From Cytophagales bacterium (GTDB taxonomy: Bacteria; Bacteroidota; Bacteroidia; Cytophagales; Spirosomataceae), in the NCBI GenBank assembly GCA_013298125.1, contig JAAFJP010000019.1, forward strand, positions 1-64,000: a DNA stretch of 64,000 nt, in the 5' to 3' direction. Position numbers and translations under genes: made by a program. This document shows positions 1-64,000 of this stretch, in pieces (the first letter of the stretch is position 1; each line of letters opens with the position of its first letter). Below the pieces are notes generated by a model that worked only from the letters and a program-made list of their open reading frames with translations, did no database searches and was not told the DNA's origin.

Positions 1-3000
1 TTATCTTGGAACGTAGTTTTCACCACCGAAGCATTCGGATTTGTAATCACATAGGTATATTTCAATACTTCATTTTGTCCTGCGGTAGCTTTGTTTACCG
101 TTTTTGTTACGGTCAAATTAGCCTCTGGTGAATTAGCAATTATCGTTACAGGCGTTGGATTAGTCGCTCCTACTTGGTTCGGGTCATCAGACAAATAGCT
201 GTTTGAACCTACCGTAAAGGATGCCTGATTATTCAACGTACCTGGTGCAGTCGCAAGGGCTGCTGCATAAATGTATGACGTACCAGGAGGGACTACCATA
301 CCCGTAACACTCATATTTTGTGTATTTCCGTAAGTATTTGCAGAAGTAAATGTCATACCTGTCGAGAGTGTACTATCTATCCAAGTCAATCCCGAAGGAA
401 GATTATCGGTAAAATTGATAGTCTTATTTGCACAGTCTAAGTTATTAACGGTAAACTTATACGTTATCCTTTCGCCTACTTTTGGTTTGGCAGTCGTAAC
501 CGTTTTGTTAATATATACATTGTCGGCAGCGGCTACCTCTGGAATGAATGGTTTACAAGTAATATCAAGATTCGAGATTCTGATATCTTGATAAGTTTTG
601 AAAGGTAAACCTCCATCTTTTGAATATTCTATCACAATCTCATCAATCGGAGACTTGAAGTTTACATACACACGTCCTCTTTGTGAAATATCCCACACGC
701 CCGTTGTTGCACTTACCGTATTACCCGTAGCGGACAAGGCAGTGTATTGAGGGAATGAGAATACTGGATTTACAGCGGCTCCGCCTAATTTACCAGTTAC
801 TTTTACTACGTCTTTTCCGAAATAAGCATCCATATCAAAAATCTCAAACGATACTTTGTTGGCAGCTTTATTCATTTTGATATTTGTCGTAATCACTTTT
901 GTACCAGCGGCATCGTATCTTGGAATAAATAAATGCTCCCACCAATATTGACCTACTGGATAGAACGTTGGTAGATAGATAGCTCCGTTAGGGTCTGTGA
1001 TATTGACGATAAATTGTGTATCGCCAATCGTCGATGTTCTGGTTTTTGTACCCCAATTCCAGAAAGATGGTTCGTTCCAATCATAGATTTTATCACCTGT
1101 ACAAGCATTAGCTGGTGGAGCTGTGCTTCCTGCAAAACGGAAGTATTGAGTTCCTGTGAAATTGTAATTAGTCTCGTAGTTTCCACCGTTTAAAGTCATT
1201 GGAATATTACTGAATGACGTAAAACCAGCATCACTTGACACCTGCATATAAACGGGCATTGTGTTGTTGAATCCATAAGAACTCAAATCAGCACTTACTT
1301 TTGTTGATTCTACTGTACCTGTCTCAACTGACTTCCAAACTCTTGAAGTATAGTTAGTTACCGTTGAAATGGCTTCTGTACATGGTCCACCTGGTGTAAG
1401 AGCTGTAAGTGTTCCGATAGCTCCGTCGTTATCACCAATCACCAAAAGTGATTTGTCTGTATCAAACGTTCCTGTATTTGCTGAATTTGTTGCCGCTATT
1501 TGATTATCAATACCTAATGTAATCAAGGCATCTGCATAAACTGATTTTGATTGTTTCTGATTCAAACATGAAACATCATCACGACCAATTGCCGTTACTC
1601 GGTTGTGGTAAGTACCATTGGTTGCATAATTCCAAATAACTGTACCATCACCCAATACATAATTTCCTTCTACGATAGCTGCATTGTTATTTTCTGTATC
1701 AAGCGTGATACCATATTTTACCGCAAGATATGACTGTACTTTTTGTCTTTCCTGAACTGTTAATTCTCTTGAATAATGTAAAATCTCAGACATCTTGTTG
1801 TCTGGCATACCATAGACAGTACCACCACCAACGGTTAGGAAGTTATAAGGAACAAAAGTACCGATGAGTCCTTTCCCTGTTTGTAGAACCTCATTACCAT
1901 TATGTCCTACCGAGGTAGAACCCGAACTGGCTACGTTTGAGGCACTATAAATGGTTGGTTCGTTCGTAACGATTGACTTGTTATCGTTCACACGGTTATA
2001 AATACTACTTGGTGAAACTGCTGCAAAAGGGGCTGAAATATAGTGTAAACCTACTTTATTGAGTGCTGTTATGTTATAACCCAAGCCCCAGTTATGGGTT
2101 CCTCCATCGGCGTTATCGGCACTCGAAAATCTGATAAAGTGCGTATAATCTCCCTTTGTTCCATAATGATTGACCACTCCAAAAGTTGTATGGTCAGAAG
2201 AATAATTACTTCCTGTAACCGCTTGGTGAAGTCTATCGCTTCCTGCAAAATTGATGTAAGGATTATAGTTACTCAAAGCATCTCCGTCTGAGAAAGTTGG
2301 ACGTAACGTTGAAGTAGCTTGTCCAAGTGATGGGTTATTTCCTCCGCCATCAGCATCTGACCAACCTGTTACAGATGTTCCTGATTTGGTAACATTCATT
2401 GCTGGATTTAACCAAAAATCAAGTCCTGATGCAATACCTCCTGGTGCTGCTGCAAATGCTCCGAATGTAAAATATTGACCTGATGTCAAATCAATAGTAG
2501 CCGTATAATATTCTACGCCACCGATGGTTTTTAGAGTCATCGGAATCAATTGGTCGCTACTTGTAATGGAATTATCTCCACTCACAATCAAATGAGGATT
2601 CGTTGAACAAGCACCAATGGCTGCACGACTTATAGCAACCTCAACCGTTCCAACTGCTCCCGTTTCTTGTACTTTGAAAATACGATTCATACGGTTATTC
2701 ATCCCATTGAAAGCAAACGGTGTTGCAAAAGCCGCTGATCCTGCATCACTTCCCCACATCATGGCTGAGTTGTTAGTCAATGCGTTAGCGTTTGAAGCAT
2801 TGTCATTAGCAAAAAGTACATTGGAAATAGCTACCATACTCGATGAACTACTGGCAGCTTGGCGTTGGTCTATCAAACCGTTATCATCTCTGACAAGCCC
2901 AGCGATGTTATTATTAAAACCTGCATTGGTCGCAACACTCCAAATAGTTGTTCCATTTGATAATTTATAGTCAGTAGAAGCACCTGCTACGCTTTTTAGT

Positions 3001-3902
3001 GTAATACTGTATTTTAGAGCTAAATAGGTGCTAATACGCTCACAATCAGCTGCTGACAGATAACTATCAAACATTAATACTTCGTTGATGTCTCCTTCAA
3101 ATTCTTCCGTACCTGTACCTGCACTACCTGTCCAACCGTCATAACCGATGGTCAAGTGAGGAGTCCAAATAGACGTGGCGATTCCAGTTTTAGCTTCCTT
3201 TTGTCCATTCAAAATAAAATCAACTTTATCGGCTGCATTAGAAATATTTGTAGCTGTATTGTCATATATCCCTAACCCAAAAAATGCGTTAGAGCCTTTC
3301 ACAGTAGTGGCATCTAAGGCGGATATTTCGTCAGCACCAGCCGAGAAATTATATCTATTCAGTTTCCCCGAATTTGTACCGTCCTTTACGATTTTTAAAC
3401 CGTACTCAGAGGCATAGGTATGGTCGTTGTCTACTCCAACTAAATTACCTCCATCACCTTTCTGACGAGCCACCACAAACCACGTTGCCTTGGGTGTAGT
3501 ATTTTGAGTAAAGTTTGTACCCGTAGAAGCATCTGCCCCTGGCACAGCTATTCGAGAACGCACATAACTGGTAGATGAAAACCCCGTTAAATAAGGATAA
3601 AAGTTATGCTCGGCATTGGCAGTTCCCACCACAGCCGTCCCAAATTGTTCGAGGTTACGAGAGGCATTGGCGGGGGTGTTTGTGAGCAAATTACCCACCT
3701 CAGCCCTGTACCAGTTTCGAGCGGCTGTGGAAGCCCCCCCAGGATTTTGAGCGGCTGCGTCAAATTGTAAGACAACTGATAGAAGAAGTATGGAAAACAC
3801 TCCCATAGATTTTCTAAAAGAATGCCCTCTTCTCAACTTTTGTGGCTGAGAAATTTCATCAATCTGTATCAATGATGATGGAAAAAGTAGCGGCTTTTTC
3901 AT
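1..3902 (-). CDS. Very large secreted surface protein with two LamG/DUF8202-like regions and DUF11-type repeats (3' end outside window)
   Basis: An open frame runs without a stop from ATG 3902 to the left edge, so at least 1300 residues are present and the C-terminus is missing. An in-frame ATG at 3908 is an alternative start. The N-terminus begins MKKPLL, has an unusually long n-region, then a hydrophobic stretch near residues 34-50 ending AAAQ, as in an extended signal peptide. Two similar regions follow, each ending in a YLALKY(S/G)ITL motif and a GRDD...QKQS-like motif; I recall this as the domain called DUF8202 in Bacteroidota. Toward the left edge come DUF11-like beta-sandwich repeats (VTKTVNKATAGQNEV). 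It is probably a cell-surface or T9SS-exported adhesin, but no C-terminal sorting domain can be checked. The function is inferred. Confidence 0.85.
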   Translation of the reverse strand, partial: MKKPLLFPSSLIQIDEISQPQKLRRGHSFRKSMGVFSILLLSVVLQFDAAAQNPGGASTAARNWYRAEVGNLLTNTPANASRNLEQFGTAVVGTANAEHNFYPYLTGFSSTSYVRSRIAVPGADASTGTNFTQNTTPKATWFVVARQKGDGGNLVGVDNDHTYASEYGLKIVKDGTNSGKLNRYNFSAGADEISALDATTVKGSNAFFGLGIYDNTATNISNAADKVDFILNGQKEAKTGIATSIWTPHLTIGYDGWTGSAGTGTEEFEGDINEVLMFDSYLSAADCERISTYLALKYSITLKSVAGASTDYKLSNGTTIWSVATNAGFNNNIAGLVRDDNGLIDQRQAASSSSSMVAISNVLFANDNASNANALTNNSAMMWGSDAGSAAFATPFAFNGMNNRMNRIFKVQETGAVGTVEVAISRAAIGACSTNPHLIVSGDNSITSSDQLIPMTLKTIGGVEYYTATIDLTSGQYFTFGAFAAAPGGIASGLDFWLNPAMNVTKSGTSVTGWSDADGGGNNPSLGQATSTLRPTFSDGDALSNYNPYINFAGSDRLHQAVTGSNYSSDHTTFGVVNHYGTKGDYTHFIRFSSADNADGGTHNWGLGYNITALNKVGLHYISAPFAAVSPSSIYNRVNDNKSIVTNEPTIYSASNVASSGSTSVGHNGNEVLQTGKGLIGTFVPYNFLTVGGGTVYGMPDNKMSEILHYSRELTVQERQKVQSYLAVKYGITLDTENNNAAIVEGNYVLGDGTVIWNYATNGTYHNRVTAIGRDDVSCLNQKQSKSVYADALITLGIDNQIAATNSANTGTFDTDKSLLVIGDNDGAIGTLTALTPGGPCTEAISTVTNYTSRVWKSVETGTVESTKVSADLSSYGFNNTMPVYMQVSSDAGFTSFSNIPMTLNGGNYETNYNFTGTQYFRFAGSTAPPANACTGDKIYDWNEPSFWNWGTKTRTSTIGDTQFIVNITDPNGAIYLPTFYPVGQYWWEHLFIPRYDAAGTKVITTNIKMNKAANKVSFEIFDMDAYFGKDVVKVTGKLGGAAVNPVFSFPQYTALSATGNTVSATTGVWDISQRGRVYVNFKSPIDEIVIEYSKDGGLPFKTYQDIRISNLDITCKPFIPEVAAADNVYINKTVTTAKPKVGERITYKFTVNNLDCANKTINFTDNLPSGLTWIDSTLSTGMTFTSANTYGNTQNMSVTGMVVPPGTSYIYAAALATAPGTLNNQASFTVGSNSYLSDDPNQVGATNPTPVTIIANSPEANLTVTKTVNKATAGQNEVLKYTYVITNPNASVVKTTFQD

Positions 3903-3927
3903 AAACATTTAGAAATTTATGCCCTCT

Positions 3928-3969
3928 TCCCCAAGATAGGCGGTTGTAATATGTTATCTCCTTTGGGGA
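3928..3969 (-). promoter_or_regulatory. Leader hairpin upstream of the large surface gene
   Basis: TCCCCAA at 3928-3934 pairs with TTGGGGA at 3963-3969 across about 28 bases, 26 bp upstream of the gene starting at 3902. A matching arrangement precedes the gene starting at 7667, so this is probably a shared 5' leader element. Role unknown. Confidence 0.4.
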
Positions 3970-4104
3970 AAAGGAATTTGTGTAATGGTAATTTTTGGAT
4001 TTATTGAAAGAACGTTTTGGATAAATCTTATCCCTTGTGATATTCAAAATACCTTTTTAAATTCGTTTAGTAATTTCGAGAATAAATACCTTTAACTATC
4101 TTGC

Positions 4105-4112
4105 TAACTTTG
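4105..4112 (+). promoter_or_regulatory. Candidate -7 promoter element TAACTTTG
   Basis: Exact match to the Bacteroidota -7 consensus TAnnTTTG, 36 bp before the ATG at 4149. No convincing -33 TTTG was found at the usual spacing. Confidence 0.4.
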
Positions 4113-4148
4113 TACTCGTTTTAATCGTATAATTAATAATTAATCAAA

Positions 4149-4787
4149 ATGGATATTCAACAAAAATCATTTAGAGACTGTACTTTGAAGTTCTTGGAAA
4201 AAACTTTTTCTTTGGAAGAACTTGATACATTACCTGCTCTCGATGCTTGGCTTAGTGCCTCACATGAATCTTCTGATTTTGAAACTACCCATCTAATTTA
4301 TTTACGCCAAATCTTAGATTTCAATGTTCATGATTGGAATGAATACGAATTAGATTCACACTTTATCGGTCCTGTTTTCACCTTAGCTAACTTCTCTTCT
4401 AAAAAATTTAATCATTACGTACAACGTCCTATTAAAGGAATCGTTGAAGGTATTGAACTTTCGGGCAAACCTGATGGCATGATTGCCAGTGGTCGCCGAG
4501 AGCCTGAGCTTCCTTTTTTTGCTTTCCAAGAGTACAAACGAGAACTTGATCCCGAAGGTGACCCTGCTGGACAAACCTTAGCTGCCATGTTGGTCGGACA
4601 AACACTTAATGAGAACCGTTTTCCACTTTATGGTTGCTACGTTGTGGGTAGTTTTTGGTATTTCATGGCACTTGATAAAAATGAATACGCCATCACCAAT
4701 GGTCTCAATGCTTTGACGGACGATATTTTCAAGATTTTTACACTTCTAAAAACCTTGAAAGACAAAATCACTGAATTGGCTATTTAG
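4149..4787 (+). CDS. Hypothetical protein with PD-(D/E)XK nuclease-like signature
   Basis: This 212-residue protein is soluble, with no signal peptide or membrane segment. Around residues 108-133 it contains GKPDGMIASG followed, after about 17 residues, by FQEYKRE. That matches the PD...(D/E)xK active-site pattern of restriction-endonuclease-like folds. It is followed by a conserved-looking GDPAGQTLAAMLVGQ helix, reminiscent of the Q-containing helix of such nucleases. It is transcribed alone and diverges from the large surface gene to its left. The substrate is unknown. It could instead be a catalytically inactive member; family assignment is inference from the motif only. Confidence 0.75.
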   Translation: MDIQQKSFRDCTLKFLEKTFSLEELDTLPALDAWLSASHESSDFETTHLIYLRQILDFNVHDWNEYELDSHFIGPVFTLANFSSKKFNHYVQRPIKGIVEGIELSGKPDGMIASGRREPELPFFAFQEYKRELDPEGDPAGQTLAAMLVGQTLNENRFPLYGCYVVGSFWYFMALDKNEYAITNGLNALTDDIFKIFTLLKTLKDKITELAI

Positions 4788-4817
4788 CATGAGTGAATAA
4801 TGTTACTCACTCATGCT
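4786..4817. terminator. Bidirectional terminator-like hairpin
   Basis: AGCATGAGTGA at 4786-4796 pairs perfectly with TCACTCATGCT at 4807-4817. It lies between two convergent genes (ends 4787 and 4842) and overlaps the first stop codon. Confidence 0.55.
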
Positions 4818-4841
4818 ATCATTCAAAACTCTCTCATTTTA

Positions 4842-7667
4842 TTAATTCACCCCAGGGGCAACATTCCCTGCATTACAAGCTGGCGGACTCACCGTTACTT
4901 TGTAAGTCGCTATCTGACAAACTGGCGTTGGTGATGCCGAATCACAAACCTTCACACAGAAGTAATATGTTCCTGCTACCGATGGCGTAGTGTATGAATA
5001 GGCTCCCGTTGTGCTATTTATCGTTAAATTACTGCTTGCTGGTAATTGTGCCGTTGCTCCTGCTGGTGCTACACACGCTGGGTCTGTATTTCCATTTGAA
5101 TAGGTGATTGCTCCTGTACCTCCTGCTGGTAATACATCCGTTGAAGTTGTACCTGTAACGGGAGTATTTACTGGCTTAGTCGTTGCAGCTGGTTGAGTAA
5201 TAGTCAATGGATTTGCTGCAACCGTAACCGTGTAATTAGCAACTGTACATGAAGGCGTTGGCGTTGAACTATCACAAACTTTTATACAGAAATAATACGT
5301 CCCAGAATTTGTGGGTGTTGTGTATGAATACGCACCCGTCGAGGCATTAATCGTCAAATTACTTGATGCTGGCAATAGAGTTGCTCCTGCTGGTGCTACA
5401 CAGGCTGGGTCTGTATTTCCATTTGTGTATGCATAAGGTCCTGTTCCACCTGTTGGCGTAGGTGCAACTCCTGTTCTTAGTGAGTTTGGACCTGCCGTTG
5501 TAGGTGCTGGCTGTGTAATCGTTACAGGTGCTAACACTGTGACTTTATACGTACCATAAGCACAAACTGGTGTTGGTGTTGAGCTATCACAAACTTTCAC
5601 ACAGAAATAATATGTTCCAGCCGTGGTTGGAGTTGTATATGAATACGCCCCTGTTGAACTAACCGTCAAATTACTTGATGCTGGCAAAAGTGTTGTTCCT
5701 GCTGGTGCTACACATCCTGCGTCAGAACTTCCATTTGAATAAGTAATTGTTCCTGTACCTCCTGTTATAGATAAATCCGTGGAAGCGTTACCCGATGTTG
5801 ATGTATTAGCCCCTCTCGTAATTGGAGCGGGTTGTACAATCGCCAATGCGGGCGAACCTACCGTAATTTTATAGATTCCAACGGCACATTGTTGTGGAGA
5901 ACCACTATCGCATACTTTTACACAGTAATAATAAACTCCTGGCGTGGTTGGCGTAGTATATGAAATTGCTCCCGTTGAACTAACAGTCAAATTACTACTT
6001 GCTGGCAAACTTAATGCTCCCGCAGGGGCTACACACGCAACGTCTGTACTTCCGTTTGAGTAGGTCTTCGTACCCGTTCCACCTGTTGGAAGCAAAGTAG
6101 TAGAAGCTGAAGTAGTCACAGGAACGTTCGTCAAGAAAGTTTGTAACGTAGGTTGTGTTATCGTAAGTGGTATTGCTGTTACAGTCGTTGTGTAAGTTAC
6201 GGTTTTGCATTGTTGCGGAGAGCTACTATCACAAACTTTTGCACAGAAGAAATATACTGCTGGCGTTGTTGGTGCGGTGTACGTACACATACCATTAGCC
6301 GCTATTGTCAAATTGCTTGATGCTGGCAATGCAATCGCTCCTGCTGGTGCGGTACACCCTGTTCCTATTGAATAAGAATAAGGTCCAGTTCCACAAGTTG
6401 GAGCAAGGTCTGTTGCTACATTACCCATTCCTGCGGCACCTGCTTGTATTGTTAATGGTGGTGCAGCGTTTGTAGTCAATGGACAGCTCCAATGATAAAT
6501 ATCTAAACAACTCTGACGGTAGTTACAAATTACGCCCGCAGCTTTTGCTGGCATAGTTGTCTCAATACAAAGAATATAATCGGTGTTGGGTGTCAGACCT
6601 GTCCACTCTGGATTGAATGTAGTACTGTTACCTGCATTTAAAATATCAGCTGGAATATCAGGGGCACATGGAGCTGGCTGTTTCAACGTCAATTTGGCAA
6701 CCCTTGATGCTGCAATTGATGGTAAACAATCTGGAACACCACCCGCACCCGTTCCATAAACTTGGATTTGCTGTACAGCTCCGATATTTCCGTTAGGTCC
6801 TGAATTTACCGTGTAACATTGTGTGAAAGTACCATCTCCACTTTTGAAAGGTACACCAAAGAAATTATTACATTGTGTAAACGTAAAAGTACCAGCTGGT
6901 TGAACTCCTCGAGCACTTTTTACTCCCAAGTTATTTACTGGTCCATTCGCCGAAGCACAAGTTGGTGCTGGCAATATAGGTGGTGCTGGACATTCATATT
7001 GTGCAGTATTACCCGATGTAAAATTCCATGAAATAGATCTTGCCCCAGCTGAATTATTTGCGTCAAAATTATCTACAATTATTAAATAGTATTGCCCCAC
7101 AGACACAGAGATAGAACTGACAATACCATCTCCAAATTGCCCTTCACTTGTTTGAGCAACACCTGGACGTAATTCCATTCCAGTCCCTGCCGAAAATGAA
7201 CATCGTATAGGGTCAGCACCACCAGCAATGGCAGAAGCACCAGCGGCAACGGAGGTAAATGGTCCCCAAACAGCTCCATCAATATCGGCAGGACCTCCAT
7301 TAGATTTTAAGCCTTGTACATTAAAAGCCATTGTACCAGCAGCGGTTACTTTTACCCAATACCAGTTTGAACCTACCTCATTTGATAACAAACAGCCTCT
7401 ATTGGAAGCATTAAGTTCTTGCACTCCAAAATTTGCTGTGGCGGCTGGTTGAGGCCAAATACCATCACAAATCTGTACTGCATTAATTGCATCTGGCGAT
7501 TGCCCAAAAGTATCGGCGGTTTTAAAAAATAGAGCAACAAACATTGTCATTAATAGTAATGCCCCTCGAACATGTCCTATGAGTGAGACTTTTGAGCCAT
7601 GGGTCTGATGCTCTGAAAAAGGAGCAAAAAACTTATCTGACCATGAATAAAGTAGCGGCTTTTTCAT
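4842..7667 (-). CDS. Secreted repeat protein with five Ig-like ~100-residue repeats
   Basis: A 941-residue protein. It starts MKKPLL like the gene at its left, with a long n-region and a hydrophobic segment near residues 35-50 ending TFGQ, so it is probably exported. The N-terminal half holds a pre-peptidase-like beta domain and a region with paired cysteines. The C-terminal half is five tandem repeats of about 100 residues. Each has a GGTG..TYSNG start, then CVAPAG, LPASSNLTI, a TGAYSYTTP strand and YYFCVKVCDS. These look like immunoglobulin-like beta sandwiches with conserved cysteines. It ends abruptly shortly after the last repeat and shows no recognisable T9SS sorting domain. Likely a cell-surface protein; function unknown. 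Confidence 0.85.
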   Translation of the reverse strand: MKKPLLYSWSDKFFAPFSEHQTHGSKVSLIGHVRGALLLMTMFVALFFKTADTFGQSPDAINAVQICDGIWPQPAATANFGVQELNASNRGCLLSNEVGSNWYWVKVTAAGTMAFNVQGLKSNGGPADIDGAVWGPFTSVAAGASAIAGGADPIRCSFSAGTGMELRPGVAQTSEGQFGDGIVSSISVSVGQYYLIIVDNFDANNSAGARSISWNFTSGNTAQYECPAPPILPAPTCASANGPVNNLGVKSARGVQPAGTFTFTQCNNFFGVPFKSGDGTFTQCYTVNSGPNGNIGAVQQIQVYGTGAGGVPDCLPSIAASRVAKLTLKQPAPCAPDIPADILNAGNSTTFNPEWTGLTPNTDYILCIETTMPAKAAGVICNYRQSCLDIYHWSCPLTTNAAPPLTIQAGAAGMGNVATDLAPTCGTGPYSYSIGTGCTAPAGAIALPASSNLTIAANGMCTYTAPTTPAVYFFCAKVCDSSSPQQCKTVTYTTTVTAIPLTITQPTLQTFLTNVPVTTSASTTLLPTGGTGTKTYSNGSTDVACVAPAGALSLPASSNLTVSSTGAISYTTPTTPGVYYYCVKVCDSGSPQQCAVGIYKITVGSPALAIVQPAPITRGANTSTSGNASTDLSITGGTGTITYSNGSSDAGCVAPAGTTLLPASSNLTVSSTGAYSYTTPTTAGTYYFCVKVCDSSTPTPVCAYGTYKVTVLAPVTITQPAPTTAGPNSLRTGVAPTPTGGTGPYAYTNGNTDPACVAPAGATLLPASSNLTINASTGAYSYTTPTNSGTYYFCIKVCDSSTPTPSCTVANYTVTVAANPLTITQPAATTKPVNTPVTGTTSTDVLPAGGTGAITYSNGNTDPACVAPAGATAQLPASSNLTINSTTGAYSYTTPSVAGTYYFCVKVCDSASPTPVCQIATYKVTVSPPACNAGNVAPGVN
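4860..6460 (-). repeat. Five tandem ~300-bp coding repeats
   Basis: DNA encoding the five ~100-residue repeats of the 941-residue protein. Similarity is strong enough to see in the bases, for example recurring blocks around the TATGAATA and CACACAG(A)AATAATA words. This makes copy-number change by recombination plausible. Confidence 0.7.
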
Positions 7668-7698
7668 AAGTGATAATTTATTATAATTAAGCCCCCCA

Positions 7699-7740
7699 CC
7701 CCAAAGGAAGCAATTTGATTATATAAAAGTCTCTTTGGGG
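7699..7740 (-). promoter_or_regulatory. Leader hairpin, counterpart of that at 3928-3969
   Basis: CCCCAAAG at 7699-7706 pairs perfectly with CTTTGGGG at 7733-7740, about 31 bp upstream of the ATG at 7667. Stem sequence, loop size and distance to the MKKPLL start resemble the leader of the gene starting at 3902. Confidence 0.45.
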
Positions 7741-7776
7741 CAAAGTGACGTTTTTGAAATTATATGTAAATAAAAA

Positions 7777-7824
7777 TACACGCTTTCAACCACCCGAACT
7801 CAGTCAGGTAATTGAAAGCGTGTA
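7777..7824 (-). terminator. Perfect 13-bp hairpin, terminator-like on the minus strand
   Basis: TACACGCTTTCAA at 7777-7789 pairs with TTGAAAGCGTGTA at 7812-7824. Read on the minus strand it is followed by a T-rich tract (TATTTTTATTT). It could end an unrecognised small RNA or act as an attenuator for the gene starting at 7667. Confidence 0.4.
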
Positions 7825-7936
7825 TCGTGATAAAATTTTAACCAATAAGTCGTACAAATACAAACCTTATTGAAATCAACTATGGCGGTAGTTGTTTTTC
7901 CCATTATGAATAAAATTATTAAAAATCCTTACGTAA

Positions 7937-8040
7937 AAGTTATCAAGTTTCTTAGTTGATAAGTTATTAAGTTTAAGCTGTGTCAATAACTTATTGATTG
8001 ACTTAACAACTTGTCACTCAGCAACTTGAAACTTAATAAT
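7937..8040. repeat. Palindrome with AAGTT-unit arms
   Basis: The left arm is a run of degenerate AAGTTAT/CAAGTTTC units. The right arm (about 7985-8039) is made of the reverse complements (AATAACTT, GAAACTT). Same architecture as other gap-filling palindromes in this window. Confidence 0.6.
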
Positions 8041-8484
8041 TGGGCAATACAATATCATCAAGCCTCAAAAAGGCTTCTAAATTTTCTGTTTGAATTGAAT
8101 TTTACTTAGGAAATGTACTCAGAGATAAACTTTAATTATATCCGAATTTATAAATTGAAGGTACTTGGGCTGGAAATTGAAAATCTCAATTGAAGGATTT
8201 TCGTAATACTTAATGGTTTTTCACTCTCAAATACACAACAAAATACGTGCCGAATATCAAGAGATTTCTCAAAACGGTTCAATATTCTTGGATTAATTAT
8301 ATTGTTTTTTATTCCAAAATAAAAGAGTTCTACACAAAGCCAAGACTGATATACTTAACAAATACCATACCATTGTATTGGTTATTAAAATCTTAGAGGA
8401 TATTTATAATCTCACCTATTCTTTTTAAACTTTCTTAGCCCTAAATTAGTATTCCTTGTAAGAATGCTAAAAAAAATACTCAAT

Positions 8485-8943
8485 ATGCAAATTTTTCCGA
8501 ATCTTGATACCCTCAAAGCCCACGTTGGGCAAGAGATTGGCACAACGCCCTACATGACCGTTACCCAAGAGATGATTAATGATTTTGCCAAAGCCACTCA
8601 GGATTTTCAATGGATTCATGTGGACGTAGAAATGGCGAAAAAATATTCTCCATTCAAAACGCCCGTAGCTCACGGTTTCTTGACGCTTTCACTTGCCCCC
8701 AAATTTATGGCAGACCTTTTTAAAGTTGAGTCAGTAAAAATGGGTGTAAATTACGGTGCAAATAAAATCCGTTTCACCTCCGCCGTGCCTTCTGGCAGTC
8801 AGGTACGTATGCGGGCAAATTTGATGGAAGCCGAAGAAGCAAAACCATCGGGACTAAGAATTACGATGAATTGTATTTTTGAAATAGAAGGGCAAGAAAA
8901 ACCCGCTTGCGTAGCGGAGTTGATTTCTATGCTTTATGAGTAG
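8485..8943 (+). CDS. MaoC-type (R)-hydratase
   Basis: A hot-dog fold enoyl-CoA hydratase of the MaoC/PhaJ/NodN type. The signature is TQDFQWIHVD followed by VAHGFLTLSL; the Asp and His of this hydratase 2 motif are the catalytic pair of the family. About 152 residues from ATG 8485. An in-frame ATG at 8464 would add MLKKILN; I prefer 8485 because homologues begin near this point. It lies upstream of a FabG-type reductase in the same direction, suggesting joint work on (R)-3-hydroxyacyl thioesters in fatty acid or polyhydroxyalkanoate metabolism. That pathway link is inference; no synthase is present in the window. Confidence 0.85.
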   Translation: MQIFPNLDTLKAHVGQEIGTTPYMTVTQEMINDFAKATQDFQWIHVDVEMAKKYSPFKTPVAHGFLTLSLAPKFMADLFKVESVKMGVNYGANKIRFTSAVPSGSQVRMRANLMEAEEAKPSGLRITMNCIFEIEGQEKPACVAELISMLYE

Positions 8944-9103
8944 TTATTGGTTGAATGGTTACTGGTTTATTGGAGAATTGGTTTATTGGTTATTTGTATT
9001 ATTGCTTTTCCTAATAACCAGTAACTAATCAACCAGTAACCATTCAACCAATCAGTAACCATTCAACTAATCAACAAATAAACCAATCAACCAATAACAA
9101 ACC
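8944..9103. repeat. Gap-filling palindrome, TTGGTTA units
   Basis: It fills the gap between the hydratase stop and the reductase ATG. The left arm repeats words such as ATTGGTT/ACTGGTT. The right arm repeats AACCAAT/AACCAGT. The arms match as unit arrays rather than base for base. Confidence 0.7.
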
Positions 9104-9841
9104 ATGCGATTAAAAGACAAAATTGCCATCATTACAGGGGCAGCCCGAGGAATCGGAGCGGCTGCTGCTGAATTATTTTGCCGTGAAGGGGCAACCGTTA
9201 TCATCTGGGATTTATTAGAAGTGGGCGAAGAAACCGCCGCTACACTTCGTAAACAAGGATTTCAATGTGAATTTATGCACATCAGTACCACAGACGTACC
9301 TGGCATTGAAGCGGCAAGTCGTGAGATTTTTGAAAAATACGGACGAATTGATATTCTGATAAATAATGCAGGAATCACCCGTGATAAAACACTTATGAAA
9401 ATGTCGCACCTCGAATGGCAACAGGTTATTGATGTCAATTTGACGGGCGTTTTTAATTGTACAAAGTGTATTGCACCGTACATGGTTCAGCAAAATTATG
9501 GACGGATTATTTGTACATCTTCTGTCGTGGGTGTACACGGAAATTTTGGACAAACCAATTATGCTGCCGCAAAAGCGGGTGTAATCGGGATGGTGAAAAC
9601 ATGGGCGAAAGAATTAGGCAAAAACGGAGTAACATCTAACGCCGTAGCCCCAGGGTTTATCAAAACCGACATGACCGATGCCATCCCAGAAGCGGTGCGT
9701 CAGGAGGTAATTAATTCAATTCCAGTAAGAAGAATGGGAGACCCGATGGATATTGCCAATGCGTATTTATTCTTGGCTTCCGAAGAATCAGGCTTTGTGA
9801 ATGGACAGGTGTTGGGTGTGAATGGAGGGCAGGCTTCTTAG
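9104..9841 (+). CDS. fabG: 3-oxoacyl-[ACP] reductase-like short-chain dehydrogenase
   Basis: A classical SDR of 245 residues, the usual length for FabG. The NAD(P)-binding motif TGAARGIG is near residues 12-19 and NNAG near 88-91. The catalytic Ser is in TSSVVG, with YAAAK carrying the Tyr and Lys, and the C-terminus is the typical NGQVLGVNGG. The expected reaction is NADPH-dependent reduction of 3-oxoacyl thioesters. Because it follows a MaoC hydratase rather than the usual fabD/acpP genes, it may be a second FabG or a PhaB-type acetoacetyl-CoA reductase. Sequence alone does not separate these. Confidence 0.88.
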   Translation: MRLKDKIAIITGAARGIGAAAAELFCREGATVIIWDLLEVGEETAATLRKQGFQCEFMHISTTDVPGIEAASREIFEKYGRIDILINNAGITRDKTLMKMSHLEWQQVIDVNLTGVFNCTKCIAPYMVQQNYGRIICTSSVVGVHGNFGQTNYAAAKAGVIGMVKTWAKELGKNGVTSNAVAPGFIKTDMTDAIPEAVRQEVINSIPVRRMGDPMDIANAYLFLASEESGFVNGQVLGVNGGQAS

Positions 9842-10027
9842 GTTGGTTATTGGTTAATTGGTGGACTGGTTGATTGGTTTATCAGTAAACTGGTTACTGT
9901 GATTGTTATTATCCCAAAATGACACAAAAAAGCCTCATTTTCAATACCAAAATATTGAAAATGAGGCAAATAACCATTCAACCAGTTTACCAATTAACCA
10001 GTTTCCAGTTCACCAATCAACCAATTA
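9842..10027. repeat. Gap-filling palindrome, TTGGTTA units, around a central terminator
   Basis: It fills the gap between fabG and the convergent PepSY-like gene. The outer arms are GGTTATTGGTTAATTGG-type units and their complements. The centre is a strong hairpin. Confidence 0.7.
9932..9967. terminator. Strong hairpin terminator
   Basis: GCCTCATTTTCAATA pairs perfectly with TATTGAAAATGAGGC (9953-9967). On the minus strand it is followed by TTTTTTG, so it best serves the minus gene ending at 10028. Confidence 0.65.
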
Positions 10028-10633
10028 CTAATTCTTCTTTCTCGGTCCTTTATCGTGAGGAGGCACTTGTAATTCTTCTATAAATTTACCCGTAGCATCA
10101 AACTTCAATACTTTTTTCCCACTTTCGTTTTTGAGACCTACGATAATGTTTCCATCAGCATCTTTTCCTGCTTTTTTGAGAGTATAACCAGCATAATTTG
10201 CTGTTACGTAAGCACTTATAATGGCAGGAAGCGTAGTAATATCTAACTTTTCTAATTTAGCTTTGTTGCCATAGCGTTCCAAAGTTTTCACAAAAACTCC
10301 ATTCGCATCAAACAATAAACCAGTCTCGGTGGTGCCTACTGTCAAACCTACCACCGTTTGTCCTTTATCATCTTTACCCGCAAACTTAACCGTAGCACCT
10401 GCATAGTTAGTATTGATATACGAAGTAATCGTTGCTGGTAAAGTTGCTGGGTCAATAGCAGTTAATTTCCCTTTACATTTCTCTTTTGTTACAGGATCAC
10501 CATCTGCAGCACTACGAGCAGACGACGCTTCCATTGCCAACTGTACATCATCCGCAGGATCTACGTCCTGATTGTTACAACTTGCTAAGAATAAGCCAGA
10601 TACGGCTGTTAATAAAAACAATACTTTTTTCAT
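10028..10633 (-). CDS. PepSY-like lipoprotein with two repeats
   Basis: A 201-residue protein with a lipoprotein signal peptide (SGLFLASC, Cys 19). Two copies of a ~65-residue PepSY-like (BLIP-like) domain follow. Each has a LPA.I..Y(I/V)..NYAG helix, then K.AGKD..G..(I/V)VGL and a FDA.G.F strand. In Bacteroidota such proteins are periplasmic or outer-membrane-anchored and of unknown function. The C-terminus is basic (PRKKN). It sits 93 bp downstream of the M28 peptidase stop on the same strand and ends at a strong terminator. Confidence 0.85.
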   Translation of the reverse strand: MKKVLFLLTAVSGLFLASCNNQDVDPADDVQLAMEASSARSAADGDPVTKEKCKGKLTAIDPATLPATITSYINTNYAGATVKFAGKDDKGQTVVGLTVGTTETGLLFDANGVFVKTLERYGNKAKLEKLDITTLPAIISAYVTANYAGYTLKKAGKDADGNIIVGLKNESGKKVLKFDATGKFIEELQVPPHDKGPRKKN

Positions 10634-10726
10634 GTTGAATATTTATTTGTTAATTAATGTTGTTTGGTAAAGAATACGAAGGTTCTCATATTCATATTGC
10701 TTTATCGAAAAAAATTACCAAAAATT

Positions 10727-12085
10727 TTACATTCCCACCTTCGGCAAAACGGGTAAACTCTCATTGCCATCTTCGCTAACTGACTGAACAGCAAAGAAAT
10801 AGTTATCTTTTGAGTATGGTAAAACGACTCCGTTTTTCGTGGTAAAAATCTTCTTTTGCCAAAATGGTTGATGTGTTTCTCTCATCAAAACGTAATATCC
10901 TTTTACCTTTCCAGATTTTGGTTTTTGCCAAAAAAGCGTCGTTGAATTAGTCAGATTTTTTGTATCAATCGTAAGATTCTGAACTGTTGAAGGAGCTTTG
11001 GCTAAATTAGAAAGCGTTGCCAAATTCATGGCAGTATTTTTTCTGAGATATTCAAAATCCATAAATTCTGGTAAATCACCGTATTTGATACTTTTGTCGT
11101 TACGAACATCTTGGTGTTGATGCTCATAATTTTCGTTCATTTCCGTGATTCTGACGGCTGGAAAGCCTTTTTGTACGAATGGCGTATGGTCGCCTCCACG
11201 TAGGAAACGGTCATTTCTGTAAATCATCACTACCTCCAAATTATCCACATACCTCTCCCCTACTTCCTTTGTGTAGCGTGCCAACGTGCGGGCTTTCCCA
11301 TCATTTTCATTCCCAAAAGTACGGATGCTTGGGGCTTTTTTCTCGATTTCAAAAAATGGTAAACCTTCACTAAAAATCCTGACTCTGGTATTATCAATGA
11401 TGTTAGTTTCGTTAGAATTATTTGAACCCATGATATCATTATTCAAAATTCCTTCGATGTTCCATTTCTCCTCAAATGCCTGATTAGCAAGATGTTCTGC
11501 ACCTAAAAGTCCTTGCTCTTCACCACTGACTACCAAGAAAATTACCGTGGCAGGGAATTTTGCTTTTGCCATAACCCTTGCCAATTCTATCACCGCCGCT
11601 GTTCCCGAACCATCGTCATTTGCTCCTGGGGCATCTTCTGTACGATTCATTACATTGGTATTTCGACTGTCGATGTGTCCTGAGACTAAGAAAATACGGT
11701 CATCGGTGGGGTCAGTGCCTTTAAGAGTTGCCATGACATTGCCCATCGGTACGTCCACATCTACACGTTTAGTATCGGCTTTTTGAGTCCATGAGTCCAT
11801 TTTGGCGGTCATTCTGCCTTCGGATTGCTTCGAGAATTCTTGAAAACGACTCAAAACCCATTCTCTTGCAGCTACAATGCCTCTTTTGGGGTCAGCGGTA
11901 TTGTTGCTACTGAGGGTGCTACGAGTGCCAAATGAAACTAATTTCAGAATATGAGCTTTGAGGCTATCCGAATTTACCTCTGCAACCATATTTTCGATAA
12001 TGGGGTCACGTTGAATAATTTTTTGAGAAAAAATAACATTTGAAAAAATAGCGGAGATAAAGACAATGGTAAATAGTGTTCTCAT
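10727..12085 (-). CDS. Secreted M28-family zinc aminopeptidase with C-terminal Fn3-like domain
   Basis: A 452-residue protein. The signal peptide ends near residue 20 (NVIFSQ). The peptidase core shows the M28 zinc ligands: SGHID (His137, Asp139), GANDDGSG (Asp157/158 region) and the catalytic pair GEE (Glu189, Glu190). A later GGDHTPF supplies the last His. Residues ~370-452 form a fibronectin-III-like domain (VQNLTID..., GYYVLMRE, NYFFAVQSV), possibly for substrate binding. The expected role is removal of N-terminal residues from extracellular or periplasmic peptides. No T9SS sorting tail is evident. It lies downstream of the LytTR regulator with a ~58 bp gap and may be in the same transcription unit. 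Confidence 0.88.
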   Translation of the reverse strand: MRTLFTIVFISAIFSNVIFSQKIIQRDPIIENMVAEVNSDSLKAHILKLVSFGTRSTLSSNNTADPKRGIVAAREWVLSRFQEFSKQSEGRMTAKMDSWTQKADTKRVDVDVPMGNVMATLKGTDPTDDRIFLVSGHIDSRNTNVMNRTEDAPGANDDGSGTAAVIELARVMAKAKFPATVIFLVVSGEEQGLLGAEHLANQAFEEKWNIEGILNNDIMGSNNSNETNIIDNTRVRIFSEGLPFFEIEKKAPSIRTFGNENDGKARTLARYTKEVGERYVDNLEVVMIYRNDRFLRGGDHTPFVQKGFPAVRITEMNENYEHQHQDVRNDKSIKYGDLPEFMDFEYLRKNTAMNLATLSNLAKAPSTVQNLTIDTKNLTNSTTLFWQKPKSGKVKGYYVLMRETHQPFWQKKIFTTKNGVVLPYSKDNYFFAVQSVSEDGNESLPVLPKVGM

Positions 12086-12143
12086 GATTTTTAGGATTGA
12101 TGAATCATAAAAATACGGAAAGATTTAGGATTTTCAATGAAAT

Positions 12144-12827
12144 CTATTTCCCTATCAATCTTTCCTCCAAAATCTCCTTATAACTCGCTGCCAAAGGAAT
12201 CGTAATATTTTCAACTGTGATTTGGTGTCTTTCAATCTTTTGAATGGCTTTCAAAGCAACGATATAAGATTTATGGACTCTGATAAATTTGTCTTTGGGC
12301 AAAATATCCAGCATTTCTTTGATGGTCATTCGGGTAGAAATTTTGCGATTTTTCTCGTAAACAAACAACAAATTTGTGTCTGATTGAATATACAAAATAT
12401 CCTCTAAATTCACACGAACCCAATCATACCCATCTTTCACAAAAATACTGGCTTGTTCGCCTTTTGCGATGCTCACACGCTCGTAGGCACGATTACAGGC
12501 TTGTAGAAATCGTGAAAATTCAATAGGTTTTATCAGAAAATCAAGCACTTGGAGATTGAAACCCTCAACAGCGTATTCAGAATATGCCGTCGTTAGAACG
12601 ATTTGAATGGGTTTATTCTGAATCAATCTGGCAAAATCTGTTCCTAACATATCGGGCATTTGGATGTCCAAAAATATCAAGTCAATCGCCTCCGTGTGTA
12701 GGTACGCCAAGGCTTCTGCGGTGCTAAAAAATGATTTCTTTAAGTCGATAAAAGGGACTTTCTGAGCATTCCTTTCCAAGATTTCGATAGCCGCAGGTTC
12801 GTCGTCGATGATGATGGTTTTAAGCAT
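12144..12827 (-). CDS. LytTR-family response regulator
   Basis: A 227-residue regulator. The receiver domain (1-~115) has acidic residues DDE at 8-10, the phospho-acceptor Asp54 in FLDIQMPD, and a conserved Lys in FLIKP. The LytTR DNA-binding domain fills the C-terminus (IFVKDGYDWVRV, FIRVHKSYIVAL, IPLAASYKE). It overlaps the upstream histidine kinase by 8 bp, so the two are translationally coupled partners. Targets are not visible. It probably controls its own small envelope operon. Confidence 0.9.
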   Translation of the reverse strand: MLKTIIIDDEPAAIEILERNAQKVPFIDLKKSFFSTAEALAYLHTEAIDLIFLDIQMPDMLGTDFARLIQNKPIQIVLTTAYSEYAVEGFNLQVLDFLIKPIEFSRFLQACNRAYERVSIAKGEQASIFVKDGYDWVRVNLEDILYIQSDTNLLFVYEKNRKISTRMTIKEMLDILPKDKFIRVHKSYIVALKAIQKIERHQITVENITIPLAASYKEILEERLIGK

Positions 12828-13863
12828 TTAGGTTGATAGTTAAATCTATTTTAAAAACATCTAATTTACTGTTTATCAATAATTTATGATTATTTCTATA
12901 CTGTAAATCTAAACGTTTCTGCACATTATTAATCCCTGTTCCCATTCCTTTTTTAGCGGTATGATTTGGTAAAATAGTATTAGAAACCTGTAAATGAACT
13001 TGCTGATTTTCGATGGTTAAATCTATATCAATAAAACAATCTTTATCCATGCTGATACCATATTGAAAGGCATTTTCGAGGAACGGAATCATCAAAAACG
13101 GAGCGATTCGGGCGGGTTCATCGTCATAGAAAATATTGGTTTTGATTTTGATATTTTCTCGCTCAGGAAGACGTGCTTGTTGGAGCGTGAGATACTGTTC
13201 CAAAAACTTGATTTCTCGATCCACGCTCGTGAATTCATGTTGAGATTCTTCTACGGAAAAACGCAAAATTCCCGATAATTTTTCAATCAAATTTGCCGTG
13301 TGTTCGTTCTCCTCTCGGTGGGCTTCGTTGTAAATGGTATTGAGGGCATTGAACAAAAAATGCGGATTAATTTGGGCTTTCAAAACACTCAATTCTGCAT
13401 CCGTTTTTTCTTTGAGTAATTGAATTTGTAAGCGTTTTGTCCGAAAATAATCGGCAATATATCCATACAGAACGATGAAAGAAATCAGTAGAAAAGTAAT
13501 GAAAATATTTTCATCGGCATAGTCTGGGAAATACTCCGTTTTTATTTGTAATAAACTGAAAATCAACACACTGAATCCAGTAATCCAAATCCAATAAATG
13601 GATTTTAAAGAACTATTTTCATGGTAAAATAATCTTAAAAATACGAATCTATAATTCAGAAATGCTACAAAAATTATCCCTCCCAAAATAATGAGCCAAC
13701 CAATCAAATACCTGATATAACCACCAGAATCAGAAAATCCTTCGGGTGATTGTAAGACTAAATTTCTGAATAAAATATATCCATAATAACCCAACGTTCC
13801 TCCGACTGAAAGGAAAGTTATGAGCTTGATAATGTTTGGTTTGAGTGGTGTAGAACTATTCAT
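12820..13863 (-). CDS. LytS-type sensor histidine kinase
   Basis: A 347-residue protein with four predicted membrane segments in residues ~12-135. A short coiled coil follows, then the His_kinase domain with AQINPHFLFNALN, where His168 is the likely phospho-acceptor. The ATPase domain is short (FLENAFQYGIS as N box, GMGTGINNVQKRL as G box). It belongs to the YehU/LytS family common in Bacteroidota and has no extracellular sensor domain. It overlaps both neighbours (8 bp each side), indicating a tight operon with the regulator downstream and the 145-residue protein upstream. Confidence 0.9.
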   Translation of the reverse strand: MNSSTPLKPNIIKLITFLSVGGTLGYYGYILFRNLVLQSPEGFSDSGGYIRYLIGWLIILGGIIFVAFLNYRFVFLRLFYHENSSLKSIYWIWITGFSVLIFSLLQIKTEYFPDYADENIFITFLLISFIVLYGYIADYFRTKRLQIQLLKEKTDAELSVLKAQINPHFLFNALNTIYNEAHREENEHTANLIEKLSGILRFSVEESQHEFTSVDREIKFLEQYLTLQQARLPERENIKIKTNIFYDDEPARIAPFLMIPFLENAFQYGISMDKDCFIDIDLTIENQQVHLQVSNTILPNHTAKKGMGTGINNVQKRLDLQYRNNHKLLINSKLDVFKIDLTINLNA

Positions 13864-14293
13864 TTTTCAAAGGATTTTTTTCTAATTTCATCGACTTCAT
13901 GGCTTTTTTGGCGGTTTGTTCGCTTATGCGTACAAGGTAAAGTTTATTCGTAAAATAGTCAATTTCACGATAGATTTTTAGGTAATAAATTTTATCTGGT
14001 TCAGCCGTGAGATTTGCTTGAATATCTGGTTTATTTTTTTTCTGCATTTCATTATCTCTATCAATAATAATTTCAAGATTATCAGCATCTACTTCTATCT
14101 CAAAATACTTGTTACTGGCTAAATCTGCCACTTTTTGGTTATTGATTTTGATTTCAACTCTATCTCCCCAAAAAGCTCTTTCATGCAGGAATACTATTTT
14201 GGCTTTGCCTTTACTTTCATCCGTAAAAGACATTAAAAACCCTCCTATAACTATCAGAATGAAGGTTCTGATAGTTTTTATTATCTTTCCCAT
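13856..14293 (-). CDS. Small DUF2846-like exported protein
   Basis: A 145-residue protein with an N-terminal hydrophobic segment (residues ~8-24, FILIVIGGFLMSF) that is a signal peptide or anchor. A small beta-rich domain follows (KIVFLHERAFWGDRVEIKINNQKV, FEIEVDADNLEI, YYLKIYREID). The pattern of an inorganic-looking 'value plus strand' core resembles DUF2846, but I am not certain. It overlaps the kinase start by 8 bp and is followed in the operon by the LytS/LytTR pair, so it may belong to the response they govern. Confidence 0.75.
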   Translation of the reverse strand: MGKIIKTIRTFILIVIGGFLMSFTDESKGKAKIVFLHERAFWGDRVEIKINNQKVADLASNKYFEIEVDADNLEIIIDRDNEMQKKNKPDIQANLTAEPDKIYYLKIYREIDYFTNKLYLVRISEQTAKKAMKSMKLEKNPLKNE

Positions 14294-14294
14294 C

Positions 14295-15044
14295 TTAATT
14301 ACTGTTTTTAGTATGACTTAAATTACTTGCGTAAGGAAGATTTATGAGGTATTGGAAATAAAAACTACTAATTCTGTCTGATGGTGTATCTGTCAAATTA
14401 ACTAATTGAGAGTTCCATGACGAGTTTTTAAGTCCATAACGATAACCCGCTTTTATACTTTGCCAAAAAGTTTTTTTATCAGTTCGATTCAGAATTTCTA
14501 AGCCAAAATCTAAAAATGTACTTTCATTTTTAAGAATAATTGCTTGTCCACTACCCGTTTGTAAGGCTGATCCAAAGGTTGTAGATTGTGTGCTTAATAC
14601 CGTTATTGTTTGTTTATAATCAGCTCGACCAATTCCTAAACTTAAGTATAAATAATTGTTTCTGTCTGCAAAAACGGCATATTCGGTTGAAAAAAGCCCT
14701 AATTCTAAACCTAATAGATTTGAATACACTCCTGATTTTTCAGGTGTATTCATAATTCCAGTATAGACTTCAATATTCAACTTTAATCTATTAACTTGAT
14801 AGCTGCCTATCAGAGGAATAACAGAAGAAAAATTACAGGTAGGAATCCCTTTTGCTTTGAGAAATTCATTTAGATTTGGCGTTGTAGTCCATAAAATACC
14901 ACCAAAATTGAGAAAACTTGTTGCAAAGCTAAATCGCTTCGGGCTATTCTTAGAATACTCCACAATAGTTGTATCACTAAGATTTTGGCTGAAAGATGTT
15001 TGGACAAAAAATGTCATTAAAGTAAATAGAAGAATCTTTTTCAT
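14295..15044 (-). CDS. Secreted hypothetical protein, probably outer-membrane beta-barrel
   Basis: 249 residues from ATG 15044 (MKKILLFTLMTFFVQTSFSQ is a clear signal peptide). An upstream in-frame start would place nine charged residues in front and is less likely. The mature part has alternating hydrophobic beta-strands (LNIEVYTGIM, LYLSLGIGRADY, SIKAGYRYGLKN) typical of outer-membrane barrels and ends with SFYFQYLINL. It is the first gene of the unit leading into the LytS/LytTR genes, 1 bp before the next start. Family not recognised. Confidence 0.75.
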   Translation of the reverse strand: MKKILLFTLMTFFVQTSFSQNLSDTTIVEYSKNSPKRFSFATSFLNFGGILWTTTPNLNEFLKAKGIPTCNFSSVIPLIGSYQVNRLKLNIEVYTGIMNTPEKSGVYSNLLGLELGLFSTEYAVFADRNNYLYLSLGIGRADYKQTITVLSTQSTTFGSALQTGSGQAIILKNESTFLDFGLEILNRTDKKTFWQSIKAGYRYGLKNSSWNSQLVNLTDTPSDRISSFYFQYLINLPYASNLSHTKNSN

Positions 15045-15215
15045 GGTTGTTCGTTTTTTTTGACAAAGCAAATAGGTTTTTGAAAGCGAAAAAAGAACTT
15101 GTGGCGAAATGGGGGAAATTTGTGGGGAAGTAAGGGTTTTGCAGGATTTTGATTTAAATTATAATCTTGAAATTTGATTAGGCATTGGTACAAAACAAAA
15201 AAGTCGAGCAAAGCC

Positions 15216-15267
15216 CGACTTTTTGTACCTTCTTCTGTTAACCAAAAAACTAATCAATTATAGTCTT
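15216..15267. repeat. Direct repeat copy 1
   Basis: Begins CGACTTTTTGTACCTTCTTC and ends AATTATAGTCTT, 52 bp. It matches 15310-15375 apart from a net 14-bp insertion in the second copy. Confidence 0.8.
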
Positions 15268-15309
15268 TAATTTGATTAGACTTGATACTTTGTTGTCTGA
15301 GTTAATGCT

Positions 15310-15375
15310 CGACTTTTTGTACCTTCTTCTGTTAATCGGAACGCCGACCGCCAAAAACTAATCAATTATACTCTT
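15310..15375. repeat. Direct repeat copy 2 with a GC-rich insertion
   Basis: Same repeat as 15216-15267 but 66 bp long. A GC-rich word, CGGAACGCCGACCG, is inserted at about 15336-15350. It resembles, more distantly, the words inserted in palindromes elsewhere in the window. Confidence 0.8.
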
Positions 15376-15429
15376 GAAAAGTTGATATGGAGTTTTCTTG
15401 TTGATGAAATGTAACTCCTTGATAATCAA

Positions 15430-15942
15430 CTAATTTGAATGTGCATACATATATAACCTATCTTTTAATTCCTTTCTGGCAATGTGAATTCTATTCTTTA
15501 CCGTTCCAATTGGAATATCTAATTTTTCCGCAATTTCGTGATACTTAAAACCTCTAAAATACATCATAAAAGGCGTTTTATATGCCTCATCTAATGAACC
15601 CACAGCCTGATTAATGTCGTTCATCGCAAATGTACTAAGAGCCTGATTATCAGTGCTATTTTCCATTGAATTGATGAAATGTAAATTCTCAGAAGTATCT
15701 ATGAAAGTATTTTTTCTCACCATTCTTTGGTAGTTGGTGATGAAAGTATTTTTCATGATGGTATATAACCATGCTTTCAAGTTTGTTCCTTCTGTGTATT
15801 TGTCACGATTGGTAAAAGCCTTCAACAATGTGTCTTGCAACAAATCATTCGCTTCTTCATAGTCTCGTGTTAACTTCATGGCAAATGGTTTCAGAGACTT
15901 TGAAACTTTACCTAAGTGAAATGTGAATTCTAAGGCTGTCAT
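15430..15942 (-). CDS. ECF-type RNA polymerase sigma factor
   Basis: 170 residues from ATG 15942 (MTALEFTFHLGK, the usual start of these Bacteroidota sigma factors); a farther upstream start is possible but AT-rich and unlikely. Region 2 is DYEEANDLLQDTLLKAF...NLKAWLYTIMKNTFI. Region 4 is VGSLDEAYKTPFMMYFRGFKYHEIAEKLDIPIGTVKNRIHIARKEL split over residues ~112-160. No anti-sigma gene is adjacent, which is common for this stand-alone Bacteroidota type. It faces away from the beta-barrel and TonB receptor genes, separated by a 480-bp AT-rich spacer, so a regulatory link to them is possible but unproven. Confidence 0.88.
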   Translation of the reverse strand: MTALEFTFHLGKVSKSLKPFAMKLTRDYEEANDLLQDTLLKAFTNRDKYTEGTNLKAWLYTIMKNTFITNYQRMVRKNTFIDTSENLHFINSMENSTDNQALSTFAMNDINQAVGSLDEAYKTPFMMYFRGFKYHEIAEKLDIPIGTVKNRIHIARKELKDRLYMYAHSN

Positions 15943-16423
15943 GCTATTTTGTGTTGTTGGTGATTTGTTTAACAAATATAGTATAATATTAAACAAAACT
16001 CCAAATAAAATTCGTAAAAATTTACTTTTTTTTTACAAAAATTATCAAATACACCGATAATTGTCAGAAAAATACTGTTTTTTTTTAGCTAAATACCTCA
16101 ATATCAATAACTTTCAAGATTATTTTATTTTGTTTAAGTTTTAGCTAACTTTATTTTTGTTTAAGTTTTATCATCAATTGCTAATACATAAAACTATTTT
16201 GAAATTTAGTGATTTAGTTTTTCTTGAAGAAATAGAAATCCGTCACTCGACTATTTTTGAAAGTGAAACACCTTAGATTGTGTGTGATTTGTCAACTTGT
16301 CAAGATTCCCTAAACCTCAAAATCTTTCTTTTACTAAAATTTTCTTAACTTAGCAATTCAATAAACCACTATTCATCCTTGTTCCAATAGGTTAGTAGGT
16401 GGACGAAAAACTAATCATCAATT
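15943..16423. other. Divergent AT-rich control region
   Basis: No gene was seen. It must hold the promoters of the sigma factor (minus) and the beta-barrel gene (plus). TATTTTTG words occur at 16152-16159 and again near 16247. Confidence 0.5.
16130..16159 (+). promoter_or_regulatory. Candidate promoter: TTG ... TATTTTTG
   Basis: TATTTTTG at 16152-16159 fits TAnnTTTG, and a TTG at 16130-16132 lies 19 bp upstream, the usual Bacteroidota spacing. It is far (about 265 bp) from the start at 16424. Confidence 0.25.
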
Positions 16424-17056
16424 ATGTCTCCTAAGTTTATCTCTTTGATAATTGCTATCGGGTTTTATTCAACTACTTTATTTGCCCAAGAAAAAGTGGG
16501 GCATTTTTCGTTAGGCTTACAGAGTGGCGTTTTAATACCCTTTGGAAATTTGAAGAGTGAATACGGACCAGAACAGGTAGGAATTAGCAATGGGCTAACA
16601 TTCAAATATTTCCCAAACGCTCATTTCGCAATGGGAATGAGCATTAGGATTATGAACAATGAGTTCAAGGCAAAATCAAAAGAAGTGAATATTCCTATAA
16701 GTCAGGTACCCTTCAATTTTGATTTTGAATGGTATCCGACCAATGGGAGATTGAAACCTTACTTTGGTTTCGGAGGGGGATTGAGCTTTTTTACGGTAAC
16801 ACCCAAAGCTGATTTAGTGAATACTTTAAAAGAAATTCCTGATACTTACACGACCCCTTCTTATTTATTAACCTTGAAGGGAGGCTTGATGTATAAGTTA
16901 TCTCAACGATTTAACCTACACGCAGAAGGGACATACCTCAGAATGACAGAGCCTGGTAATGAGTTTCTTTGGCAACAAAACGATGGGACTCTTTATGGTC
17001 AATTCCCAAATAAAGCGACTTTCACGTTAGGGATTTTCTACAATTTTGATGAGTAA
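16424..17056 (+). CDS. Outer-membrane beta-barrel protein
   Basis: 210 residues. The signal peptide is MSPKFISLIIAIGFYSTTLFAQ. It is followed by eight or so amphipathic strands (GHFSLGLQSGVLIPFG, LTFKYFPNAHFAMGMSI, LKPYFGFGGGLSFF, FNLHAEGTYLRM) and a final strand ATFTLGIFYNF. This matches the small porin-like or OmpA-N-terminal type barrels (outer membrane beta-barrel family). It likely serves as a structural or unknown transport protein. It is followed in the same direction, after about 100 bp, by a TonB receptor. Confidence 0.8.
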   Translation: MSPKFISLIIAIGFYSTTLFAQEKVGHFSLGLQSGVLIPFGNLKSEYGPEQVGISNGLTFKYFPNAHFAMGMSIRIMNNEFKAKSKEVNIPISQVPFNFDFEWYPTNGRLKPYFGFGGGLSFFTVTPKADLVNTLKEIPDTYTTPSYLLTLKGGLMYKLSQRFNLHAEGTYLRMTEPGNEFLWQQNDGTLYGQFPNKATFTLGIFYNFDE

Positions 17057-17136
17057 AACTATACACTTAACATTCCCATAACATAACGATAACCTAATCT
17101 TCACAATCCCCTAACATTCTGGTTACATTGCTACTC

Positions 17137-17144
17137 TAATTTTG
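17137..17144 (+). promoter_or_regulatory. Candidate -7 element TAATTTTG
   Basis: Exact TAnnTTTG match 18 bp before the preferred ATG at 17163 of the TonB receptor; a short leader would result. The -33 element is unclear. Confidence 0.35.
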
Positions 17145-17162
17145 CATTATCAAAAATCCAAT

Positions 17163-20003
17163 ATGATGATGCAAAAATTACTCAGTACAATTTTAATCCT
17201 AATCGCTTCAATATCTTTCACTTTCGCCCAAGAGGGAACTATCAGAGGAACTATCAAAGACGCTAAATCGAAGGAGGATTTGGTGGGTGCAACGGTCTTT
17301 ATCGAAGGACTTAGCAAAGGTGCGGCTGCCGACATCAACGGCTTTTTTACTATTGGGCGTGTACCCGTAGGAAGCTACAAAATCAAAATCTCATTCGTAG
17401 GTTATAATCCAAAATTTATTGAAAACATAAAAGTTGTAGCCGACCAAGTTACCGAAATCAACGCTTTTGTGGAAGAGGAAACTTCTACTCTGAATGAAGT
17501 AAAAGTAATCGGTCAAAAATTAACCAATACCGAAGTTTCGGTGATTTCCGAAATCAAGGCAGCTCAACAAGTAGTGAGTGGAATCTCAGCCGCTCAAATT
17601 GGCAAAACCCTTGATAGAAATGCCGCAGAGGTAGTTAAGCGTGTGCCAGGGGTAACGATTTTTGGGGACAGATTTATCAATATCCGTGGATTAAATGAGC
17701 GTTACAATACAGTTATGTTGAACAATGCCTTTGCCCCAAGTATGGAGGCTGACGTTCGTTCGTTTTCATTTGATGTGATTCCATCGGCTCAAATTGACCG
17801 TATTTTGGTCTTCAAATCTCCTGCCGCTGAATTGCCAGGTGAGTTTGCGGGTGGTGTCGTTAAAATCTTCACAAAAAGTATTCCTGATTATAATTATTTC
17901 ACGATTGATGCAAGCATTGGCTCACGTGAGGGTACGACTGGGCGTGAGATGTTGCAACCGCAAAGGGGTAAAAACTATTTGTTGGGCTTCAATAATACCT
18001 TCTCGGATTTGCCAAAATATTTCCCGACTACCTCTAACCTAAAACAATTATCGACTTCCAATCCAGTGGCATTGTCTCAGGCGGGTCAATTATTGAGAAA
18101 TACATGGACTCCTGTGTCTTCCACGGCTGCCCCTGATATGCGGATTGCCCTCACGGGTGCGTACAAACTCATCGACAGAGATGTTTTCAAATTAGCCAAC
18201 GTAACGGCGGTCAATTATAGCAATACCAATTCTATTTTCGAGATGTTGAGAAGCGATTTTGGTTATACCGCCACGCCTACCAACGAAACAACCATTAACG
18301 AAGATACTCGTTTCAGAGATTTACAATATAATAATGCCATTCGTTTGGGCGTGTTGCACAACTGGGCTTTGAGAATCAACGATAACCACACATTTGAGTT
18401 CAAAAACCTTTTCAACCAAATGAGTAATGCTCAGTATGTAAATCGTAATGGTTTTGAAAACGGAGCTGAATGGAATGTGCGTTCCTTGGATCAGATTTTT
18501 AGAGGAATTTATACGGGACAAGTTTTAGGTCGCCATAAATTAAATGAGGGTAAAACCAACGTCGATTGGGTGGTTGCTTACAATAAATCTTACCGTGATC
18601 AGCCTGATTATAAGCGTTTTAGATATTCAACGGGTGATGGAGCAACGCCTGAATTACTCGTGCCTTTTGGGGCGGCTCAGACCTTTAACTTAGGAAGAAC
18701 CAATATTATTTTGGATGAAAAAGCCTTGATGGGTGGTATTAATTTAGTTCAAAAATTAACCATCGTAAAAGGAAAAACGAAGGAAGATAATAGAGATTTA
18801 GAGTTAAAAGCGGGGGTATTTTACGAAAATAAAGACCGTAATTTCAATGCTCGTAACCTTGGCTTTGTCCGTGCGAATGGTAGCTTGTTTAATGTTGGAA
18901 CGTTACCAATCAACCAAATTTTTGCTCAACAAAATATCAATTCTACCAACGGTGTAAAGATTGATGAACAAACCAATGCTTCGGATTCATACACGGCGAG
19001 CAACAACCAAATTGCTTTTTATGCTTCGGGGAACTACTCTTTTACGAAAAAGTTGAATATTATTGCGGGACTGAGAATGGAGAAAAACGCTCAGAAATTG
19101 AATAGTTTTGACATCAGTAAGAATGCTCCTGTGAACTACAATCGTGATGTTACGGACTTTCTTCCTTCGGCAAATTTGACCTATAATTTTACTGAAAAAT
19201 CTTTGTTGAGATTGGCTTACGGAAAAACCTTGAACCGTCCAGAATTCCGTGAAATTGCTCCGTTTTCTTTCTATGATTTTGTGAATAATCGAGTGATTCA
19301 GGGGAATTCTGAGATTCAAAATGCTCGGGTTGATAATGTAGATTTTAGATATGAATTCTATCCAACGCCTTCTGAAATTGTTTCGATAGCGGCTTTCTAT
19401 AAAAAATTCACTAACCCAATTGAGGTAGTTTTTGAATCGTCGGGAAGCAATGAAATCAGTTTTGAAAATGCTGAGAGTGCATTCAGTACGGGGATTGAGG
19501 TAGAAGTCAGAAAGTCTTTGGATAAAATCTCGGGTTCACCATTCATTAATAAACTCAATTTGGTTTTCAACGGAGCATTTATTTACAGCCGTGTGAAGTT
19601 TGATGCTAATACGATAAATCAGTCGGATAATCGCCCGCTTCAAGGACAATCGCCATACATCATCAATGCAGGTATCAACTACAACGATACAAAAAATAAT
19701 ACCCAAGTAAGTCTTCTTTTCAACGTAATAGGCAAACGTATTTATGCCGTAGGTAACTCATTTGCAGCGGGTTATCCAGATTGGTACGAGATGCCACGTA
19801 ACGTTTTGGATTTAACTTTCTCGAAAGAGGTCTATAAAAATTTGATTGTTAAAGGAGGTATTACGGATATTTTGAATAATAAAAACTTAATCCTCCAAGA
19901 CGGAAATAAAGACAGCAATTTCGACAGTTCAGCCGACCAAACGATTCAGTCGTTTTCACCTGGTAGGGTTTATTCGTTGGGGGTTGTTTATACGATTCGG
20001 TAG
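17163..20003 (+). CDS. TonB-dependent receptor with N-terminal carboxypeptidase-like domain
   Basis: About 946 residues from ATG 17163, the first of three ATGs before QKLLSTILILIASISFTFAQ, the signal peptide. A TTG further upstream is not needed. A CarboxypepD_reg-like domain follows (GTIRGTIKDAKSKEDLVGATV...), then the plug (AEVVKRVPGVTIFGDRFINIRGLNERYNTV) and a 22-strand barrel ending GRVYSLGVVYTIR. It imports an unknown substrate across the outer membrane with TonB energy. The next gene encodes a large exposed lipoprotein, so the two probably act as a receptor/partner pair. Confidence 0.9.
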   Translation: MMMQKLLSTILILIASISFTFAQEGTIRGTIKDAKSKEDLVGATVFIEGLSKGAAADINGFFTIGRVPVGSYKIKISFVGYNPKFIENIKVVADQVTEINAFVEEETSTLNEVKVIGQKLTNTEVSVISEIKAAQQVVSGISAAQIGKTLDRNAAEVVKRVPGVTIFGDRFINIRGLNERYNTVMLNNAFAPSMEADVRSFSFDVIPSAQIDRILVFKSPAAELPGEFAGGVVKIFTKSIPDYNYFTIDASIGSREGTTGREMLQPQRGKNYLLGFNNTFSDLPKYFPTTSNLKQLSTSNPVALSQAGQLLRNTWTPVSSTAAPDMRIALTGAYKLIDRDVFKLANVTAVNYSNTNSIFEMLRSDFGYTATPTNETTINEDTRFRDLQYNNAIRLGVLHNWALRINDNHTFEFKNLFNQMSNAQYVNRNGFENGAEWNVRSLDQIFRGIYTGQVLGRHKLNEGKTNVDWVVAYNKSYRDQPDYKRFRYSTGDGATPELLVPFGAAQTFNLGRTNIILDEKALMGGINLVQKLTIVKGKTKEDNRDLELKAGVFYENKDRNFNARNLGFVRANGSLFNVGTLPINQIFAQQNINSTNGVKIDEQTNASDSYTASNNQIAFYASGNYSFTKKLNIIAGLRMEKNAQKLNSFDISKNAPVNYNRDVTDFLPSANLTYNFTEKSLLRLAYGKTLNRPEFREIAPFSFYDFVNNRVIQGNSEIQNARVDNVDFRYEFYPTPSEIVSIAAFYKKFTNPIEVVFESSGSNEISFENAESAFSTGIEVEVRKSLDKISGSPFINKLNLVFNGAFIYSRVKFDANTINQSDNRPLQGQSPYIINAGINYNDTKNNTQVSLLFNVIGKRIYAVGNSFAAGYPDWYEMPRNVLDLTFSKEVYKNLIVKGGITDILNNKNLILQDGNKDSNFDSSADQTIQSFSPGRVYSLGVVYTIR

Positions 20004-20007
20004 GTAA

Positions 20008-20102
20008 AACCTCACCCCCCCAGCCCCCTCTCCGATTGAGAGGGGGAGCAAGAGGACGAATACTCCCCCTCTTTAACGGAGAGGGGGCTAGGGGGTGAGG
20101 TT
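20008..20102. repeat. GC-rich palindrome, CCTCACC family, without the GC word
   Basis: AACCTCACCCCCC at the left pairs with GGGGGTGAGGTT at the right. The inner stem CCCCCTCTC/GAGAGGGGG is present twice. It lies directly after the TonB receptor stop (20003). It is the same family as the copies inside the metal pump gene but lacks the 15-bp GC word in either arm. Confidence 0.8.
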
Positions 20103-20145
20103 ATTAGTAATCAAGCATTTAACAAAACATACAATTCAAAATCTC

Positions 20146-21897
20146 ATGAAATCTATTAAAACATTTTCTATGTTGTTATTCATTGGTTTAACAACATTTT
20201 TCCAAGCCTGTAAGGACGATACACCTGCCGTTGTGCCAATTCCAACAATAACGGCATCGAGTAATTTGGCAGGAATTCCTGGGGCTACGGTTCAATTAAA
20301 AGCCTCAATCAATGCTCCTGGGGGAATAAAAACGATTACAGTATTAAAAAACGGTGCGGCTTTCGATTCGCAAACTGGTACGGGACAAACTACTTTGGAA
20401 TATACAAAAGATTACATTGTAGAGAATCTTCCAGCGAATTCAACGGTCAATTTTACGATTCAAGTAACGGATAATTCAAACGGTGTTTCTGCCTTAACGA
20501 CGATTCCAGTCAATGTTTCAGCCGTTCCAGCTCCTACCATTGTAGATGTAGAAGGTGTTTTGGAAGGAAATATCACTTGGACAGCCGATAAAATTTACAA
20601 GTTAAAAGGTTTTGTAAGAGTAGGTCAAGAAACGGTTTTTGGAACAGTAACTAAAACGGGGGTTTTAACGATTCAACCTGGTACTATAATCATCGGAGAA
20701 CGTGCTTCAAAAGGAACATTAATTATTCAAAAAGGCAGTAAAATCATTGCCGAAGGAACGGTAGCAAAACCCATAGTTTTCACTTCTGAAAGAAATGCTG
20801 GTGAACGTGAACCAGGTGATTGGGGTGGTTTAGTAATTTGTGGAAGAGCCATCAACAATAAACCAAATACAGCGGCTGACCGTCAATTAGAAGGTGGTTA
20901 TGGTGGTTTTTTTGGAGGAACTGACGATGCAGATAATTCAGGGTCGTTAAAATATGTTAGGGTTGAGTTTGCAGGTATTCCAATCAATCCAAATGAAGAA
21001 GTAAACTCATTTACTTTTGGCTCAGTAGGTTCTGGAACTACGATGGAATATTTACAGGCTTCTTTCGGTTTGGATGATTCTTTTGAGTGGTTTGGTGGTG
21101 CTGTCAATGCTAAGTATTTAGTTGCCTACAAAGGATTGGACGATGATTTTGATACAGATAATGGATATTCGGGTAATGTACAGTTTGGAATAGGAGTACG
21201 TGGGGCATCACAAGCAGATGTTTCAGGTTCAAACGGTTTTGAGTCTGATAATGATAATCCAGGTTCAGGAGCAACTCCTTTTACCTCAGCAACCTTTGCT
21301 AATATGTCAATTATAGGACCGAAAGGAAGTTTGACAACAACGATTAGTTCGCAATTCCAAAATGGTGCTCAGATTCGTCGTAATTCAAAATTAAAAATAT
21401 ACAATACGCTTATTACTGCCTATCCAAATGGAGTATATATTGACTCGCAAAGAGGGGATGCCAAGGGTAACGCTGCCAGAGGAGAACTTGTACTTCAAAA
21501 TGTCATTTTAGCTGGCTTAGATAAATGGGGAACAAATGGATTTGGGCAAGGAGATGCTAATTTACCAAGAGGTTTTGCGGTTTCTGATGTAGAACAATCA
21601 ACGACAGCACCCGCTATTTTGATTGGGACTCAAAAGCCTTCTGATTGGTTCGTGGCTCAAACAGGAAATAAGATTTTAACCAATACTTCAACTGTTGGTT
21701 TAGATGCTTCACTATGGTTGACTGGTCGCCCTAAGTTTACATTAGGTACTGGTTCAACATTAACAGGAGTAAACTTACCAGCAACATTGCCAGCATTTTT
21801 CACAAAAACAACTTTTGTAGGAGCTTTCAACGATACAGACTGGACGGCATCTTGGACGGAGTTTAATCCACAGGCGGTGGTTTATATAAAAAAATAA
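20146..21897 (+). CDS. TonB-receptor-associated surface lipoprotein, beta-helix-like
   Basis: 583 residues from ATG 20146 (MKSIKTFSMLLFIGLTTFFQAC, lipobox Cys). A start inside the palindrome at 20095 would precede it with unrelated sequence. An Ig-like domain (~30-140) is followed by a repetitive region (GVLTIQPGTIIIGE, GTLIIQKGSKIIAEGTVAKPIVFTSE, GDWGGLVICGRA, LKYVRVEFAGI) resembling a right-handed beta-helix. Aspartate/glycine-rich stretches follow (GLDDDFDTDNGYSG) that could bind calcium. In Bacteroidota this family commonly follows a TonB receptor, as here. It probably captures substrate at the cell surface; the substrate is unknown. Confidence 0.85.
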   Translation: MKSIKTFSMLLFIGLTTFFQACKDDTPAVVPIPTITASSNLAGIPGATVQLKASINAPGGIKTITVLKNGAAFDSQTGTGQTTLEYTKDYIVENLPANSTVNFTIQVTDNSNGVSALTTIPVNVSAVPAPTIVDVEGVLEGNITWTADKIYKLKGFVRVGQETVFGTVTKTGVLTIQPGTIIIGERASKGTLIIQKGSKIIAEGTVAKPIVFTSERNAGEREPGDWGGLVICGRAINNKPNTAADRQLEGGYGGFFGGTDDADNSGSLKYVRVEFAGIPINPNEEVNSFTFGSVGSGTTMEYLQASFGLDDSFEWFGGAVNAKYLVAYKGLDDDFDTDNGYSGNVQFGIGVRGASQADVSGSNGFESDNDNPGSGATPFTSATFANMSIIGPKGSLTTTISSQFQNGAQIRRNSKLKIYNTLITAYPNGVYIDSQRGDAKGNAARGELVLQNVILAGLDKWGTNGFGQGDANLPRGFAVSDVEQSTTAPAILIGTQKPSDWFVAQTGNKILTNTSTVGLDASLWLTGRPKFTLGTGSTLTGVNLPATLPAFFTKTTFVGAFNDTDWTASWTEFNPQAVVYIKK

Positions 21898-21900
21898 TGA

Positions 21901-21974
21901 GATAGGTCGTAGGTATGAGGTATAAGGTCGTAGGTACAAAATACCTCATACTTACGACTTCATACCTCATATCT
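21901..21974. repeat. Palindrome with TCGTAGGTATGAGG units
   Basis: The left arm repeats GGTCGTAGGTAT-GAGGTAT words. The right arm repeats ATACCTCATACTTACGAC words. It fills most of the gap between the two lipoprotein genes. Confidence 0.65.
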
Positions 21975-21988
21975 CCAAAAATACCAAT

Positions 21989-22534
21989 ATGAAAAATTTA
22001 ATCATCTTTTTAACAATCTTTTTATTTACAGCTTGCCAATCAAAAAAGTATCAAGCAAGCAATTATTTTACTGATAATCAACGAGATAGCTTATTAATAA
22101 ATATCGTTACGTACATATACACCCCCGCCCCGCAGGCAACAAAAGAAACAAAGTTTCAACCTCAATTTAGAGATTTTTACACTAAAAATATTTCAAAGTT
22201 TAACCTCCAAAACTATTACCAATCAGAGGATGGTTGGAATTATTTTTTCCTAATTCGTCCCGTGGGTGGAAGTCCAAAATTTAGAAGGGGCGTTTTGGGA
22301 AAGTTTAAGTTAAAAGAAAACTCTTTAATGCCAATTAATTTTGAAGAAGTCGCTAACACACCTCATTTAGAAGAAGAAGTAGTGAAGGAAAGAGGCAAAT
22401 ATTTATTCCAAGAGTTGATAAAAAATGGAAATTTGGACAAACAAATTCCCATGAAACATTACATAGAGTGGCCCGATGAGCATTTGGCTTATGATAAAAA
22501 ACAACATGAGTGGACGGTAATTAAGCCGTACTAA
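21989..22534 (+). CDS. Conserved-looking lipoprotein of unknown function
   Basis: 181 residues. The signal peptide ends in a lipobox FLFTAC (Cys 16). The mature part has FRDFYTKNISKF, WNYFFLIRPVG and a C-terminal PMKHYIEWPDEHLAYDK segment. I do not recognise the family. A very GC-rich patch at about 22122-22140 encodes TPAPQA in an otherwise AT-rich gene, possibly a small insertion. It follows the beta-helix lipoprotein in the same direction but is separated by a palindrome. Confidence 0.75.
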   Translation: MKNLIIFLTIFLFTACQSKKYQASNYFTDNQRDSLLINIVTYIYTPAPQATKETKFQPQFRDFYTKNISKFNLQNYYQSEDGWNYFFLIRPVGGSPKFRRGVLGKFKLKENSLMPINFEEVANTPHLEEEVVKERGKYLFQELIKNGNLDKQIPMKHYIEWPDEHLAYDKKQHEWTVIKPY

Positions 22535-22564
22535 ATTTTGATTTTATAAATCCGAAATCCGAAA

Positions 22565-22581
22565 GGTTACGCACCCCGTCG
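22565..22581. repeat. GC-rich word interrupting an AAATCCGAAATC repeat
   Basis: GGTTACGCACCCCGTCG sits between two copies of an AAATCCGAAA-type unit. It looks like another small GC insertion in a repeat arm, of a different sequence from the GTCGGTCG words. Confidence 0.4.
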
Positions 22582-22662
22582 AAATCCGAAATCAAAACGG
22601 TTTTCCTCTCTGTTACGGCAGGGAGAAAGTCCAAACGGATTTTCATATTGGTGTAATAAAGC

Positions 22663-22691
22663 AAAAGCCGAGACTTGTAGTCTTGGCTTTT
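22663..22691 (+). terminator. Hairpin terminator
   Basis: AAAGCCGAGACT pairs (one G-T) with AGTCTTGGCTTT, followed by a T-rich tract, downstream of the gene ending at 22534. Confidence 0.6.
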
Positions 22692-22746
22692 CTGATTTTA
22701 AAACCAATATTTTTTGTTTTTTCCACTATTTCTATACCTTTACACC

Positions 22747-23148
22747 ATGAAACGAATCGTTGCTATATTGCTCAGTCTCCAAATCCTCTTGGGAAGCCTC
22801 TTCCCGAATGTGGATGCGATGCAATTGGCGAAGATTGGTGAGTTAATTAAACATTATCAAGAACACGTAGCTACTGAAAATCAAGACCTTAGCTTCGTAG
22901 ATTTTTTGATAATGCACTATTCTTCTACTTCTGACCATACCAAAACCGCCAAACATTCGCATTCAAATTTACCTCATTTCGACTCGCATAATGTAGTCAT
23001 TACGTTTTGTGAACCCGTTTTTAGAAGTATTCTTCCTCCTACTTTGACTGTTTCAGCCTCATTCCCAGAGCCAAATTTCGTTTGGCAAAATTTCTATCAT
23101 TTCTCGCTTTCTCGTACTTTATTGAATCCTCCGAAGAGTCATGTTTAA
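22747..23148 (+). CDS. Small His-rich exported protein preceding the metal efflux genes
   Basis: 133 residues from ATG 22747 (MKRIVAILLSLQILLGSLFP, signal peptide). The mature part has a motif QLAKIGELIKHYQEH and a histidine-rich linker (DHTKTAKHSHSNLPHFDSHN, residues ~76-95) that could bind metal. A hydrophobic C-terminal segment follows. It lies directly upstream, in the same direction, of the RND metal pump. A periplasmic metal-binding or sensing role is inferred from the histidines and context. I cannot name the family. Confidence 0.7.
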   Translation: MKRIVAILLSLQILLGSLFPNVDAMQLAKIGELIKHYQEHVATENQDLSFVDFLIMHYSSTSDHTKTAKHSHSNLPHFDSHNVVITFCEPVFRSILPPTLTVSASFPEPNFVWQNFYHFSLSRTLLNPPKSHV

Positions 23149-23149
23149 A

Positions 23150-23338
23150 ACTTAGAGGTTTGGAGAATTAGAGAAAAAACCTCTGATTCTCTGACAATTT
23201 TTGAGGAATTTGACGTGTAGGGACGAATAGCATTCGTCCGCTCAATCCAATGATACTGTGGACGAATGCTATTCGTCCCTACCATGGAAATTGTTGTAGA
23301 ATCAACCTTTTCTCTAATCCTCCAAACTTCTAAGTTCA
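23150..23338. repeat. Nested double palindrome
   Basis: Outer arms at about 23150-23178 and 23307-23335 (AACTTAGAGGTTTGGAG and its near-complement, with two mismatches over 29 bp) enclose a perfect 23-bp palindrome. The inner arms begin GTAGGGACGAATAGCATTC at 23217 and end at 23239, with the partner at 23260-23282. It fills most of the gap before the pump gene. Confidence 0.8.
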
Positions 23339-23394
23339 CATACAAGCGTCCACGCTCACGAGATTCATACTTATTACTTACAGACTAACAAAAA

Positions 23395-26300
23395 ATGATA
23401 GATTCAATCATTCGTTTCAGTATATACAACAAACTGATTATCATTGCTTTAACCCTCGGTCTAATAACTTGGGGTGGATTTTCAGTGACCCAATTGACCA
23501 TTGATGCCCTGCCTGATATTACTTCAAATCAAGTACAAATTATCACACAATCACCCGCTTTGGCAGCTACTGAGGTCGAAAAATATATTACTGTTCCTCT
23601 CGAAATCTCCCTAAGAACTGTACCCAATACCCAAGAAATTCGCTCGTTTTCACGCATGGGTTTATCAGTGATTACGGTTGTTTTTGAGGATAATGTTTCC
23701 CAAGAAAAGGCTCGCCAACAAATTTCTGAGAAACTCCGTGATGCTGAACCCAATCTGGTCGCAGGGGCAGGTCGTCCAGAGATGGCACCTATCACCACGG
23801 GCTTGGGGGAATTTTATCAATACACTTTAACCGTTGATAAAAAATACAAATCAAAATATTCACTGACCGATTTACGAACTATGGAAGACTGGATTGTAAA
23901 GCGACAACTACTTGGTGTTAAGGGAGTTGTGGAAATCAGCTCGTTTGGTGGAATGCTAAAACAATACGAAGTTTCTATCGACCCCGAACGATTGAGAGCC
24001 ATGAATTTGGGTCTTTCGGAGGTCTTTTTGGCATTACAAGAAAACAATTCAAACTCTGGCGGAAGCTACATCGAAAAGGGTACGGATGCTTTTTTTATCA
24101 GGTCGGAAGGTATGGTAAAAAATCTGCAAGATATTGAAAATGTGGTCATTACCACTCGTGGGGATGTGCCCGTTTTGGTACGTGATGTAGCAAAAGTACA
24201 GTTTGGTCATGCCGTTCGGTACGGTGCAATGACCCGCAATGGTGAAGGGGAAGCCGTCGGTGGAATCGTGTTGTTATTGAAAGGTGAATCTGCGAATAAT
24301 GTGGTAGTGGATGTAAAAAAACGGGTTAAAGAAATTCAGAAATCATTGCCCGAAGGCGTAAAAATCGAATCATTTATTGACCGTAGTAAGCTGATTGACA
24401 GGGCAATAGGTACGGTTCAGAAGAATTTGATTGAGGGCGGATTGATAGTGGTTTTTGTGTTGGTATTGCTTTTGGGAAACCTTCGGGCGGGTTTGGTGGT
24501 GGCTTCGATGATTCCGCTTTGTCTCCTGTTTTCCTTTGCGATGATGCGTTTGTTTGGGGTTTCTGCCAATCTGATGTCGTTAGGAGCAATTGATTTTGGA
24601 TTGATTGTAGATGGGGCAGTGATAATTGTAGAGGCGGTGGTGCATCGGTTGGCAGTCGGCAGTCGGCAGTTGGCAATTGGCGGTTGGCAGTCGGGAGTCA
24701 ATGGTAATTACTCGAATGAATATATGGAAGAAAATTCGACGACTTCTCCCCCTCTCATTAAGGAGAGGGGGTCGGGGGCGACCGACGCTTCGGGTGAGGT
24801 GACTTTATCCCAATCCCAAATGGACGAATCCGTTTATCACTCCACCGTAAGTATCAGAAAATCAGCGGCTTTTGGGGAAATCATTATCCTGATTGTTTAT
24901 CTTCCTATTTTGGCATTGTCTGGTATCGAAGGCAAAATGTTTCGTCCGATGGCGGAGACTGTGGGTTTTGCTATTTTCGGGGCTTTGATTCTTTCGCTTA
25001 CCTACGTACCTATGATGTCAGCTTTGTTTTTGAGTAAAAAAATAAGTCATAAAACAACCATCGCTGATAAAATTATGGGCTTTTTGTATGGGATTTATGA
25101 GCCAGTGATTCAGTGGGCAATAAACCTCACCCCCAGCCCCTCTCCCACTGAGAGGGGGGAAAGTACACGGTCAAATACTCCCCTCTCAACGGGAGAGGGG
25201 CTGGGGCGACCGACGCTTCGGGTGAGGTTTTGGATTTTAAGTTCTTCAATCATCTTCTTTATCCTTAGTCTATTCATTTTCAACAAGTTAGGTGGAGAAT
25301 TTATCCCCGAACTAAACGAAGGAGATTTTGCCGTTGAGCTGATTTTACATACTAACGCCTCTCTTTCGCAAAGTGTAAAGATGAATGATGAAGCCCAAAA
25401 AATCATGCTTCGAGAATACCCCGATGAAGTTTTGCAGGTGGTTTCCAGAATTGGCTCTTCCGAAATCCCGACTGACCCGATGGGGATAAATGCCTGTGAT
25501 TTGATTATCCTTTTGAAAGAACCCGCCGAATGGAAAAAAGCGGAGAATATGGAAGAATTAGCTGAAAAAATGAAGGAGTCTTTGAGTGCTTTGCCTGGCG
25601 TAAATTTTGAGTTTACCCAACCCATTCAGATGCGATTTAACGAATTGATTGCGGGCGTAAAGTCAGATGTAGCCATAAAAATCTACGGTGAAGACCTTGA
25701 AGTTTTGTACGAAAAAGCCCAAGAAGTTGCCAAAAAAATCAGAAAAATCAATGGTATTGCCAACCTCAAAGTAGAACAAATTGAGGCAATTCCACAAATG
25801 GTAGTAGCTTATGACCGACAAAAAATTGCTCAATACGGTATGAAAATCAATGCGTTAAATACTCTTTTGAAGTCTGCCTTTGCGGGTGAGAAAGCGGGCG
25901 TAGTGTATGAGGGTGAGAAAAGATTTGATTTGGTTATTCGTTTAGATTCATCTTACCGCCAAGACATTCAACAAATCCGTGATTTATATTTAGACTTACC
26001 CAGTGGTGGCAAAGTTCCGTTCTCGGAGGTTGCCAATATCAACTATCAAGACACACCATCTGAAATTGCCAGAGAAAATACTCGCCGTAGAATCTCCATC
26101 GGAATCAACGTCCGTAACCGTGATGTGGAGAGTTTAGTAACTGAAATTCAAGGAGTTATAAATGAAAAAATAAAAATTCCAGTTGGGTATTCCATCACGT
26201 ATGGAGGGGCTTTTGAGAACCTGAAAGCTGCCAAAGACCGCCTTTCGATTGCCGTTCCTGTGGCTTTGATTTTGATTTTGATACTCTTGTTTTTTACCTT

Positions 26301-28038
26301 CAATTCCCTCACCGAAGCCCTAATGGTTTTCGTGGCGATTCCGCTTTCTGCCATTGGCGGTATTTGGGCGTTGTGGCTGCGAGATATGCCATTTTCAGTT
26401 TCGGCGGGTATTGGTTTTATTGCCCTTTTTGGAGTGGCAGTCCTCAACGGAATCGTCCTGATTGCACAGTTCAATCTCCTTGAAAAAGAAGGAGTTACGG
26501 ATATAAAACAGCGAATTTTGGAAGGAACGAAAACTCGTTTCAGACCCGTGATAATGACCGCCGCCGTAGCCTCTTTGGGCTTTTTGCCAATGGCTTTAAG
26601 TCAGTCCGCAGGGGCAGAAGTGCAACGCCCTCTGGCAACGGTAGTAATTGGCGGTTTAATCTCCGCAACTTTGCTAACTTTGATTGTTTTGCCAGTGATT
26701 TATAGCTTTGTGAAACGAGGGAAAATAAAAATTGGGAAAGGAGTAATAATGATTTTGGTTGTCTCTCTCTTTTTATTTACTTCACAATCACAAGCTCAAA
26801 ACCTCACCCGAAGCGTCGGTCGCCCCAGCCCCTCTCCTACTGAGAGGGGGGCATTTGTCTCAGAAAACTCCCCTCTCCACGGGAGAGGGGTCGGGGGTGA
26901 GGTTTTGAGCTTACAATCATTCATCAAAAAAGCCCTCGAAAACAACCCCAATCTCAAAATTTCAAATTTAGAAATAGCTCAAAATCAAGCACTTACAAAG
27001 TCTGCAAAAGATTTGGGGAAAACTTCTTTTGATGTACAATACGGGCGTACGCAGGTCTATACAGGCAATGACATTACGTTGAGTGTGGGGCAAAATTTTG
27101 CTCTTCCAAGTCTTTATAAAGCCCAAGAAAATCTCTTGAAAGGTAATGTTTTGACGGCTGAAAAACGGGCTAATTTGTCTAAAAATCAATTGATTGGTGA
27201 GGTCAAAAGTCTTTATTTTTTGTTGTTAAATAATGGAGAATTGATAAGACTCCTCAATCGTCAAGACAGCCTCTATCAAGCTGCCTTTCGGGCGGCATCT
27301 ATTCGACACAAAGTTGGGGAGACAAACCTCTTAGAAAAAATATCATTCGAGACTCGATTAAGAGAAATTCAAAACCGAATTCAAGGGCTAAAATCTGATG
27401 AAAAAGTATTGTATCAAAATCTAAAATTTTTGATGAATACTTCCGAGAATTTTTTGATTGAAGACGAGTTATTGTTCCAAAAAACATTGATTATCAATGA
27501 GTTAAATACTTCATCCAATCCACTTTTGAGCATTTTGAAACAACAAAATGAGGTTAATATTTTACAAACTAATGTAGAAAAAGAAAAACTCAAACCCGAT
27601 TTCAGGGTCGGGCTAATTAACCAAAGTATCGAGCAAAATTATAACCAAAACATCGTACAGGTAGGCGTAAATGTACCCATATTCACGAAGGCACAACAAG
27701 CCCGTATTGAGTCATCAAAAATTGGTCAAGAGATTAGCAAACAACAAATACAATTAGCTGAAAATCAATTAGAAAGCCAATTAAAAACCCTGAAAATTCA
27801 GCACGATAAAGTCAAAAATTCCATAGGATATTATGAAAAATCGGCTCTCCCACAGGCAAATTTAATCATCAGTACAGCCACCAAAACCTATCAGGCGGGT
27901 GAAATAGAATATGTAGAATTCGTACAAAATATCACCCAAGCGTGGCAAATAAAAGAAGCGTACTTGTCTGAAATTCAGTCACTTAATCAAATCATTATCA
28001 ACATCGAAACCATTATTGGAAATGAGAATTTCAATTAA
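23395..28038 (+). CDS. czcA: CzcA-type RND metal efflux pump fused to a TolC-like outer-membrane factor, carrying three in-frame repeat insertions
   Basis: 1547 residues. Residues 1-~1115 are a heavy-metal RND pump; DFGLIVDGAV at Asp400 is the CzcA-type (divalent metal, HME1-like) motif rather than the Cu/Ag CusA motif. A 12-TM core is recognisable (IGLIVVFVLVLLLGNL, FGVAVLNGIVLIAQF). Residues ~1119-1135 (MILVVSLFLFTSQSQAQ) look like a signal peptide, followed by a TolC-like domain (~1170-1547) with paired helical hairpins. Such fusions occur in Bacteroidota at about 1440 residues. The extra length here matches three repeat-derived insertions at about residues 419-481, 577-612 and 1136-1170. 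The frame is open through all three. The adaptor gene follows with a 17-bp overlap. Confidence 0.9.
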   Translation: MIDSIIRFSIYNKLIIIALTLGLITWGGFSVTQLTIDALPDITSNQVQIITQSPALAATEVEKYITVPLEISLRTVPNTQEIRSFSRMGLSVITVVFEDNVSQEKARQQISEKLRDAEPNLVAGAGRPEMAPITTGLGEFYQYTLTVDKKYKSKYSLTDLRTMEDWIVKRQLLGVKGVVEISSFGGMLKQYEVSIDPERLRAMNLGLSEVFLALQENNSNSGGSYIEKGTDAFFIRSEGMVKNLQDIENVVITTRGDVPVLVRDVAKVQFGHAVRYGAMTRNGEGEAVGGIVLLLKGESANNVVVDVKKRVKEIQKSLPEGVKIESFIDRSKLIDRAIGTVQKNLIEGGLIVVFVLVLLLGNLRAGLVVASMIPLCLLFSFAMMRLFGVSANLMSLGAIDFGLIVDGAVIIVEAVVHRLAVGSRQLAIGGWQSGVNGNYSNEYMEENSTTSPPLIKERGSGATDASGEVTLSQSQMDESVYHSTVSIRKSAAFGEIIILIVYLPILALSGIEGKMFRPMAETVGFAIFGALILSLTYVPMMSALFLSKKISHKTTIADKIMGFLYGIYEPVIQWAINLTPSPSPTERGESTRSNTPLSTGEGLGRPTLRVRFWILSSSIIFFILSLFIFNKLGGEFIPELNEGDFAVELILHTNASLSQSVKMNDEAQKIMLREYPDEVLQVVSRIGSSEIPTDPMGINACDLIILLKEPAEWKKAENMEELAEKMKESLSALPGVNFEFTQPIQMRFNELIAGVKSDVAIKIYGEDLEVLYEKAQEVAKKIRKINGIANLKVEQIEAIPQMVVAYDRQKIAQYGMKINALNTLLKSAFAGEKAGVVYEGEKRFDLVIRLDSSYRQDIQQIRDLYLDLPSGGKVPFSEVANINYQDTPSEIARENTRRRISIGINVRNRDVESLVTEIQGVINEKIKIPVGYSITYGGAFENLKAAKDRLSIAVPVALILILILLFFTFNSLTEALMVFVAIPLSAIGGIWALWLRDMPFSVSAGIGFIALFGVAVLNGIVLIAQFNLLEKEGVTDIKQRILEGTKTRFRPVIMTAAVASLGFLPMALSQSAGAEVQRPLATVVIGGLISATLLTLIVLPVIYSFVKRGKIKIGKGVIMILVVSLFLFTSQSQAQNLTRSVGRPSPSPTERGAFVSENSPLHGRGVGGEVLSLQSFIKKALENNPNLKISNLEIAQNQALTKSAKDLGKTSFDVQYGRTQVYTGNDITLSVGQNFALPSLYKAQENLLKGNVLTAEKRANLSKNQLIGEVKSLYFLLLNNGELIRLLNRQDSLYQAAFRAASIRHKVGETNLLEKISFETRLREIQNRIQGLKSDEKVLYQNLKFLMNTSENFLIEDELLFQKTLIINELNTSSNPLLSILKQQNEVNILQTNVEKEKLKPDFRVGLINQSIEQNYNQNIVQVGVNVPIFTKAQQARIESSKIGQEISKQQIQLAENQLESQLKTLKIQHDKVKNSIGYYEKSALPQANLIISTATKTYQAGEIEYVEFVQNITQAWQIKEAYLSEIQSLNQIIINIETIIGNENFN
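24649..24802. repeat. Repeat-derived insertion 1 inside the pump gene
   Basis: A one-sided array of GGCAGT/TTGGCA units (about 24649-24700) is followed by a TCCCCCTCTC/GAGAGGGGG hairpin (24747-24771). The right half of a CCTCACC-family palindrome comes next, with the GC word at 24779-24793. The encoded segment lies in the cytoplasmic loop after the DFG...D membrane helix. Confidence 0.75.
25122..25230. repeat. Palindromic insertion 2 inside the pump gene
   Basis: AACCTCAC at 25123 pairs with GTGAGGTT ending at 25229; the inner stems are CCCCTCTC/GAGAGGGG. The right arm alone carries CGACCGACGCTTCGG (25207-25221). It encodes PSPSPTERG and PLSTGEGLG just before a membrane helix. Confidence 0.85.
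26749..26799 (+). other. Signal-peptide-like segment inside the fusion
   Basis: ATG 26749 opens MILVVSLFLFTSQSQAQ (residues 1119-1135) at the pump/TolC junction. This could be an export and cleavage signal that lets the TolC half reach the outer membrane, or a separate translation start. Confidence 0.5.
26792..26912. repeat. Palindromic insertion 3 at the pump/TolC junction
   Basis: Perfect 18-bp outer arms (AAGCTCAAAACCTCACCC at 26792-26809 and its complement ending at 26912) with inner CCCCTCTC/GAGAGGGG stems. Here the left arm alone carries the GC word CCGAAGCGTCGGTCG (26808-26822), the opposite arm from insertion 2. It encodes PSPSPTERG again. Confidence 0.85.
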
Positions 28039-29299
28039 TAAAGTTTTTGCAGTGAACAAATACTGTAGCTCGAAGTGGCACTTCGAGAATCTTACTCCAT
28101 TCTCGAAGTGCCACCGGGCGTCGGTCGCTTCGAGCTACAGTATCTCACAATGTGGTGTAAGATTCTTTCTTCTTTCTCCCTTCCTCCTTTTCTCCTTATT
28201 CCTCTCTTGTTCTTCCCCAAAAAAACAAGAAGAAAAAATTGAACAAAAAGAAGAAATTGCCGATGTCGTAACCCTCACAAAAGAGCAACTAAAAAACGCT
28301 AATTTAGTGATTGGAACATTGGACAATACCATCCTTTCGGAAGACATAAAAGCCAACGGAATTGTGGACGTTCCGCCAATGAATATGGCATCGGTGAGTT
28401 CGCCAATTAATGGTTTTGTGAAAAGTACAAAGTCGCTTCCAAACTCGTTTGTGCGTAAGGGCGAAACTTTGGCGGTCATCAATAGCATGGATTTCGTTCA
28501 GATGCAACAGGACTATCTCCAAACGATGAGTCGCTTGAAATTATCAGAACAAGAATTAGAACGTCAGACCATTTTGAGTACCGAAGACGTTGGAGCAAAA
28601 AAGAAACTCCAACAATCAGAAGCCGAAGTTTCTTCTGCCAAAGCACAAGTAAAAGGCTTAGAAATAAAAATGCAAATTATTGGTATTCAATTAGATAATC
28701 TCAAAAAAGGGCAAATTATTTCAACCGTAAATATCCTTTCTCCAATTGATGGATTTATCAAAACGACTAATCTATCAATCGGGAAAAATGTAGTTCCATC
28801 GGATGTTTTGTTTGAAATTACAGGAAATGCTCATAAACATCTGGAGCTAAAAGTATTTGAAAAAGACCTTACTAAAATCAGCGTAGGACAAAAAATTATC
28901 TTAGAAAACCCGAAATTTGGTAATGTGGAAGCAACAGCACAAGTATTTTTAGTAGGAAAAAATGTTGAGCAAGATTCCAAAACTATCAACATTCACGCCC
29001 ATATTTCAAATGAGCAAATTGAGAATAAATTAACCGTTGGACAATACGTCAATACAAGAATTTTAACGGGAAAAAGAACTGCCAAAACATTACCAGAAAC
29101 GGCTATTTTAAGGAAAGGAGATGGAGGAGTTATTTTTGTACAAATCAAAGAAAACATCTTTCAACAAATACCCGTAAAGTTAGGTATTTCTGAGAGAGGA
29201 AACGTAGAAGTATTTTTTGAAAAAGAGATTGATTTCTCAAAAATTGTAAAGTCTGGGGCTTCGATTTTGCAGGCAGTTTTGAGTGGCGGGGAAGAATGA
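28022..29299 (+). CDS. RND periplasmic adaptor lipoprotein with a palindrome in its signal region
   Basis: 425 residues from ATG 28022, overlapping the pump stop by 17 bp. The lipoprotein signal (FFLLSPFLLFSLFLSC) is preceded by about 40 residues, of which about 28 are encoded by an 84-bp palindrome. The mature part is a CzcB/CusB-type membrane-fusion protein: a beta-barrel/lipoyl half (ANGIVDVPPMNMASVSSPINGFV), an alpha-hairpin coiled coil (~155-215) and the second lipoyl half (ILSPIDGFIKTTNLSIGKNV). The barrel domain and C-terminal AILRKGDGGVIFV follow. It links the inner-membrane pump with the TolC half. No metal-binding N-terminal extension is obvious. Confidence 0.88.
   Translation: MRISINKVFAVNKYCSSKWHFENLTPFSKCHRASVASSYSISQCGVRFFLLSPFLLFSLFLSCSSPKKQEEKIEQKEEIADVVTLTKEQLKNANLVIGTLDNTILSEDIKANGIVDVPPMNMASVSSPINGFVKSTKSLPNSFVRKGETLAVINSMDFVQMQQDYLQTMSRLKLSEQELERQTILSTEDVGAKKKLQQSEAEVSSAKAQVKGLEIKMQIIGIQLDNLKKGQIISTVNILSPIDGFIKTTNLSIGKNVVPSDVLFEITGNAHKHLELKVFEKDLTKISVGQKIILENPKFGNVEATAQVFLVGKNVEQDSKTINIHAHISNEQIENKLTVGQYVNTRILTGKRTAKTLPETAILRKGDGGVIFVQIKENIFQQIPVKLGISERGNVEVFFEKEIDFSKIVKSGASILQAVLSGGEE
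28060..28143. repeat. 84-bp nested palindrome within the adaptor gene start
   Basis: The outer arms ATACTGTAGCTCGAAG and CTTCGAGCTACAGTAT (16 bp, perfect) enclose inner arms TGGCACTTCGAGAAT and ATTCTCGAAGTGCCA (15 bp, perfect). The right side alone has 14 extra bases, CCGGGCGTCGGTCG, at 28114-28127. The length, 84 bp, is a multiple of three and the frame stays open. Confidence 0.9.
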
Positions 29300-29312
29300 A
29301 ATAGTATATTTG
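29279..29312 (+). promoter_or_regulatory. Candidate promoter of tag: TTG ... TATATTTG
   Basis: TATATTTG at 29305-29312 matches TAnnTTTG, with a TTTTG ending at 29281. The -7 element ends only 4 bp before the ATG at 29317, so the transcript could be nearly leaderless. Confidence 0.35.
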
Positions 29313-29316
29313 TCAC

Positions 29317-29880
29317 ATGAATAATCCAAAACGCTGCCACTGGGTCAATGATAACCAAATTTATATCGACTACCATGATTTTGAGTGGGGCGTTCCGTTG
29401 CATGATGACGATAAACTATTCGAGTTTTTAATCCTCGAAGGCTTCCAAGCGGGTTTGAGTTGGATAACGATTTTGAAGAAAAGAGACAATTTTAGAAAGG
29501 CATTCGACAACTTCAAAGCCTTAAAAATTGTTAAATATGATGAACAAAAAGTTGAGGAATTAATGCAAGACACGGGCATCATCCGCAATCGTTTGAAGAT
29601 TCAGGGAGCTATCATCAATGCCCGATTATTCCTCGAAATCCAACAAGAATTTGGCAGTTTTGATAAATATATTTGGCAGTTTACAGATGGTCAAGTTATT
29701 GTAAATCAATGGAGTAGCCCCAAAGATGTACCCGCCTCAACTCCAATTTCTGATGCGATGAGTAAGGATTTAAAAAAGCGTGGATTTAAGTTTGTGGGAA
29801 CTACCATTTGTTACGCTTTTATGCAGGCGACGGGCATAGTAAACGACCATCTCACGGATTGTATCTGTTATCCTCAATAA
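29317..29880 (+). CDS. tag: DNA-3-methyladenine glycosylase I
   Basis: 187 residues, the family's usual length. It excises 3-methyladenine from alkylated DNA in base-excision repair. The zinc ligands are in place: Cys7 (RCHW), His20 (YHDFEWG), His178 and Cys182 (NDHLTDC). The conserved FEFLILEGFQAGLSWITIL and FKFVGTTICYAFMQATG segments are present. It follows the efflux adaptor gene by 17 bp but is functionally unrelated and may have its own promoter. Confidence 0.95.
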   Translation: MNNPKRCHWVNDNQIYIDYHDFEWGVPLHDDDKLFEFLILEGFQAGLSWITILKKRDNFRKAFDNFKALKIVKYDEQKVEELMQDTGIIRNRLKIQGAIINARLFLEIQQEFGSFDKYIWQFTDGQVIVNQWSSPKDVPASTPISDAMSKDLKKRGFKFVGTTICYAFMQATGIVNDHLTDCICYPQ

Positions 29881-29908
29881 TCTTCACAAAAAATTGGCTT
29901 AGCTTTTG

Positions 29909-29916
29909 TAACTTTG
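29909..29916 (+). promoter_or_regulatory. Candidate -7 element TAACTTTG
   Basis: Exact TAnnTTTG match in the gap between tag and the glycosyltransferase gene, about 220 bp before the latter's start. No good -33 was found. Confidence 0.25.
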
Positions 29917-30135
29917 TTCACCATTTAACCAGTGAATCTGTTTTAACTTATTCCTTTTGTTGTAAATAGTCTCATTTTTAACCTGTTAGCTCAAAATTTA
30001 TTCAACGTAGCTGTGCTATCAGTTCCACTGTGGGTTCATAAATTTCGACCTATCAGATTAAAAATGAAATCAATTTCCATTCAAAACGAAAAGTTAAAAC
30101 AGATTCAAGCCGCCAACTTGTACTAATCATAGCTG

Positions 30136-30870
30136 ATGAATCCACGAATTGTAATTATTCCTACTTATAATGAAATAGAAAATATCGAAGCCATCATTCG
30201 CAAAGTAATGAGCCTCGAACCTGAGTTTGATTTACTCATTGTGGATGATGGGTCGCCCGATGGTACGGGTCTGAAAGTCAAGGAATTACAAACAGAATTT
30301 GGCACAAACCGTTTGCATCTTCAAGAACGAAAAGGCAAATTGGGTTTGGGTACAGCCTACATTCACGGGTTCAAATATGCCTTAAATTTGGGTTATGAGT
30401 ACATTTTTGAGATGGATGCCGATTTCTCACACAACCCAGACGACCTCGTACGCCTGTATGATGCTTGTGCCAGTGAAGGGGCTGACATGGCGATTGGTTC
30501 GAGATATATCAAGGGTGTAAACGTGGTCAATTGGCCCATGAGTCGGGTTTTGATGTCGTATTTTGCGGGCTATTATGTTCGATTTATTACAGGTATGACC
30601 ATCATGGACGTTACGGCAGGTTTTAAATGTTATACAGCTAAGGTACTGAAAACCATTGATTTAGATAAAATAAAATTTATTGGATACGCTTTTCAGGTAG
30701 AAATGAAATTTACTTCTTGGAAATTCGGTTTTAAGATTACGGAAGTCCCCATTATTTTTACGGACAGAACAAAAGGCGAATCAAAAATGTCAGCAAATAT
30801 CTTCCGTGAAGCCGTTTTGGGCGTTATTCAAATGAAATGGAATAGTTTTTTTAAGAAATACGAAAAATGA
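30136..30870 (+). CDS. Polyprenol monophosphomannose synthase (DPM1-like GT2 glycosyltransferase)
   Basis: 244 residues, soluble or peripheral, without C-terminal membrane helices. The GT2 fold is shown by IIPTYNEIENIE, the nucleotide-binding IVDDGSPDGTG (~36-46), the metal-binding EMDADFSHNP and GSRYIKG. VTAGFKCY and TDRTKGESKMS near the end are typical of DPM1-like enzymes. It likely transfers a sugar (mannose or another hexose) from a nucleotide sugar to a polyprenyl phosphate at the inner membrane. The sugar cannot be told from sequence. The gap after it holds a nested palindrome. Confidence 0.9.
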   Translation: MNPRIVIIPTYNEIENIEAIIRKVMSLEPEFDLLIVDDGSPDGTGLKVKELQTEFGTNRLHLQERKGKLGLGTAYIHGFKYALNLGYEYIFEMDADFSHNPDDLVRLYDACASEGADMAIGSRYIKGVNVVNWPMSRVLMSYFAGYYVRFITGMTIMDVTAGFKCYTAKVLKTIDLDKIKFIGYAFQVEMKFTSWKFGFKITEVPIIFTDRTKGESKMSANIFREAVLGVIQMKWNSFFKKYEK

Positions 30871-30872
30871 AT

Positions 30873-31083
30873 TTGAAAATTTGAAAATTAGTTAATTTGA
30901 AGGTTATTCAAATAATTAGTGTTCTATCATATTAACTTAATTTTGACTACGAATTACTAACTTCCCGAAAGTAAAAAAACTTTCGGGAAGTTAAGAAAAC
31001 AAACATTGCAAGGTTTGATTACCACCCAAAACTAAGTTGATAGAACATTAACTAATTTTCAAATTCCCAAATCTTCAAATTAA
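30873..31083. repeat. Nested palindrome around a terminator
   Basis: Outer arms of AATTTGAAAA-type units include a perfect 14-bp pair GAAAATTAGTTAAT / ATTAACTAATTTTC. A middle pair is TGTTCTATCA/TGATAGAACA-like. At the centre lies the hairpin at 30959-30992. It fills the whole gap between the glycosyltransferase and hemJ. Confidence 0.75.
30959..30992. terminator. Strong hairpin
   Basis: AACTTCCCGAAAGT pairs perfectly with ACTTTCGGGAAGTT across six A residues. Flanking T-runs are weak, so it is either a terminator or part of the surrounding palindrome. Confidence 0.5.
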
Positions 31084-31086
31084 AAC

Positions 31087-31632
31087 ATGACCTACGACCA
31101 CGTAAAAGCCATTCATATAATCTTCGTAACCTCTTGGTTTGCAGGGCTTTTCTACTTGCCACGCCTTTTCGTGTATCATGTGGAAGCCAATGAAAAACCC
31201 GATATCGAGCGAGATATTTTGCAAAAAGAATACAAAAGAATGCAAAAGATTCTGTTCAATGCCATCATGGTTCCTGCCATGTGGCTGACTCTGATTTCTG
31301 GCTTAACGATGGTCTATTGGGTCTGGTGGGATTCTTTTGCAGGACATGGTTGGTTACATCTCAAGCTTACCTTCGTTTTGGGTTTACTTATTTATCACTT
31401 CTTTTGTCGAAAACTCATCTTAGAATTACGTCAAGATAAATTCAGATTTACGGGTTTTCAGCTTCGACTTTATAACGAAATTGCTACGATTTTTCTTTTT
31501 GCGATTGTGTTTTTGGTAGTCCTCAAAAACTCCGTTGATTGGATTTGGGGATTAGTAGGGCTTCTGACTTTTGCCGTTGTTATAATGTCGGCGGTCAGAA
31601 TTGTGAAGCGGATTCGAGAGCGTAAATCTTGA
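31087..31632 (+). CDS. hemJ: HemJ-type protoporphyrinogen IX oxidase
   Basis: 181 residues with four to five membrane segments. The N-terminal signature VKAIHIIFVTSWFAGLFYLPRLF carries the conserved His near residue 9. A second conserved stretch is WLHLKLTFVLGLLIYHFFC, whose histidines would bind heme b. HemJ oxidises protoporphyrinogen IX in heme synthesis at the inner membrane. The length matches the UPF0093/HemJ family. It is convergent with the next gene, 3 bp away. Confidence 0.9.
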   Translation: MTYDHVKAIHIIFVTSWFAGLFYLPRLFVYHVEANEKPDIERDILQKEYKRMQKILFNAIMVPAMWLTLISGLTMVYWVWWDSFAGHGWLHLKLTFVLGLLIYHFFCRKLILELRQDKFRFTGFQLRLYNEIATIFLFAIVFLVVLKNSVDWIWGLVGLLTFAVVIMSAVRIVKRIRERKS

Positions 31633-31635
31633 TTT

Positions 31636-32304
31636 TTACTTCATTTTCAACTTCAATTTTCCATTCGTTAGCACAATTTTATCCGATTTGTCTGACTGTT
31701 TTTTATAGCCATTTCCTTCTGGGTCAATGTCTGAGTCGTAGCCTGTAGCAGAGGTTTTGGCTTTGTCTTCCATTTTACCAACTATTCTGCCAAAACCTCC
31801 AAAAACGGTTGCAGTAGCTTTTTCTTTCCAGTATGAACCTACCAAAGTGCCACTAAAAGTAGCCTCTATCGAACCATCTGCATTGACTTTTACCTCCATG
31901 GCTTCGTCATTATTCTGAGATTTTCCTACGTGATACTCCATACGTGGTTCACGGATTTCTTCTACGTATTTTATGATGGCAAGCCCTTTATACTTTCCCA
32001 AATCTTCCACTTTTTTCTTGTTTTCTTTGGTATCGGGTTTGTCGGCATCCACTACCAAATATGTACCTGGTTCAATAGAGGCATCTTTATCTCTATTCCA
32101 ATTATACAACCAGATTCTAAGTGATTTATCTGGTTTAATGGCATTGGCAGTTATCCACCAATACGAACCAATCCTGATTCTTCGGGGTTGAGTTACGAAG
32201 TCTTTACCGTCGATACCTACGCTAAAAGTATTGTCGTTAGCAATTTGTCCGAAAGAAGAATTGAGCAAGAATAATAAGAAAGAAAATGTTAGAAAAGATT
32301 TCAT
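31636..32304 (-). CDS. Secreted hypothetical protein
   Basis: 222 residues. The signal peptide MKSFLTFSFLLFLLNSSFGQ is clear. The mature protein is predicted beta-rich (FSVGIDGKDFVTQPRRIRIGSYWW, RIWLYNWNRD, GSIEATFSGTLVG), with Gly/Lys-rich C-terminal segments. The YHVGKSQNNDEAMEVKVNADGSIEATFSG part resembles small lipocalin-like or calycin beta barrels, but I cannot name a family. It stands alone, with its upstream region shared with the divergent kinase gene. Confidence 0.75.
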   Translation of the reverse strand: MKSFLTFSFLLFLLNSSFGQIANDNTFSVGIDGKDFVTQPRRIRIGSYWWITANAIKPDKSLRIWLYNWNRDKDASIEPGTYLVVDADKPDTKENKKKVEDLGKYKGLAIIKYVEEIREPRMEYHVGKSQNNDEAMEVKVNADGSIEATFSGTLVGSYWKEKATATVFGGFGRIVGKMEDKAKTSATGYDSDIDPEGNGYKKQSDKSDKIVLTNGKLKLKMK

Positions 32305-32478
32305 GGCTATTGATTTTTAGATTTTAGTTCCCTGATTTTCAAGGACTTAAATTTAAAAATAATAGTGATACGAAAGTCTTTATGTTTAGTAAGCGGTGTT
32401 GAATATTTAGTAAGTGGTATATTTTCTAAAATTAAAAAAAATACCTTAAATTTACATCCTAACACACGCTACTAAATA

Positions 32479-34284
32479 ATGAAAAAAACTTTATTCTTGT
32501 TATTATTCTTCCTGTCTTTCAATTCATTGGCTCAAAGTAAGCAAGTCATTGACTCACTCAAAGCTGAGATTTCCAAAGTAAAAAATCCAGAATCTTTGGT
32601 TAGTATTTACCATCAAATCGTTGAGGGCTACTTAAATAATCAACCAGACTCCACTCAGAAATATACTGATTTAGCGATTAAATTATCAGAAAAAACTGGT
32701 AATCAACTACTTATCGCTAAGTCGTACTTACAAAGAGGCAACTATCTTCAAGACCGTACCAAGTTTGACGAAGCTCTCAAATTCTATCAAAAAGCCGTTG
32801 ATATTTACGAAAAAGAAAACAACAAAAGTGGTGCGGGTCGTACCTATACGAGTATGTGTAGGCTTTATAAGCGTATGGCATCAGCTCAAAATGTTTTGTC
32901 TTTTACTAAAAAAGCCCTCTCCTACTCTTTCAAAGCCATTGAGTATCTGAAATCCGTCAATGACAATGCTGGATTGATGGCGGCTTACAACAATCAAGGT
33001 ATTACTTATCGTGATTTAGACCAATTAGAAAAAGCTCACGAAGATTATCTATTGGGTCTGGATATTGCTGAAAAAAATCACATAGAAAACACCTACACAG
33101 GCATTCTGAACGCTAATTTAGGGCAGTATTACATGGATACAAAACAGCCAGATAAAGCTATTTTTCAGTTAAATAAAGCCCTTGTTATTCATCAAAAACT
33201 GAATAACCTATCCGCCATCGAACACGCTAATCGGAATTTATCTTATGCTTTTAGACAGAAAAAAGAATACCTAAAAGCCGTAGAATTAGCCCAAAAATCA
33301 GTCGATATTTCAAAAATGCTTAACGACCCCCATCGTGCTTTTAATTCATACGAAGCCCTTTATTTAGCTCAAAAAGATGCAGGAATGTTCAAAGAGGCTT
33401 TGGAAAGTTTAGAAATTAATAAAACCCTCGAAGACTCCACCGTGAGGGCTGAAAAAACCAAGGGTGTTGCTGAGATTGAGACAAAATACGAAACCGAAAA
33501 AAAGGAAATTTTGATTCAAAAATTAGATGAAAAAAATCAATTGCAACGTCGGCAAATCATTGGTTTTGTGATTGGTTTAGCTTTACTTTTAGGTCTTTTG
33601 GTAGCTTTGTACAATCAAAATCAGACCGTAAAAGCCAGCCAAAAAAAGATTTCGGAACAGTCCGAACAATTGAAATTAATGATGAAAGAATTGCACCACA
33701 GAGTCAAAAATAATTTGGCAATTGTGAGTAGTCTTTTGAAAATTCAGTCGAGTAAAATTGAGGATGAGAAGGCGGTTCAGGCGATTCGTCAAGGGCAACA
33801 GCGGGTAGAGGCGATGTCGTTGATTCATCAAAGATTGTATCAAACCGACAAAGTAACCAACATCAATATCAAGGAATATATCAACGACCTTGCAGACAGC
33901 CTCATGAGTGCATACGGACATACTCCTGATGATTTTGATTTGAAAATTGAGGTCGAAAAAGAGCAATTAGACGTGGACATGGCTATTCCATTAGGTCTGA
34001 TAATCAATGAGTTATTGACTAATTCATTCAAATATGCTTACGAAAAAGTTGAACGACCTTTACTAAATATTTCCTTGAAAACAAACCATGGATTGACGTT
34101 GGAAGTACAAGACAATGGACCTGGAATTGACATGGAGCGTTGGCAAAAAGCCAAAGATTCTTTCGGGAAAAAACTCATCGCAGGACTTTCAAAACAAATT
34201 GGAGGAACTTATGAATTAGAAAATAAAGGAGGTAGTTATTTTAAGTTGCAGATTCCACAGGAAAAGTTAAAAATGGCAGCGTAA
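32479..34284 (+). CDS. TPR-containing HisKA_2 sensor histidine kinase
   Basis: 601 residues. The signal peptide (FLSFNSLAQS) is followed by about six tetratricopeptide repeats (~30-330, e.g. LLIAKSYLQRGNYLQDRTKF) in the periplasm. One membrane helix (RRQIIGFVIGLALLLGLLVALY) leads to a HisKA_2 domain, MMKELHHRVKNNLAIVSSLL, with the phospho-acceptor at His406/407. A HATPase_c domain is at the C-terminus (LIINELLTNSFKYAYE, DNGPGID). The LytTR regulator downstream, 134 bp away across a palindrome, is its likely partner. The signal is unknown. Confidence 0.92.
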   Translation: MKKTLFLLLFFLSFNSLAQSKQVIDSLKAEISKVKNPESLVSIYHQIVEGYLNNQPDSTQKYTDLAIKLSEKTGNQLLIAKSYLQRGNYLQDRTKFDEALKFYQKAVDIYEKENNKSGAGRTYTSMCRLYKRMASAQNVLSFTKKALSYSFKAIEYLKSVNDNAGLMAAYNNQGITYRDLDQLEKAHEDYLLGLDIAEKNHIENTYTGILNANLGQYYMDTKQPDKAIFQLNKALVIHQKLNNLSAIEHANRNLSYAFRQKKEYLKAVELAQKSVDISKMLNDPHRAFNSYEALYLAQKDAGMFKEALESLEINKTLEDSTVRAEKTKGVAEIETKYETEKKEILIQKLDEKNQLQRRQIIGFVIGLALLLGLLVALYNQNQTVKASQKKISEQSEQLKLMMKELHHRVKNNLAIVSSLLKIQSSKIEDEKAVQAIRQGQQRVEAMSLIHQRLYQTDKVTNINIKEYINDLADSLMSAYGHTPDDFDLKIEVEKEQLDVDMAIPLGLIINELLTNSFKYAYEKVERPLLNISLKTNHGLTLEVQDNGPGIDMERWQKAKDSFGKKLIAGLSKQIGGTYELENKGGSYFKLQIPQEKLKMAA

Positions 34285-34286
34285 AA

Positions 34287-34412
34287 GTTTTTAGTTCTGG
34301 GTTTTGGGTACTAAGTTCTGAGTTCTGAGTTAATTTAAAAGTCTTTAATGATTTTGAAACTCAGTACCCAAAACCCAGAACCAAGTACTCAGAACTAAAA
34401 ACCCAGAACTAA
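34287..34412. repeat. Gap-filling palindrome, GTTCTGGGTT/GTTCTGAGTT units
   Basis: The left arm is a run of TTCTGGGTTTTGGGTAC / GTTCTGAGTT words. The right arm is AACTCAGTACCCAAAACCC / GAACTAAAAACCC words. It occupies nearly the entire gap between kinase and regulator genes. Confidence 0.75.
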
Positions 34413-34418
34413 AAAGTT

Positions 34419-35174
34419 ATGAAAATACTAATCATCGAAGACGAATTTATTTTGGCATCAGAACTTTCAGAAACCCTTGAATCTGAGGGATATGAGGTAG
34501 TTTTGACGGCTGATAATGGACGAGAAGCCTTAGATTTTTACAAAGAAAATGAAGTAGATTTGGTGCTTTGTGACATCAATATCAACGGTGATTGGGATGG
34601 TATTGAGACTGTAACAAAACTCATTGCCGTCAAGCAAGTGCCAATTATTTACCTAACGGCTTTCACAGATAAAGATACTCTGGAAAGAGCCAAAGCAACC
34701 TTCCCTGCGGCATATATTCCGAAACCTTATCACATCACCAACCTCAGAATGGCAATTGAGTTAGCGATTAATAATTTTGCTGTAAAAATTCAGCCAAGTT
34801 ATCTGAATATCCTGAAAGATGGGAAGCCCGATATTCAGTCGAAGGAGATGTTTTTGCAGGTCAATGATGATATTTTTATTAAACAGAACTATCAATTTGT
34901 CAAGTTTTCGTTGAGCGAAATCCTGTATTTGGAGGCTGATAATATCTACACAAACATCATCACAAGTCAAAAAAAATATGCTATCCGACAGGCAATTGGC
35001 AATGTTCATGAACGTTTGCCCATGAAAAATTTAGTGCGTGTGCATCGTTCTTTTGTGGTGAATATCAACAAGATAGACTCTTTTAATGAATATGAAGTTA
35101 TTGTTCACGGACATACTATACCCATCAGTCGTACGTACAAGGATGAATTTATGAAGTATTTTATGTTTCGATGA
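34419..35174 (+). CDS. LytTR-family response regulator
   Basis: 251 residues. The receiver domain has EDE at 7-9 and phospho-acceptor Asp52 in VLCDININGDWDG; the conserved Lys lies in YIPKPYH. A LytTR DNA-binding domain occupies the C-terminus (IFIKQNYQFVKFSLSEILYLEAD, LVRVHRSFVVNINKI, IPISRTYKDEF). It follows the HisKA_2 kinase in the same direction and is the probable partner. The gap is a palindrome rather than a translational overlap, so the two may not be tightly coupled. Confidence 0.92.
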   Translation: MKILIIEDEFILASELSETLESEGYEVVLTADNGREALDFYKENEVDLVLCDININGDWDGIETVTKLIAVKQVPIIYLTAFTDKDTLERAKATFPAAYIPKPYHITNLRMAIELAINNFAVKIQPSYLNILKDGKPDIQSKEMFLQVNDDIFIKQNYQFVKFSLSEILYLEADNIYTNIITSQKKYAIRQAIGNVHERLPMKNLVRVHRSFVVNINKIDSFNEYEVIVHGHTIPISRTYKDEFMKYFMFR

Positions 35175-35182
35175 AAATTAAA

Positions 35183-36448
35183 TTATTCCACATAATCCAA
35201 GTCTTTGGTGAACGTTTCTTCAATCTGCGAGGTTGCCCACAAAGCGGCGGCATAACAAATTGCACCCACAATCATGGCTGAACTTACCAATCCATAAGAG
35301 GGAATTAATGCCTTGAAACCTATTGTGATAGGAATTAATGCCCCTCTTACAAAATTGGGTACGGTGGTCGTTACAGTGGCTCTAATGTTTGTTCCAAATT
35401 GTTCGGAAGACATCGTAACGAATACTGCCCAATACCCTCCAAAAAAGCCTAAAATGAAGCACAAAATATAAAAATTATTGGCTGAAATTCCGTTAGCATT
35501 TAGGTAGATTATGGTAAAAACAATTGCCAAACCTATAAAAATATAAACAGCTTTTTTTCTACTTTTCAGAATTTGACTGACTACTCCACTCAAAAAATCA
35601 CCCAACGATAATCCAGCATAACAAAACATGATAGTTTTTCCACCTAAAATTTCGCCTTGTACGTTGAGAACTTTACTCATTTCGGGGGCGGCTAAAATCA
35701 AGATTCCAACCACGAACCAAACGGGCAATCCAATAAGAATGCAATAAAAATATTTCTTAAAACGCTCCCAGTTAGTAAATAGGCTGAAAAAATTGCCTTT
35801 TGCTACATTTTTTTCAACATTTTGAAAAAGTAAAGATTCAAATGTTCCGAAACGTAAAATCAAGAGAAATAAACCCATACCTCCACCGATAAAATAACAA
35901 ATTCGCCACCATTCAGGGTCTTTGCTATATCCGCCCACAACGGCAGCCGTTACCGCTCCCAAAGCCCCCGTACCCGCAATGAGCAATGCCCCGATGCCCC
36001 TTTTTTCTTTGGGTAGAGTCTCATTCACAAGCGTGATACCTGCCCCCAACTCCCCTGCAAGCCCTATTCCCGCAATGAAACGAAGGATTCCGTATTGGGT
36101 AATGGCATCCAAAAATGCGTTATCCTGTATCAATCCGTTCAAAGCATTAGCGGTTGAATACATCAAAATTGAACCAAAAAGCACTGATTTACGCCCTTTT
36201 TTATCACCCCAAACACCCCACAAAATTCCTCCCATCAACATTCCCGCCATTTGAATATTGAAAAGCGTGAGTCCTTGGGAGAGTTGTTGTGCTTTATCTA
36301 ATCCAAAACTGGCAAGACTCGGATTACGAACTACGCCAAAGAGAATAAGGTCATAAACATCCACAAAATAACCCAAAGCGGCTACTGCAATCAGGATTTT
36401 AGCGTTTTTTGAAATCGTGGTATTTGTTGAAATCTGAATGGGGTTCAT
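35183..36448 (-). CDS. MFS transporter
   Basis: 421 residues from ATG 36448 (MNPIQISTNTTISKNAKILIAVAALGYFVDVYDLILFG). A farther start would overlap rodA. Twelve membrane segments are visible. The MFS motif A-like GVWGDKKGRKSVLFGS lies between helices 2 and 3, and GLAGELGAGITLVNE follows in helix 4. The pattern resembles the metabolite:H+ symporter branch, but the substrate cannot be named. It follows rodA on the same strand with a 41-bp gap. Confidence 0.85.
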   Translation of the reverse strand: MNPIQISTNTTISKNAKILIAVAALGYFVDVYDLILFGVVRNPSLASFGLDKAQQLSQGLTLFNIQMAGMLMGGILWGVWGDKKGRKSVLFGSILMYSTANALNGLIQDNAFLDAITQYGILRFIAGIGLAGELGAGITLVNETLPKEKRGIGALLIAGTGALGAVTAAVVGGYSKDPEWWRICYFIGGGMGLFLLILRFGTFESLLFQNVEKNVAKGNFFSLFTNWERFKKYFYCILIGLPVWFVVGILILAAPEMSKVLNVQGEILGGKTIMFCYAGLSLGDFLSGVVSQILKSRKKAVYIFIGLAIVFTIIYLNANGISANNFYILCFILGFFGGYWAVFVTMSSEQFGTNIRATVTTTVPNFVRGALIPITIGFKALIPSYGLVSSAMIVGAICYAAALWATSQIEETFTKDLDYVE

Positions 36449-36489
36449 GGTTAATTGGGGGTTAATTGAATTTGGTGTTATGCCTACTA

Positions 36490-37779
36490 TTACCACCTCG
36501 ACAAAACTTGCGTACGGTGAGCATCAATTTTTAGAAAAATAAATAATAAAATCGAAAATGACCAGAGCGAAGAACCACCATAACTAAAAAATGGCAGGGG
36601 AATCCCGATAACAGGCATCAGCCCGATGGTCATGCCAATATTTACTAAAAAGTGAAAAAACAGTATGGAGACAACCCCGTAGCCATAGACTCGGGCAAAT
36701 CGAGATTTCTGTCGTTCTGCCAAATAAATCACTCTCAATAAAAGCCCCAGAAACAGCCCTACAACCAATAAACTCCCCGCAAAACCTTCTTCTTCGCCCA
36801 CAGTACAGAAGATAAAATCGGTAGATTGCTCGGGTACGAAGTCAAATTTAGTTTGAGTTCCTTGCAAAAAGCCTTTACCCAAAAGCCCCCCAGAACCAAT
36901 AGCAATTTTTGCCTGACGTACGTTATAACCCGTCTTTTTTCTATCAAATTCAGGATCAATCAATACTTTTATACGATTGCGTTGATGTTCTTGAAGGACG
37001 TTATTGATTGCCCAATCAACCCCCGTAACGAAAATTCCCATCGCAAAGGCAATTCCAATAATCAGAAAAATATTTCGAGTCTTTCGTTCATACCTTGGCA
37101 ATATCCAAATGACTAAACCCGTCAAAACAGCAATACCAATAAATACTTGCCAGATTGGATAAATAAGTGATAATACAAACAGGATGATAACACTTAGCAA
37201 AGCGGCAGGATAAACGCCAGGTAAACCTTCACGATACAATAGAATCATAAAACCCGCAAACACTAATGCTACGCCTGTTTCTTGGGATAATAATATCAAA
37301 ATCGGAGGGACTAAAATGATGAGAGCAACATTAAATTGGTCTTTGAAACGAGACAAATTGACTAAGGGGGTACTCACGTATTTTGCCACTGCCAAAGCGG
37401 TTGCCATTTTGGCAAATTCGGCAGGTTGTATCTGAAAACTCCCAATCCTAATCCATGAATGTGAGCCTTTTATCTCTGCCCCAACCACAAACACAGCCAA
37501 AAGCATGAAGATAAAAAAGCCGTAAATGAAAAATGCCGTAGTTTCGTAAAACCGATAATCAATTACTAAGATAGCAATAATGAGTAGTACAGTCGTTCCA
37601 ATCCAGACGAGTTGTTTGCCTGCATTGGAATCAAAAAAGCCTGGGTCTCCAATCCAGAGGGGGTTTTCGGGATTATAAATAGCGGCATAAATATTCATCC
37701 ACCCTACCACCACGCACACGATGAAAAGGAGAACTGTAATCCAATCTAAATTTTTTGATATTTTTTCTTGTCTTGCCAT
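36490..37779 (-). CDS. rodA: RodA, peptidoglycan glycosyltransferase of the elongasome
   Basis: 429 residues, a SEDS-family protein with about ten membrane segments. It polymerises lipid II with PBP2 during cell elongation. Diagnostic stretches are SHSWIRIGSFQIQPAEFAK near residues 110-128 and the late motif MPVIGIPLPFFSYGGSS. EGFAGSLLVV precedes helices 7-8. It lies immediately downstream of mrdA on the same strand, the usual arrangement, with a palindrome filling the gap. Length is typical for Bacteroidota (~420). Confidence 0.95.
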   Translation of the reverse strand: MARQEKISKNLDWITVLLFIVCVVVGWMNIYAAIYNPENPLWIGDPGFFDSNAGKQLVWIGTTVLLIIAILVIDYRFYETTAFFIYGFFIFMLLAVFVVGAEIKGSHSWIRIGSFQIQPAEFAKMATALAVAKYVSTPLVNLSRFKDQFNVALIILVPPILILLSQETGVALVFAGFMILLYREGLPGVYPAALLSVIILFVLSLIYPIWQVFIGIAVLTGLVIWILPRYERKTRNIFLIIGIAFAMGIFVTGVDWAINNVLQEHQRNRIKVLIDPEFDRKKTGYNVRQAKIAIGSGGLLGKGFLQGTQTKFDFVPEQSTDFIFCTVGEEEGFAGSLLVVGLFLGLLLRVIYLAERQKSRFARVYGYGVVSILFFHFLVNIGMTIGLMPVIGIPLPFFSYGGSSLWSFSILLFIFLKIDAHRTQVLSRW

Positions 37780-37783
37780 GTTT

Positions 37784-37917
37784 GGGAGGAAGGTAATTAG
37801 GGATTAGGTAATTAGGGATTAGGCAGTTTGGGACGTTTAAAGTTAGGATAAATACTTTCAAATTCTTAGTTATTTAACCTAATTCCCCAATCCCTAATCC
37901 CCAATTACCTAATCCCT
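37784..37917. repeat. Gap-filling palindrome, TTAGGGA units
   Basis: The left arm repeats GTAATTAGGGATTAGG words. The right arm repeats CCTAATCCC/ATTACCTAATCCC words. It fills the gap between mrdA and rodA and touches both genes' ends. Confidence 0.75.
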
Positions 37918-39922
37918 ACCTTTTCGGTTTCATCGGGATTTTGATAGTGGTTGGTTTTTCAGCTCCGATGAGTGGTACACTTTGTGGAGTTGTCAAAAAT
38001 AGCTCTTCATCAACTTTTTGTATAACGCTATCCTTTTTCACATTAGTTGATTTTGAATTATCGGTCTTAGGCGTTGTGGTTCGGATGATATTTAGCGGGT
38101 AACCCTTGTTCATCCATTTAGTCTCAATGGCTTTTCTATCAACTCGACGTTTGATATATTTTTCGATACATAAAGAAGCAATCGGAGCGGCATGAGCCCC
38201 GCCCGAACCTGCATTTTCTACAAAAACGGCAATCGCAATTTTAGGATTTTCTCTGGGAGCAAAAGCCATAAAAATGGAGTGATTTTCTCCATGACGATTC
38301 TGAGACGTTCCTGTTTTTCCACACATCTGAATATCGCTCATACGTCCGTCACCCGATACTGTTCCATTATTAACCGCCGCAACCATTCCTCCGATGACGG
38401 TATCAAAATGTCTTCTATCAATGCCTACGGACACTTTTTCCTTATATTTTTCTTCAACTTCGCCAACTTTCCCTACTCCTTTCACCAAATGCGGACGAAT
38501 ATACCAGCCTCGGTTGGCTATGATAGCCGCTACATTGGCTACTTTCAAAGGACTTACTAATAATTCACCTTCACCAATACTATTACTGGCGATATTTGAG
38601 AATTTCCAGCGAAGCGGTGCTTTTGATGGTCCTCCATACATTTTATCATACATGGCAACGTTAGGCAAATTACCTTTCCGTTCGGTTGGGAGGTCTATTT
38701 CTAATGATTGACCTATTCCAAACTTTGCCACCATATCACCCCATTTTTGTAAACCTACCGCTGATTTTTTGAAAACATTTGTTTCGCTATTATTATAAAT
38801 CATTCGTTTGTAGGTCTGATAAAAATAAGGATTACATGAATACTGGATTGCCCTTTGCACATCACTCGCTACGGGGTGATTGTGGCTACAATTAATCGGC
38901 GAACCTCCATGCCCAAAACCTGTCCCTGGGGATATTGCTCCCATTTGTAAAGCAACTAAGGCTTGAATAATCTTAAAAGTTGAGCCTGGACGATATGAGG
39001 CACTTGGCGGACGATTTAAGAGTGGATGTGCTGGATTAAGGTTAAGTTGTTGAAAATATTTAGAATATGTCCTGCCCGACAATAAACTCGGGTCATAAGT
39101 AGGAGCTGAAACCATTGCCAACACTTCGCCCGTTGAGGGTTCGATGGCAACTACGCTTCCTACTTTGTGTTGCATCAAACTGTCGGCGTAGGCTTGCAAT
39201 TCTATGTCGATTGAGCTAATCAGATTCTTCCCTGCCAAAGGTTCTTTGTCATGAGAGCCATTTTTGAATGAGCCTTTTTCTGCCCCTCGACTATTGACCA
39301 TCATGTATTTGATACCTTTTTCTCCACGCAATTGGTCTTCATAATAACGTTCTATACCCGTAACGCCCACATAATCACCTTGACGATAATAGTCATCGCC
39401 TTCGTCTTCTAATTTTTGTAAGCGTTCTGGACTAATTTCTCCTACGTACCCGAGAGCATTCGCCATACCTTTCCAATCGTAGGTACGCAAAGCACTGACT
39501 TTAAAGTCAAATCCTGGATAATCGACCATTGCATCCTGTACACGGGCATAGTCCTGTCGAGACAATTGTCGAAGCATCAACGATGGTCTAACGGGTGAGT
39601 ATATTCTGGCGAGATGCGTGAGGCTGTCAAACTCAGTACGAGTGAGTCCAAAGATTTCACAAAAACGGAGGGTATCAGCAACTCGTGCCTTTTTAGGAGT
39701 TACATAGAGGTCATAAACTACTGTGTTACTGACAATTAGTTTTTTGTTACGGTCATAGACCAAACCTCGAAAAGCTGGTTGTACCAATTCCCTGATGGCA
39801 TTGTTTTCTGCATCAAGTTTGTAGGTCTCATCGACCACCTGTAAGTAAAATAATCTGCCAACGTAAATCAACGCTATCAGAATAAAAAAACCTTGAATAA
39901 ATCGTTTTCTAATCTCTTCCAT
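37916..39922 (-). CDS. mrdA: Penicillin-binding protein 2 (transpeptidase of the elongasome)
   Basis: 668 residues. One N-terminal membrane helix (IQGFFILIALIYVGRLFYLQ) precedes the dimerisation domain (AFRGLVYDRN). The transpeptidase domain has the catalytic STFK (Ser314), SCN in YSCNPYF, and KTGT at Lys536. It cross-links peptidoglycan in partnership with RodA encoded just downstream. The C-terminal ~60 residues (TTPKTDNSKSTNVKKDS...) are low-complexity and may be a flexible tail. Its ATG is preceded immediately by a palindrome. Confidence 0.95.
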   Translation of the reverse strand: MEEIRKRFIQGFFILIALIYVGRLFYLQVVDETYKLDAENNAIRELVQPAFRGLVYDRNKKLIVSNTVVYDLYVTPKKARVADTLRFCEIFGLTRTEFDSLTHLARIYSPVRPSLMLRQLSRQDYARVQDAMVDYPGFDFKVSALRTYDWKGMANALGYVGEISPERLQKLEDEGDDYYRQGDYVGVTGIERYYEDQLRGEKGIKYMMVNSRGAEKGSFKNGSHDKEPLAGKNLISSIDIELQAYADSLMQHKVGSVVAIEPSTGEVLAMVSAPTYDPSLLSGRTYSKYFQQLNLNPAHPLLNRPPSASYRPGSTFKIIQALVALQMGAISPGTGFGHGGSPINCSHNHPVASDVQRAIQYSCNPYFYQTYKRMIYNNSETNVFKKSAVGLQKWGDMVAKFGIGQSLEIDLPTERKGNLPNVAMYDKMYGGPSKAPLRWKFSNIASNSIGEGELLVSPLKVANVAAIIANRGWYIRPHLVKGVGKVGEVEEKYKEKVSVGIDRRHFDTVIGGMVAAVNNGTVSGDGRMSDIQMCGKTGTSQNRHGENHSIFMAFAPRENPKIAIAVFVENAGSGGAHAAPIASLCIEKYIKRRVDRKAIETKWMNKGYPLNIIRTTTPKTDNSKSTNVKKDSVIQKVDEELFLTTPQSVPLIGAEKPTTIKIPMKPKR

Positions 39923-39925
39923 TTT

Positions 39926-40018
39926 TAGGGGTTGGGGATTAGGGATTGGGGATTAGGGATTGGGGGGTAATATCATTTAGAAACTAATCCCCAATCCCTA
40001 ATCCCTAACCCCTAAAAA
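39926..40018. repeat. Gap-filling palindrome, GGGATTAGGGATTGGGG units
   Basis: The left arm repeats GGGGATTAGGGATTGGGG words. The right arm repeats CCCCAATCCCTAATCCC words. It fills the gap between atpZ and mrdA. Confidence 0.75.
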
Positions 40019-40019
40019 T

Positions 40020-40226
40020 TTACTCCTTCGGTAAACTTTTAATAAACAAATACATTCCTGCAAAAATAAAAAATAAAGAACATCCCACCGTAAACCAAGG
40101 CGTTTTCATCATCAATTTTTCATCTAACCAACGCCCCAGAAACACACCCGCAGCAATGGTTACGAGCATTTGCATACCCGCACCTGCGTATCGTGAAAAT
40201 TTGTTTGGTGAATTATTTTGTTCCAT
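40020..40226 (-). CDS. atpZ: AtpZ/AtpI-family small membrane protein
   Basis: 68 residues from ATG 40226 (MEQNNSPNKFSRYAGAGMQMLV). An upstream start is in a region that also looks like promoter DNA. Two membrane helices (GMQMLVTIAAGVFLGRWLDEK and WFTVGCSLFFIFAGMYLFI) have the conserved GxxxGxWLDE motif. The family assists assembly or Mg2+ supply of F0F1 ATP synthase. Normally it precedes atpB; here it precedes mrdA and rodA, so the ATP synthase genes are elsewhere. Confidence 0.8.
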   Translation of the reverse strand: MEQNNSPNKFSRYAGAGMQMLVTIAAGVFLGRWLDEKLMMKTPWFTVGCSLFFIFAGMYLFIKSLPKE

Positions 40227-40242
40227 AACACAAAAATACGCC

Positions 40243-40270
40243 TTTGGCATGGAAACTGATACTATTTTTG
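40243..40270 (+). promoter_or_regulatory. Candidate promoter upstream of the porW-like gene
   Basis: TATTTTTG at 40263-40270 fits TAnnTTTG, and a TTTG at 40243-40246 lies 16 bp upstream, slightly closer than usual. The start codon is 112 bp downstream. Confidence 0.3.
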
Positions 40271-40382
40271 TGTAAAATTACGTTTTATATTAGCGGTTGG
40301 CTTTGGGCTATTAGCTTTCGGCTTTTCATCGTTTAACTCTGTGCCTTTGTGCCTTTGCTACTTAGTGCCTTTTTTTGATATA

Positions 40383-42539
40383 ATGAAAAATAAGTACCTC
40401 ATATACATCACCATTTTATCTGGATTTCTCTTTGGATGTTCACAGAATAGTAGTTCTCCTTTGGCAGTGGGCTTCCACAATGTCAATGCAAAATATAACG
40501 CTCTCTTTCAGGCAGATATAAAATTACAAGAAGCCGAAAAAGCCCTTTTTGAAGCTCATAAAGATAATTATTCTCAACCATTGTCTATCCTGATTCCGAT
40601 AGATTCTAACTCGGCGGGGGCGGTTTCCGAGCAATTGGGTGCTATTATCAAAAAGGCTTCGTTGGTTGTAGAACGTCATCAAAATTCCAAATTTTTGGAT
40701 GATGCCTACGTGATGATTGGGAAAGCCCGTTTGCTGAAACAAGATTATAAAAATGCCATCGAAACGTTTAAATACGTCAATACAAATGCCACTTCTGACA
40801 AAGCACGTGACGCAGCCCTCATAGGACTCATGCGTGCCTATACCGAACAAGGCGAATATCAAACCGCCCTCCGTGTGGCTGAATTGTTAAGAGAAGAACC
40901 ACTGAATAACGAAAATACCCGTGATTTTTATTTGACCAAAGCATATCTTCATCAATTGAAAGAGGAGTATAAAACTTCGGTAGCTATTTTGGAAGAAGCC
41001 TTGCCATACATGAAGAAAAACGAGCAAAAAGCCCGTGTACTCTTTGCGGCGGGGCAAATGTATGAAGCCCTTGATGCTAAAAACGATGCCTCAGAAAAGT
41101 ATTTGGCGGTCAATAAAAATCGCCCTTCTTATGATTTAGGTTTTTATGCAAAACTCAACAACGCCTTAGTTTTAGGACAAACTGATGGTTTCCAGAAACT
41201 CTTGAAGGATTCTAAAAATAAGGATTTGCAAGATAAAATCTACGAAGCCATGTCGATGGTGGAGATGCGGAAAGGAAATTCCAAAGATGGGGTAAAACTT
41301 CTGCAAGCCTCCGCACAAAGTAGTCAGAATCAAAAGCAATTACCTTATACGTTCTTGAAATTGGCGGACTTGGCGTATAACAAAATGAAGAATTACGAAA
41401 TGGCGGCGGCGTATTATGATAGCACCGCTTCGTTACTCCCACAAACTGACCCCGCCTACAAGCGAGTGGTGGACAAACAGCGGTCTCTGAGAGATTTTGT
41501 GATTCAAAATAATATCATCAAAACGGAAGACTCTTTACAGATTTTAGCCAAAATGAATCCTGCACAATTAGAAAAAGTGTTGGAAAAAGTAATTTTAGAT
41601 AAAATTGCCAAAGAAGCCGCCGATTTGAAAAAAGCTCAGGATATTGTCAATCGTGGAATGCAAATGCAAGCAGAAGTAAAAGCCAACAATGATGTTTTCA
41701 CCAATCATAATAAGAATAATTGGTATTTTAATAATGAAATTGCTGTTAAACAAGGTAAGACAAGTTTTTTAGGCACATGGGGCGTCAGAAAATTAGAAGA
41801 TAATTGGAGGAGAAGTACAAAAGATATGTTTACAATATTTGAAAACCCAAGTGATATTAACAAAGGGAATAATTTGGAAGTAAATAGTAATAAGAACACA
41901 ACAACTTCAAAAGGCGGTAGCCTTTCAAAATCTGAAATTGCCGAGCTAAAAGCTAAAATCCCGTTCTCGAAAGAGGCTTTGGCAGCTTCACAAAAGCGTA
42001 AGGAAGATGCCAGTTTTGAGTTAGGAAAGATATATAAATTTAGGTTAAATGAACCTCGCAACGCCGTTATCACTTTTGAGCATTTTCTGACAGATTTTCC
42101 AAAATCATCCCACGAACCAGAGGCTTTGTACTTACTTTGTTTATTGAACGAAGATAACGCAGCGGGTAAAGAAACTTATCGCAAAAGATTGATGAAAGAC
42201 TACGAGGATTCGTATTTTGCCAGATTATTGAACCGTACTTCATCTGAAACCTTAACAACTGGAAAGGAATCGGAAGCTCAAAAATTGTACGCAGAAGCCT
42301 ACGGATATTTTGCACAAAATAATTTTACGGATGCCCTCACTTTTGTAGAAACGGGTCTGAAACAATACCCCAATAGCCAAATTGAGGATAAGTTTGTATT
42401 TTTGAAAGCCCTCCTTTTAGCCAAAACACAAACGGTAGAAATCTATCAAAAAGCCCTCAAAAACTTCATTACTGATTATCCGAAGAGTCAGCTGATTGCA
42501 ATGGCGAAAGAAAGATTGGAGGCGGTTGAGAAGAAATAA
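40383..42539 (+). CDS. porW: Type IX secretion / gliding lipoprotein PorW (SprE-like)
   Basis: 718 residues from ATG 40383; the earlier in-frame start would put non-signal residues before it. The lipoprotein signal ends GFLFGC. The mature protein begins with the SprE/PorW pattern NVNAKYNALFQADIKLQEAEKALFEAHKDNY. About ten TPR-like repeats follow (e.g. DAYVMIGKARLLKQDYKNAIETFK, TALRVAELLREEPLNNENTRDFY). In Bacteroidota this lipoprotein is needed for type IX secretion and gliding. Other por/gld genes are not in the window. It is convergent with the DUF4249 gene. Confidence 0.85.
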   Translation: MKNKYLIYITILSGFLFGCSQNSSSPLAVGFHNVNAKYNALFQADIKLQEAEKALFEAHKDNYSQPLSILIPIDSNSAGAVSEQLGAIIKKASLVVERHQNSKFLDDAYVMIGKARLLKQDYKNAIETFKYVNTNATSDKARDAALIGLMRAYTEQGEYQTALRVAELLREEPLNNENTRDFYLTKAYLHQLKEEYKTSVAILEEALPYMKKNEQKARVLFAAGQMYEALDAKNDASEKYLAVNKNRPSYDLGFYAKLNNALVLGQTDGFQKLLKDSKNKDLQDKIYEAMSMVEMRKGNSKDGVKLLQASAQSSQNQKQLPYTFLKLADLAYNKMKNYEMAAAYYDSTASLLPQTDPAYKRVVDKQRSLRDFVIQNNIIKTEDSLQILAKMNPAQLEKVLEKVILDKIAKEAADLKKAQDIVNRGMQMQAEVKANNDVFTNHNKNNWYFNNEIAVKQGKTSFLGTWGVRKLEDNWRRSTKDMFTIFENPSDINKGNNLEVNSNKNTTTSKGGSLSKSEIAELKAKIPFSKEALAASQKRKEDASFELGKIYKFRLNEPRNAVITFEHFLTDFPKSSHEPEALYLLCLLNEDNAAGKETYRKRLMKDYEDSYFARLLNRTSSETLTTGKESEAQKLYAEAYGYFAQNNFTDALTFVETGLKQYPNSQIEDKFVFLKALLLAKTQTVEIYQKALKNFITDYPKSQLIAMAKERLEAVEKK

Positions 42540-42577
42540 AAAAGGAGGCGTAAATTTTACGCCTCCTTTTTTTATTT
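42540..42577. terminator. Bidirectional terminator
   Basis: GGAGGCGTAAA pairs with TTTACGCCTCC; T7 follows on the plus strand and an A-run precedes, so it serves both convergent genes. Confidence 0.8.
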
Positions 42578-43618
42578 CTAATTCACCTTCACCACAATCC
42601 GACTCTGATTATACCCTGCCATTACGCCCAAACCGTTTTTGATGTTAGTATAAGTCAAAACAGGCTCTGCAAAGGGATTTCCGTTTGCTTTACGGATTTT
42701 GTCGATGGCGGTGTTGTACAAATAATATGCTCTGTCGGTATTGGCTACATAGATTTCGTTGTAACGGTCTGTAACGGTTACTGTTGTGGTAGTTCCTCCG
42801 CCTTGCGGACCACCGCTTCCGTTTGGACCACCGCCTCCGTTTCCTCCTCCTCCAAACGAGCTAAAATTATTAAAAGACCTCAAATCAAACGCCTGAGCAA
42901 TAAGTGTCTGATTTTCTTGACCTCTGTCTGCAATGTATTCGTATTTAGTCGTCCAGTTTACTCGTAATTTTTTTGCTCCTGCGGCATCCAAATAAGTGCC
43001 TTTTTGATAGAAAAATTGTCCAATGCTATAAAAACTTTCTTCGCCCACAATGTCCCTGAAACGTACTTCAATACTTGGATAAGTAATGGTTGCACCTCCT
43101 CCTCCGCCACCACCACGTCCCGCCGTACCTGTTACAGTTGTTTGGATTGAAGAAATATCCTTCTCCGCAACAACCTTTGTAGGTATTACGCACGAGCCTT
43201 CAACAGATTGAAAACCAGGGGCTGAGACTTTCACCGTATAGGTTTTACCCGCCACAATCGGAAGATTTTTAGCGGATAAATAATACCTCGAACGTGCCGT
43301 GAAAATATATTCTCCATCAGCATCATACGATGACGGTAATTGTAAAGTTTTATACGGAATCGTTACGGATTTCTGCCCGTCCGTAAGCACCACATTGGCG
43401 TTTAGGATGTTTGGGTAGCGTTCTGCACCATCCACAATTGTCCCAATCACGGGGGCGGTTTGGGTTACAGAAACCTCTAAAAGCGTATCTTGGGGTGAAA
43501 TAAAACACTGAACCACCAAGCGGTCTTCGTAGGGAATATCAATGTCAGTTACTAAACTTTTGCAAGAGGTTAGTAAGAGAATTGATGCGAGAAATGAGAA
43601 AAAGAATGATTTTTTCAT
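42578..43618 (-). CDS. DUF4249 lipoprotein
   Basis: 346 residues. The lipoprotein signal MKKSFFFSFLASILLLTSC is clear. The DUF4249 start pattern LVVQCFISPQDTLLEVSVTQTAPV follows, then VVLTDG and YTVKVSAPGFQSVEG Ig-like strands. Two glycine tracts stand out: seven Gly near residue ~172 and a GGGGNGGGGPNGSGG stretch near ~255, likely flexible surface loops. Family members are paired with TonB receptors. Here the receptor gene precedes it on the same strand, separated by a 97-bp gap with a 30-bp palindrome. It is probably an outer-membrane partner. Confidence 0.85.
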   Translation of the reverse strand: MKKSFFFSFLASILLLTSCKSLVTDIDIPYEDRLVVQCFISPQDTLLEVSVTQTAPVIGTIVDGAERYPNILNANVVLTDGQKSVTIPYKTLQLPSSYDADGEYIFTARSRYYLSAKNLPIVAGKTYTVKVSAPGFQSVEGSCVIPTKVVAEKDISSIQTTVTGTAGRGGGGGGGATITYPSIEVRFRDIVGEESFYSIGQFFYQKGTYLDAAGAKKLRVNWTTKYEYIADRGQENQTLIAQAFDLRSFNNFSSFGGGGNGGGGPNGSGGPQGGGTTTTVTVTDRYNEIYVANTDRAYYLYNTAIDKIRKANGNPFAEPVLTYTNIKNGLGVMAGYNQSRIVVKVN

Positions 43619-43634
43619 TTTTATATCTGATAAG

Positions 43635-43707
43635 AAAACCAGTAGGGGCGTATCGCATACGCCCTTTGTACGTACATGGGCGTATGCGATACGCCCCTAC
43701 TGGTTTT
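43635..43707. repeat. Perfect 30-bp palindrome between TonB receptor and DUF4249 genes
   Basis: The left arm at 43635-43664 begins AAAACCAGTAGGGGCGTATC; its exact complement is at 43678-43707, with a 13-bp loop. The GCGTATCGCATACGC core is itself near-palindromic. Confidence 0.95.
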
Positions 43708-43715
43708 GCTGTTTT

Positions 43716-46133
43716 TTAAAATTTAAAACTATAAGACAAAGACGGTAAAATCGTGAAAATCGAATACTGACTCAGCGTTTTGTTGGTGATACCCGTGGTA
43801 CGGTCATACTGACTTCTATAATCATAAAAATACGGATTCTGACGATTGTACAAATTATAAATACTGAATTCCCACGTGCGTTCATGCCTTTTCATTTGTT
43901 TGTGAAACTGTACTCCTACGTCCATACGATGATATGGGGCGGCTCTGAACGCATTTCTTTCACCATAATCTGGCAACTCACGGAACTCTCCACGATAATT
44001 AACTGCCGCCACTCCCGCTTGGTCAACACCCGCAATTTTGTAGCCCGAACGGTACGTAGCATCGGGTAACGTGAGGGCATTACCCGTTCCATACACCCAC
44101 GTAGCCGAGAGCGTAATGTTGGGTTTGATGTGATAAATTCCTACAATCGAAGCATCGTGTCGGCGGTCATATTTTGCCCAAAATTTATTGCCAAAATTTA
44201 ATTCATCAAATTGGTGTTCGACCCACGAAAGCGTGTAGCCAATCCAACCAGACAATTTTCCTGATTTTTTCTGAATCAATAATTCCGCCCCTTTCGACCA
44301 ACCTCGCCCTGCCGTTACTTTATCTTCAAACGGAATCACATTGACCTGACTTCTCGCCAAAGCCTGTGGACCATCGACAGAAAGCGTAGCAAATGTACTA
44401 CCCTCTTTGTAGGAAATAATGTTGTCCATTGTTTTGTAGTACCCTTCCAACGTAACCGTTAAACCCTTGTCTGTCAAGTCTTTGGCAAGTCCAAAAGCAA
44501 TCTGTTGAGAGCGTTGGGGTTTGACATTACTCGTAGATGGCACCCACAAATCCGTAGGAAGTCCCGCCCCAGAGTTTGACAATAAATGAATATATTGATT
44601 CATCGTAGCGAAGGATGCCTTGATAGCAAAGTCTTTGGGCAATGTCCAAGCAATCGCCAAACGAGGTTCTGGATTTTGGTAAGAAATCGTTTCAGTTGCG
44701 AAAGACGATAAACGTAAACCTAAATTTATCCGAAGATTAGAAAGAGGCTTGTAGGTATCTTCCACATAAAGCCCCGTCTCGACAGCATCAATAATCGTTG
44801 TTGCTTCACGAACTGTATCAGCGGCGGCATCCGAAACAACCAAAGCCGAAGGAATAAAACGGTGAGCCGTTACTTGTCCCCCAAACTTAATATCGTGGTG
44901 GGAATTTGGAAAAAAATCGAAGTCCATCTTCGCCCCAAAATCCCTAATGCTACTCGTATAGCTAAGATTATACACAAAAGTATTGCTCGAAATCGTAGCG
45001 GTTTGGTTATTGATACTCGTCTCAAAATCATACGAACTATGAATCAGCGAGACGTTTGAGAATAGTTTTTCGTTAAAGATATGATTCCAACGGAGCGTAC
45101 CCGTAGCATTTCCCCAATTCAAACCTGCATTAAGCGTGCGGTTGCCTTGCACATCCGCAACAGCCCCTTTGTCCCTTCCAAAATATCCCGAAAGAAATAG
45201 ACGGTCTTTATTTCCAAAATCATAATTCACTTTGGCGTTGAGGTCATAAAAATAATAAAACGTGCCTTTGTTTTGGGCAGGGATAAAAAATCCTGCGGGA
45301 ATGTCGGCATAAGTCCGTCTTCCCGAAATCAGGAATGAAGATTTATGATTTTTAGAAATGGGAGCTTGCACGACTAATCGACTGGCAATCAATCCAATAC
45401 CTCCTTCGACTTGCAATTTTTCTTTGTTCCCGTCCTTCATTTGCATCTCAATAACCGACGACAAACGTCCACCATAACGGGCGGGGAAACCGCCTTTGGT
45501 CAATTCAACGCTTTTGAGAGCATCGCCATTAAAAACCGAAAAGAAACCAAACAAGTGGTAGGCATTATAAACGGGGGCATCGTCCAAAATCAATAAATTT
45601 TGGTCGGGTCCACCGCCACGCACATAAATTCCAGCATTGCCTTCTGAGCCTTTCTGCACACCAGGCATCAATTGCAAAACCTTCAAAACGTCCTTCTCGC
45701 CCATAAAAGCGGGGATTTCTTTGATTTGCTGAATCGGAACAGACACCTTACTCATCTGTACCGTTTCAGAAACCTTCTCTTGTTCGGGAGCATTACCAAA
45801 GACCTTCACCTCATCCAACTGACGAGTATCGGGCGATAATTCAACATCTTGTTTAGGATTTTTGACCGTGAAAGTTTTGATGGTTTGTTTATAGCCCACA
45901 AAGCTAAAAACCACCACAGCATCAGTATTTTGGGAGATAGTAAGTGAGTAAAAGCCATAGTTATTGGTCTGAGTACCAATCTTTTGTCCTTGCACATACA
46001 CACTCACCCCTGGGAGTAATTCACCACTTCCACTTTCCTTTACCGTCCCGCTGATGGTAAATTTGGTGGTTTGGGCAAACGAATTTTCGTATTGGATGAA
46101 CAGAAAAAGTAATAACAGTAAGCGTTTTTTCAT
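43716..46133 (-). CDS. TonB-dependent receptor with carboxypeptidase-like N-terminal domain
   Basis: 805 residues. The signal peptide is MKKRLLLLLFLFIQYENSFAQ. A CarboxypepD_reg-like domain (TISGTVKESGSGELLPGVSVYVQG) precedes a plug (GEKDVLKVLQLMPGVQKGSEGNAGIYVRGGGPDQNLILLDDAPVYNAYHLFGFFSVFN, residues ~130-190). The barrel ends in SLSYSFKF. The following DUF4249 lipoprotein is its usual partner in Bacteroidota. The substrate is unknown. The promoter is in the 470-bp region upstream. Confidence 0.9.
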   Translation of the reverse strand: MKKRLLLLLFLFIQYENSFAQTTKFTISGTVKESGSGELLPGVSVYVQGQKIGTQTNNYGFYSLTISQNTDAVVVFSFVGYKQTIKTFTVKNPKQDVELSPDTRQLDEVKVFGNAPEQEKVSETVQMSKVSVPIQQIKEIPAFMGEKDVLKVLQLMPGVQKGSEGNAGIYVRGGGPDQNLLILDDAPVYNAYHLFGFFSVFNGDALKSVELTKGGFPARYGGRLSSVIEMQMKDGNKEKLQVEGGIGLIASRLVVQAPISKNHKSSFLISGRRTYADIPAGFFIPAQNKGTFYYFYDLNAKVNYDFGNKDRLFLSGYFGRDKGAVADVQGNRTLNAGLNWGNATGTLRWNHIFNEKLFSNVSLIHSSYDFETSINNQTATISSNTFVYNLSYTSSIRDFGAKMDFDFFPNSHHDIKFGGQVTAHRFIPSALVVSDAAADTVREATTIIDAVETGLYVEDTYKPLSNLRINLGLRLSSFATETISYQNPEPRLAIAWTLPKDFAIKASFATMNQYIHLLSNSGAGLPTDLWVPSTSNVKPQRSQQIAFGLAKDLTDKGLTVTLEGYYKTMDNIISYKEGSTFATLSVDGPQALARSQVNVIPFEDKVTAGRGWSKGAELLIQKKSGKLSGWIGYTLSWVEHQFDELNFGNKFWAKYDRRHDASIVGIYHIKPNITLSATWVYGTGNALTLPDATYRSGYKIAGVDQAGVAAVNYRGEFRELPDYGERNAFRAAPYHRMDVGVQFHKQMKRHERTWEFSIYNLYNRQNPYFYDYRSQYDRTTGITNKTLSQYSIFTILPSLSYSFKF

Positions 46134-46601
46134 TTGGGATAATTTTCTTTTGATTTTAGAAGACTACACCAAAAGGTGGACAAGTATTGGCTGGTGAAAA
46201 TGGAATTTATCATATTTAATTCTGGACATAAAGCTACAATTAACTCATTTATTTACTGAATAAGGACTCTCAAAATTCAAGTATTTCTATAAAAAATCAT
46301 CCTGTTTTTCCTAAATAATACCGTTAAGTCAATAATGATACCGTTAAATAAATACTGTTTTTTCTTCTTTTAATTTGTATGTTAGTTTGTAGTCACTAAT
46401 AAAAAGGCATCTACTCCAAATTTAACAATAAATCAGCTTCGTTTTAAAAAATCCACTCCAATCTGAAACTTAGTTTTTACTACCAATAGTTAAGGACAAA
46501 AGTTTTATAAATCTTCTTCGCAAACTATACCTACTAATTCTGGATATTCAAATCAAAAATATCGACGTAATTTTTATTTTAACTCTTAATTTTTTTAGCT
46601 C
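46134..46601. other. Divergent AT-rich control region
   Basis: No gene was seen. It should contain the promoters of the minus TonB receptor and the plus caspase-like gene. A tandem TACCGTTAA word at about 46319-46347 is noticeable. Confidence 0.45.
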
Positions 46602-48227
46602 ATGTTGACAACATTAAAAAACGAATCCCCTTTTGGCATCGGAAATATTGCCAAAGTGGTAGTAAACGGCTCACAAGATTATTATGGAGCTTCAAGTATT
46701 GAAAAGTTCAGTTCGGCAAGCCCACTGTCTTTAACCCACGAAGATGCCGAAGGGTGGCTTGACTATCCTACCCAGTTTAAACCAGCTAATTTTTGGTTCA
46801 AAGATGATGCTGTAAAAGTTTGGATGTACGAAGAAACCTACGATAACTGGCAAGACACTTATGGGGCTGATGCAGTACTGGCATTTTATCATTCGGGGCA
46901 TGGAAATATGGATTCCAATGGGGTTTTTCAACTACCAATGGGTGGAAAATGGGATAATCGAGATTGGGCTTTCTCGAATAACATGGCATTTGGAAACGAA
47001 CAAGCACGGTATCATTTTTGGTCAACTTGTCTATCTCTCAGAGTATTAGGAGGGCACGACCCTATTCGTACTTGGCACAATGTCAATAAAGGAATGAGAA
47101 TGATTTTTGGGTATGAAACTACCAGTGTTGATAACCCTAATTATGGTAAATTCTTTTGGGAAGAATGGAGAAAAAATAAATCATTTAGTCAAGCCTTTTT
47201 AGATGCAAGTTGGCGTATATCAAACGGGCAAGCTCCGTCTGTGTGTGCCATGGGCAAAACCCCACAAGAAGCAAATAACAGGCTTTATAACGAAAGGTTC
47301 TTTTCGTGGGATGCTGCAAGTAGAGATTATTACCACTGGCGTTGGTTCTATGCAAGTTCAGTAGCTGCCGACATTAGAGCTGCGGATGCTCAATTAGTAA
47401 TGCCCAAAGACTCAAAAATAGCCATTTTAGGCTCGGATAATATTGAAGCAACATTAAAAAGATTAACCTCTGCATTGGGATATGGTAAAAAAAGTATGGC
47501 AAATGCCGTTATCGACAAACAAGGTAACTATTATTTAAAAGATAAAAATACAAACCTTTTTGTGGGTAAAGATGGGCGATTTGATGCAAAATTAGCCACT
47601 CCAAATACTGAAAATCATAATCAGATTGATACTAAAAAAGCTCAAAAAATTGCTGAAAACATTTTGAGTAATCATAACCTAAATCAAGGTGTTACTTTGC
47701 AACTTGATAATATCCGTTATGAAAATGCTTGTACGGGAAATACAGTTGGTTCTGGCGAAATTGGGAAACCTCATGTTATCGGAACAACTTTTGAATTCCG
47801 CCAAATCATCAACGGCATGAAGGCTATCAATGCCGATAATGGTGTAGTGAGAATTAGTATTGATAATGACGGTACAATTACCCATATCCATAACTCAACA
47901 AGAGAGGTAATTGATTTGTCAAATAAACCAAGAATGTCACCAAACAAAGAACCAAAAGAACCAAATCAAACAGATTACAAAGGAATTATAACTCCATCAG
48001 GTGATTTTGAGGCGGCATTCAACGCTCAATTAGATAGATTTGTAAAGTCTGGTGCAAAATCTGACGGAACAAAATCAGCTACTAATCCAACATCTATCAA
48101 ACAATCTGAGATTGGGTATGACCTTTCAAAAGATTATGGCAAAGTGGTAGCTCGTCGTACTTATGAAATAGACATGGGTGATAATTGTCAAAAACTCTAC
48201 AAAGTTCAAGTGCCAATACTTGATTAA
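46602..48227 (+). CDS. DUF6345-like protein with a caspase-type His/Cys pair
   Basis: 541 residues, with no signal peptide. An in-frame stop just upstream (46596-46598) fixes the start at 46602 or later. The N-terminal half resembles the domain I recall as DUF6345: DAVLAFYHSGHG (His97, His100) and, about 40 residues later, HFWSTCLS (Cys143). This matches the HG...(S/T)C spacing of clan CD (caspase/gingipain-like) cysteine peptidases. WEEWRKNKSFSQAFLDASW follows. Residues ~270-540 form a second alpha/beta region resembling a PepSY/propeptide-like domain, then a K/S-rich linker. The peptidase role is inferred. A chagasin-like lipoprotein follows. Confidence 0.75.
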   Translation: MLTTLKNESPFGIGNIAKVVVNGSQDYYGASSIEKFSSASPLSLTHEDAEGWLDYPTQFKPANFWFKDDAVKVWMYEETYDNWQDTYGADAVLAFYHSGHGNMDSNGVFQLPMGGKWDNRDWAFSNNMAFGNEQARYHFWSTCLSLRVLGGHDPIRTWHNVNKGMRMIFGYETTSVDNPNYGKFFWEEWRKNKSFSQAFLDASWRISNGQAPSVCAMGKTPQEANNRLYNERFFSWDAASRDYYHWRWFYASSVAADIRAADAQLVMPKDSKIAILGSDNIEATLKRLTSALGYGKKSMANAVIDKQGNYYLKDKNTNLFVGKDGRFDAKLATPNTENHNQIDTKKAQKIAENILSNHNLNQGVTLQLDNIRYENACTGNTVGSGEIGKPHVIGTTFEFRQIINGMKAINADNGVVRISIDNDGTITHIHNSTREVIDLSNKPRMSPNKEPKEPNQTDYKGIITPSGDFEAAFNAQLDRFVKSGAKSDGTKSATNPTSIKQSEIGYDLSKDYGKVVARRTYEIDMGDNCQKLYKVQVPILD

Positions 48228-48233
48228 AAATGA

Positions 48234-48274
48234 ATGAATTGTTCGGAGGTTATTTTTATCTCCGAACAATTCAT
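48234..48274. promoter_or_regulatory. Perfect 15-bp hairpin between caspase-like and inhibitor-like genes
   Basis: ATGAATTGTTCGGAG pairs with CTCCGAACAATTCAT (48260-48274) across 11 bases. It begins 6 bp after the stop of the upstream gene and ends 13 bp before the ATG at 48288. There is no T-run on the plus side. It may be a processing or translational control element rather than a terminator. Confidence 0.45.
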
Positions 48275-48287
48275 TATTCCAAGAACT

Positions 48288-48713
48288 ATGAAAACAAGAA
48301 AACATAATCCTCTGATTTTGTGTATCTTACTACTGATTTCGTGTGGCAAAAATCGTGTAGAAAATCATAAAAATATTTCTCCAAATCAATCCTCATCAAC
48401 CCAAAATAACCTTATGAAAACTATCAAGATAAAATTAGGAGAAGAGATCCTGATTGGACTTCAAAATATCCCTGAATATACTTGGTTTTATGAAACTAAG
48501 CCCGACTGGATTATCAGTATGACTCAGGAATATTCTTTACCTTTCAAATCGAAGGGTACAAATGACCATTCAGAAGTTGATGTAACTAAAACTACTTACC
48601 AAATAAAAACACTTAAAAAAGGGGAAGTGACCATCAGATTTTATGCCATATTGGCTTGGGAAACAAATCCGAAACCTGTCAAAGAAATATTGTATAAAAT
48701 TGTTGTTGAATGA
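48288..48713 (+). CDS. Chagasin-like (I42) peptidase-inhibitor lipoprotein, remote match
   Basis: 141 residues from ATG 48288; an upstream in-frame ATG lies within the hairpin and is less likely. The lipobox is LLISC (Cys 19). Residues ~45-141 match the chagasin layout: a K.GEEI.I.L start, a loop NIPEYTW (residues 60-66) in the place of NPTTGxxW, and a YSLPF...GT segment. A strand IKTLKKGEVTIRFYAILAW follows, where ILAW sits where RPW is expected. Key loop residues differ, so inhibition is not assured. It directly follows the caspase-like gene and may act on it or on other peptidases. Confidence 0.65.
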   Translation: MKTRKHNPLILCILLLISCGKNRVENHKNISPNQSSSTQNNLMKTIKIKLGEEILIGLQNIPEYTWFYETKPDWIISMTQEYSLPFKSKGTNDHSEVDVTKTTYQIKTLKKGEVTIRFYAILAWETNPKPVKEILYKIVVE

Positions 48714-48737
48714 TATGATTCTTAGCCTATTACAATT

Positions 48738-48776
48738 AAAAACGCCCAATTATCGATTTGATAATTGGGCGTTTTT
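48738..48776. terminator. Bidirectional terminator
   Basis: AAAAACGCCCAATTAT pairs with ATAATTGGGCGTTTTT, between two convergent genes. Confidence 0.85.
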
Positions 48777-48789
48777 AATCAAAATTTTC

Positions 48790-51765
48790 TTAAAACTTGT
48801 ATCCCACAGAAACCGTAAAGCTACGTGGCAATAAAGTACGTCCCCAGAAAGGATAACCTGCCGCTTTATGAGCCTGAATATCCTGAACTTTGATAGCATC
48901 TACACCAGCAGCCCCTGGTCTCCCTAAACCGTCTGGAAATACAATAGAAGCATCATTGAGTAAGTTATTTGCTCTTAGACCAATGTCTAATTTGCTAAAA
49001 GTTACATTAAACCCAGCATTGATTACACTATATGCGGGCATTGTTAAAGCATTTTGTTTGTTGTAAAAACGCTCGCCAGTATAACGCCAGTTAGCATAAA
49101 TATTTAGGAAATTACCAATCTGAAACGAAGGCGTTACGTCCAAAATTACACTTGGTAAATTATCCACCTTCTTTCCGTCCAATTTCTCTATGGTATGATA
49201 ACTTTTTGTTCCTTCTGCAATCACTGAGTTTGGTGTTCCTTGTGGTGCGGAAGGAGTCAAGCGGTTATCCGCAAAAAGATATGGCGTTCCTGTTGATGGA
49301 TTATTTTTAGGATATGATTCTCCCACAAATACAGGCTGTTGGAATCCATTGATATTATAAAATGAGAAATCCGTAAATTCTGCATTTTGGAATGTTCCTA
49401 AAACTGCCAAATTAAAGAATTTTGCTGGATGGTAATTTGCTTCTAATTCTAATCCTAATGTTCTTAATTTGTTAAAGGTTGGAGGCGTGTAGAAACTTTC
49501 GCCTGTTACCGTATTAGAAATCAAGATAGTATATGGAACATCAGCCATACTCGAAATAAATCCAGTAGCTGCCAAAGCCAAAGTTTTAGAATTACTCTTG
49601 AAACCAATTTCTGCCTGAGAAATTTTCTCTTCTGGACCTTTCACGATAGGCACATTTACGTAGTTATTGATGTAAAAGTCCATATCAGGAGCTTTATTTC
49701 CGAAAGTATAACGTCCGTAAAGAGCTGTATTCTGAGCAAGTTTATAATTTAAACCCAAAGAACCAGATAAGTAAGAGTGCGTAAAGTCAAAATCAAAGAA
49801 CTGACCTTTACCAATTCTTATGTCTGTATCATATCTTGTTCCATATTTACCATCTCCCCCTACTTGATTAACAGTCGCTAATGATGCAGGAAGTGGCAAA
49901 GTTCCTAAAGCGGCACGACTCCAACCTTCTTTTTTACCCACGTGATTGATGGCTTCAAAGCGAACCCCTGCATCAATATTTATTTTATCATTTACCTCCC
50001 AAACATCATTCAAAAATGCTGATGTTGTGGTTACTTTATCTTTAAAATTAACATATGTAATACTACCATAACCATAGAAGCCAGTAGGGTCTGTAAGGTC
50101 TAACAACGTTGGAGTACCACCTGTGGCAGCTCTAAAAGGGTTATTAGCTTGAATTTGAAGCACACGAGCATTAGGCTCTAATGTCTGTGCTGCTAAATCT
50201 CCATCCCAACGAGAAGCACCTGTTGAGCTTGCAAAATATCCGCCAAAAGCCAAAGAATGTTTACCTGCCTTTTTAGTGAATGTCAATAAATCTTGGAAAT
50301 CTGTAAAATCATTACGCATATCCAAAGGAGCAACTAACATAATGAAATTGCCAATCTTATTCACCACTCCCGTAGGATTAGCGGCTGAGAAATTATACAA
50401 TTCTTCGCCAGTAGCGACGCTCTTCATAATGGATGCACCGAAAGCATTAAATGCCGCCGTTGGCAAAACTTGCTCGGCAGTTATCTGATTATAGCGATTG
50501 CTGATAGATGAATATTTTGCATTGTTATTGATGTAAAATCCACCACCCAAATCACGACTAAAATCTAAACCAATTGAAGAGGAAGTGATTTTGTTTCCAT
50601 TCTGAGAATCCCAAGAACGAGTAGCGGCTTTGTTATCTCTGTAAAATTCACCGTCTGGCAAACTACCTTTCAAAGTAGTAATAGTTGAACTGTAATTATT
50701 GTCCCAACCTGTAAACGCTTCCTGAGTTTCCAAATCTTTTACGGCTGTATTTCTATACGTTATTACTCTGTCGCTGAGGTATTTAGCATATAATTTAACA
50801 TGACCTTTTTCATTTCTCTTTGTCAAATTAAATTTTAACTGACCACCTTCGTTGGCAGGAAAAGGAATAACTTTACCGCCTTCGTCTTTACGGTAAAAAC
50901 CACCAATATTATATCCCCAGCCAGAACCAATAGGAGTTCCAATGTTCAAATCAGCTCTCATCAGCGAACGACTATTGGCATAAGCTCCGTATTGTACTTT
51001 TACGTCTCCGCCGAATTGTTTACCCGCTTCTTTTGAGATAAAATTATAAATACCACCTGGTGAATTGGCAGACGTAACCGAAGCACTACCACCACGGATA
51101 GCCTCAAAACGACCCACAGTACCATCTACACGATGGAACATATCAGGCGTAGCAAAACCAAGTAATGTTCCCATTACAGGCAAACCATCTTCTTGAAGCG
51201 AAACATAACGATACCCCGTTCCATTACCTGAGTTGGCAGATACAAGCCCACGAGGGTAAATTTTAGCCTCAGTTTCCCCACCTGAGTTATCAACAAAATT
51301 CCCTGGAACTGCCTGTAAAAAATCACCCGTTCCACGAGAGGCACGTTGTTCGATACCTTTTGCGTTTAGTGTAGTGATAGCAACTGAAGATTCTAATTTT
51401 GTTCTCTGATCGAACGTACCCGTAACGATAACAGATTCTAATTCAAGGGCATCGTCCGCCAAAGCAAAACTAACTTTATTATCGCCAGAGCCCACGGTTA
51501 CAGATTGTTTGGTAGCTCTCAACCCTACGAACGAGGCTACCACTACGTAGTTGCCCGCCGCTACATTTTTGATAGTAAAATTACCTTTACTATCAGTTAC
51601 AGTGCCTTTATTTGTGCCTTGCAAGACTACCGTAGCCCCTGCAATAGACTCTTTTTTTACATCAGTAACAGTTCCAGAAATAGTGTTTTGTGCAAATGTC
51701 GTAAAAGACATAAAGACAGCGAAGACCATAAGTAGTCCACGCAAGTTTGTGTGAAGTTTAAACAT
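48790..51765 (-). CDS. TonB-dependent receptor with carboxypeptidase-like N-terminal domain
   Basis: 991 residues. The signal peptide is MFKLHTNLRGLLMVFAVFMSFTTFAQ. The CarboxypepD_reg-like domain begins NTISGTVTDVKKESIAGATV. The plug (TGDFLQAVPGNFVDNSGGE... RYVSLQEDGLPVMG) is followed by a long barrel with a FecA-like LGLNYKLAQNTALYGRYTFG stretch, ending SFTVSVGYKF. It imports an unknown siderophore-like or other substrate with TonB energy. No surface lipoprotein partner is adjacent; both neighbours are on the opposite strand. Its long AT-rich upstream region probably holds the promoter. Confidence 0.9.
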   Translation of the reverse strand: MFKLHTNLRGLLMVFAVFMSFTTFAQNTISGTVTDVKKESIAGATVVLQGTNKGTVTDSKGNFTIKNVAAGNYVVVASFVGLRATKQSVTVGSGDNKVSFALADDALELESVIVTGTFDQRTKLESSVAITTLNAKGIEQRASRGTGDFLQAVPGNFVDNSGGETEAKIYPRGLVSANSGNGTGYRYVSLQEDGLPVMGTLLGFATPDMFHRVDGTVGRFEAIRGGSASVTSANSPGGIYNFISKEAGKQFGGDVKVQYGAYANSRSLMRADLNIGTPIGSGWGYNIGGFYRKDEGGKVIPFPANEGGQLKFNLTKRNEKGHVKLYAKYLSDRVITYRNTAVKDLETQEAFTGWDNNYSSTITTLKGSLPDGEFYRDNKAATRSWDSQNGNKITSSSIGLDFSRDLGGGFYINNNAKYSSISNRYNQITAEQVLPTAAFNAFGASIMKSVATGEELYNFSAANPTGVVNKIGNFIMLVAPLDMRNDFTDFQDLLTFTKKAGKHSLAFGGYFASSTGASRWDGDLAAQTLEPNARVLQIQANNPFRAATGGTPTLLDLTDPTGFYGYGSITYVNFKDKVTTTSAFLNDVWEVNDKINIDAGVRFEAINHVGKKEGWSRAALGTLPLPASLATVNQVGGDGKYGTRYDTDIRIGKGQFFDFDFTHSYLSGSLGLNYKLAQNTALYGRYTFGNKAPDMDFYINNYVNVPIVKGPEEKISQAEIGFKSNSKTLALAATGFISSMADVPYTILISNTVTGESFYTPPTFNKLRTLGLELEANYHPAKFFNLAVLGTFQNAEFTDFSFYNINGFQQPVFVGESYPKNNPSTGTPYLFADNRLTPSAPQGTPNSVIAEGTKSYHTIEKLDGKKVDNLPSVILDVTPSFQIGNFLNIYANWRYTGERFYNKQNALTMPAYSVINAGFNVTFSKLDIGLRANNLLNDASIVFPDGLGRPGAAGVDAIKVQDIQAHKAAGYPFWGRTLLPRSFTVSVGYKF

Positions 51766-52188
51766 GAATTTTGAATGGTTAAAATGAATTGTGGATTTCT
51801 CAGACTACTCTTAGAACTACATTAAATTAAAAAAGTTCTAAGAATGTTTATAAAATGTTATGCAAACATACCAAATAGAGATGGTAAATAGAATAATTAG
51901 TTTAAAAATTATTCTTGTGCCCTTAAAAATTATAAACAAAGGGAGGTTGTAATCGTTGAGAAAGGGAAATAATAACATTCGATTACTCGTTTAGTTGTAG
52001 TATATAACTATACGCATAGATTTTGTACCCTAATCTCTTGATTTGATACCTAAGGTGTATTTTTAATAGAAATATGAAAGATTGATTAATTTAATATTGT
52101 TATTCAAAGATTAATTTTTATTTTTACAATATAATTATTCATTACCAAGCCACTTAGGCATAAAAATTGTTCGTAAGTATAAATATTG
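51766..52188. other. 423-bp AT-rich intergenic region
   Basis: No gene, hairpin or clear TAnnTTTG with a good -33 could be supported. It presumably holds the promoter of the minus TonB receptor and of the small plus gene. Confidence 0.4.
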
Positions 52189-52437
52189 ATGTTTTTAAAA
52201 TTATTTAATATCCAAAATCTTACAGACGGTTTTGACCGCCATCGAAACAAAATGAGAAAGTTAAATCAATTCATGATTATCCAATGGCTCATCTTTTTGC
52301 CATTGATTCTTCCCCTAAGTATTGTCTCTGGGGCTTTGCGAGGTATCAAACACGCTTCTCTCGGGTTATTCAACCAAATCAGAAATGATATTTTTTCAGA
52401 TCTTATTCGTGAAGATAATCAAGATTTTTTTGCTTAA
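52189..52437 (+). CDS. Small single-pass membrane protein of unknown function
   Basis: 82 residues from ATG 52189 (a TTG codon precedes it). A charged N-terminal segment (FDRHRNKMRK) is followed by one strong membrane helix (FMIIQWLIFLPLILPLSIVSG) and an acidic tail. It overlaps the convergent RluA gene's 3' end by 35 bp. The gene is AT-rich like its neighbours, and no family was recognised. The clean helix and length argue for a real gene, but expression is unproven. Confidence 0.45.
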   Translation: MFLKLFNIQNLTDGFDRHRNKMRKLNQFMIIQWLIFLPLILPLSIVSGALRGIKHASLGLFNQIRNDIFSDLIREDNQDFFA

Positions 52438-53128
52438 AATCGTCTGGATCAAGTTCTAAGAATTCCTCCCAAAACGCATTTGGTGGTACTGCTCCCTTGC
52501 AAATGATTGGTTCTTTCTTTACAGGATGAATAAAATACAATCGTCTCGCATGAAGATTGATGCTTCCGTCTGCGTTTGGTTTATCATATCCATACTTTAA
52601 ATCTCCACGAATTATACTTCCCATTGAGGCAAGTTGAACCCTGATTTGATGTGGTCTTCCTGTAATAGGCTCGACTTCTAATAAATAGTGTTTATTTATT
52701 TCTCCCAATACCTTATAGTGCAACTCTGCCTTCTGTGAACCCTTTACTTCTTCGTCGTGGGCAGTAGTAACATTCTTTACTTCATCTTTTACCAACCAAT
52801 GAGTCAGTTTACCTTTCAATTCTTTTGGTCTGCGTTTTACAACTGCCCAATAAGTCTTCTGAACTTCTCTTTTACGAAAAAGCTCCATCATTCTTTCTAA
52901 CCCTTTGGAAGTCCGTGCAAAAATCACTAATCCACTCACAGGACGGTCAAGACGGTGAACAGGGTGCAAGAATACATCGCCAGGTTTTCCATATTCTTTT
53001 TTGATGTAGTCTTTTACAGCATCAGTGAGTGTACGGTCTCCCGTAGAATCTCCCTGAACCAAAATCCCAGCTCTTTTATTAACAACTATTATATGGTTGT
53101 CTTCATATACTACATGGAAATCTTTCAT
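52403..53128 (-). CDS. RluA-family pseudouridine synthase
   Basis: 241 residues, a short form lacking the N-terminal S4 RNA-binding domain. The catalytic motif HRLDRPVSG carries Asp61. KTYWAVVKRRPK and EPITGRPHQIRVQLASMG are the conserved later motifs. It isomerises a uridine in rRNA or tRNA; the target is unknown. The 3' end overlaps the small plus gene. A palindrome separates it from panB on the same strand. Confidence 0.9.
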   Translation of the reverse strand: MKDFHVVYEDNHIIVVNKRAGILVQGDSTGDRTLTDAVKDYIKKEYGKPGDVFLHPVHRLDRPVSGLVIFARTSKGLERMMELFRKREVQKTYWAVVKRRPKELKGKLTHWLVKDEVKNVTTAHDEEVKGSQKAELHYKVLGEINKHYLLEVEPITGRPHQIRVQLASMGSIIRGDLKYGYDKPNADGSINLHARRLYFIHPVKKEPIICKGAVPPNAFWEEFLELDPDDFKQKNLDYLHE

Positions 53129-53132
53129 TTTG

Positions 53133-53244
53133 ATTGTGGATTGTGGATTTTCGATTTCGGATTTACAGTTCAGTCATAATTTTACCTCATAAAATAATTT
53201 GCTTCATTTTTAAATCCACAATCCGAAATCGAAAATCCCAAATC
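53133..53244. repeat. Gap-filling palindrome, GATTGTGGATTTTCG units
   Basis: The left arm repeats GATTGTGGATT/TTCGATTTCGGATT words. The right arm is AAATCCACAATCCGAAATCG-type words. It fills the gap between panB and the RluA gene. Confidence 0.65.
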
Positions 53245-53246
53245 AA

Positions 53247-54062
53247 TTAATAGCTTTCTTTTTCATTCGGGAAATCAACTGACTTCACGTCTTTAACATA
53301 TTGAGTAATAGCCTCGTTCATTATTCCATCCAAATCTGCATATCTACGAAGGAAGCGAGGTTTAAATTCTTTATTAATGCCTAACATATCATGCACAACC
53401 AAAATCTGCCCATCGGCTTCTGCCCCTGCACCAATACCAATGGTTGGAATATGTAGGCTTTGAGAAACAGTCTTTGTGAGTGAAGACGGTATTTTTTCCA
53501 AAACGATTCCAAAAACCCCTATATCTTCTAAAAGTTTGGCATCTTCCATTAATTTTTGAGCTTCTTCGTCTTCTTTTGCTCTAACCGCATATGTTCCAAA
53601 CTTATAAATAGACTGTGGCGTTAGTCCTAAGTGTCCCATTACAGGGATACCCGCACTTAGTACTCGTGAGACAGATTCTCTGATTTCAGCCCCACCTTCC
53701 ATTTTTACAGCGTGGCCACCAGATTCTTTCATAATTCTAATGGCAGACCGTAACGCCTCCGAAGAATTACCCTGATACGAACCAAAAGGAATATCAACCA
53801 CCACCAAAGCACGTTTGACAGCCTTCACCACTGAGGTCGCATGATATATCATTTGGTCAAGTGTAATAGGAAGAGTAGTTTCATGCCCTGCCATCACATT
53901 TGAAGCTGAGTCTCCCACGAGAATCAAATCAACGCCTGCCGCATCAACAATACGAGCCATCGAAAAATCATAAGCGGTGAGGCAGGAAATCTTCTCACCC
54001 CGATTTTTCATTTCTTGCAAAATATGGGTTGTTACTCTTTTTATTTCAGTATGTACAGACAT
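53247..54062 (-). CDS. panB: 3-methyl-2-oxobutanoate hydroxymethyltransferase
   Basis: 271 residues, typical. It makes ketopantoate from 2-oxoisovalerate and methylenetetrahydrofolate in pantothenate synthesis. Signatures are MLTAYDF-like [47 protein letters not shown] and [31 protein letters not shown] carries the active-site Glu region. It stands alone with no panC/panD nearby. Confidence 0.95.
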
Positions 54063-54380
54063 TAATCTTCGGATTTAAAAGTTTATCTTTAAAAGCACTA
54101 ATTACAAATTAGAATTTCATCAACTTTGAGTGAGTGGTATTTACTTTTTCCCACGCATACACTATATTTGTAATTATTCGTTTTGTTACAAAATTATGAT
54201 TTATAGCGTAGAAATACGTTTAAATTAGGTGGGTATTAAAAAAAAACTACTAAAAAAGACAGATTTTCATATTTTAACTCTTGTTTTTTTAGAAAAATTG
54301 TTACTTTTACCCACTCAAATTGTCATACTGCTAAATAAGTCCGTCACAAAACCCTATCATTTATCCAAATTAAGCAAAAT
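54063..54380. other. 318-bp divergent control region
   Basis: No gene was seen. A plus-strand TATATTTG word lies at 54163-54170, and a better-spaced promoter candidate at 54281-54309. Confidence 0.45.
54281..54309 (+). promoter_or_regulatory. Candidate promoter: TTG ... TACTTTTA
   Basis: TTG at 54281-54283 and TACTTTTA at 54302-54309 (7 of 8 vs TAnnTTTG) are 18 bp apart, 71 bp before the ATG at 54381. Confidence 0.3.
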
Positions 54381-56189
54381 ATGAAACAGATTTTTTCAGG
54401 AATCAGTCTTTCAAAAAGACTCACTATGGGGCTACTGACTTGCCTTGCTGCTGGTCATATAGCATCTGCCCAAGTCCCGAATACTACTGGCACTAAACCT
54501 ACAGTTGTTAGTTCTTTGACTGACAACGGTATTACAACGACAACGTTTTCAAATGGTCAAGTAATTAAAACGGTTGCTGATGGTTATTATCTTGACTCGG
54601 CATTTTACAAAAGTGGTAACGTTTTACGTTCAACAAAACCAAAAAGTTATTGGAGAGTTACTGACCGTATTGGTATAGCTATTCCCTTCTGCAAGCAAGC
54701 AGAGGACAATACAATGTTTTTGAGACCTGGTGGATACAACTCTCTAACGTTAAATCGCTTCTGGGGTAAACTTGGATTTGGTTTAATGGGAGGTTATCAA
54801 AACTTTAATGTTAGTGATGACTATAAAGGTCCTAAGGGTCAAATTGCAGATATGATTGCTAAGACCAGAACGAATCCTAATGCTGTCAGATATGATAATC
54901 AAGGAAGTTATGAAGACTTCTATCTTCTGATTGGACCTGCTATAGACATCCCTTTAAGTAAGAAATTCAATTTAGATGTAGATTTCAAAGGAGGCCTTTT
55001 CAATACTTCTGCTCCAAGATTTGGAGCGGTAACGAATGGTGCATTTGGTTCAGACCAAGTCCTTTATCGTTTAAATCCTTCTGCTTCAAGAAATCAGTTG
55101 GGTGGTATGTTGAGTGTTGATTTACTCTACAACATCGCTAAAAATTGGGCAATTGGAATTAATGGGCAAGGTTTCTTAACAAAGACTCCTTTCACCGTTA
55201 CAAGTGTTGATCCTACTGGAAGCGTAAGAAGTGCTTTAACAAATGAAGACACACGTGCACATGGCGGATGTAATTTCGGTTTAGCCCTTTCTCACACATT
55301 TGGAGAGAAAACAGGAAATACTATATATTCTTTGTTACCTCCTCCCCCTGCACCAGTTGTTTGTGCTGTACCATCTCTGCAAGGAGAAAATGGCATGATG
55401 TATGACAATGGGGCAACTACAATTCCTTCGTTCCGTTGGAAGAGTACTTCAGCTTCACCAGAGAATGAGGAATATATTTATAAGTTGTATAAAGCTGATG
55501 GTTCTGGAACTCCAATCTATCAACAAACAACTAAAAACACTAATTTGAGCTTACCAGCTAACGTTTCTTTAGTAAATGGTGATGATTGTAGCTTCTACTA
55601 TTATACTGTTCAGTCGAGTGTAGAAGGTAAGTGTTTGTCTGAGGCAGTTGCTGCAAGTTTTGGTTACAAAGCAAAGCCTGTGGTTCAAAATATCGCTCCT
55701 GCGAAACCTGTTGAAGACCAATATATGTTCAAAATCTTTGGTGGTTCAACAGCTACTAAATACTTTGGAGCATCAGACATTGACGGTTATAGACCAAGAC
55801 CTCGCCGTAAAGTTCGTAGAGTAGCACCTGCTACAACGACGGTTGCTCCTGCAACTACTACAAAACCTGCTGATGCTGGTGTTGCTGTAGCAAAGCCTAA
55901 GCGTTTAGTACCAAGACGTAAAAAATCTGTTGCATCAAACGGAACTGGGGTATCAGGTGTAAGTACTTATAGCTCAACAGTTAATTACGAGAATGTTGCT
56001 ACTAATCCAAATATTCAATGGCCTGCCGACCTTCCATTACCAAAGAATCCTTCGGTATATGAATATGAAGTTCAACGCTTGAATGCTGGGGATTGTAAAC
56101 CAACAGGTCAAGTAGCTAAATATAAATTCTATATTGATCCTAAGAAACCAAATGATATTCGTATCATTCCTGATAAGCCTAAGAAATAG
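54381..56189 (+). CDS. Secreted hypothetical protein with beta-barrel-like N-terminal half
   Basis: 602 residues. The signal peptide runs to GHIASAQ (residues ~12-31). Residues ~90-315 alternate like an outer-membrane barrel (LGFGLMGGYQNFN, KKFNLDVDFKGGLF, NWAIGINGQGFL). Residues ~330-430 form an Ig-like domain (YIYKLYKADGSGTPIYQQTTKNTNLSLP). A basic, Thr/Ala-rich linker (RPRPRRKVRR, TTVAPATTTKPADAG, RLVPRRKKS) precedes a last domain with YEYEVQRLNAGDCKPTG. Family unknown. Probably outer-membrane, perhaps binding peptidoglycan or a partner through the basic linker. Confidence 0.75.
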   Translation: MKQIFSGISLSKRLTMGLLTCLAAGHIASAQVPNTTGTKPTVVSSLTDNGITTTTFSNGQVIKTVADGYYLDSAFYKSGNVLRSTKPKSYWRVTDRIGIAIPFCKQAEDNTMFLRPGGYNSLTLNRFWGKLGFGLMGGYQNFNVSDDYKGPKGQIADMIAKTRTNPNAVRYDNQGSYEDFYLLIGPAIDIPLSKKFNLDVDFKGGLFNTSAPRFGAVTNGAFGSDQVLYRLNPSASRNQLGGMLSVDLLYNIAKNWAIGINGQGFLTKTPFTVTSVDPTGSVRSALTNEDTRAHGGCNFGLALSHTFGEKTGNTIYSLLPPPPAPVVCAVPSLQGENGMMYDNGATTIPSFRWKSTSASPENEEYIYKLYKADGSGTPIYQQTTKNTNLSLPANVSLVNGDDCSFYYYTVQSSVEGKCLSEAVAASFGYKAKPVVQNIAPAKPVEDQYMFKIFGGSTATKYFGASDIDGYRPRPRRKVRRVAPATTTVAPATTTKPADAGVAVAKPKRLVPRRKKSVASNGTGVSGVSTYSSTVNYENVATNPNIQWPADLPLPKNPSVYEYEVQRLNAGDCKPTGQVAKYKFYIDPKKPNDIRIIPDKPKK

Positions 56190-56213
56190 TAGGTTTTAGG
56201 CAATCATGGTAAT

Positions 56214-56251
56214 AACAAAAGCCTCTTCGTGAAAACGGAGAGGCTTTTGTT
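56214..56251 (+). terminator. Terminator of the 54381 gene
   Basis: AACAAAAGCCTCTTCGT pairs (one mismatch) with ACGGAGAGGCTTTTGTT. Confidence 0.7.
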
Positions 56252-56449
56252 ATGAGAAAATATAGCTTAAAAATAATTTTTAACATCAACACAACCTTTT
56301 GACGGTTTATTACGTCTTTGATAAAGATAGGGATATAAATGAGTGAATCTCAAAAGGGTAAAACCAAATCAACCTTTTACTCGTAAATATTTAAGCGTTG
56401 ATTCGGTAAAATGGTAGAAAAAATAAATAGCTTATGGAGACTGCCGAAA

Positions 56450-56477
56450 GTCCCGAGAATTTTTCTTGGGGCTTTTT
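56450..56477. terminator. Terminator-like hairpin before the sterol-desaturase-like gene end
   Basis: AAGTCCCGAGAA pairs imperfectly with TTCTTGGGGCTT, followed by TTTT; convergent side of the minus gene ending at 56480. Confidence 0.45.
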
Positions 56478-56479
56478 TA

Positions 56480-57748
56480 TCAACCAATAATCAAATCGTT
56501 GGATGGTATTCTGAAAAATTTTATCGTCCATAAAATGGATAAAATAGCTACTGAAATGAGTCCAATATTTAAGGGGAAATCTAAGGTGCTAAACCATAAC
56601 ACACACCCAAGTGTTAGCGGAATTCGGATTAATTCTGAAATAAAAAGCCATGATTTTGACTCCAATATTCCAGACCAATTGATAATTTGATACCATAATA
56701 AGAATGCTCCAATCCAACGCTCTTGTATGCCCCAAACTGAATTAGATTTTATGACCATCATCATCAATAATATACCCAAAACGGCGTGAATAATTAGATA
56801 GGGCTTTGTCTGTGGGAACATGGTAGTTTGAAATTTTACTTGGTTGTCAAGCGTAGTTTCCACTAACATCGGCTTGGGAGCTAACCCTCTTGGTCGCCAA
56901 CCCAAAGGCATAAACCAGAGTCTTATTTTATCCCAAAAATAAGGTGCATCCACAGCATCTTTCCAGAGAATTTTGTAGTAATGAAAGTTGATATTGATAG
57001 GATTCCAAGACTGTGGATGGCTATACATTCCGTAAATAACTTTCTCTGATTCTTCTTCAAAAGTACCAAAGAGTTTATCCCAAATGATGAGAAATTCTCC
57101 AAAATTTTTATCTAAATACCTAAAATTCACACCATGGTGTACTCGATGGTGTGAGGGCGTTGTGAAAATGGCTTCAATACCCCACCATAATTTTTTGATA
57201 AGTTCAGTGTGGTGTAAAAAAGCTTGAAAAAGGTGAATGCCCGTAATCATGTAAATATCAGTAGGCTTAAAACCGATAATAGTCAGTGGGAAAAAGAAGA
57301 AAAAACTAAATAGCCTTTGCGTAACACTGGCACGTAGGGCAACAAAAAAATTCATTTCCTCGGCTGAATGGTGGGGTGAATGAGCTGCCCACATGATGTT
57401 GATATGATGCCCCCAACGGTGAACCCAATAGAAGATAAAATCAACACCAAGAAAAAGTAAAAGGTAGGTAAACCAATTCATGGGAAGATTGTCAATGAGT
57501 CTAAAATGCTCCCACAGATAGCCATATACCACATACACACCCGCAGCTACCAACACATTAGTGGTTTGATTACCGAGGGCAGTTCCGAAGTTGGCAATAG
57601 ACTCTTGGAAGGAAATGATGTCTCTTTTGTAGTACCAAGCAAGCCCTATTTCGAGCATCATAAAACCTAAAGCGAAAGGTGTGATGATGGCATAAATGTT
57701 TGTGACAGGGCTTTGTACCTGAGTGATGATGAATAAAAGTAAATTCAT
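56480..57748 (-). CDS. Sterol desaturase / fatty acid hydroxylase-family membrane protein
   Basis: 422 residues from ATG 57748 (MNLLLFIITQVQSPVTN). Farther in-frame starts lie in AT-rich DNA and are unlikely. There are several membrane helices. The di-iron histidine clusters are HRWGHH, HSPHHSAEEMN and HHRVHHG. GVDFIFYWVHRWGHH is the typical start of the catalytic core. It hydroxylates or desaturates a lipid; the substrate is not evident. The C-terminal ~110 residues are an additional hydrophobic region (LGILLMMMVIKSN, WIGAFLLWYQIINW) seen in longer Bacteroidota members. Confidence 0.88.
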   Translation of the reverse strand: MNLLLFIITQVQSPVTNIYAIITPFALGFMMLEIGLAWYYKRDIISFQESIANFGTALGNQTTNVLVAAGVYVVYGYLWEHFRLIDNLPMNWFTYLLLFLGVDFIFYWVHRWGHHINIMWAAHSPHHSAEEMNFFVALRASVTQRLFSFFFFFPLTIIGFKPTDIYMITGIHLFQAFLHHTELIKKLWWGIEAIFTTPSHHRVHHGVNFRYLDKNFGEFLIIWDKLFGTFEEESEKVIYGMYSHPQSWNPININFHYYKILWKDAVDAPYFWDKIRLWFMPLGWRPRGLAPKPMLVETTLDNQVKFQTTMFPQTKPYLIIHAVLGILLMMMVIKSNSVWGIQERWIGAFLLWYQIINWSGILESKSWLFISELIRIPLTLGCVLWFSTLDFPLNIGLISVAILSILWTIKFFRIPSNDLIIG

Positions 57749-57958
57749 GGTTTCAGAAATTATAATTATTCTACGAAAATATAACATTTTGACCCAAATA
57801 AAAAAGGATGATGTTGATGATTGAAGAATTGTATAATATTTCCAAATGTTCGATTCATCTTTAATAATTTCCAAACAAAAAGGTATGAGGTATATCTAAA
57901 TTGAACAAAACCGATAAAGTCTTCGTTAATAAAGCATACATAAATAAAAAAATGAAAC

Positions 57959-58537
57959 ATGAATATTGCCATTATTGCCACGTCACCCCGAAAAAACAGT
58001 AACTCATTACGCTTTTCAAAATATCTTCAAAAAATTACACAATCTTCTGGTTATGAGAATATTACGGTAGTTGACTTTCATCATTTTGATATTCCATCGG
58101 TAGGTCGTGGAACAGTAAACAAGGATGCTCTGACTGATTTTCAAAGTGAATTAATTACGGCTTGGGGAAATGCTGATTTAGTATTTTTTGTAACGCCAGA
58201 ATATAACTTTACCGTGAACGGGGATTTATTAAACGCCTTTCACCAATTGGGTTCAAAAGATTTTGCTCATCTTTTCAATAATAAAGTGTTTGCATTTGCG
58301 GGTGTTTCGAGTGGAAGAGGTGGCAAAGTACCTTGCTTGGAATTGACAACGGTAGTCAATAAAATCATCAATTTTAGTAATCAATATTCTGTGGTTTCGC
58401 CCCGCATATACGAGTCGCATGAGACACATAAGAATTTGGATGAAAATTCGGATTCGGTAGGTAACTTAATCTATGAAAGCTCTGTGAAGGCTTTTGTGGA
58501 TTATGCTTTGGAGGTTACGAAGCGTTGGGTGGAGTAG
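57959..58537 (+). CDS. NADPH-dependent FMN reductase-like flavoprotein
   Basis: 192 residues, flavodoxin fold. The phosphate-binding loop is TSPRKNSNSLRFSKYL near residue 8. VFFVTPEYNFTVNGDLLNAFHQLG carries the conserved PEYN motif. VFAFAGVSSGRGGKVPCLELTTVVN follows. It reduces FMN or a quinone/azo substrate with NAD(P)H. It diverges from the sterol-desaturase-like gene; a short palindrome follows. Confidence 0.85.
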   Translation: MNIAIIATSPRKNSNSLRFSKYLQKITQSSGYENITVVDFHHFDIPSVGRGTVNKDALTDFQSELITAWGNADLVFFVTPEYNFTVNGDLLNAFHQLGSKDFAHLFNNKVFAFAGVSSGRGGKVPCLELTTVVNKIINFSNQYSVVSPRIYESHETHKNLDENSDSVGNLIYESSVKAFVDYALEVTKRWVE

Positions 58538-58539
58538 TT

Positions 58540-58598
58540 TATTGGTTACTGGTTATTAGTTATTGGGAATTTTTCCTAATAACTAATAACCTATTTCA
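58540..58598. repeat. Small palindrome, TTATTGGTTA units
   Basis: TTATTGGTTACTGGTTATTAG on the left and CTAATAACTAATAACC on the right, immediately after the FMN reductase stop. Confidence 0.6.
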
Positions 58599-58664
58599 GT
58601 CATACTACTATGAATAATATTTAAACGTAAAATTATTAATTATTCACTATTAATTGTCCATTGA

Positions 58665-59636
58665 CTAAACTTCTCTATCAATCAACATCTCAGCAAAGGC
58701 TCTTAGTTCAGCTTTGCGTTCTTCATCTACTTTTAGCACGTCCAAACATTTTAATCCTTTGTCAAAATAGTCATTTATTTTGGCTTCGGCTAATTGCTTG
58801 ATACCCAAGGAATCATAAATCTCCGTAACGGCTTTTACTTTCTCGGCATTATCAAAAGTTTTGGCGTTCAGCCACTTATCTAATGATTCTTTGGTTTCGC
58901 CCGATGCTTTTTCGATAGCTTCGATGAGCATAAAGGTTTTTTTGTTGGAAATAATATCACCACCCACTTGTTTTCCAAATTTCTCTGGGTCACCGTACAC
59001 ATCCAATAAATCATCTTTTAACTGAAAACCAAGCCCGATATTGATACCTATTTCGTATAATAAACCACAAGATTTATCGCTTGCTCCCGCAATAATTCCG
59101 CCTAATTCTAAGGCAAAACCCAAGAGAACGGACGTTTTGAGTTTAATCATTTCGAGGTATTCGGCTTCGGTCACCTGCTCACGACTCTCGAAATTCATGT
59201 CTAATTGTTGTCCCTCACAAACCTCCGCCGCCGTGCGATTAAAGCGTTTCATGGCTTTTTTGAAACGGCTGTCTTCTACTTCCATCAGGAGTTCGTACGC
59301 CTGTACGAGCATCACATCACCCGAAAGAATGGCGATATTTGCATTCCATTTTTCGTGAACCGTTGGCTTGCCACGACGAAGCGGAGCATTGTCCATAATA
59401 TCATCGTGCATCAAGGTAAAATTATGAAAAACCTCTACCGCAGAGGCAGGTTTGACGGCTTTTTGCCAATCGTCAGTGAACAGTGCAGTTGCCATAAGAG
59501 TCATCAGCGGACGCATTCTTTTGCCCCCCAAAGCCATTAAATAGCGGATGGGTTCGTATAGTTCAACTGGATTTTCGCCGTAAGTCTGTTGAGAAAATTC
59601 TTCGTTTAGGGCTTGTTGGAAGTTTTTGGTAGTCAT
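58665..59636 (-). CDS. Polyprenyl diphosphate synthase
   Basis: 323 residues. It builds prenyl diphosphates by head-to-tail condensation of IPP. The first aspartate-rich motif DDIMD starts at Asp78, preceded by FHNFTLMH. GGKRMRPLM and the second motif DDLLDVYGD (~210) are in place, with a K-containing FGKQVGGD after it. Chain length cannot be told from sequence alone. The upstream dxs gene supplies an earlier step of the same isoprenoid pathway on the opposite strand, 1.4 kb away. Confidence 0.93.
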   Translation of the reverse strand: MTTKNFQQALNEEFSQQTYGENPVELYEPIRYLMALGGKRMRPLMTLMATALFTDDWQKAVKPASAVEVFHNFTLMHDDIMDNAPLRRGKPTVHEKWNANIAILSGDVMLVQAYELLMEVEDSRFKKAMKRFNRTAAEVCEGQQLDMNFESREQVTEAEYLEMIKLKTSVLLGFALELGGIIAGASDKSCGLLYEIGINIGLGFQLKDDLLDVYGDPEKFGKQVGGDIISNKKTFMLIEAIEKASGETKESLDKWLNAKTFDNAEKVKAVTEIYDSLGIKQLAEAKINDYFDKGLKCLDVLKVDEERKAELRAFAEMLIDREV

Positions 59637-59643
59637 GTTTTCG

Positions 59644-59712
59644 TTTAGGTGTTAGGGATTAGGTGATAGGGATTAGGAAAACACTAATCGTCTAATAACT
59701 AATATCTAACAT
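59644..59712. repeat. Palindrome, TTAGGGATTAGG units
   Basis: Left arm GGTGTTAGGGATTAGG and similar; right arm CTAATCGTCTAATAACTAATATCTAAC is more degenerate. It is adjacent to the polyprenyl synthase start. Confidence 0.5.
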
Positions 59713-59772
59713 ATTTTTTGCCAAATTTAGGCAGAAGATTTTGAATCTTTATACTAAGTAGTCATTACAATT

Positions 59773-59899
59773 TAATCAACGTTTTATCTACCGCAAAAGA
59801 ATCAAAAGAAAACAAGAGCATTTATTCTCTAAAACTAATGATACCTTTTGTTTCTTTTGTGGCAACCGACGCTCGGTAAAAAATAAACGTTGTTTAATT
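59773..59899. repeat. Palindrome with one-armed GC word
   Basis: Left arm CAACGTTTTATCTACCGC...AAAAG; the right arm is its near-complement (CTTTTGTTTCTTTTGTGG ... AACGTTG). The right arm alone has CAACCGACGCTCGG inserted at 59863-59876. Confidence 0.7.
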
Positions 59900-60014
59900 A
59901 CATTCCAATTACTTACTTACTCTCAATCTCATATGATGGGAGTAGCTGTATATTTCCATTTAATTGATTTTTTAGTGATTGTTTGATATAGTTTTATTTG
60001 ATAATTAAAAGCTA

Positions 60015-60680
60015 CTACGCAACCTTGCCACCATTCAACTCATCTTGCCATTTTTTCAAGGCTTTCCAATCGCCTTTGGCGGCAATTTTTGCTTGGGCTG
60101 CCCACGTTGAGGGGTTGTGCATTTGGAAACGTGAACCTGCCTTAACCAAGATTCCTTTCAAAGTCTTTTCTGAACTTTTGGATAATTTTTCAAACGTCTC
60201 TATGCCATCCGCTTTGAGTAATGAGGCTATTTTAGGTCCTACACCTTCAATTTTTGTTAAATCGTCTGGTTTGGTATCTGCCACTTTTGAGGCTTTCGGA
60301 GGTGAAGGTTTTGCCGTGGTTGTTGCTTTTGGGGCTGTTGCTTTGGCTGGTTTTATAGCCTTCGCAGGTTTGGCAACCGATGGCAGACTCAATACTGAAT
60401 TTTCGATATGCGGATACATTGGTGAGGTTTCGTAACGGTCAGCGGCGAAGTCATTTTGCCAATGATGATTATTGATTTGATAACGAAAATGATAATCACG
60501 ACCATTCGGAATCTCCAATTCTATCTCAAATGAACCATCCTTTTTTGCTTTAAGCATCACTGGATTCCATTCCGTAAAATCTCCTACAATTGATACAATA
60601 CTCACGCCTTCGAGGGCTTCTTTTGGCATTGAGAAAACAACCTTTGTGCTGTTTTTCTCAGGAATAATAGTCTTTTTCAT
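60015..60680 (-). CDS. Fusion of an isoamylase-N (CBM48-like) domain and a helix-hairpin-helix domain
   Basis: 221 residues. The N-terminal ~90 residues are an AMPK/isoamylase-type carbohydrate-binding E-set domain (KVVFSMPKEALEGVSIVSIVGDFTEWNP, FEIELEIPNGRDYHFRYQINNHHWQND). A Lys/Ala/Pro-rich linker (~100-135) follows. The C-terminal part (~140-221) is a HHH_5/DUF4332-like helix-hairpin-helix (DDLTKIEGVGPKIASLLKADGIETFEKL) with a basic tail. The combination of a glycogen-binding fold and a nucleic-acid-type HHH is uncommon. Its role is unknown; it could link carbohydrate state to nucleic acids or ribosomes, but that is speculation. Confidence 0.8.
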   Translation of the reverse strand: MKKTIIPEKNSTKVVFSMPKEALEGVSIVSIVGDFTEWNPVMLKAKKDGSFEIELEIPNGRDYHFRYQINNHHWQNDFAADRYETSPMYPHIENSVLSLPSVAKPAKAIKPAKATAPKATTTAKPSPPKASKVADTKPDDLTKIEGVGPKIASLLKADGIETFEKLSKSSEKTLKGILVKAGSRFQMHNPSTWAAQAKIAAKGDWKALKKWQDELNGGKVA

Positions 60681-61022
60681 GTTTTTTAGAAATGAGAGAA
60701 ATAGTTAAATAATTGATATTCAAATACTTGTAATGAATATTTGATTTTCAAATATCTACCATTTTTTTGAAATAGCATGAATTTTAAAGCAAAAATTTTG
60801 AGTTCTATTATTTTTTAAAACAGAATAATCATTAAATTGTGCTAAGACAATAATATCGAATAGCCATTAATGTTTATCGAAGAAATACCTTGTGAACTAT
60901 ATTCCGACAAAATATGATGAAATAATTTCGTAATTTTGTGTTAAAATCTCATTTCGAGTATCGGAAGAAAACATTTTCAAAAATCCATAGTTATCTATTT
61001 ACACTTTTCGACAATACAATCC
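60681..61022. other. 342-bp divergent AT-rich region
   Basis: No gene was seen. A plus-strand TAATTTTG at 60931-60938 (TAnnTTTG) is a candidate -7 element for dxs, without a clear -33. Confidence 0.4.
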
Positions 61023-62984
61023 ATGAAAATCACTCCTGGCAAATTATTAGCACAAATCAACTCCCCAGAGGATTTAAGAAAAAGAGACCGCTCGGAATTA
61101 CTCCAAATTTGTGATGAACTTCGTCAGTATATTATTGATGATGTGTCGGTGTTTGGGGGGCATTTTGGGGCTTCTTTGGGCGTGGTGGAGTTATCGGTGG
61201 CTTTGCATTATGTCTTCAATACGCCCGACGACCAAGTGATTTTTGACGTAGGACATCAAGCCTACGGACACAAAATTCTGACGGGCAGACGTGATAATTT
61301 CCACACAAATCGTCTCTATGGAGGGATTTCTGGTTTTCCGAAACGTAAAGAAAGTAAATATGATGCCTTTGGCGTTGGTCATTCTTCGACTTCTATTTCG
61401 GCAGCTTTGGGGATGTCGGTGGCTTCGCAATATAAAGGTGAAAAAGACCGTCAGCACATTGCCGTAATTGGGGATGGCTCGATGACCGCAGGAATGGCTT
61501 TCGAGGCGATGAATCATGCGGGAGCAATTCCTAACAACATGATTATTATTTTGAATGATAATTGCATGGCGATTGACCCCAACGTGGGGGCTTTGAAGGA
61601 ATATTTAACCGATATTACTACTTCGCATACTTACAATCGTGTGAAGGATGAAGTGTGGAATTTGTTGGGTAAAATGTCCAAATTTGGGAAATCTGCCCAA
61701 GATATAGTTTCCAAAATTGAGAATGGTTTGAAGGCTACTTTGTTGAAACAGAGCAACTTATTTGAATCATTAAACCTCCGATATTTTGGTCCGATTGATG
61801 GACATGACGTAGAATATTTGGCAACCGTTTTGAATGATTTAAAAGACATTCCAGGTCCTAAAATTCTTCATTGTATCACTACCAAAGGCAAAGGGTATGC
61901 CCTTGCCGAAAAAGACCAAACCCTTTGGCACGCTCCTGGGAAATTTGATAAAATCACAGGAATTATCAAAAAAACCATCCATACAACGCCACAAGCCCCT
62001 AAGTATCAGGATGTTTTCGGAAATACCATCGTAGAATTAGCGGAACAAAATTCCAAAATCATGGGGGTCACGCCTGCCATGCCTTCGGGAAGTTCGTTGA
62101 ATATTATGATGAAAGCCATGCCAGACCGTGCTTTTGATGTGGGCATTGCCGAACAACACGCCGTAACGTTTTCGGCAGGAATGGCGACACAAGGTTTAAC
62201 GGTTTTTTGTAATATTTATTCGTCCTTCATGCAACGTGCCTATGACCAAGTGGTGCATGATGTTGCGATTCAAGAATTACCAGTAGTTTTCTGTCTTGAC
62301 CGTGCAGGTTTTGCGGGTGCCGATGGACCTACGCATCACGGGGCGTATGACCTTGCGTACATGAGATGTATTCCGAATATGATTGTCTTTTCGCCGATGA
62401 ATGAAAAAGAGTTGCGAGACATTATGTTTACCGTTTCTCAGGATAATTTCAAGGATTTAAAGTCTTGTATATCAGTTCGTTACCCACGTGGAGAAGGTGT
62501 TATGCCAAATTGGAAAACGCCTTTTGAACAAATGGAAATTGGAAAAGGCAGAAAGATAAAAGATGGTGAAAGCGTAGCGATTTTGACCCTCGGACACATC
62601 GGAAATTATGCCGTGACTGCCTGTGAAATGTTGGAAAAAGAAGGTATCAATCCAGCTCATTACGATATGCGTTTTGTGAAACCTTTGGACGAAGCGATGT
62701 TACATGAAATTTTCCAAAACTACGACAAAGTAATCACCGTAGAAGATGGTTGTATTCAAGGAGGATTTGGTTCGGCAGTGGCTGAGTTTATGTTGGATAA
62801 CGGTTATTCATCGCAACTAAAACGTCTTGGAATTCCTGATAGAGTGGTTGAACACGGCGAGCAAATTGAATTACACAGAGAATGTGGTTTCGACCCAGAA
62901 GGCATTGCAGAGACAGTTAGATCCATTTTGGGAACGGTGAAAATGAAACAGAGAAAAGAAGAGGTGGAGTTGATATTGAATTAA
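61023..62984 (+). CDS. dxs: 1-deoxy-D-xylulose-5-phosphate synthase
   Basis: 653 residues. First enzyme of the MEP isoprenoid pathway; it condenses pyruvate and glyceraldehyde 3-phosphate with thiamine diphosphate. The ThDP motif GDGSMTAGMAFEAMNHAG (~152-169) and GGHFGASLGVVELSVALH near the start are clear. AEQHAVTFSAGMA, the catalytic Glu region, and CLDRAGFAGADGPTHHG follow. The C-terminal transketolase-like domain has KVITVEDGCIQGGFGSAV. Length is normal. The isoprenoid-consuming polyprenyl synthase lies 1.4 kb to the left. Confidence 0.97.
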   Translation: MKITPGKLLAQINSPEDLRKRDRSELLQICDELRQYIIDDVSVFGGHFGASLGVVELSVALHYVFNTPDDQVIFDVGHQAYGHKILTGRRDNFHTNRLYGGISGFPKRKESKYDAFGVGHSSTSISAALGMSVASQYKGEKDRQHIAVIGDGSMTAGMAFEAMNHAGAIPNNMIIILNDNCMAIDPNVGALKEYLTDITTSHTYNRVKDEVWNLLGKMSKFGKSAQDIVSKIENGLKATLLKQSNLFESLNLRYFGPIDGHDVEYLATVLNDLKDIPGPKILHCITTKGKGYALAEKDQTLWHAPGKFDKITGIIKKTIHTTPQAPKYQDVFGNTIVELAEQNSKIMGVTPAMPSGSSLNIMMKAMPDRAFDVGIAEQHAVTFSAGMATQGLTVFCNIYSSFMQRAYDQVVHDVAIQELPVVFCLDRAGFAGADGPTHHGAYDLAYMRCIPNMIVFSPMNEKELRDIMFTVSQDNFKDLKSCISVRYPRGEGVMPNWKTPFEQMEIGKGRKIKDGESVAILTLGHIGNYAVTACEMLEKEGINPAHYDMRFVKPLDEAMLHEIFQNYDKVITVEDGCIQGGFGSAVAEFMLDNGYSSQLKRLGIPDRVVEHGEQIELHRECGFDPEGIAETVRSILGTVKMKQRKEEVELILN

Positions 62985-62999
62985 TGATAACGAATATAC

Positions 63000-63036
63000 G
63001 AAAGTCCCTTTGAAGCAATTTAGAGGGACTTTTTTT
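63000..63036 (+). terminator. Terminator of dxs
   Basis: AAAGTCCCTTTGAA pairs imperfectly with TTTAGAGGGACTTT, followed by T7. Confidence 0.7.
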
Positions 63037-63080
63037 ATGAGTTTTTATTACTATATTTAACGTTTAAATCTAAAATTAAA

Positions 63081-64000
63081 ATGACCAATAATCAAGAAGA
63101 TAACCAATTTGAATACATCCTTTCGTTAATTCATGACGCTAAGAATAGAGTTTATCAAAGTGTAAATCATACCCAAATAATGCTTTATTGGCAGATAGGT
63201 GGGTATGTTTTTGAACGCCTTTCAAAAGCGGAATGGGGAGCAAAAACAGTTCAACATTTAGCTGATTATCTCCAAAAGAAAGACCCTTTACTCACTAATT
63301 TTACTAAAAGAGGATTGTACAGAATGCAACAATTCTTCATTGCTTATCCCGAAAAGGAATTTGTGTCGACGCTATCGACACAAATTAGTTGGTCACATCA
63401 TTTAGAAATTTTGAGTGGCACCAAAAGTGTTCAAGAAAGAGAATATTACATCAAATTATCAATTAAAGATAGATTGAATGTACATCATCTCAGAAGACAA
63501 TTGAAATCAGGGCATTTTGAGCGTAGCATTATTGCAGATAAACTTTTACCCAGTTCTTTTGATAATTATCCAAAAGATGTAACGGGTGTTTTTAAAGACT
63601 CGTATTCGTTGGAATTTCTAAAATTACCCGAAGAACATTCAGAAAATGACCTCAAAAAATCGCTTGTAAAAAATCTAAAATCATTTATTCTTGAATTAGG
63701 CAGCGATTTTACATTTGTGGGAGAAGAATTTAGATTACAAATAGACATGGAGGATTTTTATATTGACCTACTTTTTTATCACCGTGAATTATGTTGTTTA
63801 GTAGCTTTTGAGTTGAAAATTGAGAAATTCTCCCCCTCACATTTAGGGCAACTTAATTTCTATTTGGAAGCCTTAGATCAAGATATAAAAAAGCCCCACG
63901 AAAACCCAAGTATTGGCATTTTGTTGTGTAAAACGAAGAGTAAAACCGTTGTTGAATATACCTTGAATCGTAATGTATCGCCAGCGTTGGTTATTGATTA
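63081..64000 (+). CDS. DUF1016/YhcG-family PD-(D/E)XK nuclease domain protein (3' end outside window)
   Basis: At least 306 residues from ATG 63081, open at the right edge. The N-terminal half matches the YhcG/DUF1016 pattern (ILSLIHDAKNRVYQSVNHTQIMLYWQIG, TKRGLYRMQQFFIAYPEK). The C-terminal half is a PD-(D/E)XK nuclease-like domain with IDLLFYHRELCCLVAFELKIEKFSPSHLGQLNFYLEALD: Asp in IDLLFYH and ELK as the E.K part. Family members are often near restriction or mobile-element genes. The context to the right is unseen. Activity is inferred. Confidence 0.85.
   Translation, partial: MTNNQEDNQFEYILSLIHDAKNRVYQSVNHTQIMLYWQIGGYVFERLSKAEWGAKTVQHLADYLQKKDPLLTNFTKRGLYRMQQFFIAYPEKEFVSTLSTQISWSHHLEILSGTKSVQEREYYIKLSIKDRLNVHHLRRQLKSGHFERSIIADKLLPSSFDNYPKDVTGVFKDSYSLEFLKLPEEHSENDLKKSLVKNLKSFILELGSDFTFVGEEFRLQIDMEDFYIDLLFYHRELCCLVAFELKIEKFSPSHLGQLNFYLEALDQDIKKPHENPSIGILLCKTKSKTVVEYTLNRNVSPALVID

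Follow-up and report, generated by a model that had tools for sequence, protein, structure and literature searches.

How does a GC-rich word of only 14-15 nt come to stand in one arm of palindromes that belong to unrelated families? The question is raised by a stretch of 64,000 nt (the window, that is, the whole of the DNA that was analysed), which has 38% GC. The genome of the window is from the Arcicella group. A first-pass annotation had described the one-arm copies and proposed that the word was added after the palindromes had formed; its coordinates and letters all proved correct.

The 15-nt word CCGAAGCGTCGGTCG occupies positions 25207-25221 (minus strand), in the right arm only of a family-1 palindrome (AACCTCAC..GTGAGGTT, 25123-25229), and a 15-nt copy occupies positions 26808-26822 (plus strand), in the left arm only of another family-1 palindrome (26800-26904). 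A third member of this family, at 20008-20102, has the word in neither arm, again as annotated. The copy at 24779-24793 (minus strand), previously listed with the one-arm palindromes, has to be removed from that list, as it lies in half a family-1 element (24745-24799) which is devoid of the opposite arm. Two 14-nt variants do reside in two other palindrome families: CCGGGCGTCGGTCG (28114-28127, plus strand) in the right arm only of a family-2 palindrome (TACTGTAGCTCGAAG..CTTCGAGCTACAGTA, 28061-28142), and CCGAGCGTCGGTTG (59863-59876, minus strand) in one arm of a family-3 palindrome (CAACGTTT..CAAAAG..CTTTTG..AACGTTG, 59777-59892). The 15-mer has three exact matches in the window, and a search allowing up to three mismatches returns the same three, compared to 0.22 expected; none of 100 shuffles reached this number.

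The elements at 24.8, 25.2 and 26.8 kb are all in frame within a 1547-aa ORF (23395-28038, plus strand), which codes for a fusion of an RND efflux pump with an outer-membrane efflux protein (OEP); the last of them is close to where the OEP portion begins. (Gene names are Pfam-based, except for PolX, LeuS, and IleS, which were named by reading of the sequence.) All three elements are missing from the orthologous gene of four aligned relatives, and the palindromes at 20008-20102 and 28061-28142 are each missing from all three relatives aligned at those places. The palindromes did not cause the pump-OEP fusion, which is common to the relatives: in three of the four, a frame of 1467-1483 codons is open there without the palindromes, and that of the fourth stays open for 1167 codons up to the contig end.

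The word belongs to a family with CCGAAGCGTCGGTCG and CCGAGCGTCGGTCG as its main forms (14-15 nt). The build suggested for its members, CCGA-(A)GCG-TCGG-TCG and similar words, is a 4-bp stem with a loop of 3-4 nt, followed by YCG as a tail. There are 52 matches in the genome of the window compared to one in the control, 136 copies in eight genomes of the genus Arcicella compared to none for the reversed control, 108 compared to none in Emticicia, and 23 compared to none in one further genus. With counts so far above the shuffled and reversed controls, chance is rejected. Some genomes are rich in the word (52 copies in G000, 39 in G004, 29 in G144) and others are poor (3 in G006, 1 in G148). 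A genome from the genus Emticicia carries the same word family in unrelated contexts, and the 141 Arcicella sites represent 79 distinct contexts of six bases on either side. This set was gathered by word patterns, several of which end in the C that follows the word, and it includes the stretch L112; a wider count of 169 takes in other taxa. A few matches need to be treated with caution. The stretches L031 and L067, which have no left half of the word, look like chance, and L072 and L112 may be chance matches too. When genome contigs were searched with a 17-mer, 66 of the 80 best of 109 stretches had at least 47% GC, and these 66 also look like chance.

Exact gains of the word, by 14 or 15 bp, occur in repeats, in intergenic DNA and in genes of Arcicella. 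A PolX-like gene has gained exactly 15 bp at a site which is empty in all seven other Arcicella genomes. A resolvase gene has gained exactly 14 bp compared to the relative G006, which shifts its frame. An intergenic region differs by exactly 14 bp between G004 and G005, and two homologous repeats (L122 and L145) differ by exactly 15 bp while having a second, nearby word in common. Given the exact gains in genes, there is little doubt that insertion has occurred, and the proposed addition to pre-existing sequence is borne out by precise empty homologues in two genes and in repeats, the latter in part from a scan of stretches that were mostly chosen for having the word. For 40 of 139 sites, the DNA compared contains an ungapped homologue that is empty and in many cases is a paralogous repeat. 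Five sites outside the big palindrome families were compared with relatives: two have clean empty counterparts, two, in the genes for LeuS (L149) and a glycosyltransferase (L111), have the word within a larger insertion, and one could not be aligned. For the stretch L025, a clean empty orthologue was not found.

The boundaries of the inserted unit are sharp. At the family-1 site, the gap is either 0 nt (43 contexts) or a word of 14-15 nt (43 contexts); at the family-2 site (GTGCCA^CTTCGAG) in Arcicella DNA, 7 contexts have nothing in the gap and 11 have a 14-nt word, and half a word is never found at either of them. Different word variants occur at one identical insertion point. The placement of the 15 bp in PolX is ambiguous by two bases (CG) and that of the insertion in the resolvase gene by one (C), so that a target duplication of 1-2 bp is possible; a longer one was not seen at these two sites. 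Insertion is mostly after A or C, with variable bases at -4 to -1 and no constant flanking tetranucleotide. In the genome of the window, 50 of 52 matches stand directly before a C, and the two exceptions are those without the left half of the word; the rule that a C nearly always follows was drawn from these own-genome matches, as several of the site patterns used elsewhere end in that C. Exceptions are 2 of the 141 Arcicella sites, and a degenerate word in L027 is followed by A. Of the 15-mers, which keep the frame, 30 of 61 are located in open reading frames, compared to 2 of 69 14-mers (p = 2.3e-10; 130 sites collected with a separate pattern and 210 bp flanks, the two arms of an element being counted apart).

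Restriction to a single arm, although true within this window, does not hold genome-wide, where the word is often found in both arms and often has no detectable palindrome around it (75 of 140 sites). Random placement, which had been set against the first-pass view, applies in part: palindrome arms hold the word more often than expected (65 of 140 sites compared to 8 of 400 random AC/CC positions in similar stretches; one of the 141 sites had too short a flank), yet they are not required. Constant occupation of both arms, likewise set against it, is not found: none, one or both arms may be filled. Sites outside palindromes include CATCGAA-type and further repeats. The word is also no fixed part of one palindrome family, as the same word occurs in unrelated ones. 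The annotation had further offered a minimal mobile unit as one option; this is favoured by the empty homologues, but placement in one palindrome arm is not supported as its defining feature.

Elements with both arms filled are informative. The two words are of equal length in all 15 such elements (not including an Emticicia element, L513), as if the arms copy each other; for the 14 from family 1, random pairing would give this agreement with a probability of 8.6e-5. Among the first 100 of 256 family-1 arms, four both-arm elements were seen compared to 0.96 expected under independence (permutation p = 0.0023). A share of the family-1 copies may have spread with the palindrome and not by fresh insertion. 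In addition, CC repeats border the word on either side in family 1, a microhomology which would let some of the one-arm cases be losses.

A second word, TCGGAACGCCGACCG (15336-15350, plus strand; hairpin TCGG-AACG-CCGA + CCG), had been annotated as a weaker relative. It is similarly built, but it is a different word and is not part of a palindrome: flanked by GTTAA and CCAAAA, it lies within a direct repeat, of which the copy at 15310-15370 is filled and that at 15216-15262 is empty. The relatives G003, G005, G006, and G007 have a single, empty copy of this repeat, while in G004 there are two adjacent copies, one filled and one empty. The families CCGA-AGCG-TCGG-TCG and TCGG-AACG-CCGA-CCG share their build and their A^C site class, and both are inserted in one kind of repeat (ATCGAA^CAT), at an identical point.

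Folding of the word as a hairpin is suggested by its letters. In 102 of 137 words, the bases at the variable stem position form a pair (A:T, T:A, C:G, G:T). This is not proof, as that position is unpaired in the other 35 (32 of them A:A) and short shuffled words also fold often (6 to 35 of 200). As for an enzyme, a check for REP-associated tyrosine transposases, recommended by the annotation, returned five PF01797 (RAYT/IS200-type) matches in the genome of the window. A degenerate word, CCGAGCGTTGGTCG, is found in a repeat array near one of these genes, but nothing that was found ties the PF01797 genes to the word. For the Y1 proteins of L105 and L106, the resemblance to HuH subclass 1.2 is one of motif alone.

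We consider it probable that the word is a mobile micro-element of 14-15 nt, a micro-hairpin inserted in trans, which would work like the small dispersed repeats (SDR) of cyanobacteria but is shorter and from another phylum. Most simply, it would be supplied as a single-stranded hairpin and joined into exposed single-stranded DNA, with a host or mobile-element enzyme as the candidate for this step; palindromes can extrude, so that the word would be frequent in them. An insertion might then pass to the other arm by quasi-palindrome template switching, or a doubly marked palindrome might spread as a unit, and either would result in none, one or both arms being filled, with matching words. Selection would purge frame-breaking 14-mers from genes and leave the 15-mers.

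An unlikely alternative is that the word has long belonged to the palindromes and spreads only by their transposition or conversion of each other, one-arm forms having arisen by slippage between short C runs. The CC repeats at the word edges in family 1, the equal lengths in 15 of 15 both-arm elements and the excess of such elements would fit, and for part of family 1 this may apply. As a full account, however, it is refuted by the PolX case, and it also conflicts with insertions that have empty homologues at sites where no palindrome was detected, with the same word in unrelated families and 79 contexts, and with different variants at one identical point. That last observation also weighs against the word being a footprint, a hairpin scar of 14-15 bp left from the two ends of a larger transposable element upon its excision; fixed size, fixed boundaries and hairpin shape would be expected of such a scar, which we nevertheless regard as improbable. 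Nor did the stretches analysed show, on reading, a larger element framed by the two word halves. It is very improbable that the word serves as a protein-binding or DNA-uptake signal under selection that recurs by mutation and biased recombination and not by insertion: its uniform sequence, the dozens of copies in some genomes and its high GC within a 38% GC window are compatible with a signal, but copies are inserted whole and have exact empty counterparts, the frame of one gene is shifted by such an insertion, and the gaps at the family-1 and family-2 sites never hold half a word, all of which weighs against it. An assembly or library artefact, conceivable for a short, GC-rich word, is regarded as refuted by its occurrence in isolate and metagenome assemblies from several species and genera, in open frames and as arm-matched variants.

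A mobile micro-element thus remains our preferred reading. A more far-reaching version of it, which we advance tentatively and as possible more than probable, is that Bacteroidota have a true transposable unit, the smallest known, in the form of a single-stranded hairpin of 14-15 nt. A dedicated activity would move it in trans and would recognise fold more than sequence, given that two word families share one build, one A^C site class and one repeat entry point; palindromes would serve as landing pads and duplicate the word from arm to arm. On our preferred reading, the word would already be among the smallest mobile DNA units described, with freshwater Arcicella and Emticicia as hosts. No prior description from these genera was found among the titles and abstract openings of the best-ranked open-licence literature matches. 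How a unit too small for two transposase sites is mobilized would be directly testable in the cultured Arcicella aurantiaca, A. rosea, and Emticicia, and the word offers natural material for studying arm-to-arm copying in palindromes and selection on gene insertions of 14 versus 15 bp.

Several known systems invite comparison. Rickettsia palindromic elements are, according to excerpts of PMC10969869, palindromes of about 150 bp which lie in frame within genes. They compare with the host palindromes, of which those at 25.1 and 26.8 kb are likewise in frame in a gene, and not with the word itself. The GC clusters of yeast mitochondria, described in part of PMC4478555 as tiny GC-rich palindromic mobile units that diversify by substitution and merger, and other mitochondrial hairpin elements (PMC2800124) resemble the word in being tiny, GC-rich and palindromic; unlike the word, the GC42 cluster has 42 nt and is organellar (PMC4478555, same part). 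REP elements are 20-40 bp long with a GTAG or CGTC tag, those with CGTC having stems of 8-9 bp (excerpts of PMC3116915, PMC3733652, PMC6006769). The word is similar to REPs and REPINs, as the excerpts portray them, in being a small dispersed, putative hairpin that would be moved in trans, in a genome with Y1/RAYT-type genes. It differs in its 4-bp stem, in lacking a constant tag outside and in inserting inside other repeats. We also rejected a CGTC-tagged REP as its identity, as the stem is too short and the CGTC tag is missing in T-type words.

A close parallel is the SDR of Nostoc and relatives, reportedly described by Elhai et al. in 2008. SDR are 21-27 nt long, take a hairpin form, nest in heptamer repeats and are known only from one coherent group; hairpins of some families show compensatory changes. 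Excerpts from the literature describe them as very short repeats that lie within other repeats (PMC4390886, PMC3116915, PMC2884548), with a length of about 20 bp (PMC2884548). Like SDR, the word is short and dispersed and sits inside other repeats, with 65 of 140 sites in palindrome arms. Unlike SDR, it is 14-15 nt long as judged from exact empty sites, it occurs in Bacteroidota and not in cyanobacteria, and it shows frame selection in genes. If our reading is correct, a second phylum would have very small mobile repeats, their length being roughly two thirds of that of SDR (21-27 nt).

A GC-rich unit of 14-15 bp, here called the word, has been gained repeatedly and exactly, nearly always in front of a C, and these gains are accompanied by concordance between palindrome arms and by a length bias in open reading frames. 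All positions listed for the word in the first-pass annotation proved correct when the window was re-checked. The exact 15-mer occurs there three times (expected 0.22 at up to three mismatches; none of 100 shuffles reached three). The word can be read as a 4-bp stem whose two strands enclose a loop of 3-4 nt, followed by a YCG tail. Folded as DNA, this stem-loop was returned for CCGAAGCGTCGGTCG (-2.7 kcal/mol), CCGAGCGTCGGTCG (-2.2), CCGTGCGACGGTCG (-2.3) and TCGGAACGCCGACCG (-2.9), while CCGAGCGACGGTCGC adopted a different fold, GCGA-CGG-TCGC (-3.1); between 6 and 35 per 200 shuffled words folded equally well. Among 141 distinct Arcicella sites the forms CCGAAGCGTCGGTCG (47), CCGAGCGTCGGTCG (35), CCGAGCGACGGTCG (24) and CCGTGCGACGGTCG (11) dominate, the remainder being minor. 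The variable stem position is paired in 102 of 137 words (86 A:T, 14 T:A, 1 C:G, 1 G:T) and unpaired in 35, which is suggestive of a selected hairpin rather than proof of one.

The source genome (5.85 Mb in 72 contigs, the window being bases 1-64000 of contig C11) probably shares a genus with Arcicella rosea, A. aurantiaca and an Arcicella MAG. It has 52 matches to GCGTCGGTYG and one to the reversed control. A genome-wide search for the 15-mer with up to two mismatches, as the first-pass annotation had proposed, gave 45 matches against 2 for the control. In a family-level count that took in 222 genomes, the general word pattern was found 136 times against 0 for the control in the genus Arcicella (8 genomes, 3 to 52 each) and 108 times against 0 in a genus assigned to Emticicia on one shared contig (g28, 11 genomes). 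Single genomes gave 23 against 0 (G035), 9 against 1 (G202) and 8 against 2 (G163), and by our tally genus g52 gave 50 against 53 (48 genomes).

Filled and empty versions of the same site define the unit. When gaps of 0-24 nt were allowed at the family-1 palindrome site CCTCAC^CCCCNNCCCCTC (the caret marks the insertion point), 43 contexts were empty and 43 held a word of 14-15 nt. The family-2 site GTGCCA^CTTCGAG is empty in 7 contexts and carries a 14-nt word, in four variants, in 11. An open scan for inserts of 8-24 nt between shared 9-mers, which is weak because the stretches were mostly picked for containing the word, found more than two contexts only for these words and their shifted readings (9 and 8). 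Comparison of five sites with relatives revealed two clean empty sites, two words embedded in a larger insertion and one site that could not be aligned. The first clean case is a PolX-like gene of Arcicella genome G004, with matches to PHP, HHH and the polymerase-beta thumb. It is longer by exactly 15 bases, which keep the frame, and each of the 7 other genomes of the genus aligns with a 15-base gap at this point. The position of the insert is uncertain by 2 bases; set before CCC it is CCGAAGCGTCGGTCG. The second is a resolvase-type gene of G002, with exactly 14 extra bases relative to G006 and a shifted frame. There are also 14 extra bases at an intergenic site in G004 compared to G005, and 15 in one member of a homologous repeat pair from these two genomes, with a second word nearby in both. 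For 40 of 139 sites the stretches examined include an empty homologue that aligns without gaps, many of these homologues being paralogous repeats. The base after the word is C in 50 of the 52 own-genome matches, the other two being without the left half; elsewhere exceptions amount to 2 of 141 sites, and a degenerate word in L027 is followed by A. At 128 of 141 sites the word is preceded by an A or a C. A transposase gene with an integrase core (rve) match contains 14-nt words in L452 (G006:C307) and L462 (G003).

Once the word is taken out, the junction lies within a detectable palindrome arm at 65 of 140 sites, compared to 8 of 400 control positions, and at 27 of 89 sites outside family 1. 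Sites without a palindrome have short repeats such as ATCGAA^CATCGAA; AAGTAA^CAAAAG, AACTCG^CTACGC and AGCC^CCCTAA are other host repeats, and some words lie in seemingly unique DNA. In 14 stretches of an Emticicia genome (G144) the habit is the same with different palindromes, e.g. TGCGGA^CTTAAGTCCGCA. The initial description of the word as confined to one arm holds within the window but not genome-wide: family-1 palindromes are filled in neither, one or both arms. In the first 100 of 256 arms, the 44 paired elements comprise 35 empty, 5 one-arm and 4 both-arm cases (12 arms unpaired), with 0.96 both-arm elements expected under arm independence (permutation p 0.0023). The Arcicella stretches examined yielded 15 elements filled in both arms, of which 14 belong to family 1 and one to family 2; the arms agree in word length in all 15 and in T/A type in 14. 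Random pairing would yield full length agreement of the 14 family-1 elements with a probability of 8.6e-5. The arms thus do not gain their words independently; copying from arm to arm or joint spread explains the concordance, and copying between arms is known for quasi-palindromes of E. coli (PMC7202029).

Some family-1 palindromes are nested inside a larger palindrome near TTTCGGAATTATATACTTAATGTCGCAA (L464 and L465 of G007, L073, L066), and L464 and L465 have an additional unit near AAGTTAAATTTGAGTTGAAA in one outer arm only. Long imperfect inverted repeats at 8937-9085, 34285-34418 and 37791-40019 of the window are built from the short intergenic motifs TTAGGGATT, GTTCTGGGTT and TGGTTATTGG.

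The word at 15336-15350, TCGGAACGCCGACCG, is similar in build and unlike the main word in sequence. The repeat around it is a single empty copy in G003, G005, G006 and G007, while filled and empty copies are adjacent in G004, as in the window. In the stretches examined, which were picked without regard to this second word, CGGAACGCCG[AC]CCG occurs in ten contexts from seven Arcicella genomes, some of them orthologous (further locations are L397, L111 and L246). Its outer bases are T:A in four, G:C in four and unpaired in two contexts. One site, ATCGAA^CATCAAA, is of the same kind as for the first word. That two unlike words share one build and one kind of site suggests that the fold may be the recognised feature of both.

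Reading frames were compared at 130 sites flanked on either side by 210 bp or more. A frame that stays open for 60 codons in both directions surrounds 30 of the 61 words of 15 nt and 2 of the 69 words of 14 nt (Fisher p 2.3e-10); the comparison takes open frames in place of gene annotation, and each arm of an element entered the count by itself. All three 15-mers of the window are in frame within the 1547-aa RND/OEP efflux-pump fusion ORF, whose palindromes are absent from four aligned relatives; the fused gene itself is common to relatives. The in-frame family-1 palindromes (24745-26904) add peptides such as LTPSPSPTERG to this ORF. The stretches examined also have such elements in frame in the gene of a class I tRNA synthetase (L016), read here as IleS, in that of a methyltransferase (L007) and in further open frames. 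By eye, a word-bearing family-1 half element has the same position in the tRNA synthetase gene of the window's genome and of Emticicia (L016 versus L261 and L307), with the word on differing sides of CCTCAC.

Two separate transposase sites would scarcely fit into 14 bases, which favours a folded unit or a cDNA. The word would be supplied in trans and inserted into exposed single strands. It would be either a folded single strand that a HUH/Y1-type enzyme joins in or the cDNA of a small RNA, and the evidence does not discriminate between the two. The source genome has five Y1 matches. In L105 (1000-1460, G000:C6), a CCCCGATGGGGC repeat array adjoins a Y1 transposase gene and one repeat carries the degenerate word CCGAGCGTTGGTCG; this is only a lead towards a link between Y1 and the word. 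Two neighbouring Y1 transposase copies occur in L108 and L109 (G000:C6:6659-7284), with repeated peptide-coding sequence in the reading frame near one of them.

Among known systems, REPs have tag and stem features that the word does not share. The cyanobacterial SDR elements are nearest to the word in their way of working. We do not file the word as an SDR, since it is shorter than the SDR length range and the likeness is one of behaviour. The host palindromes within genes behave like the Rickettsia palindromic elements (PMC10969869).
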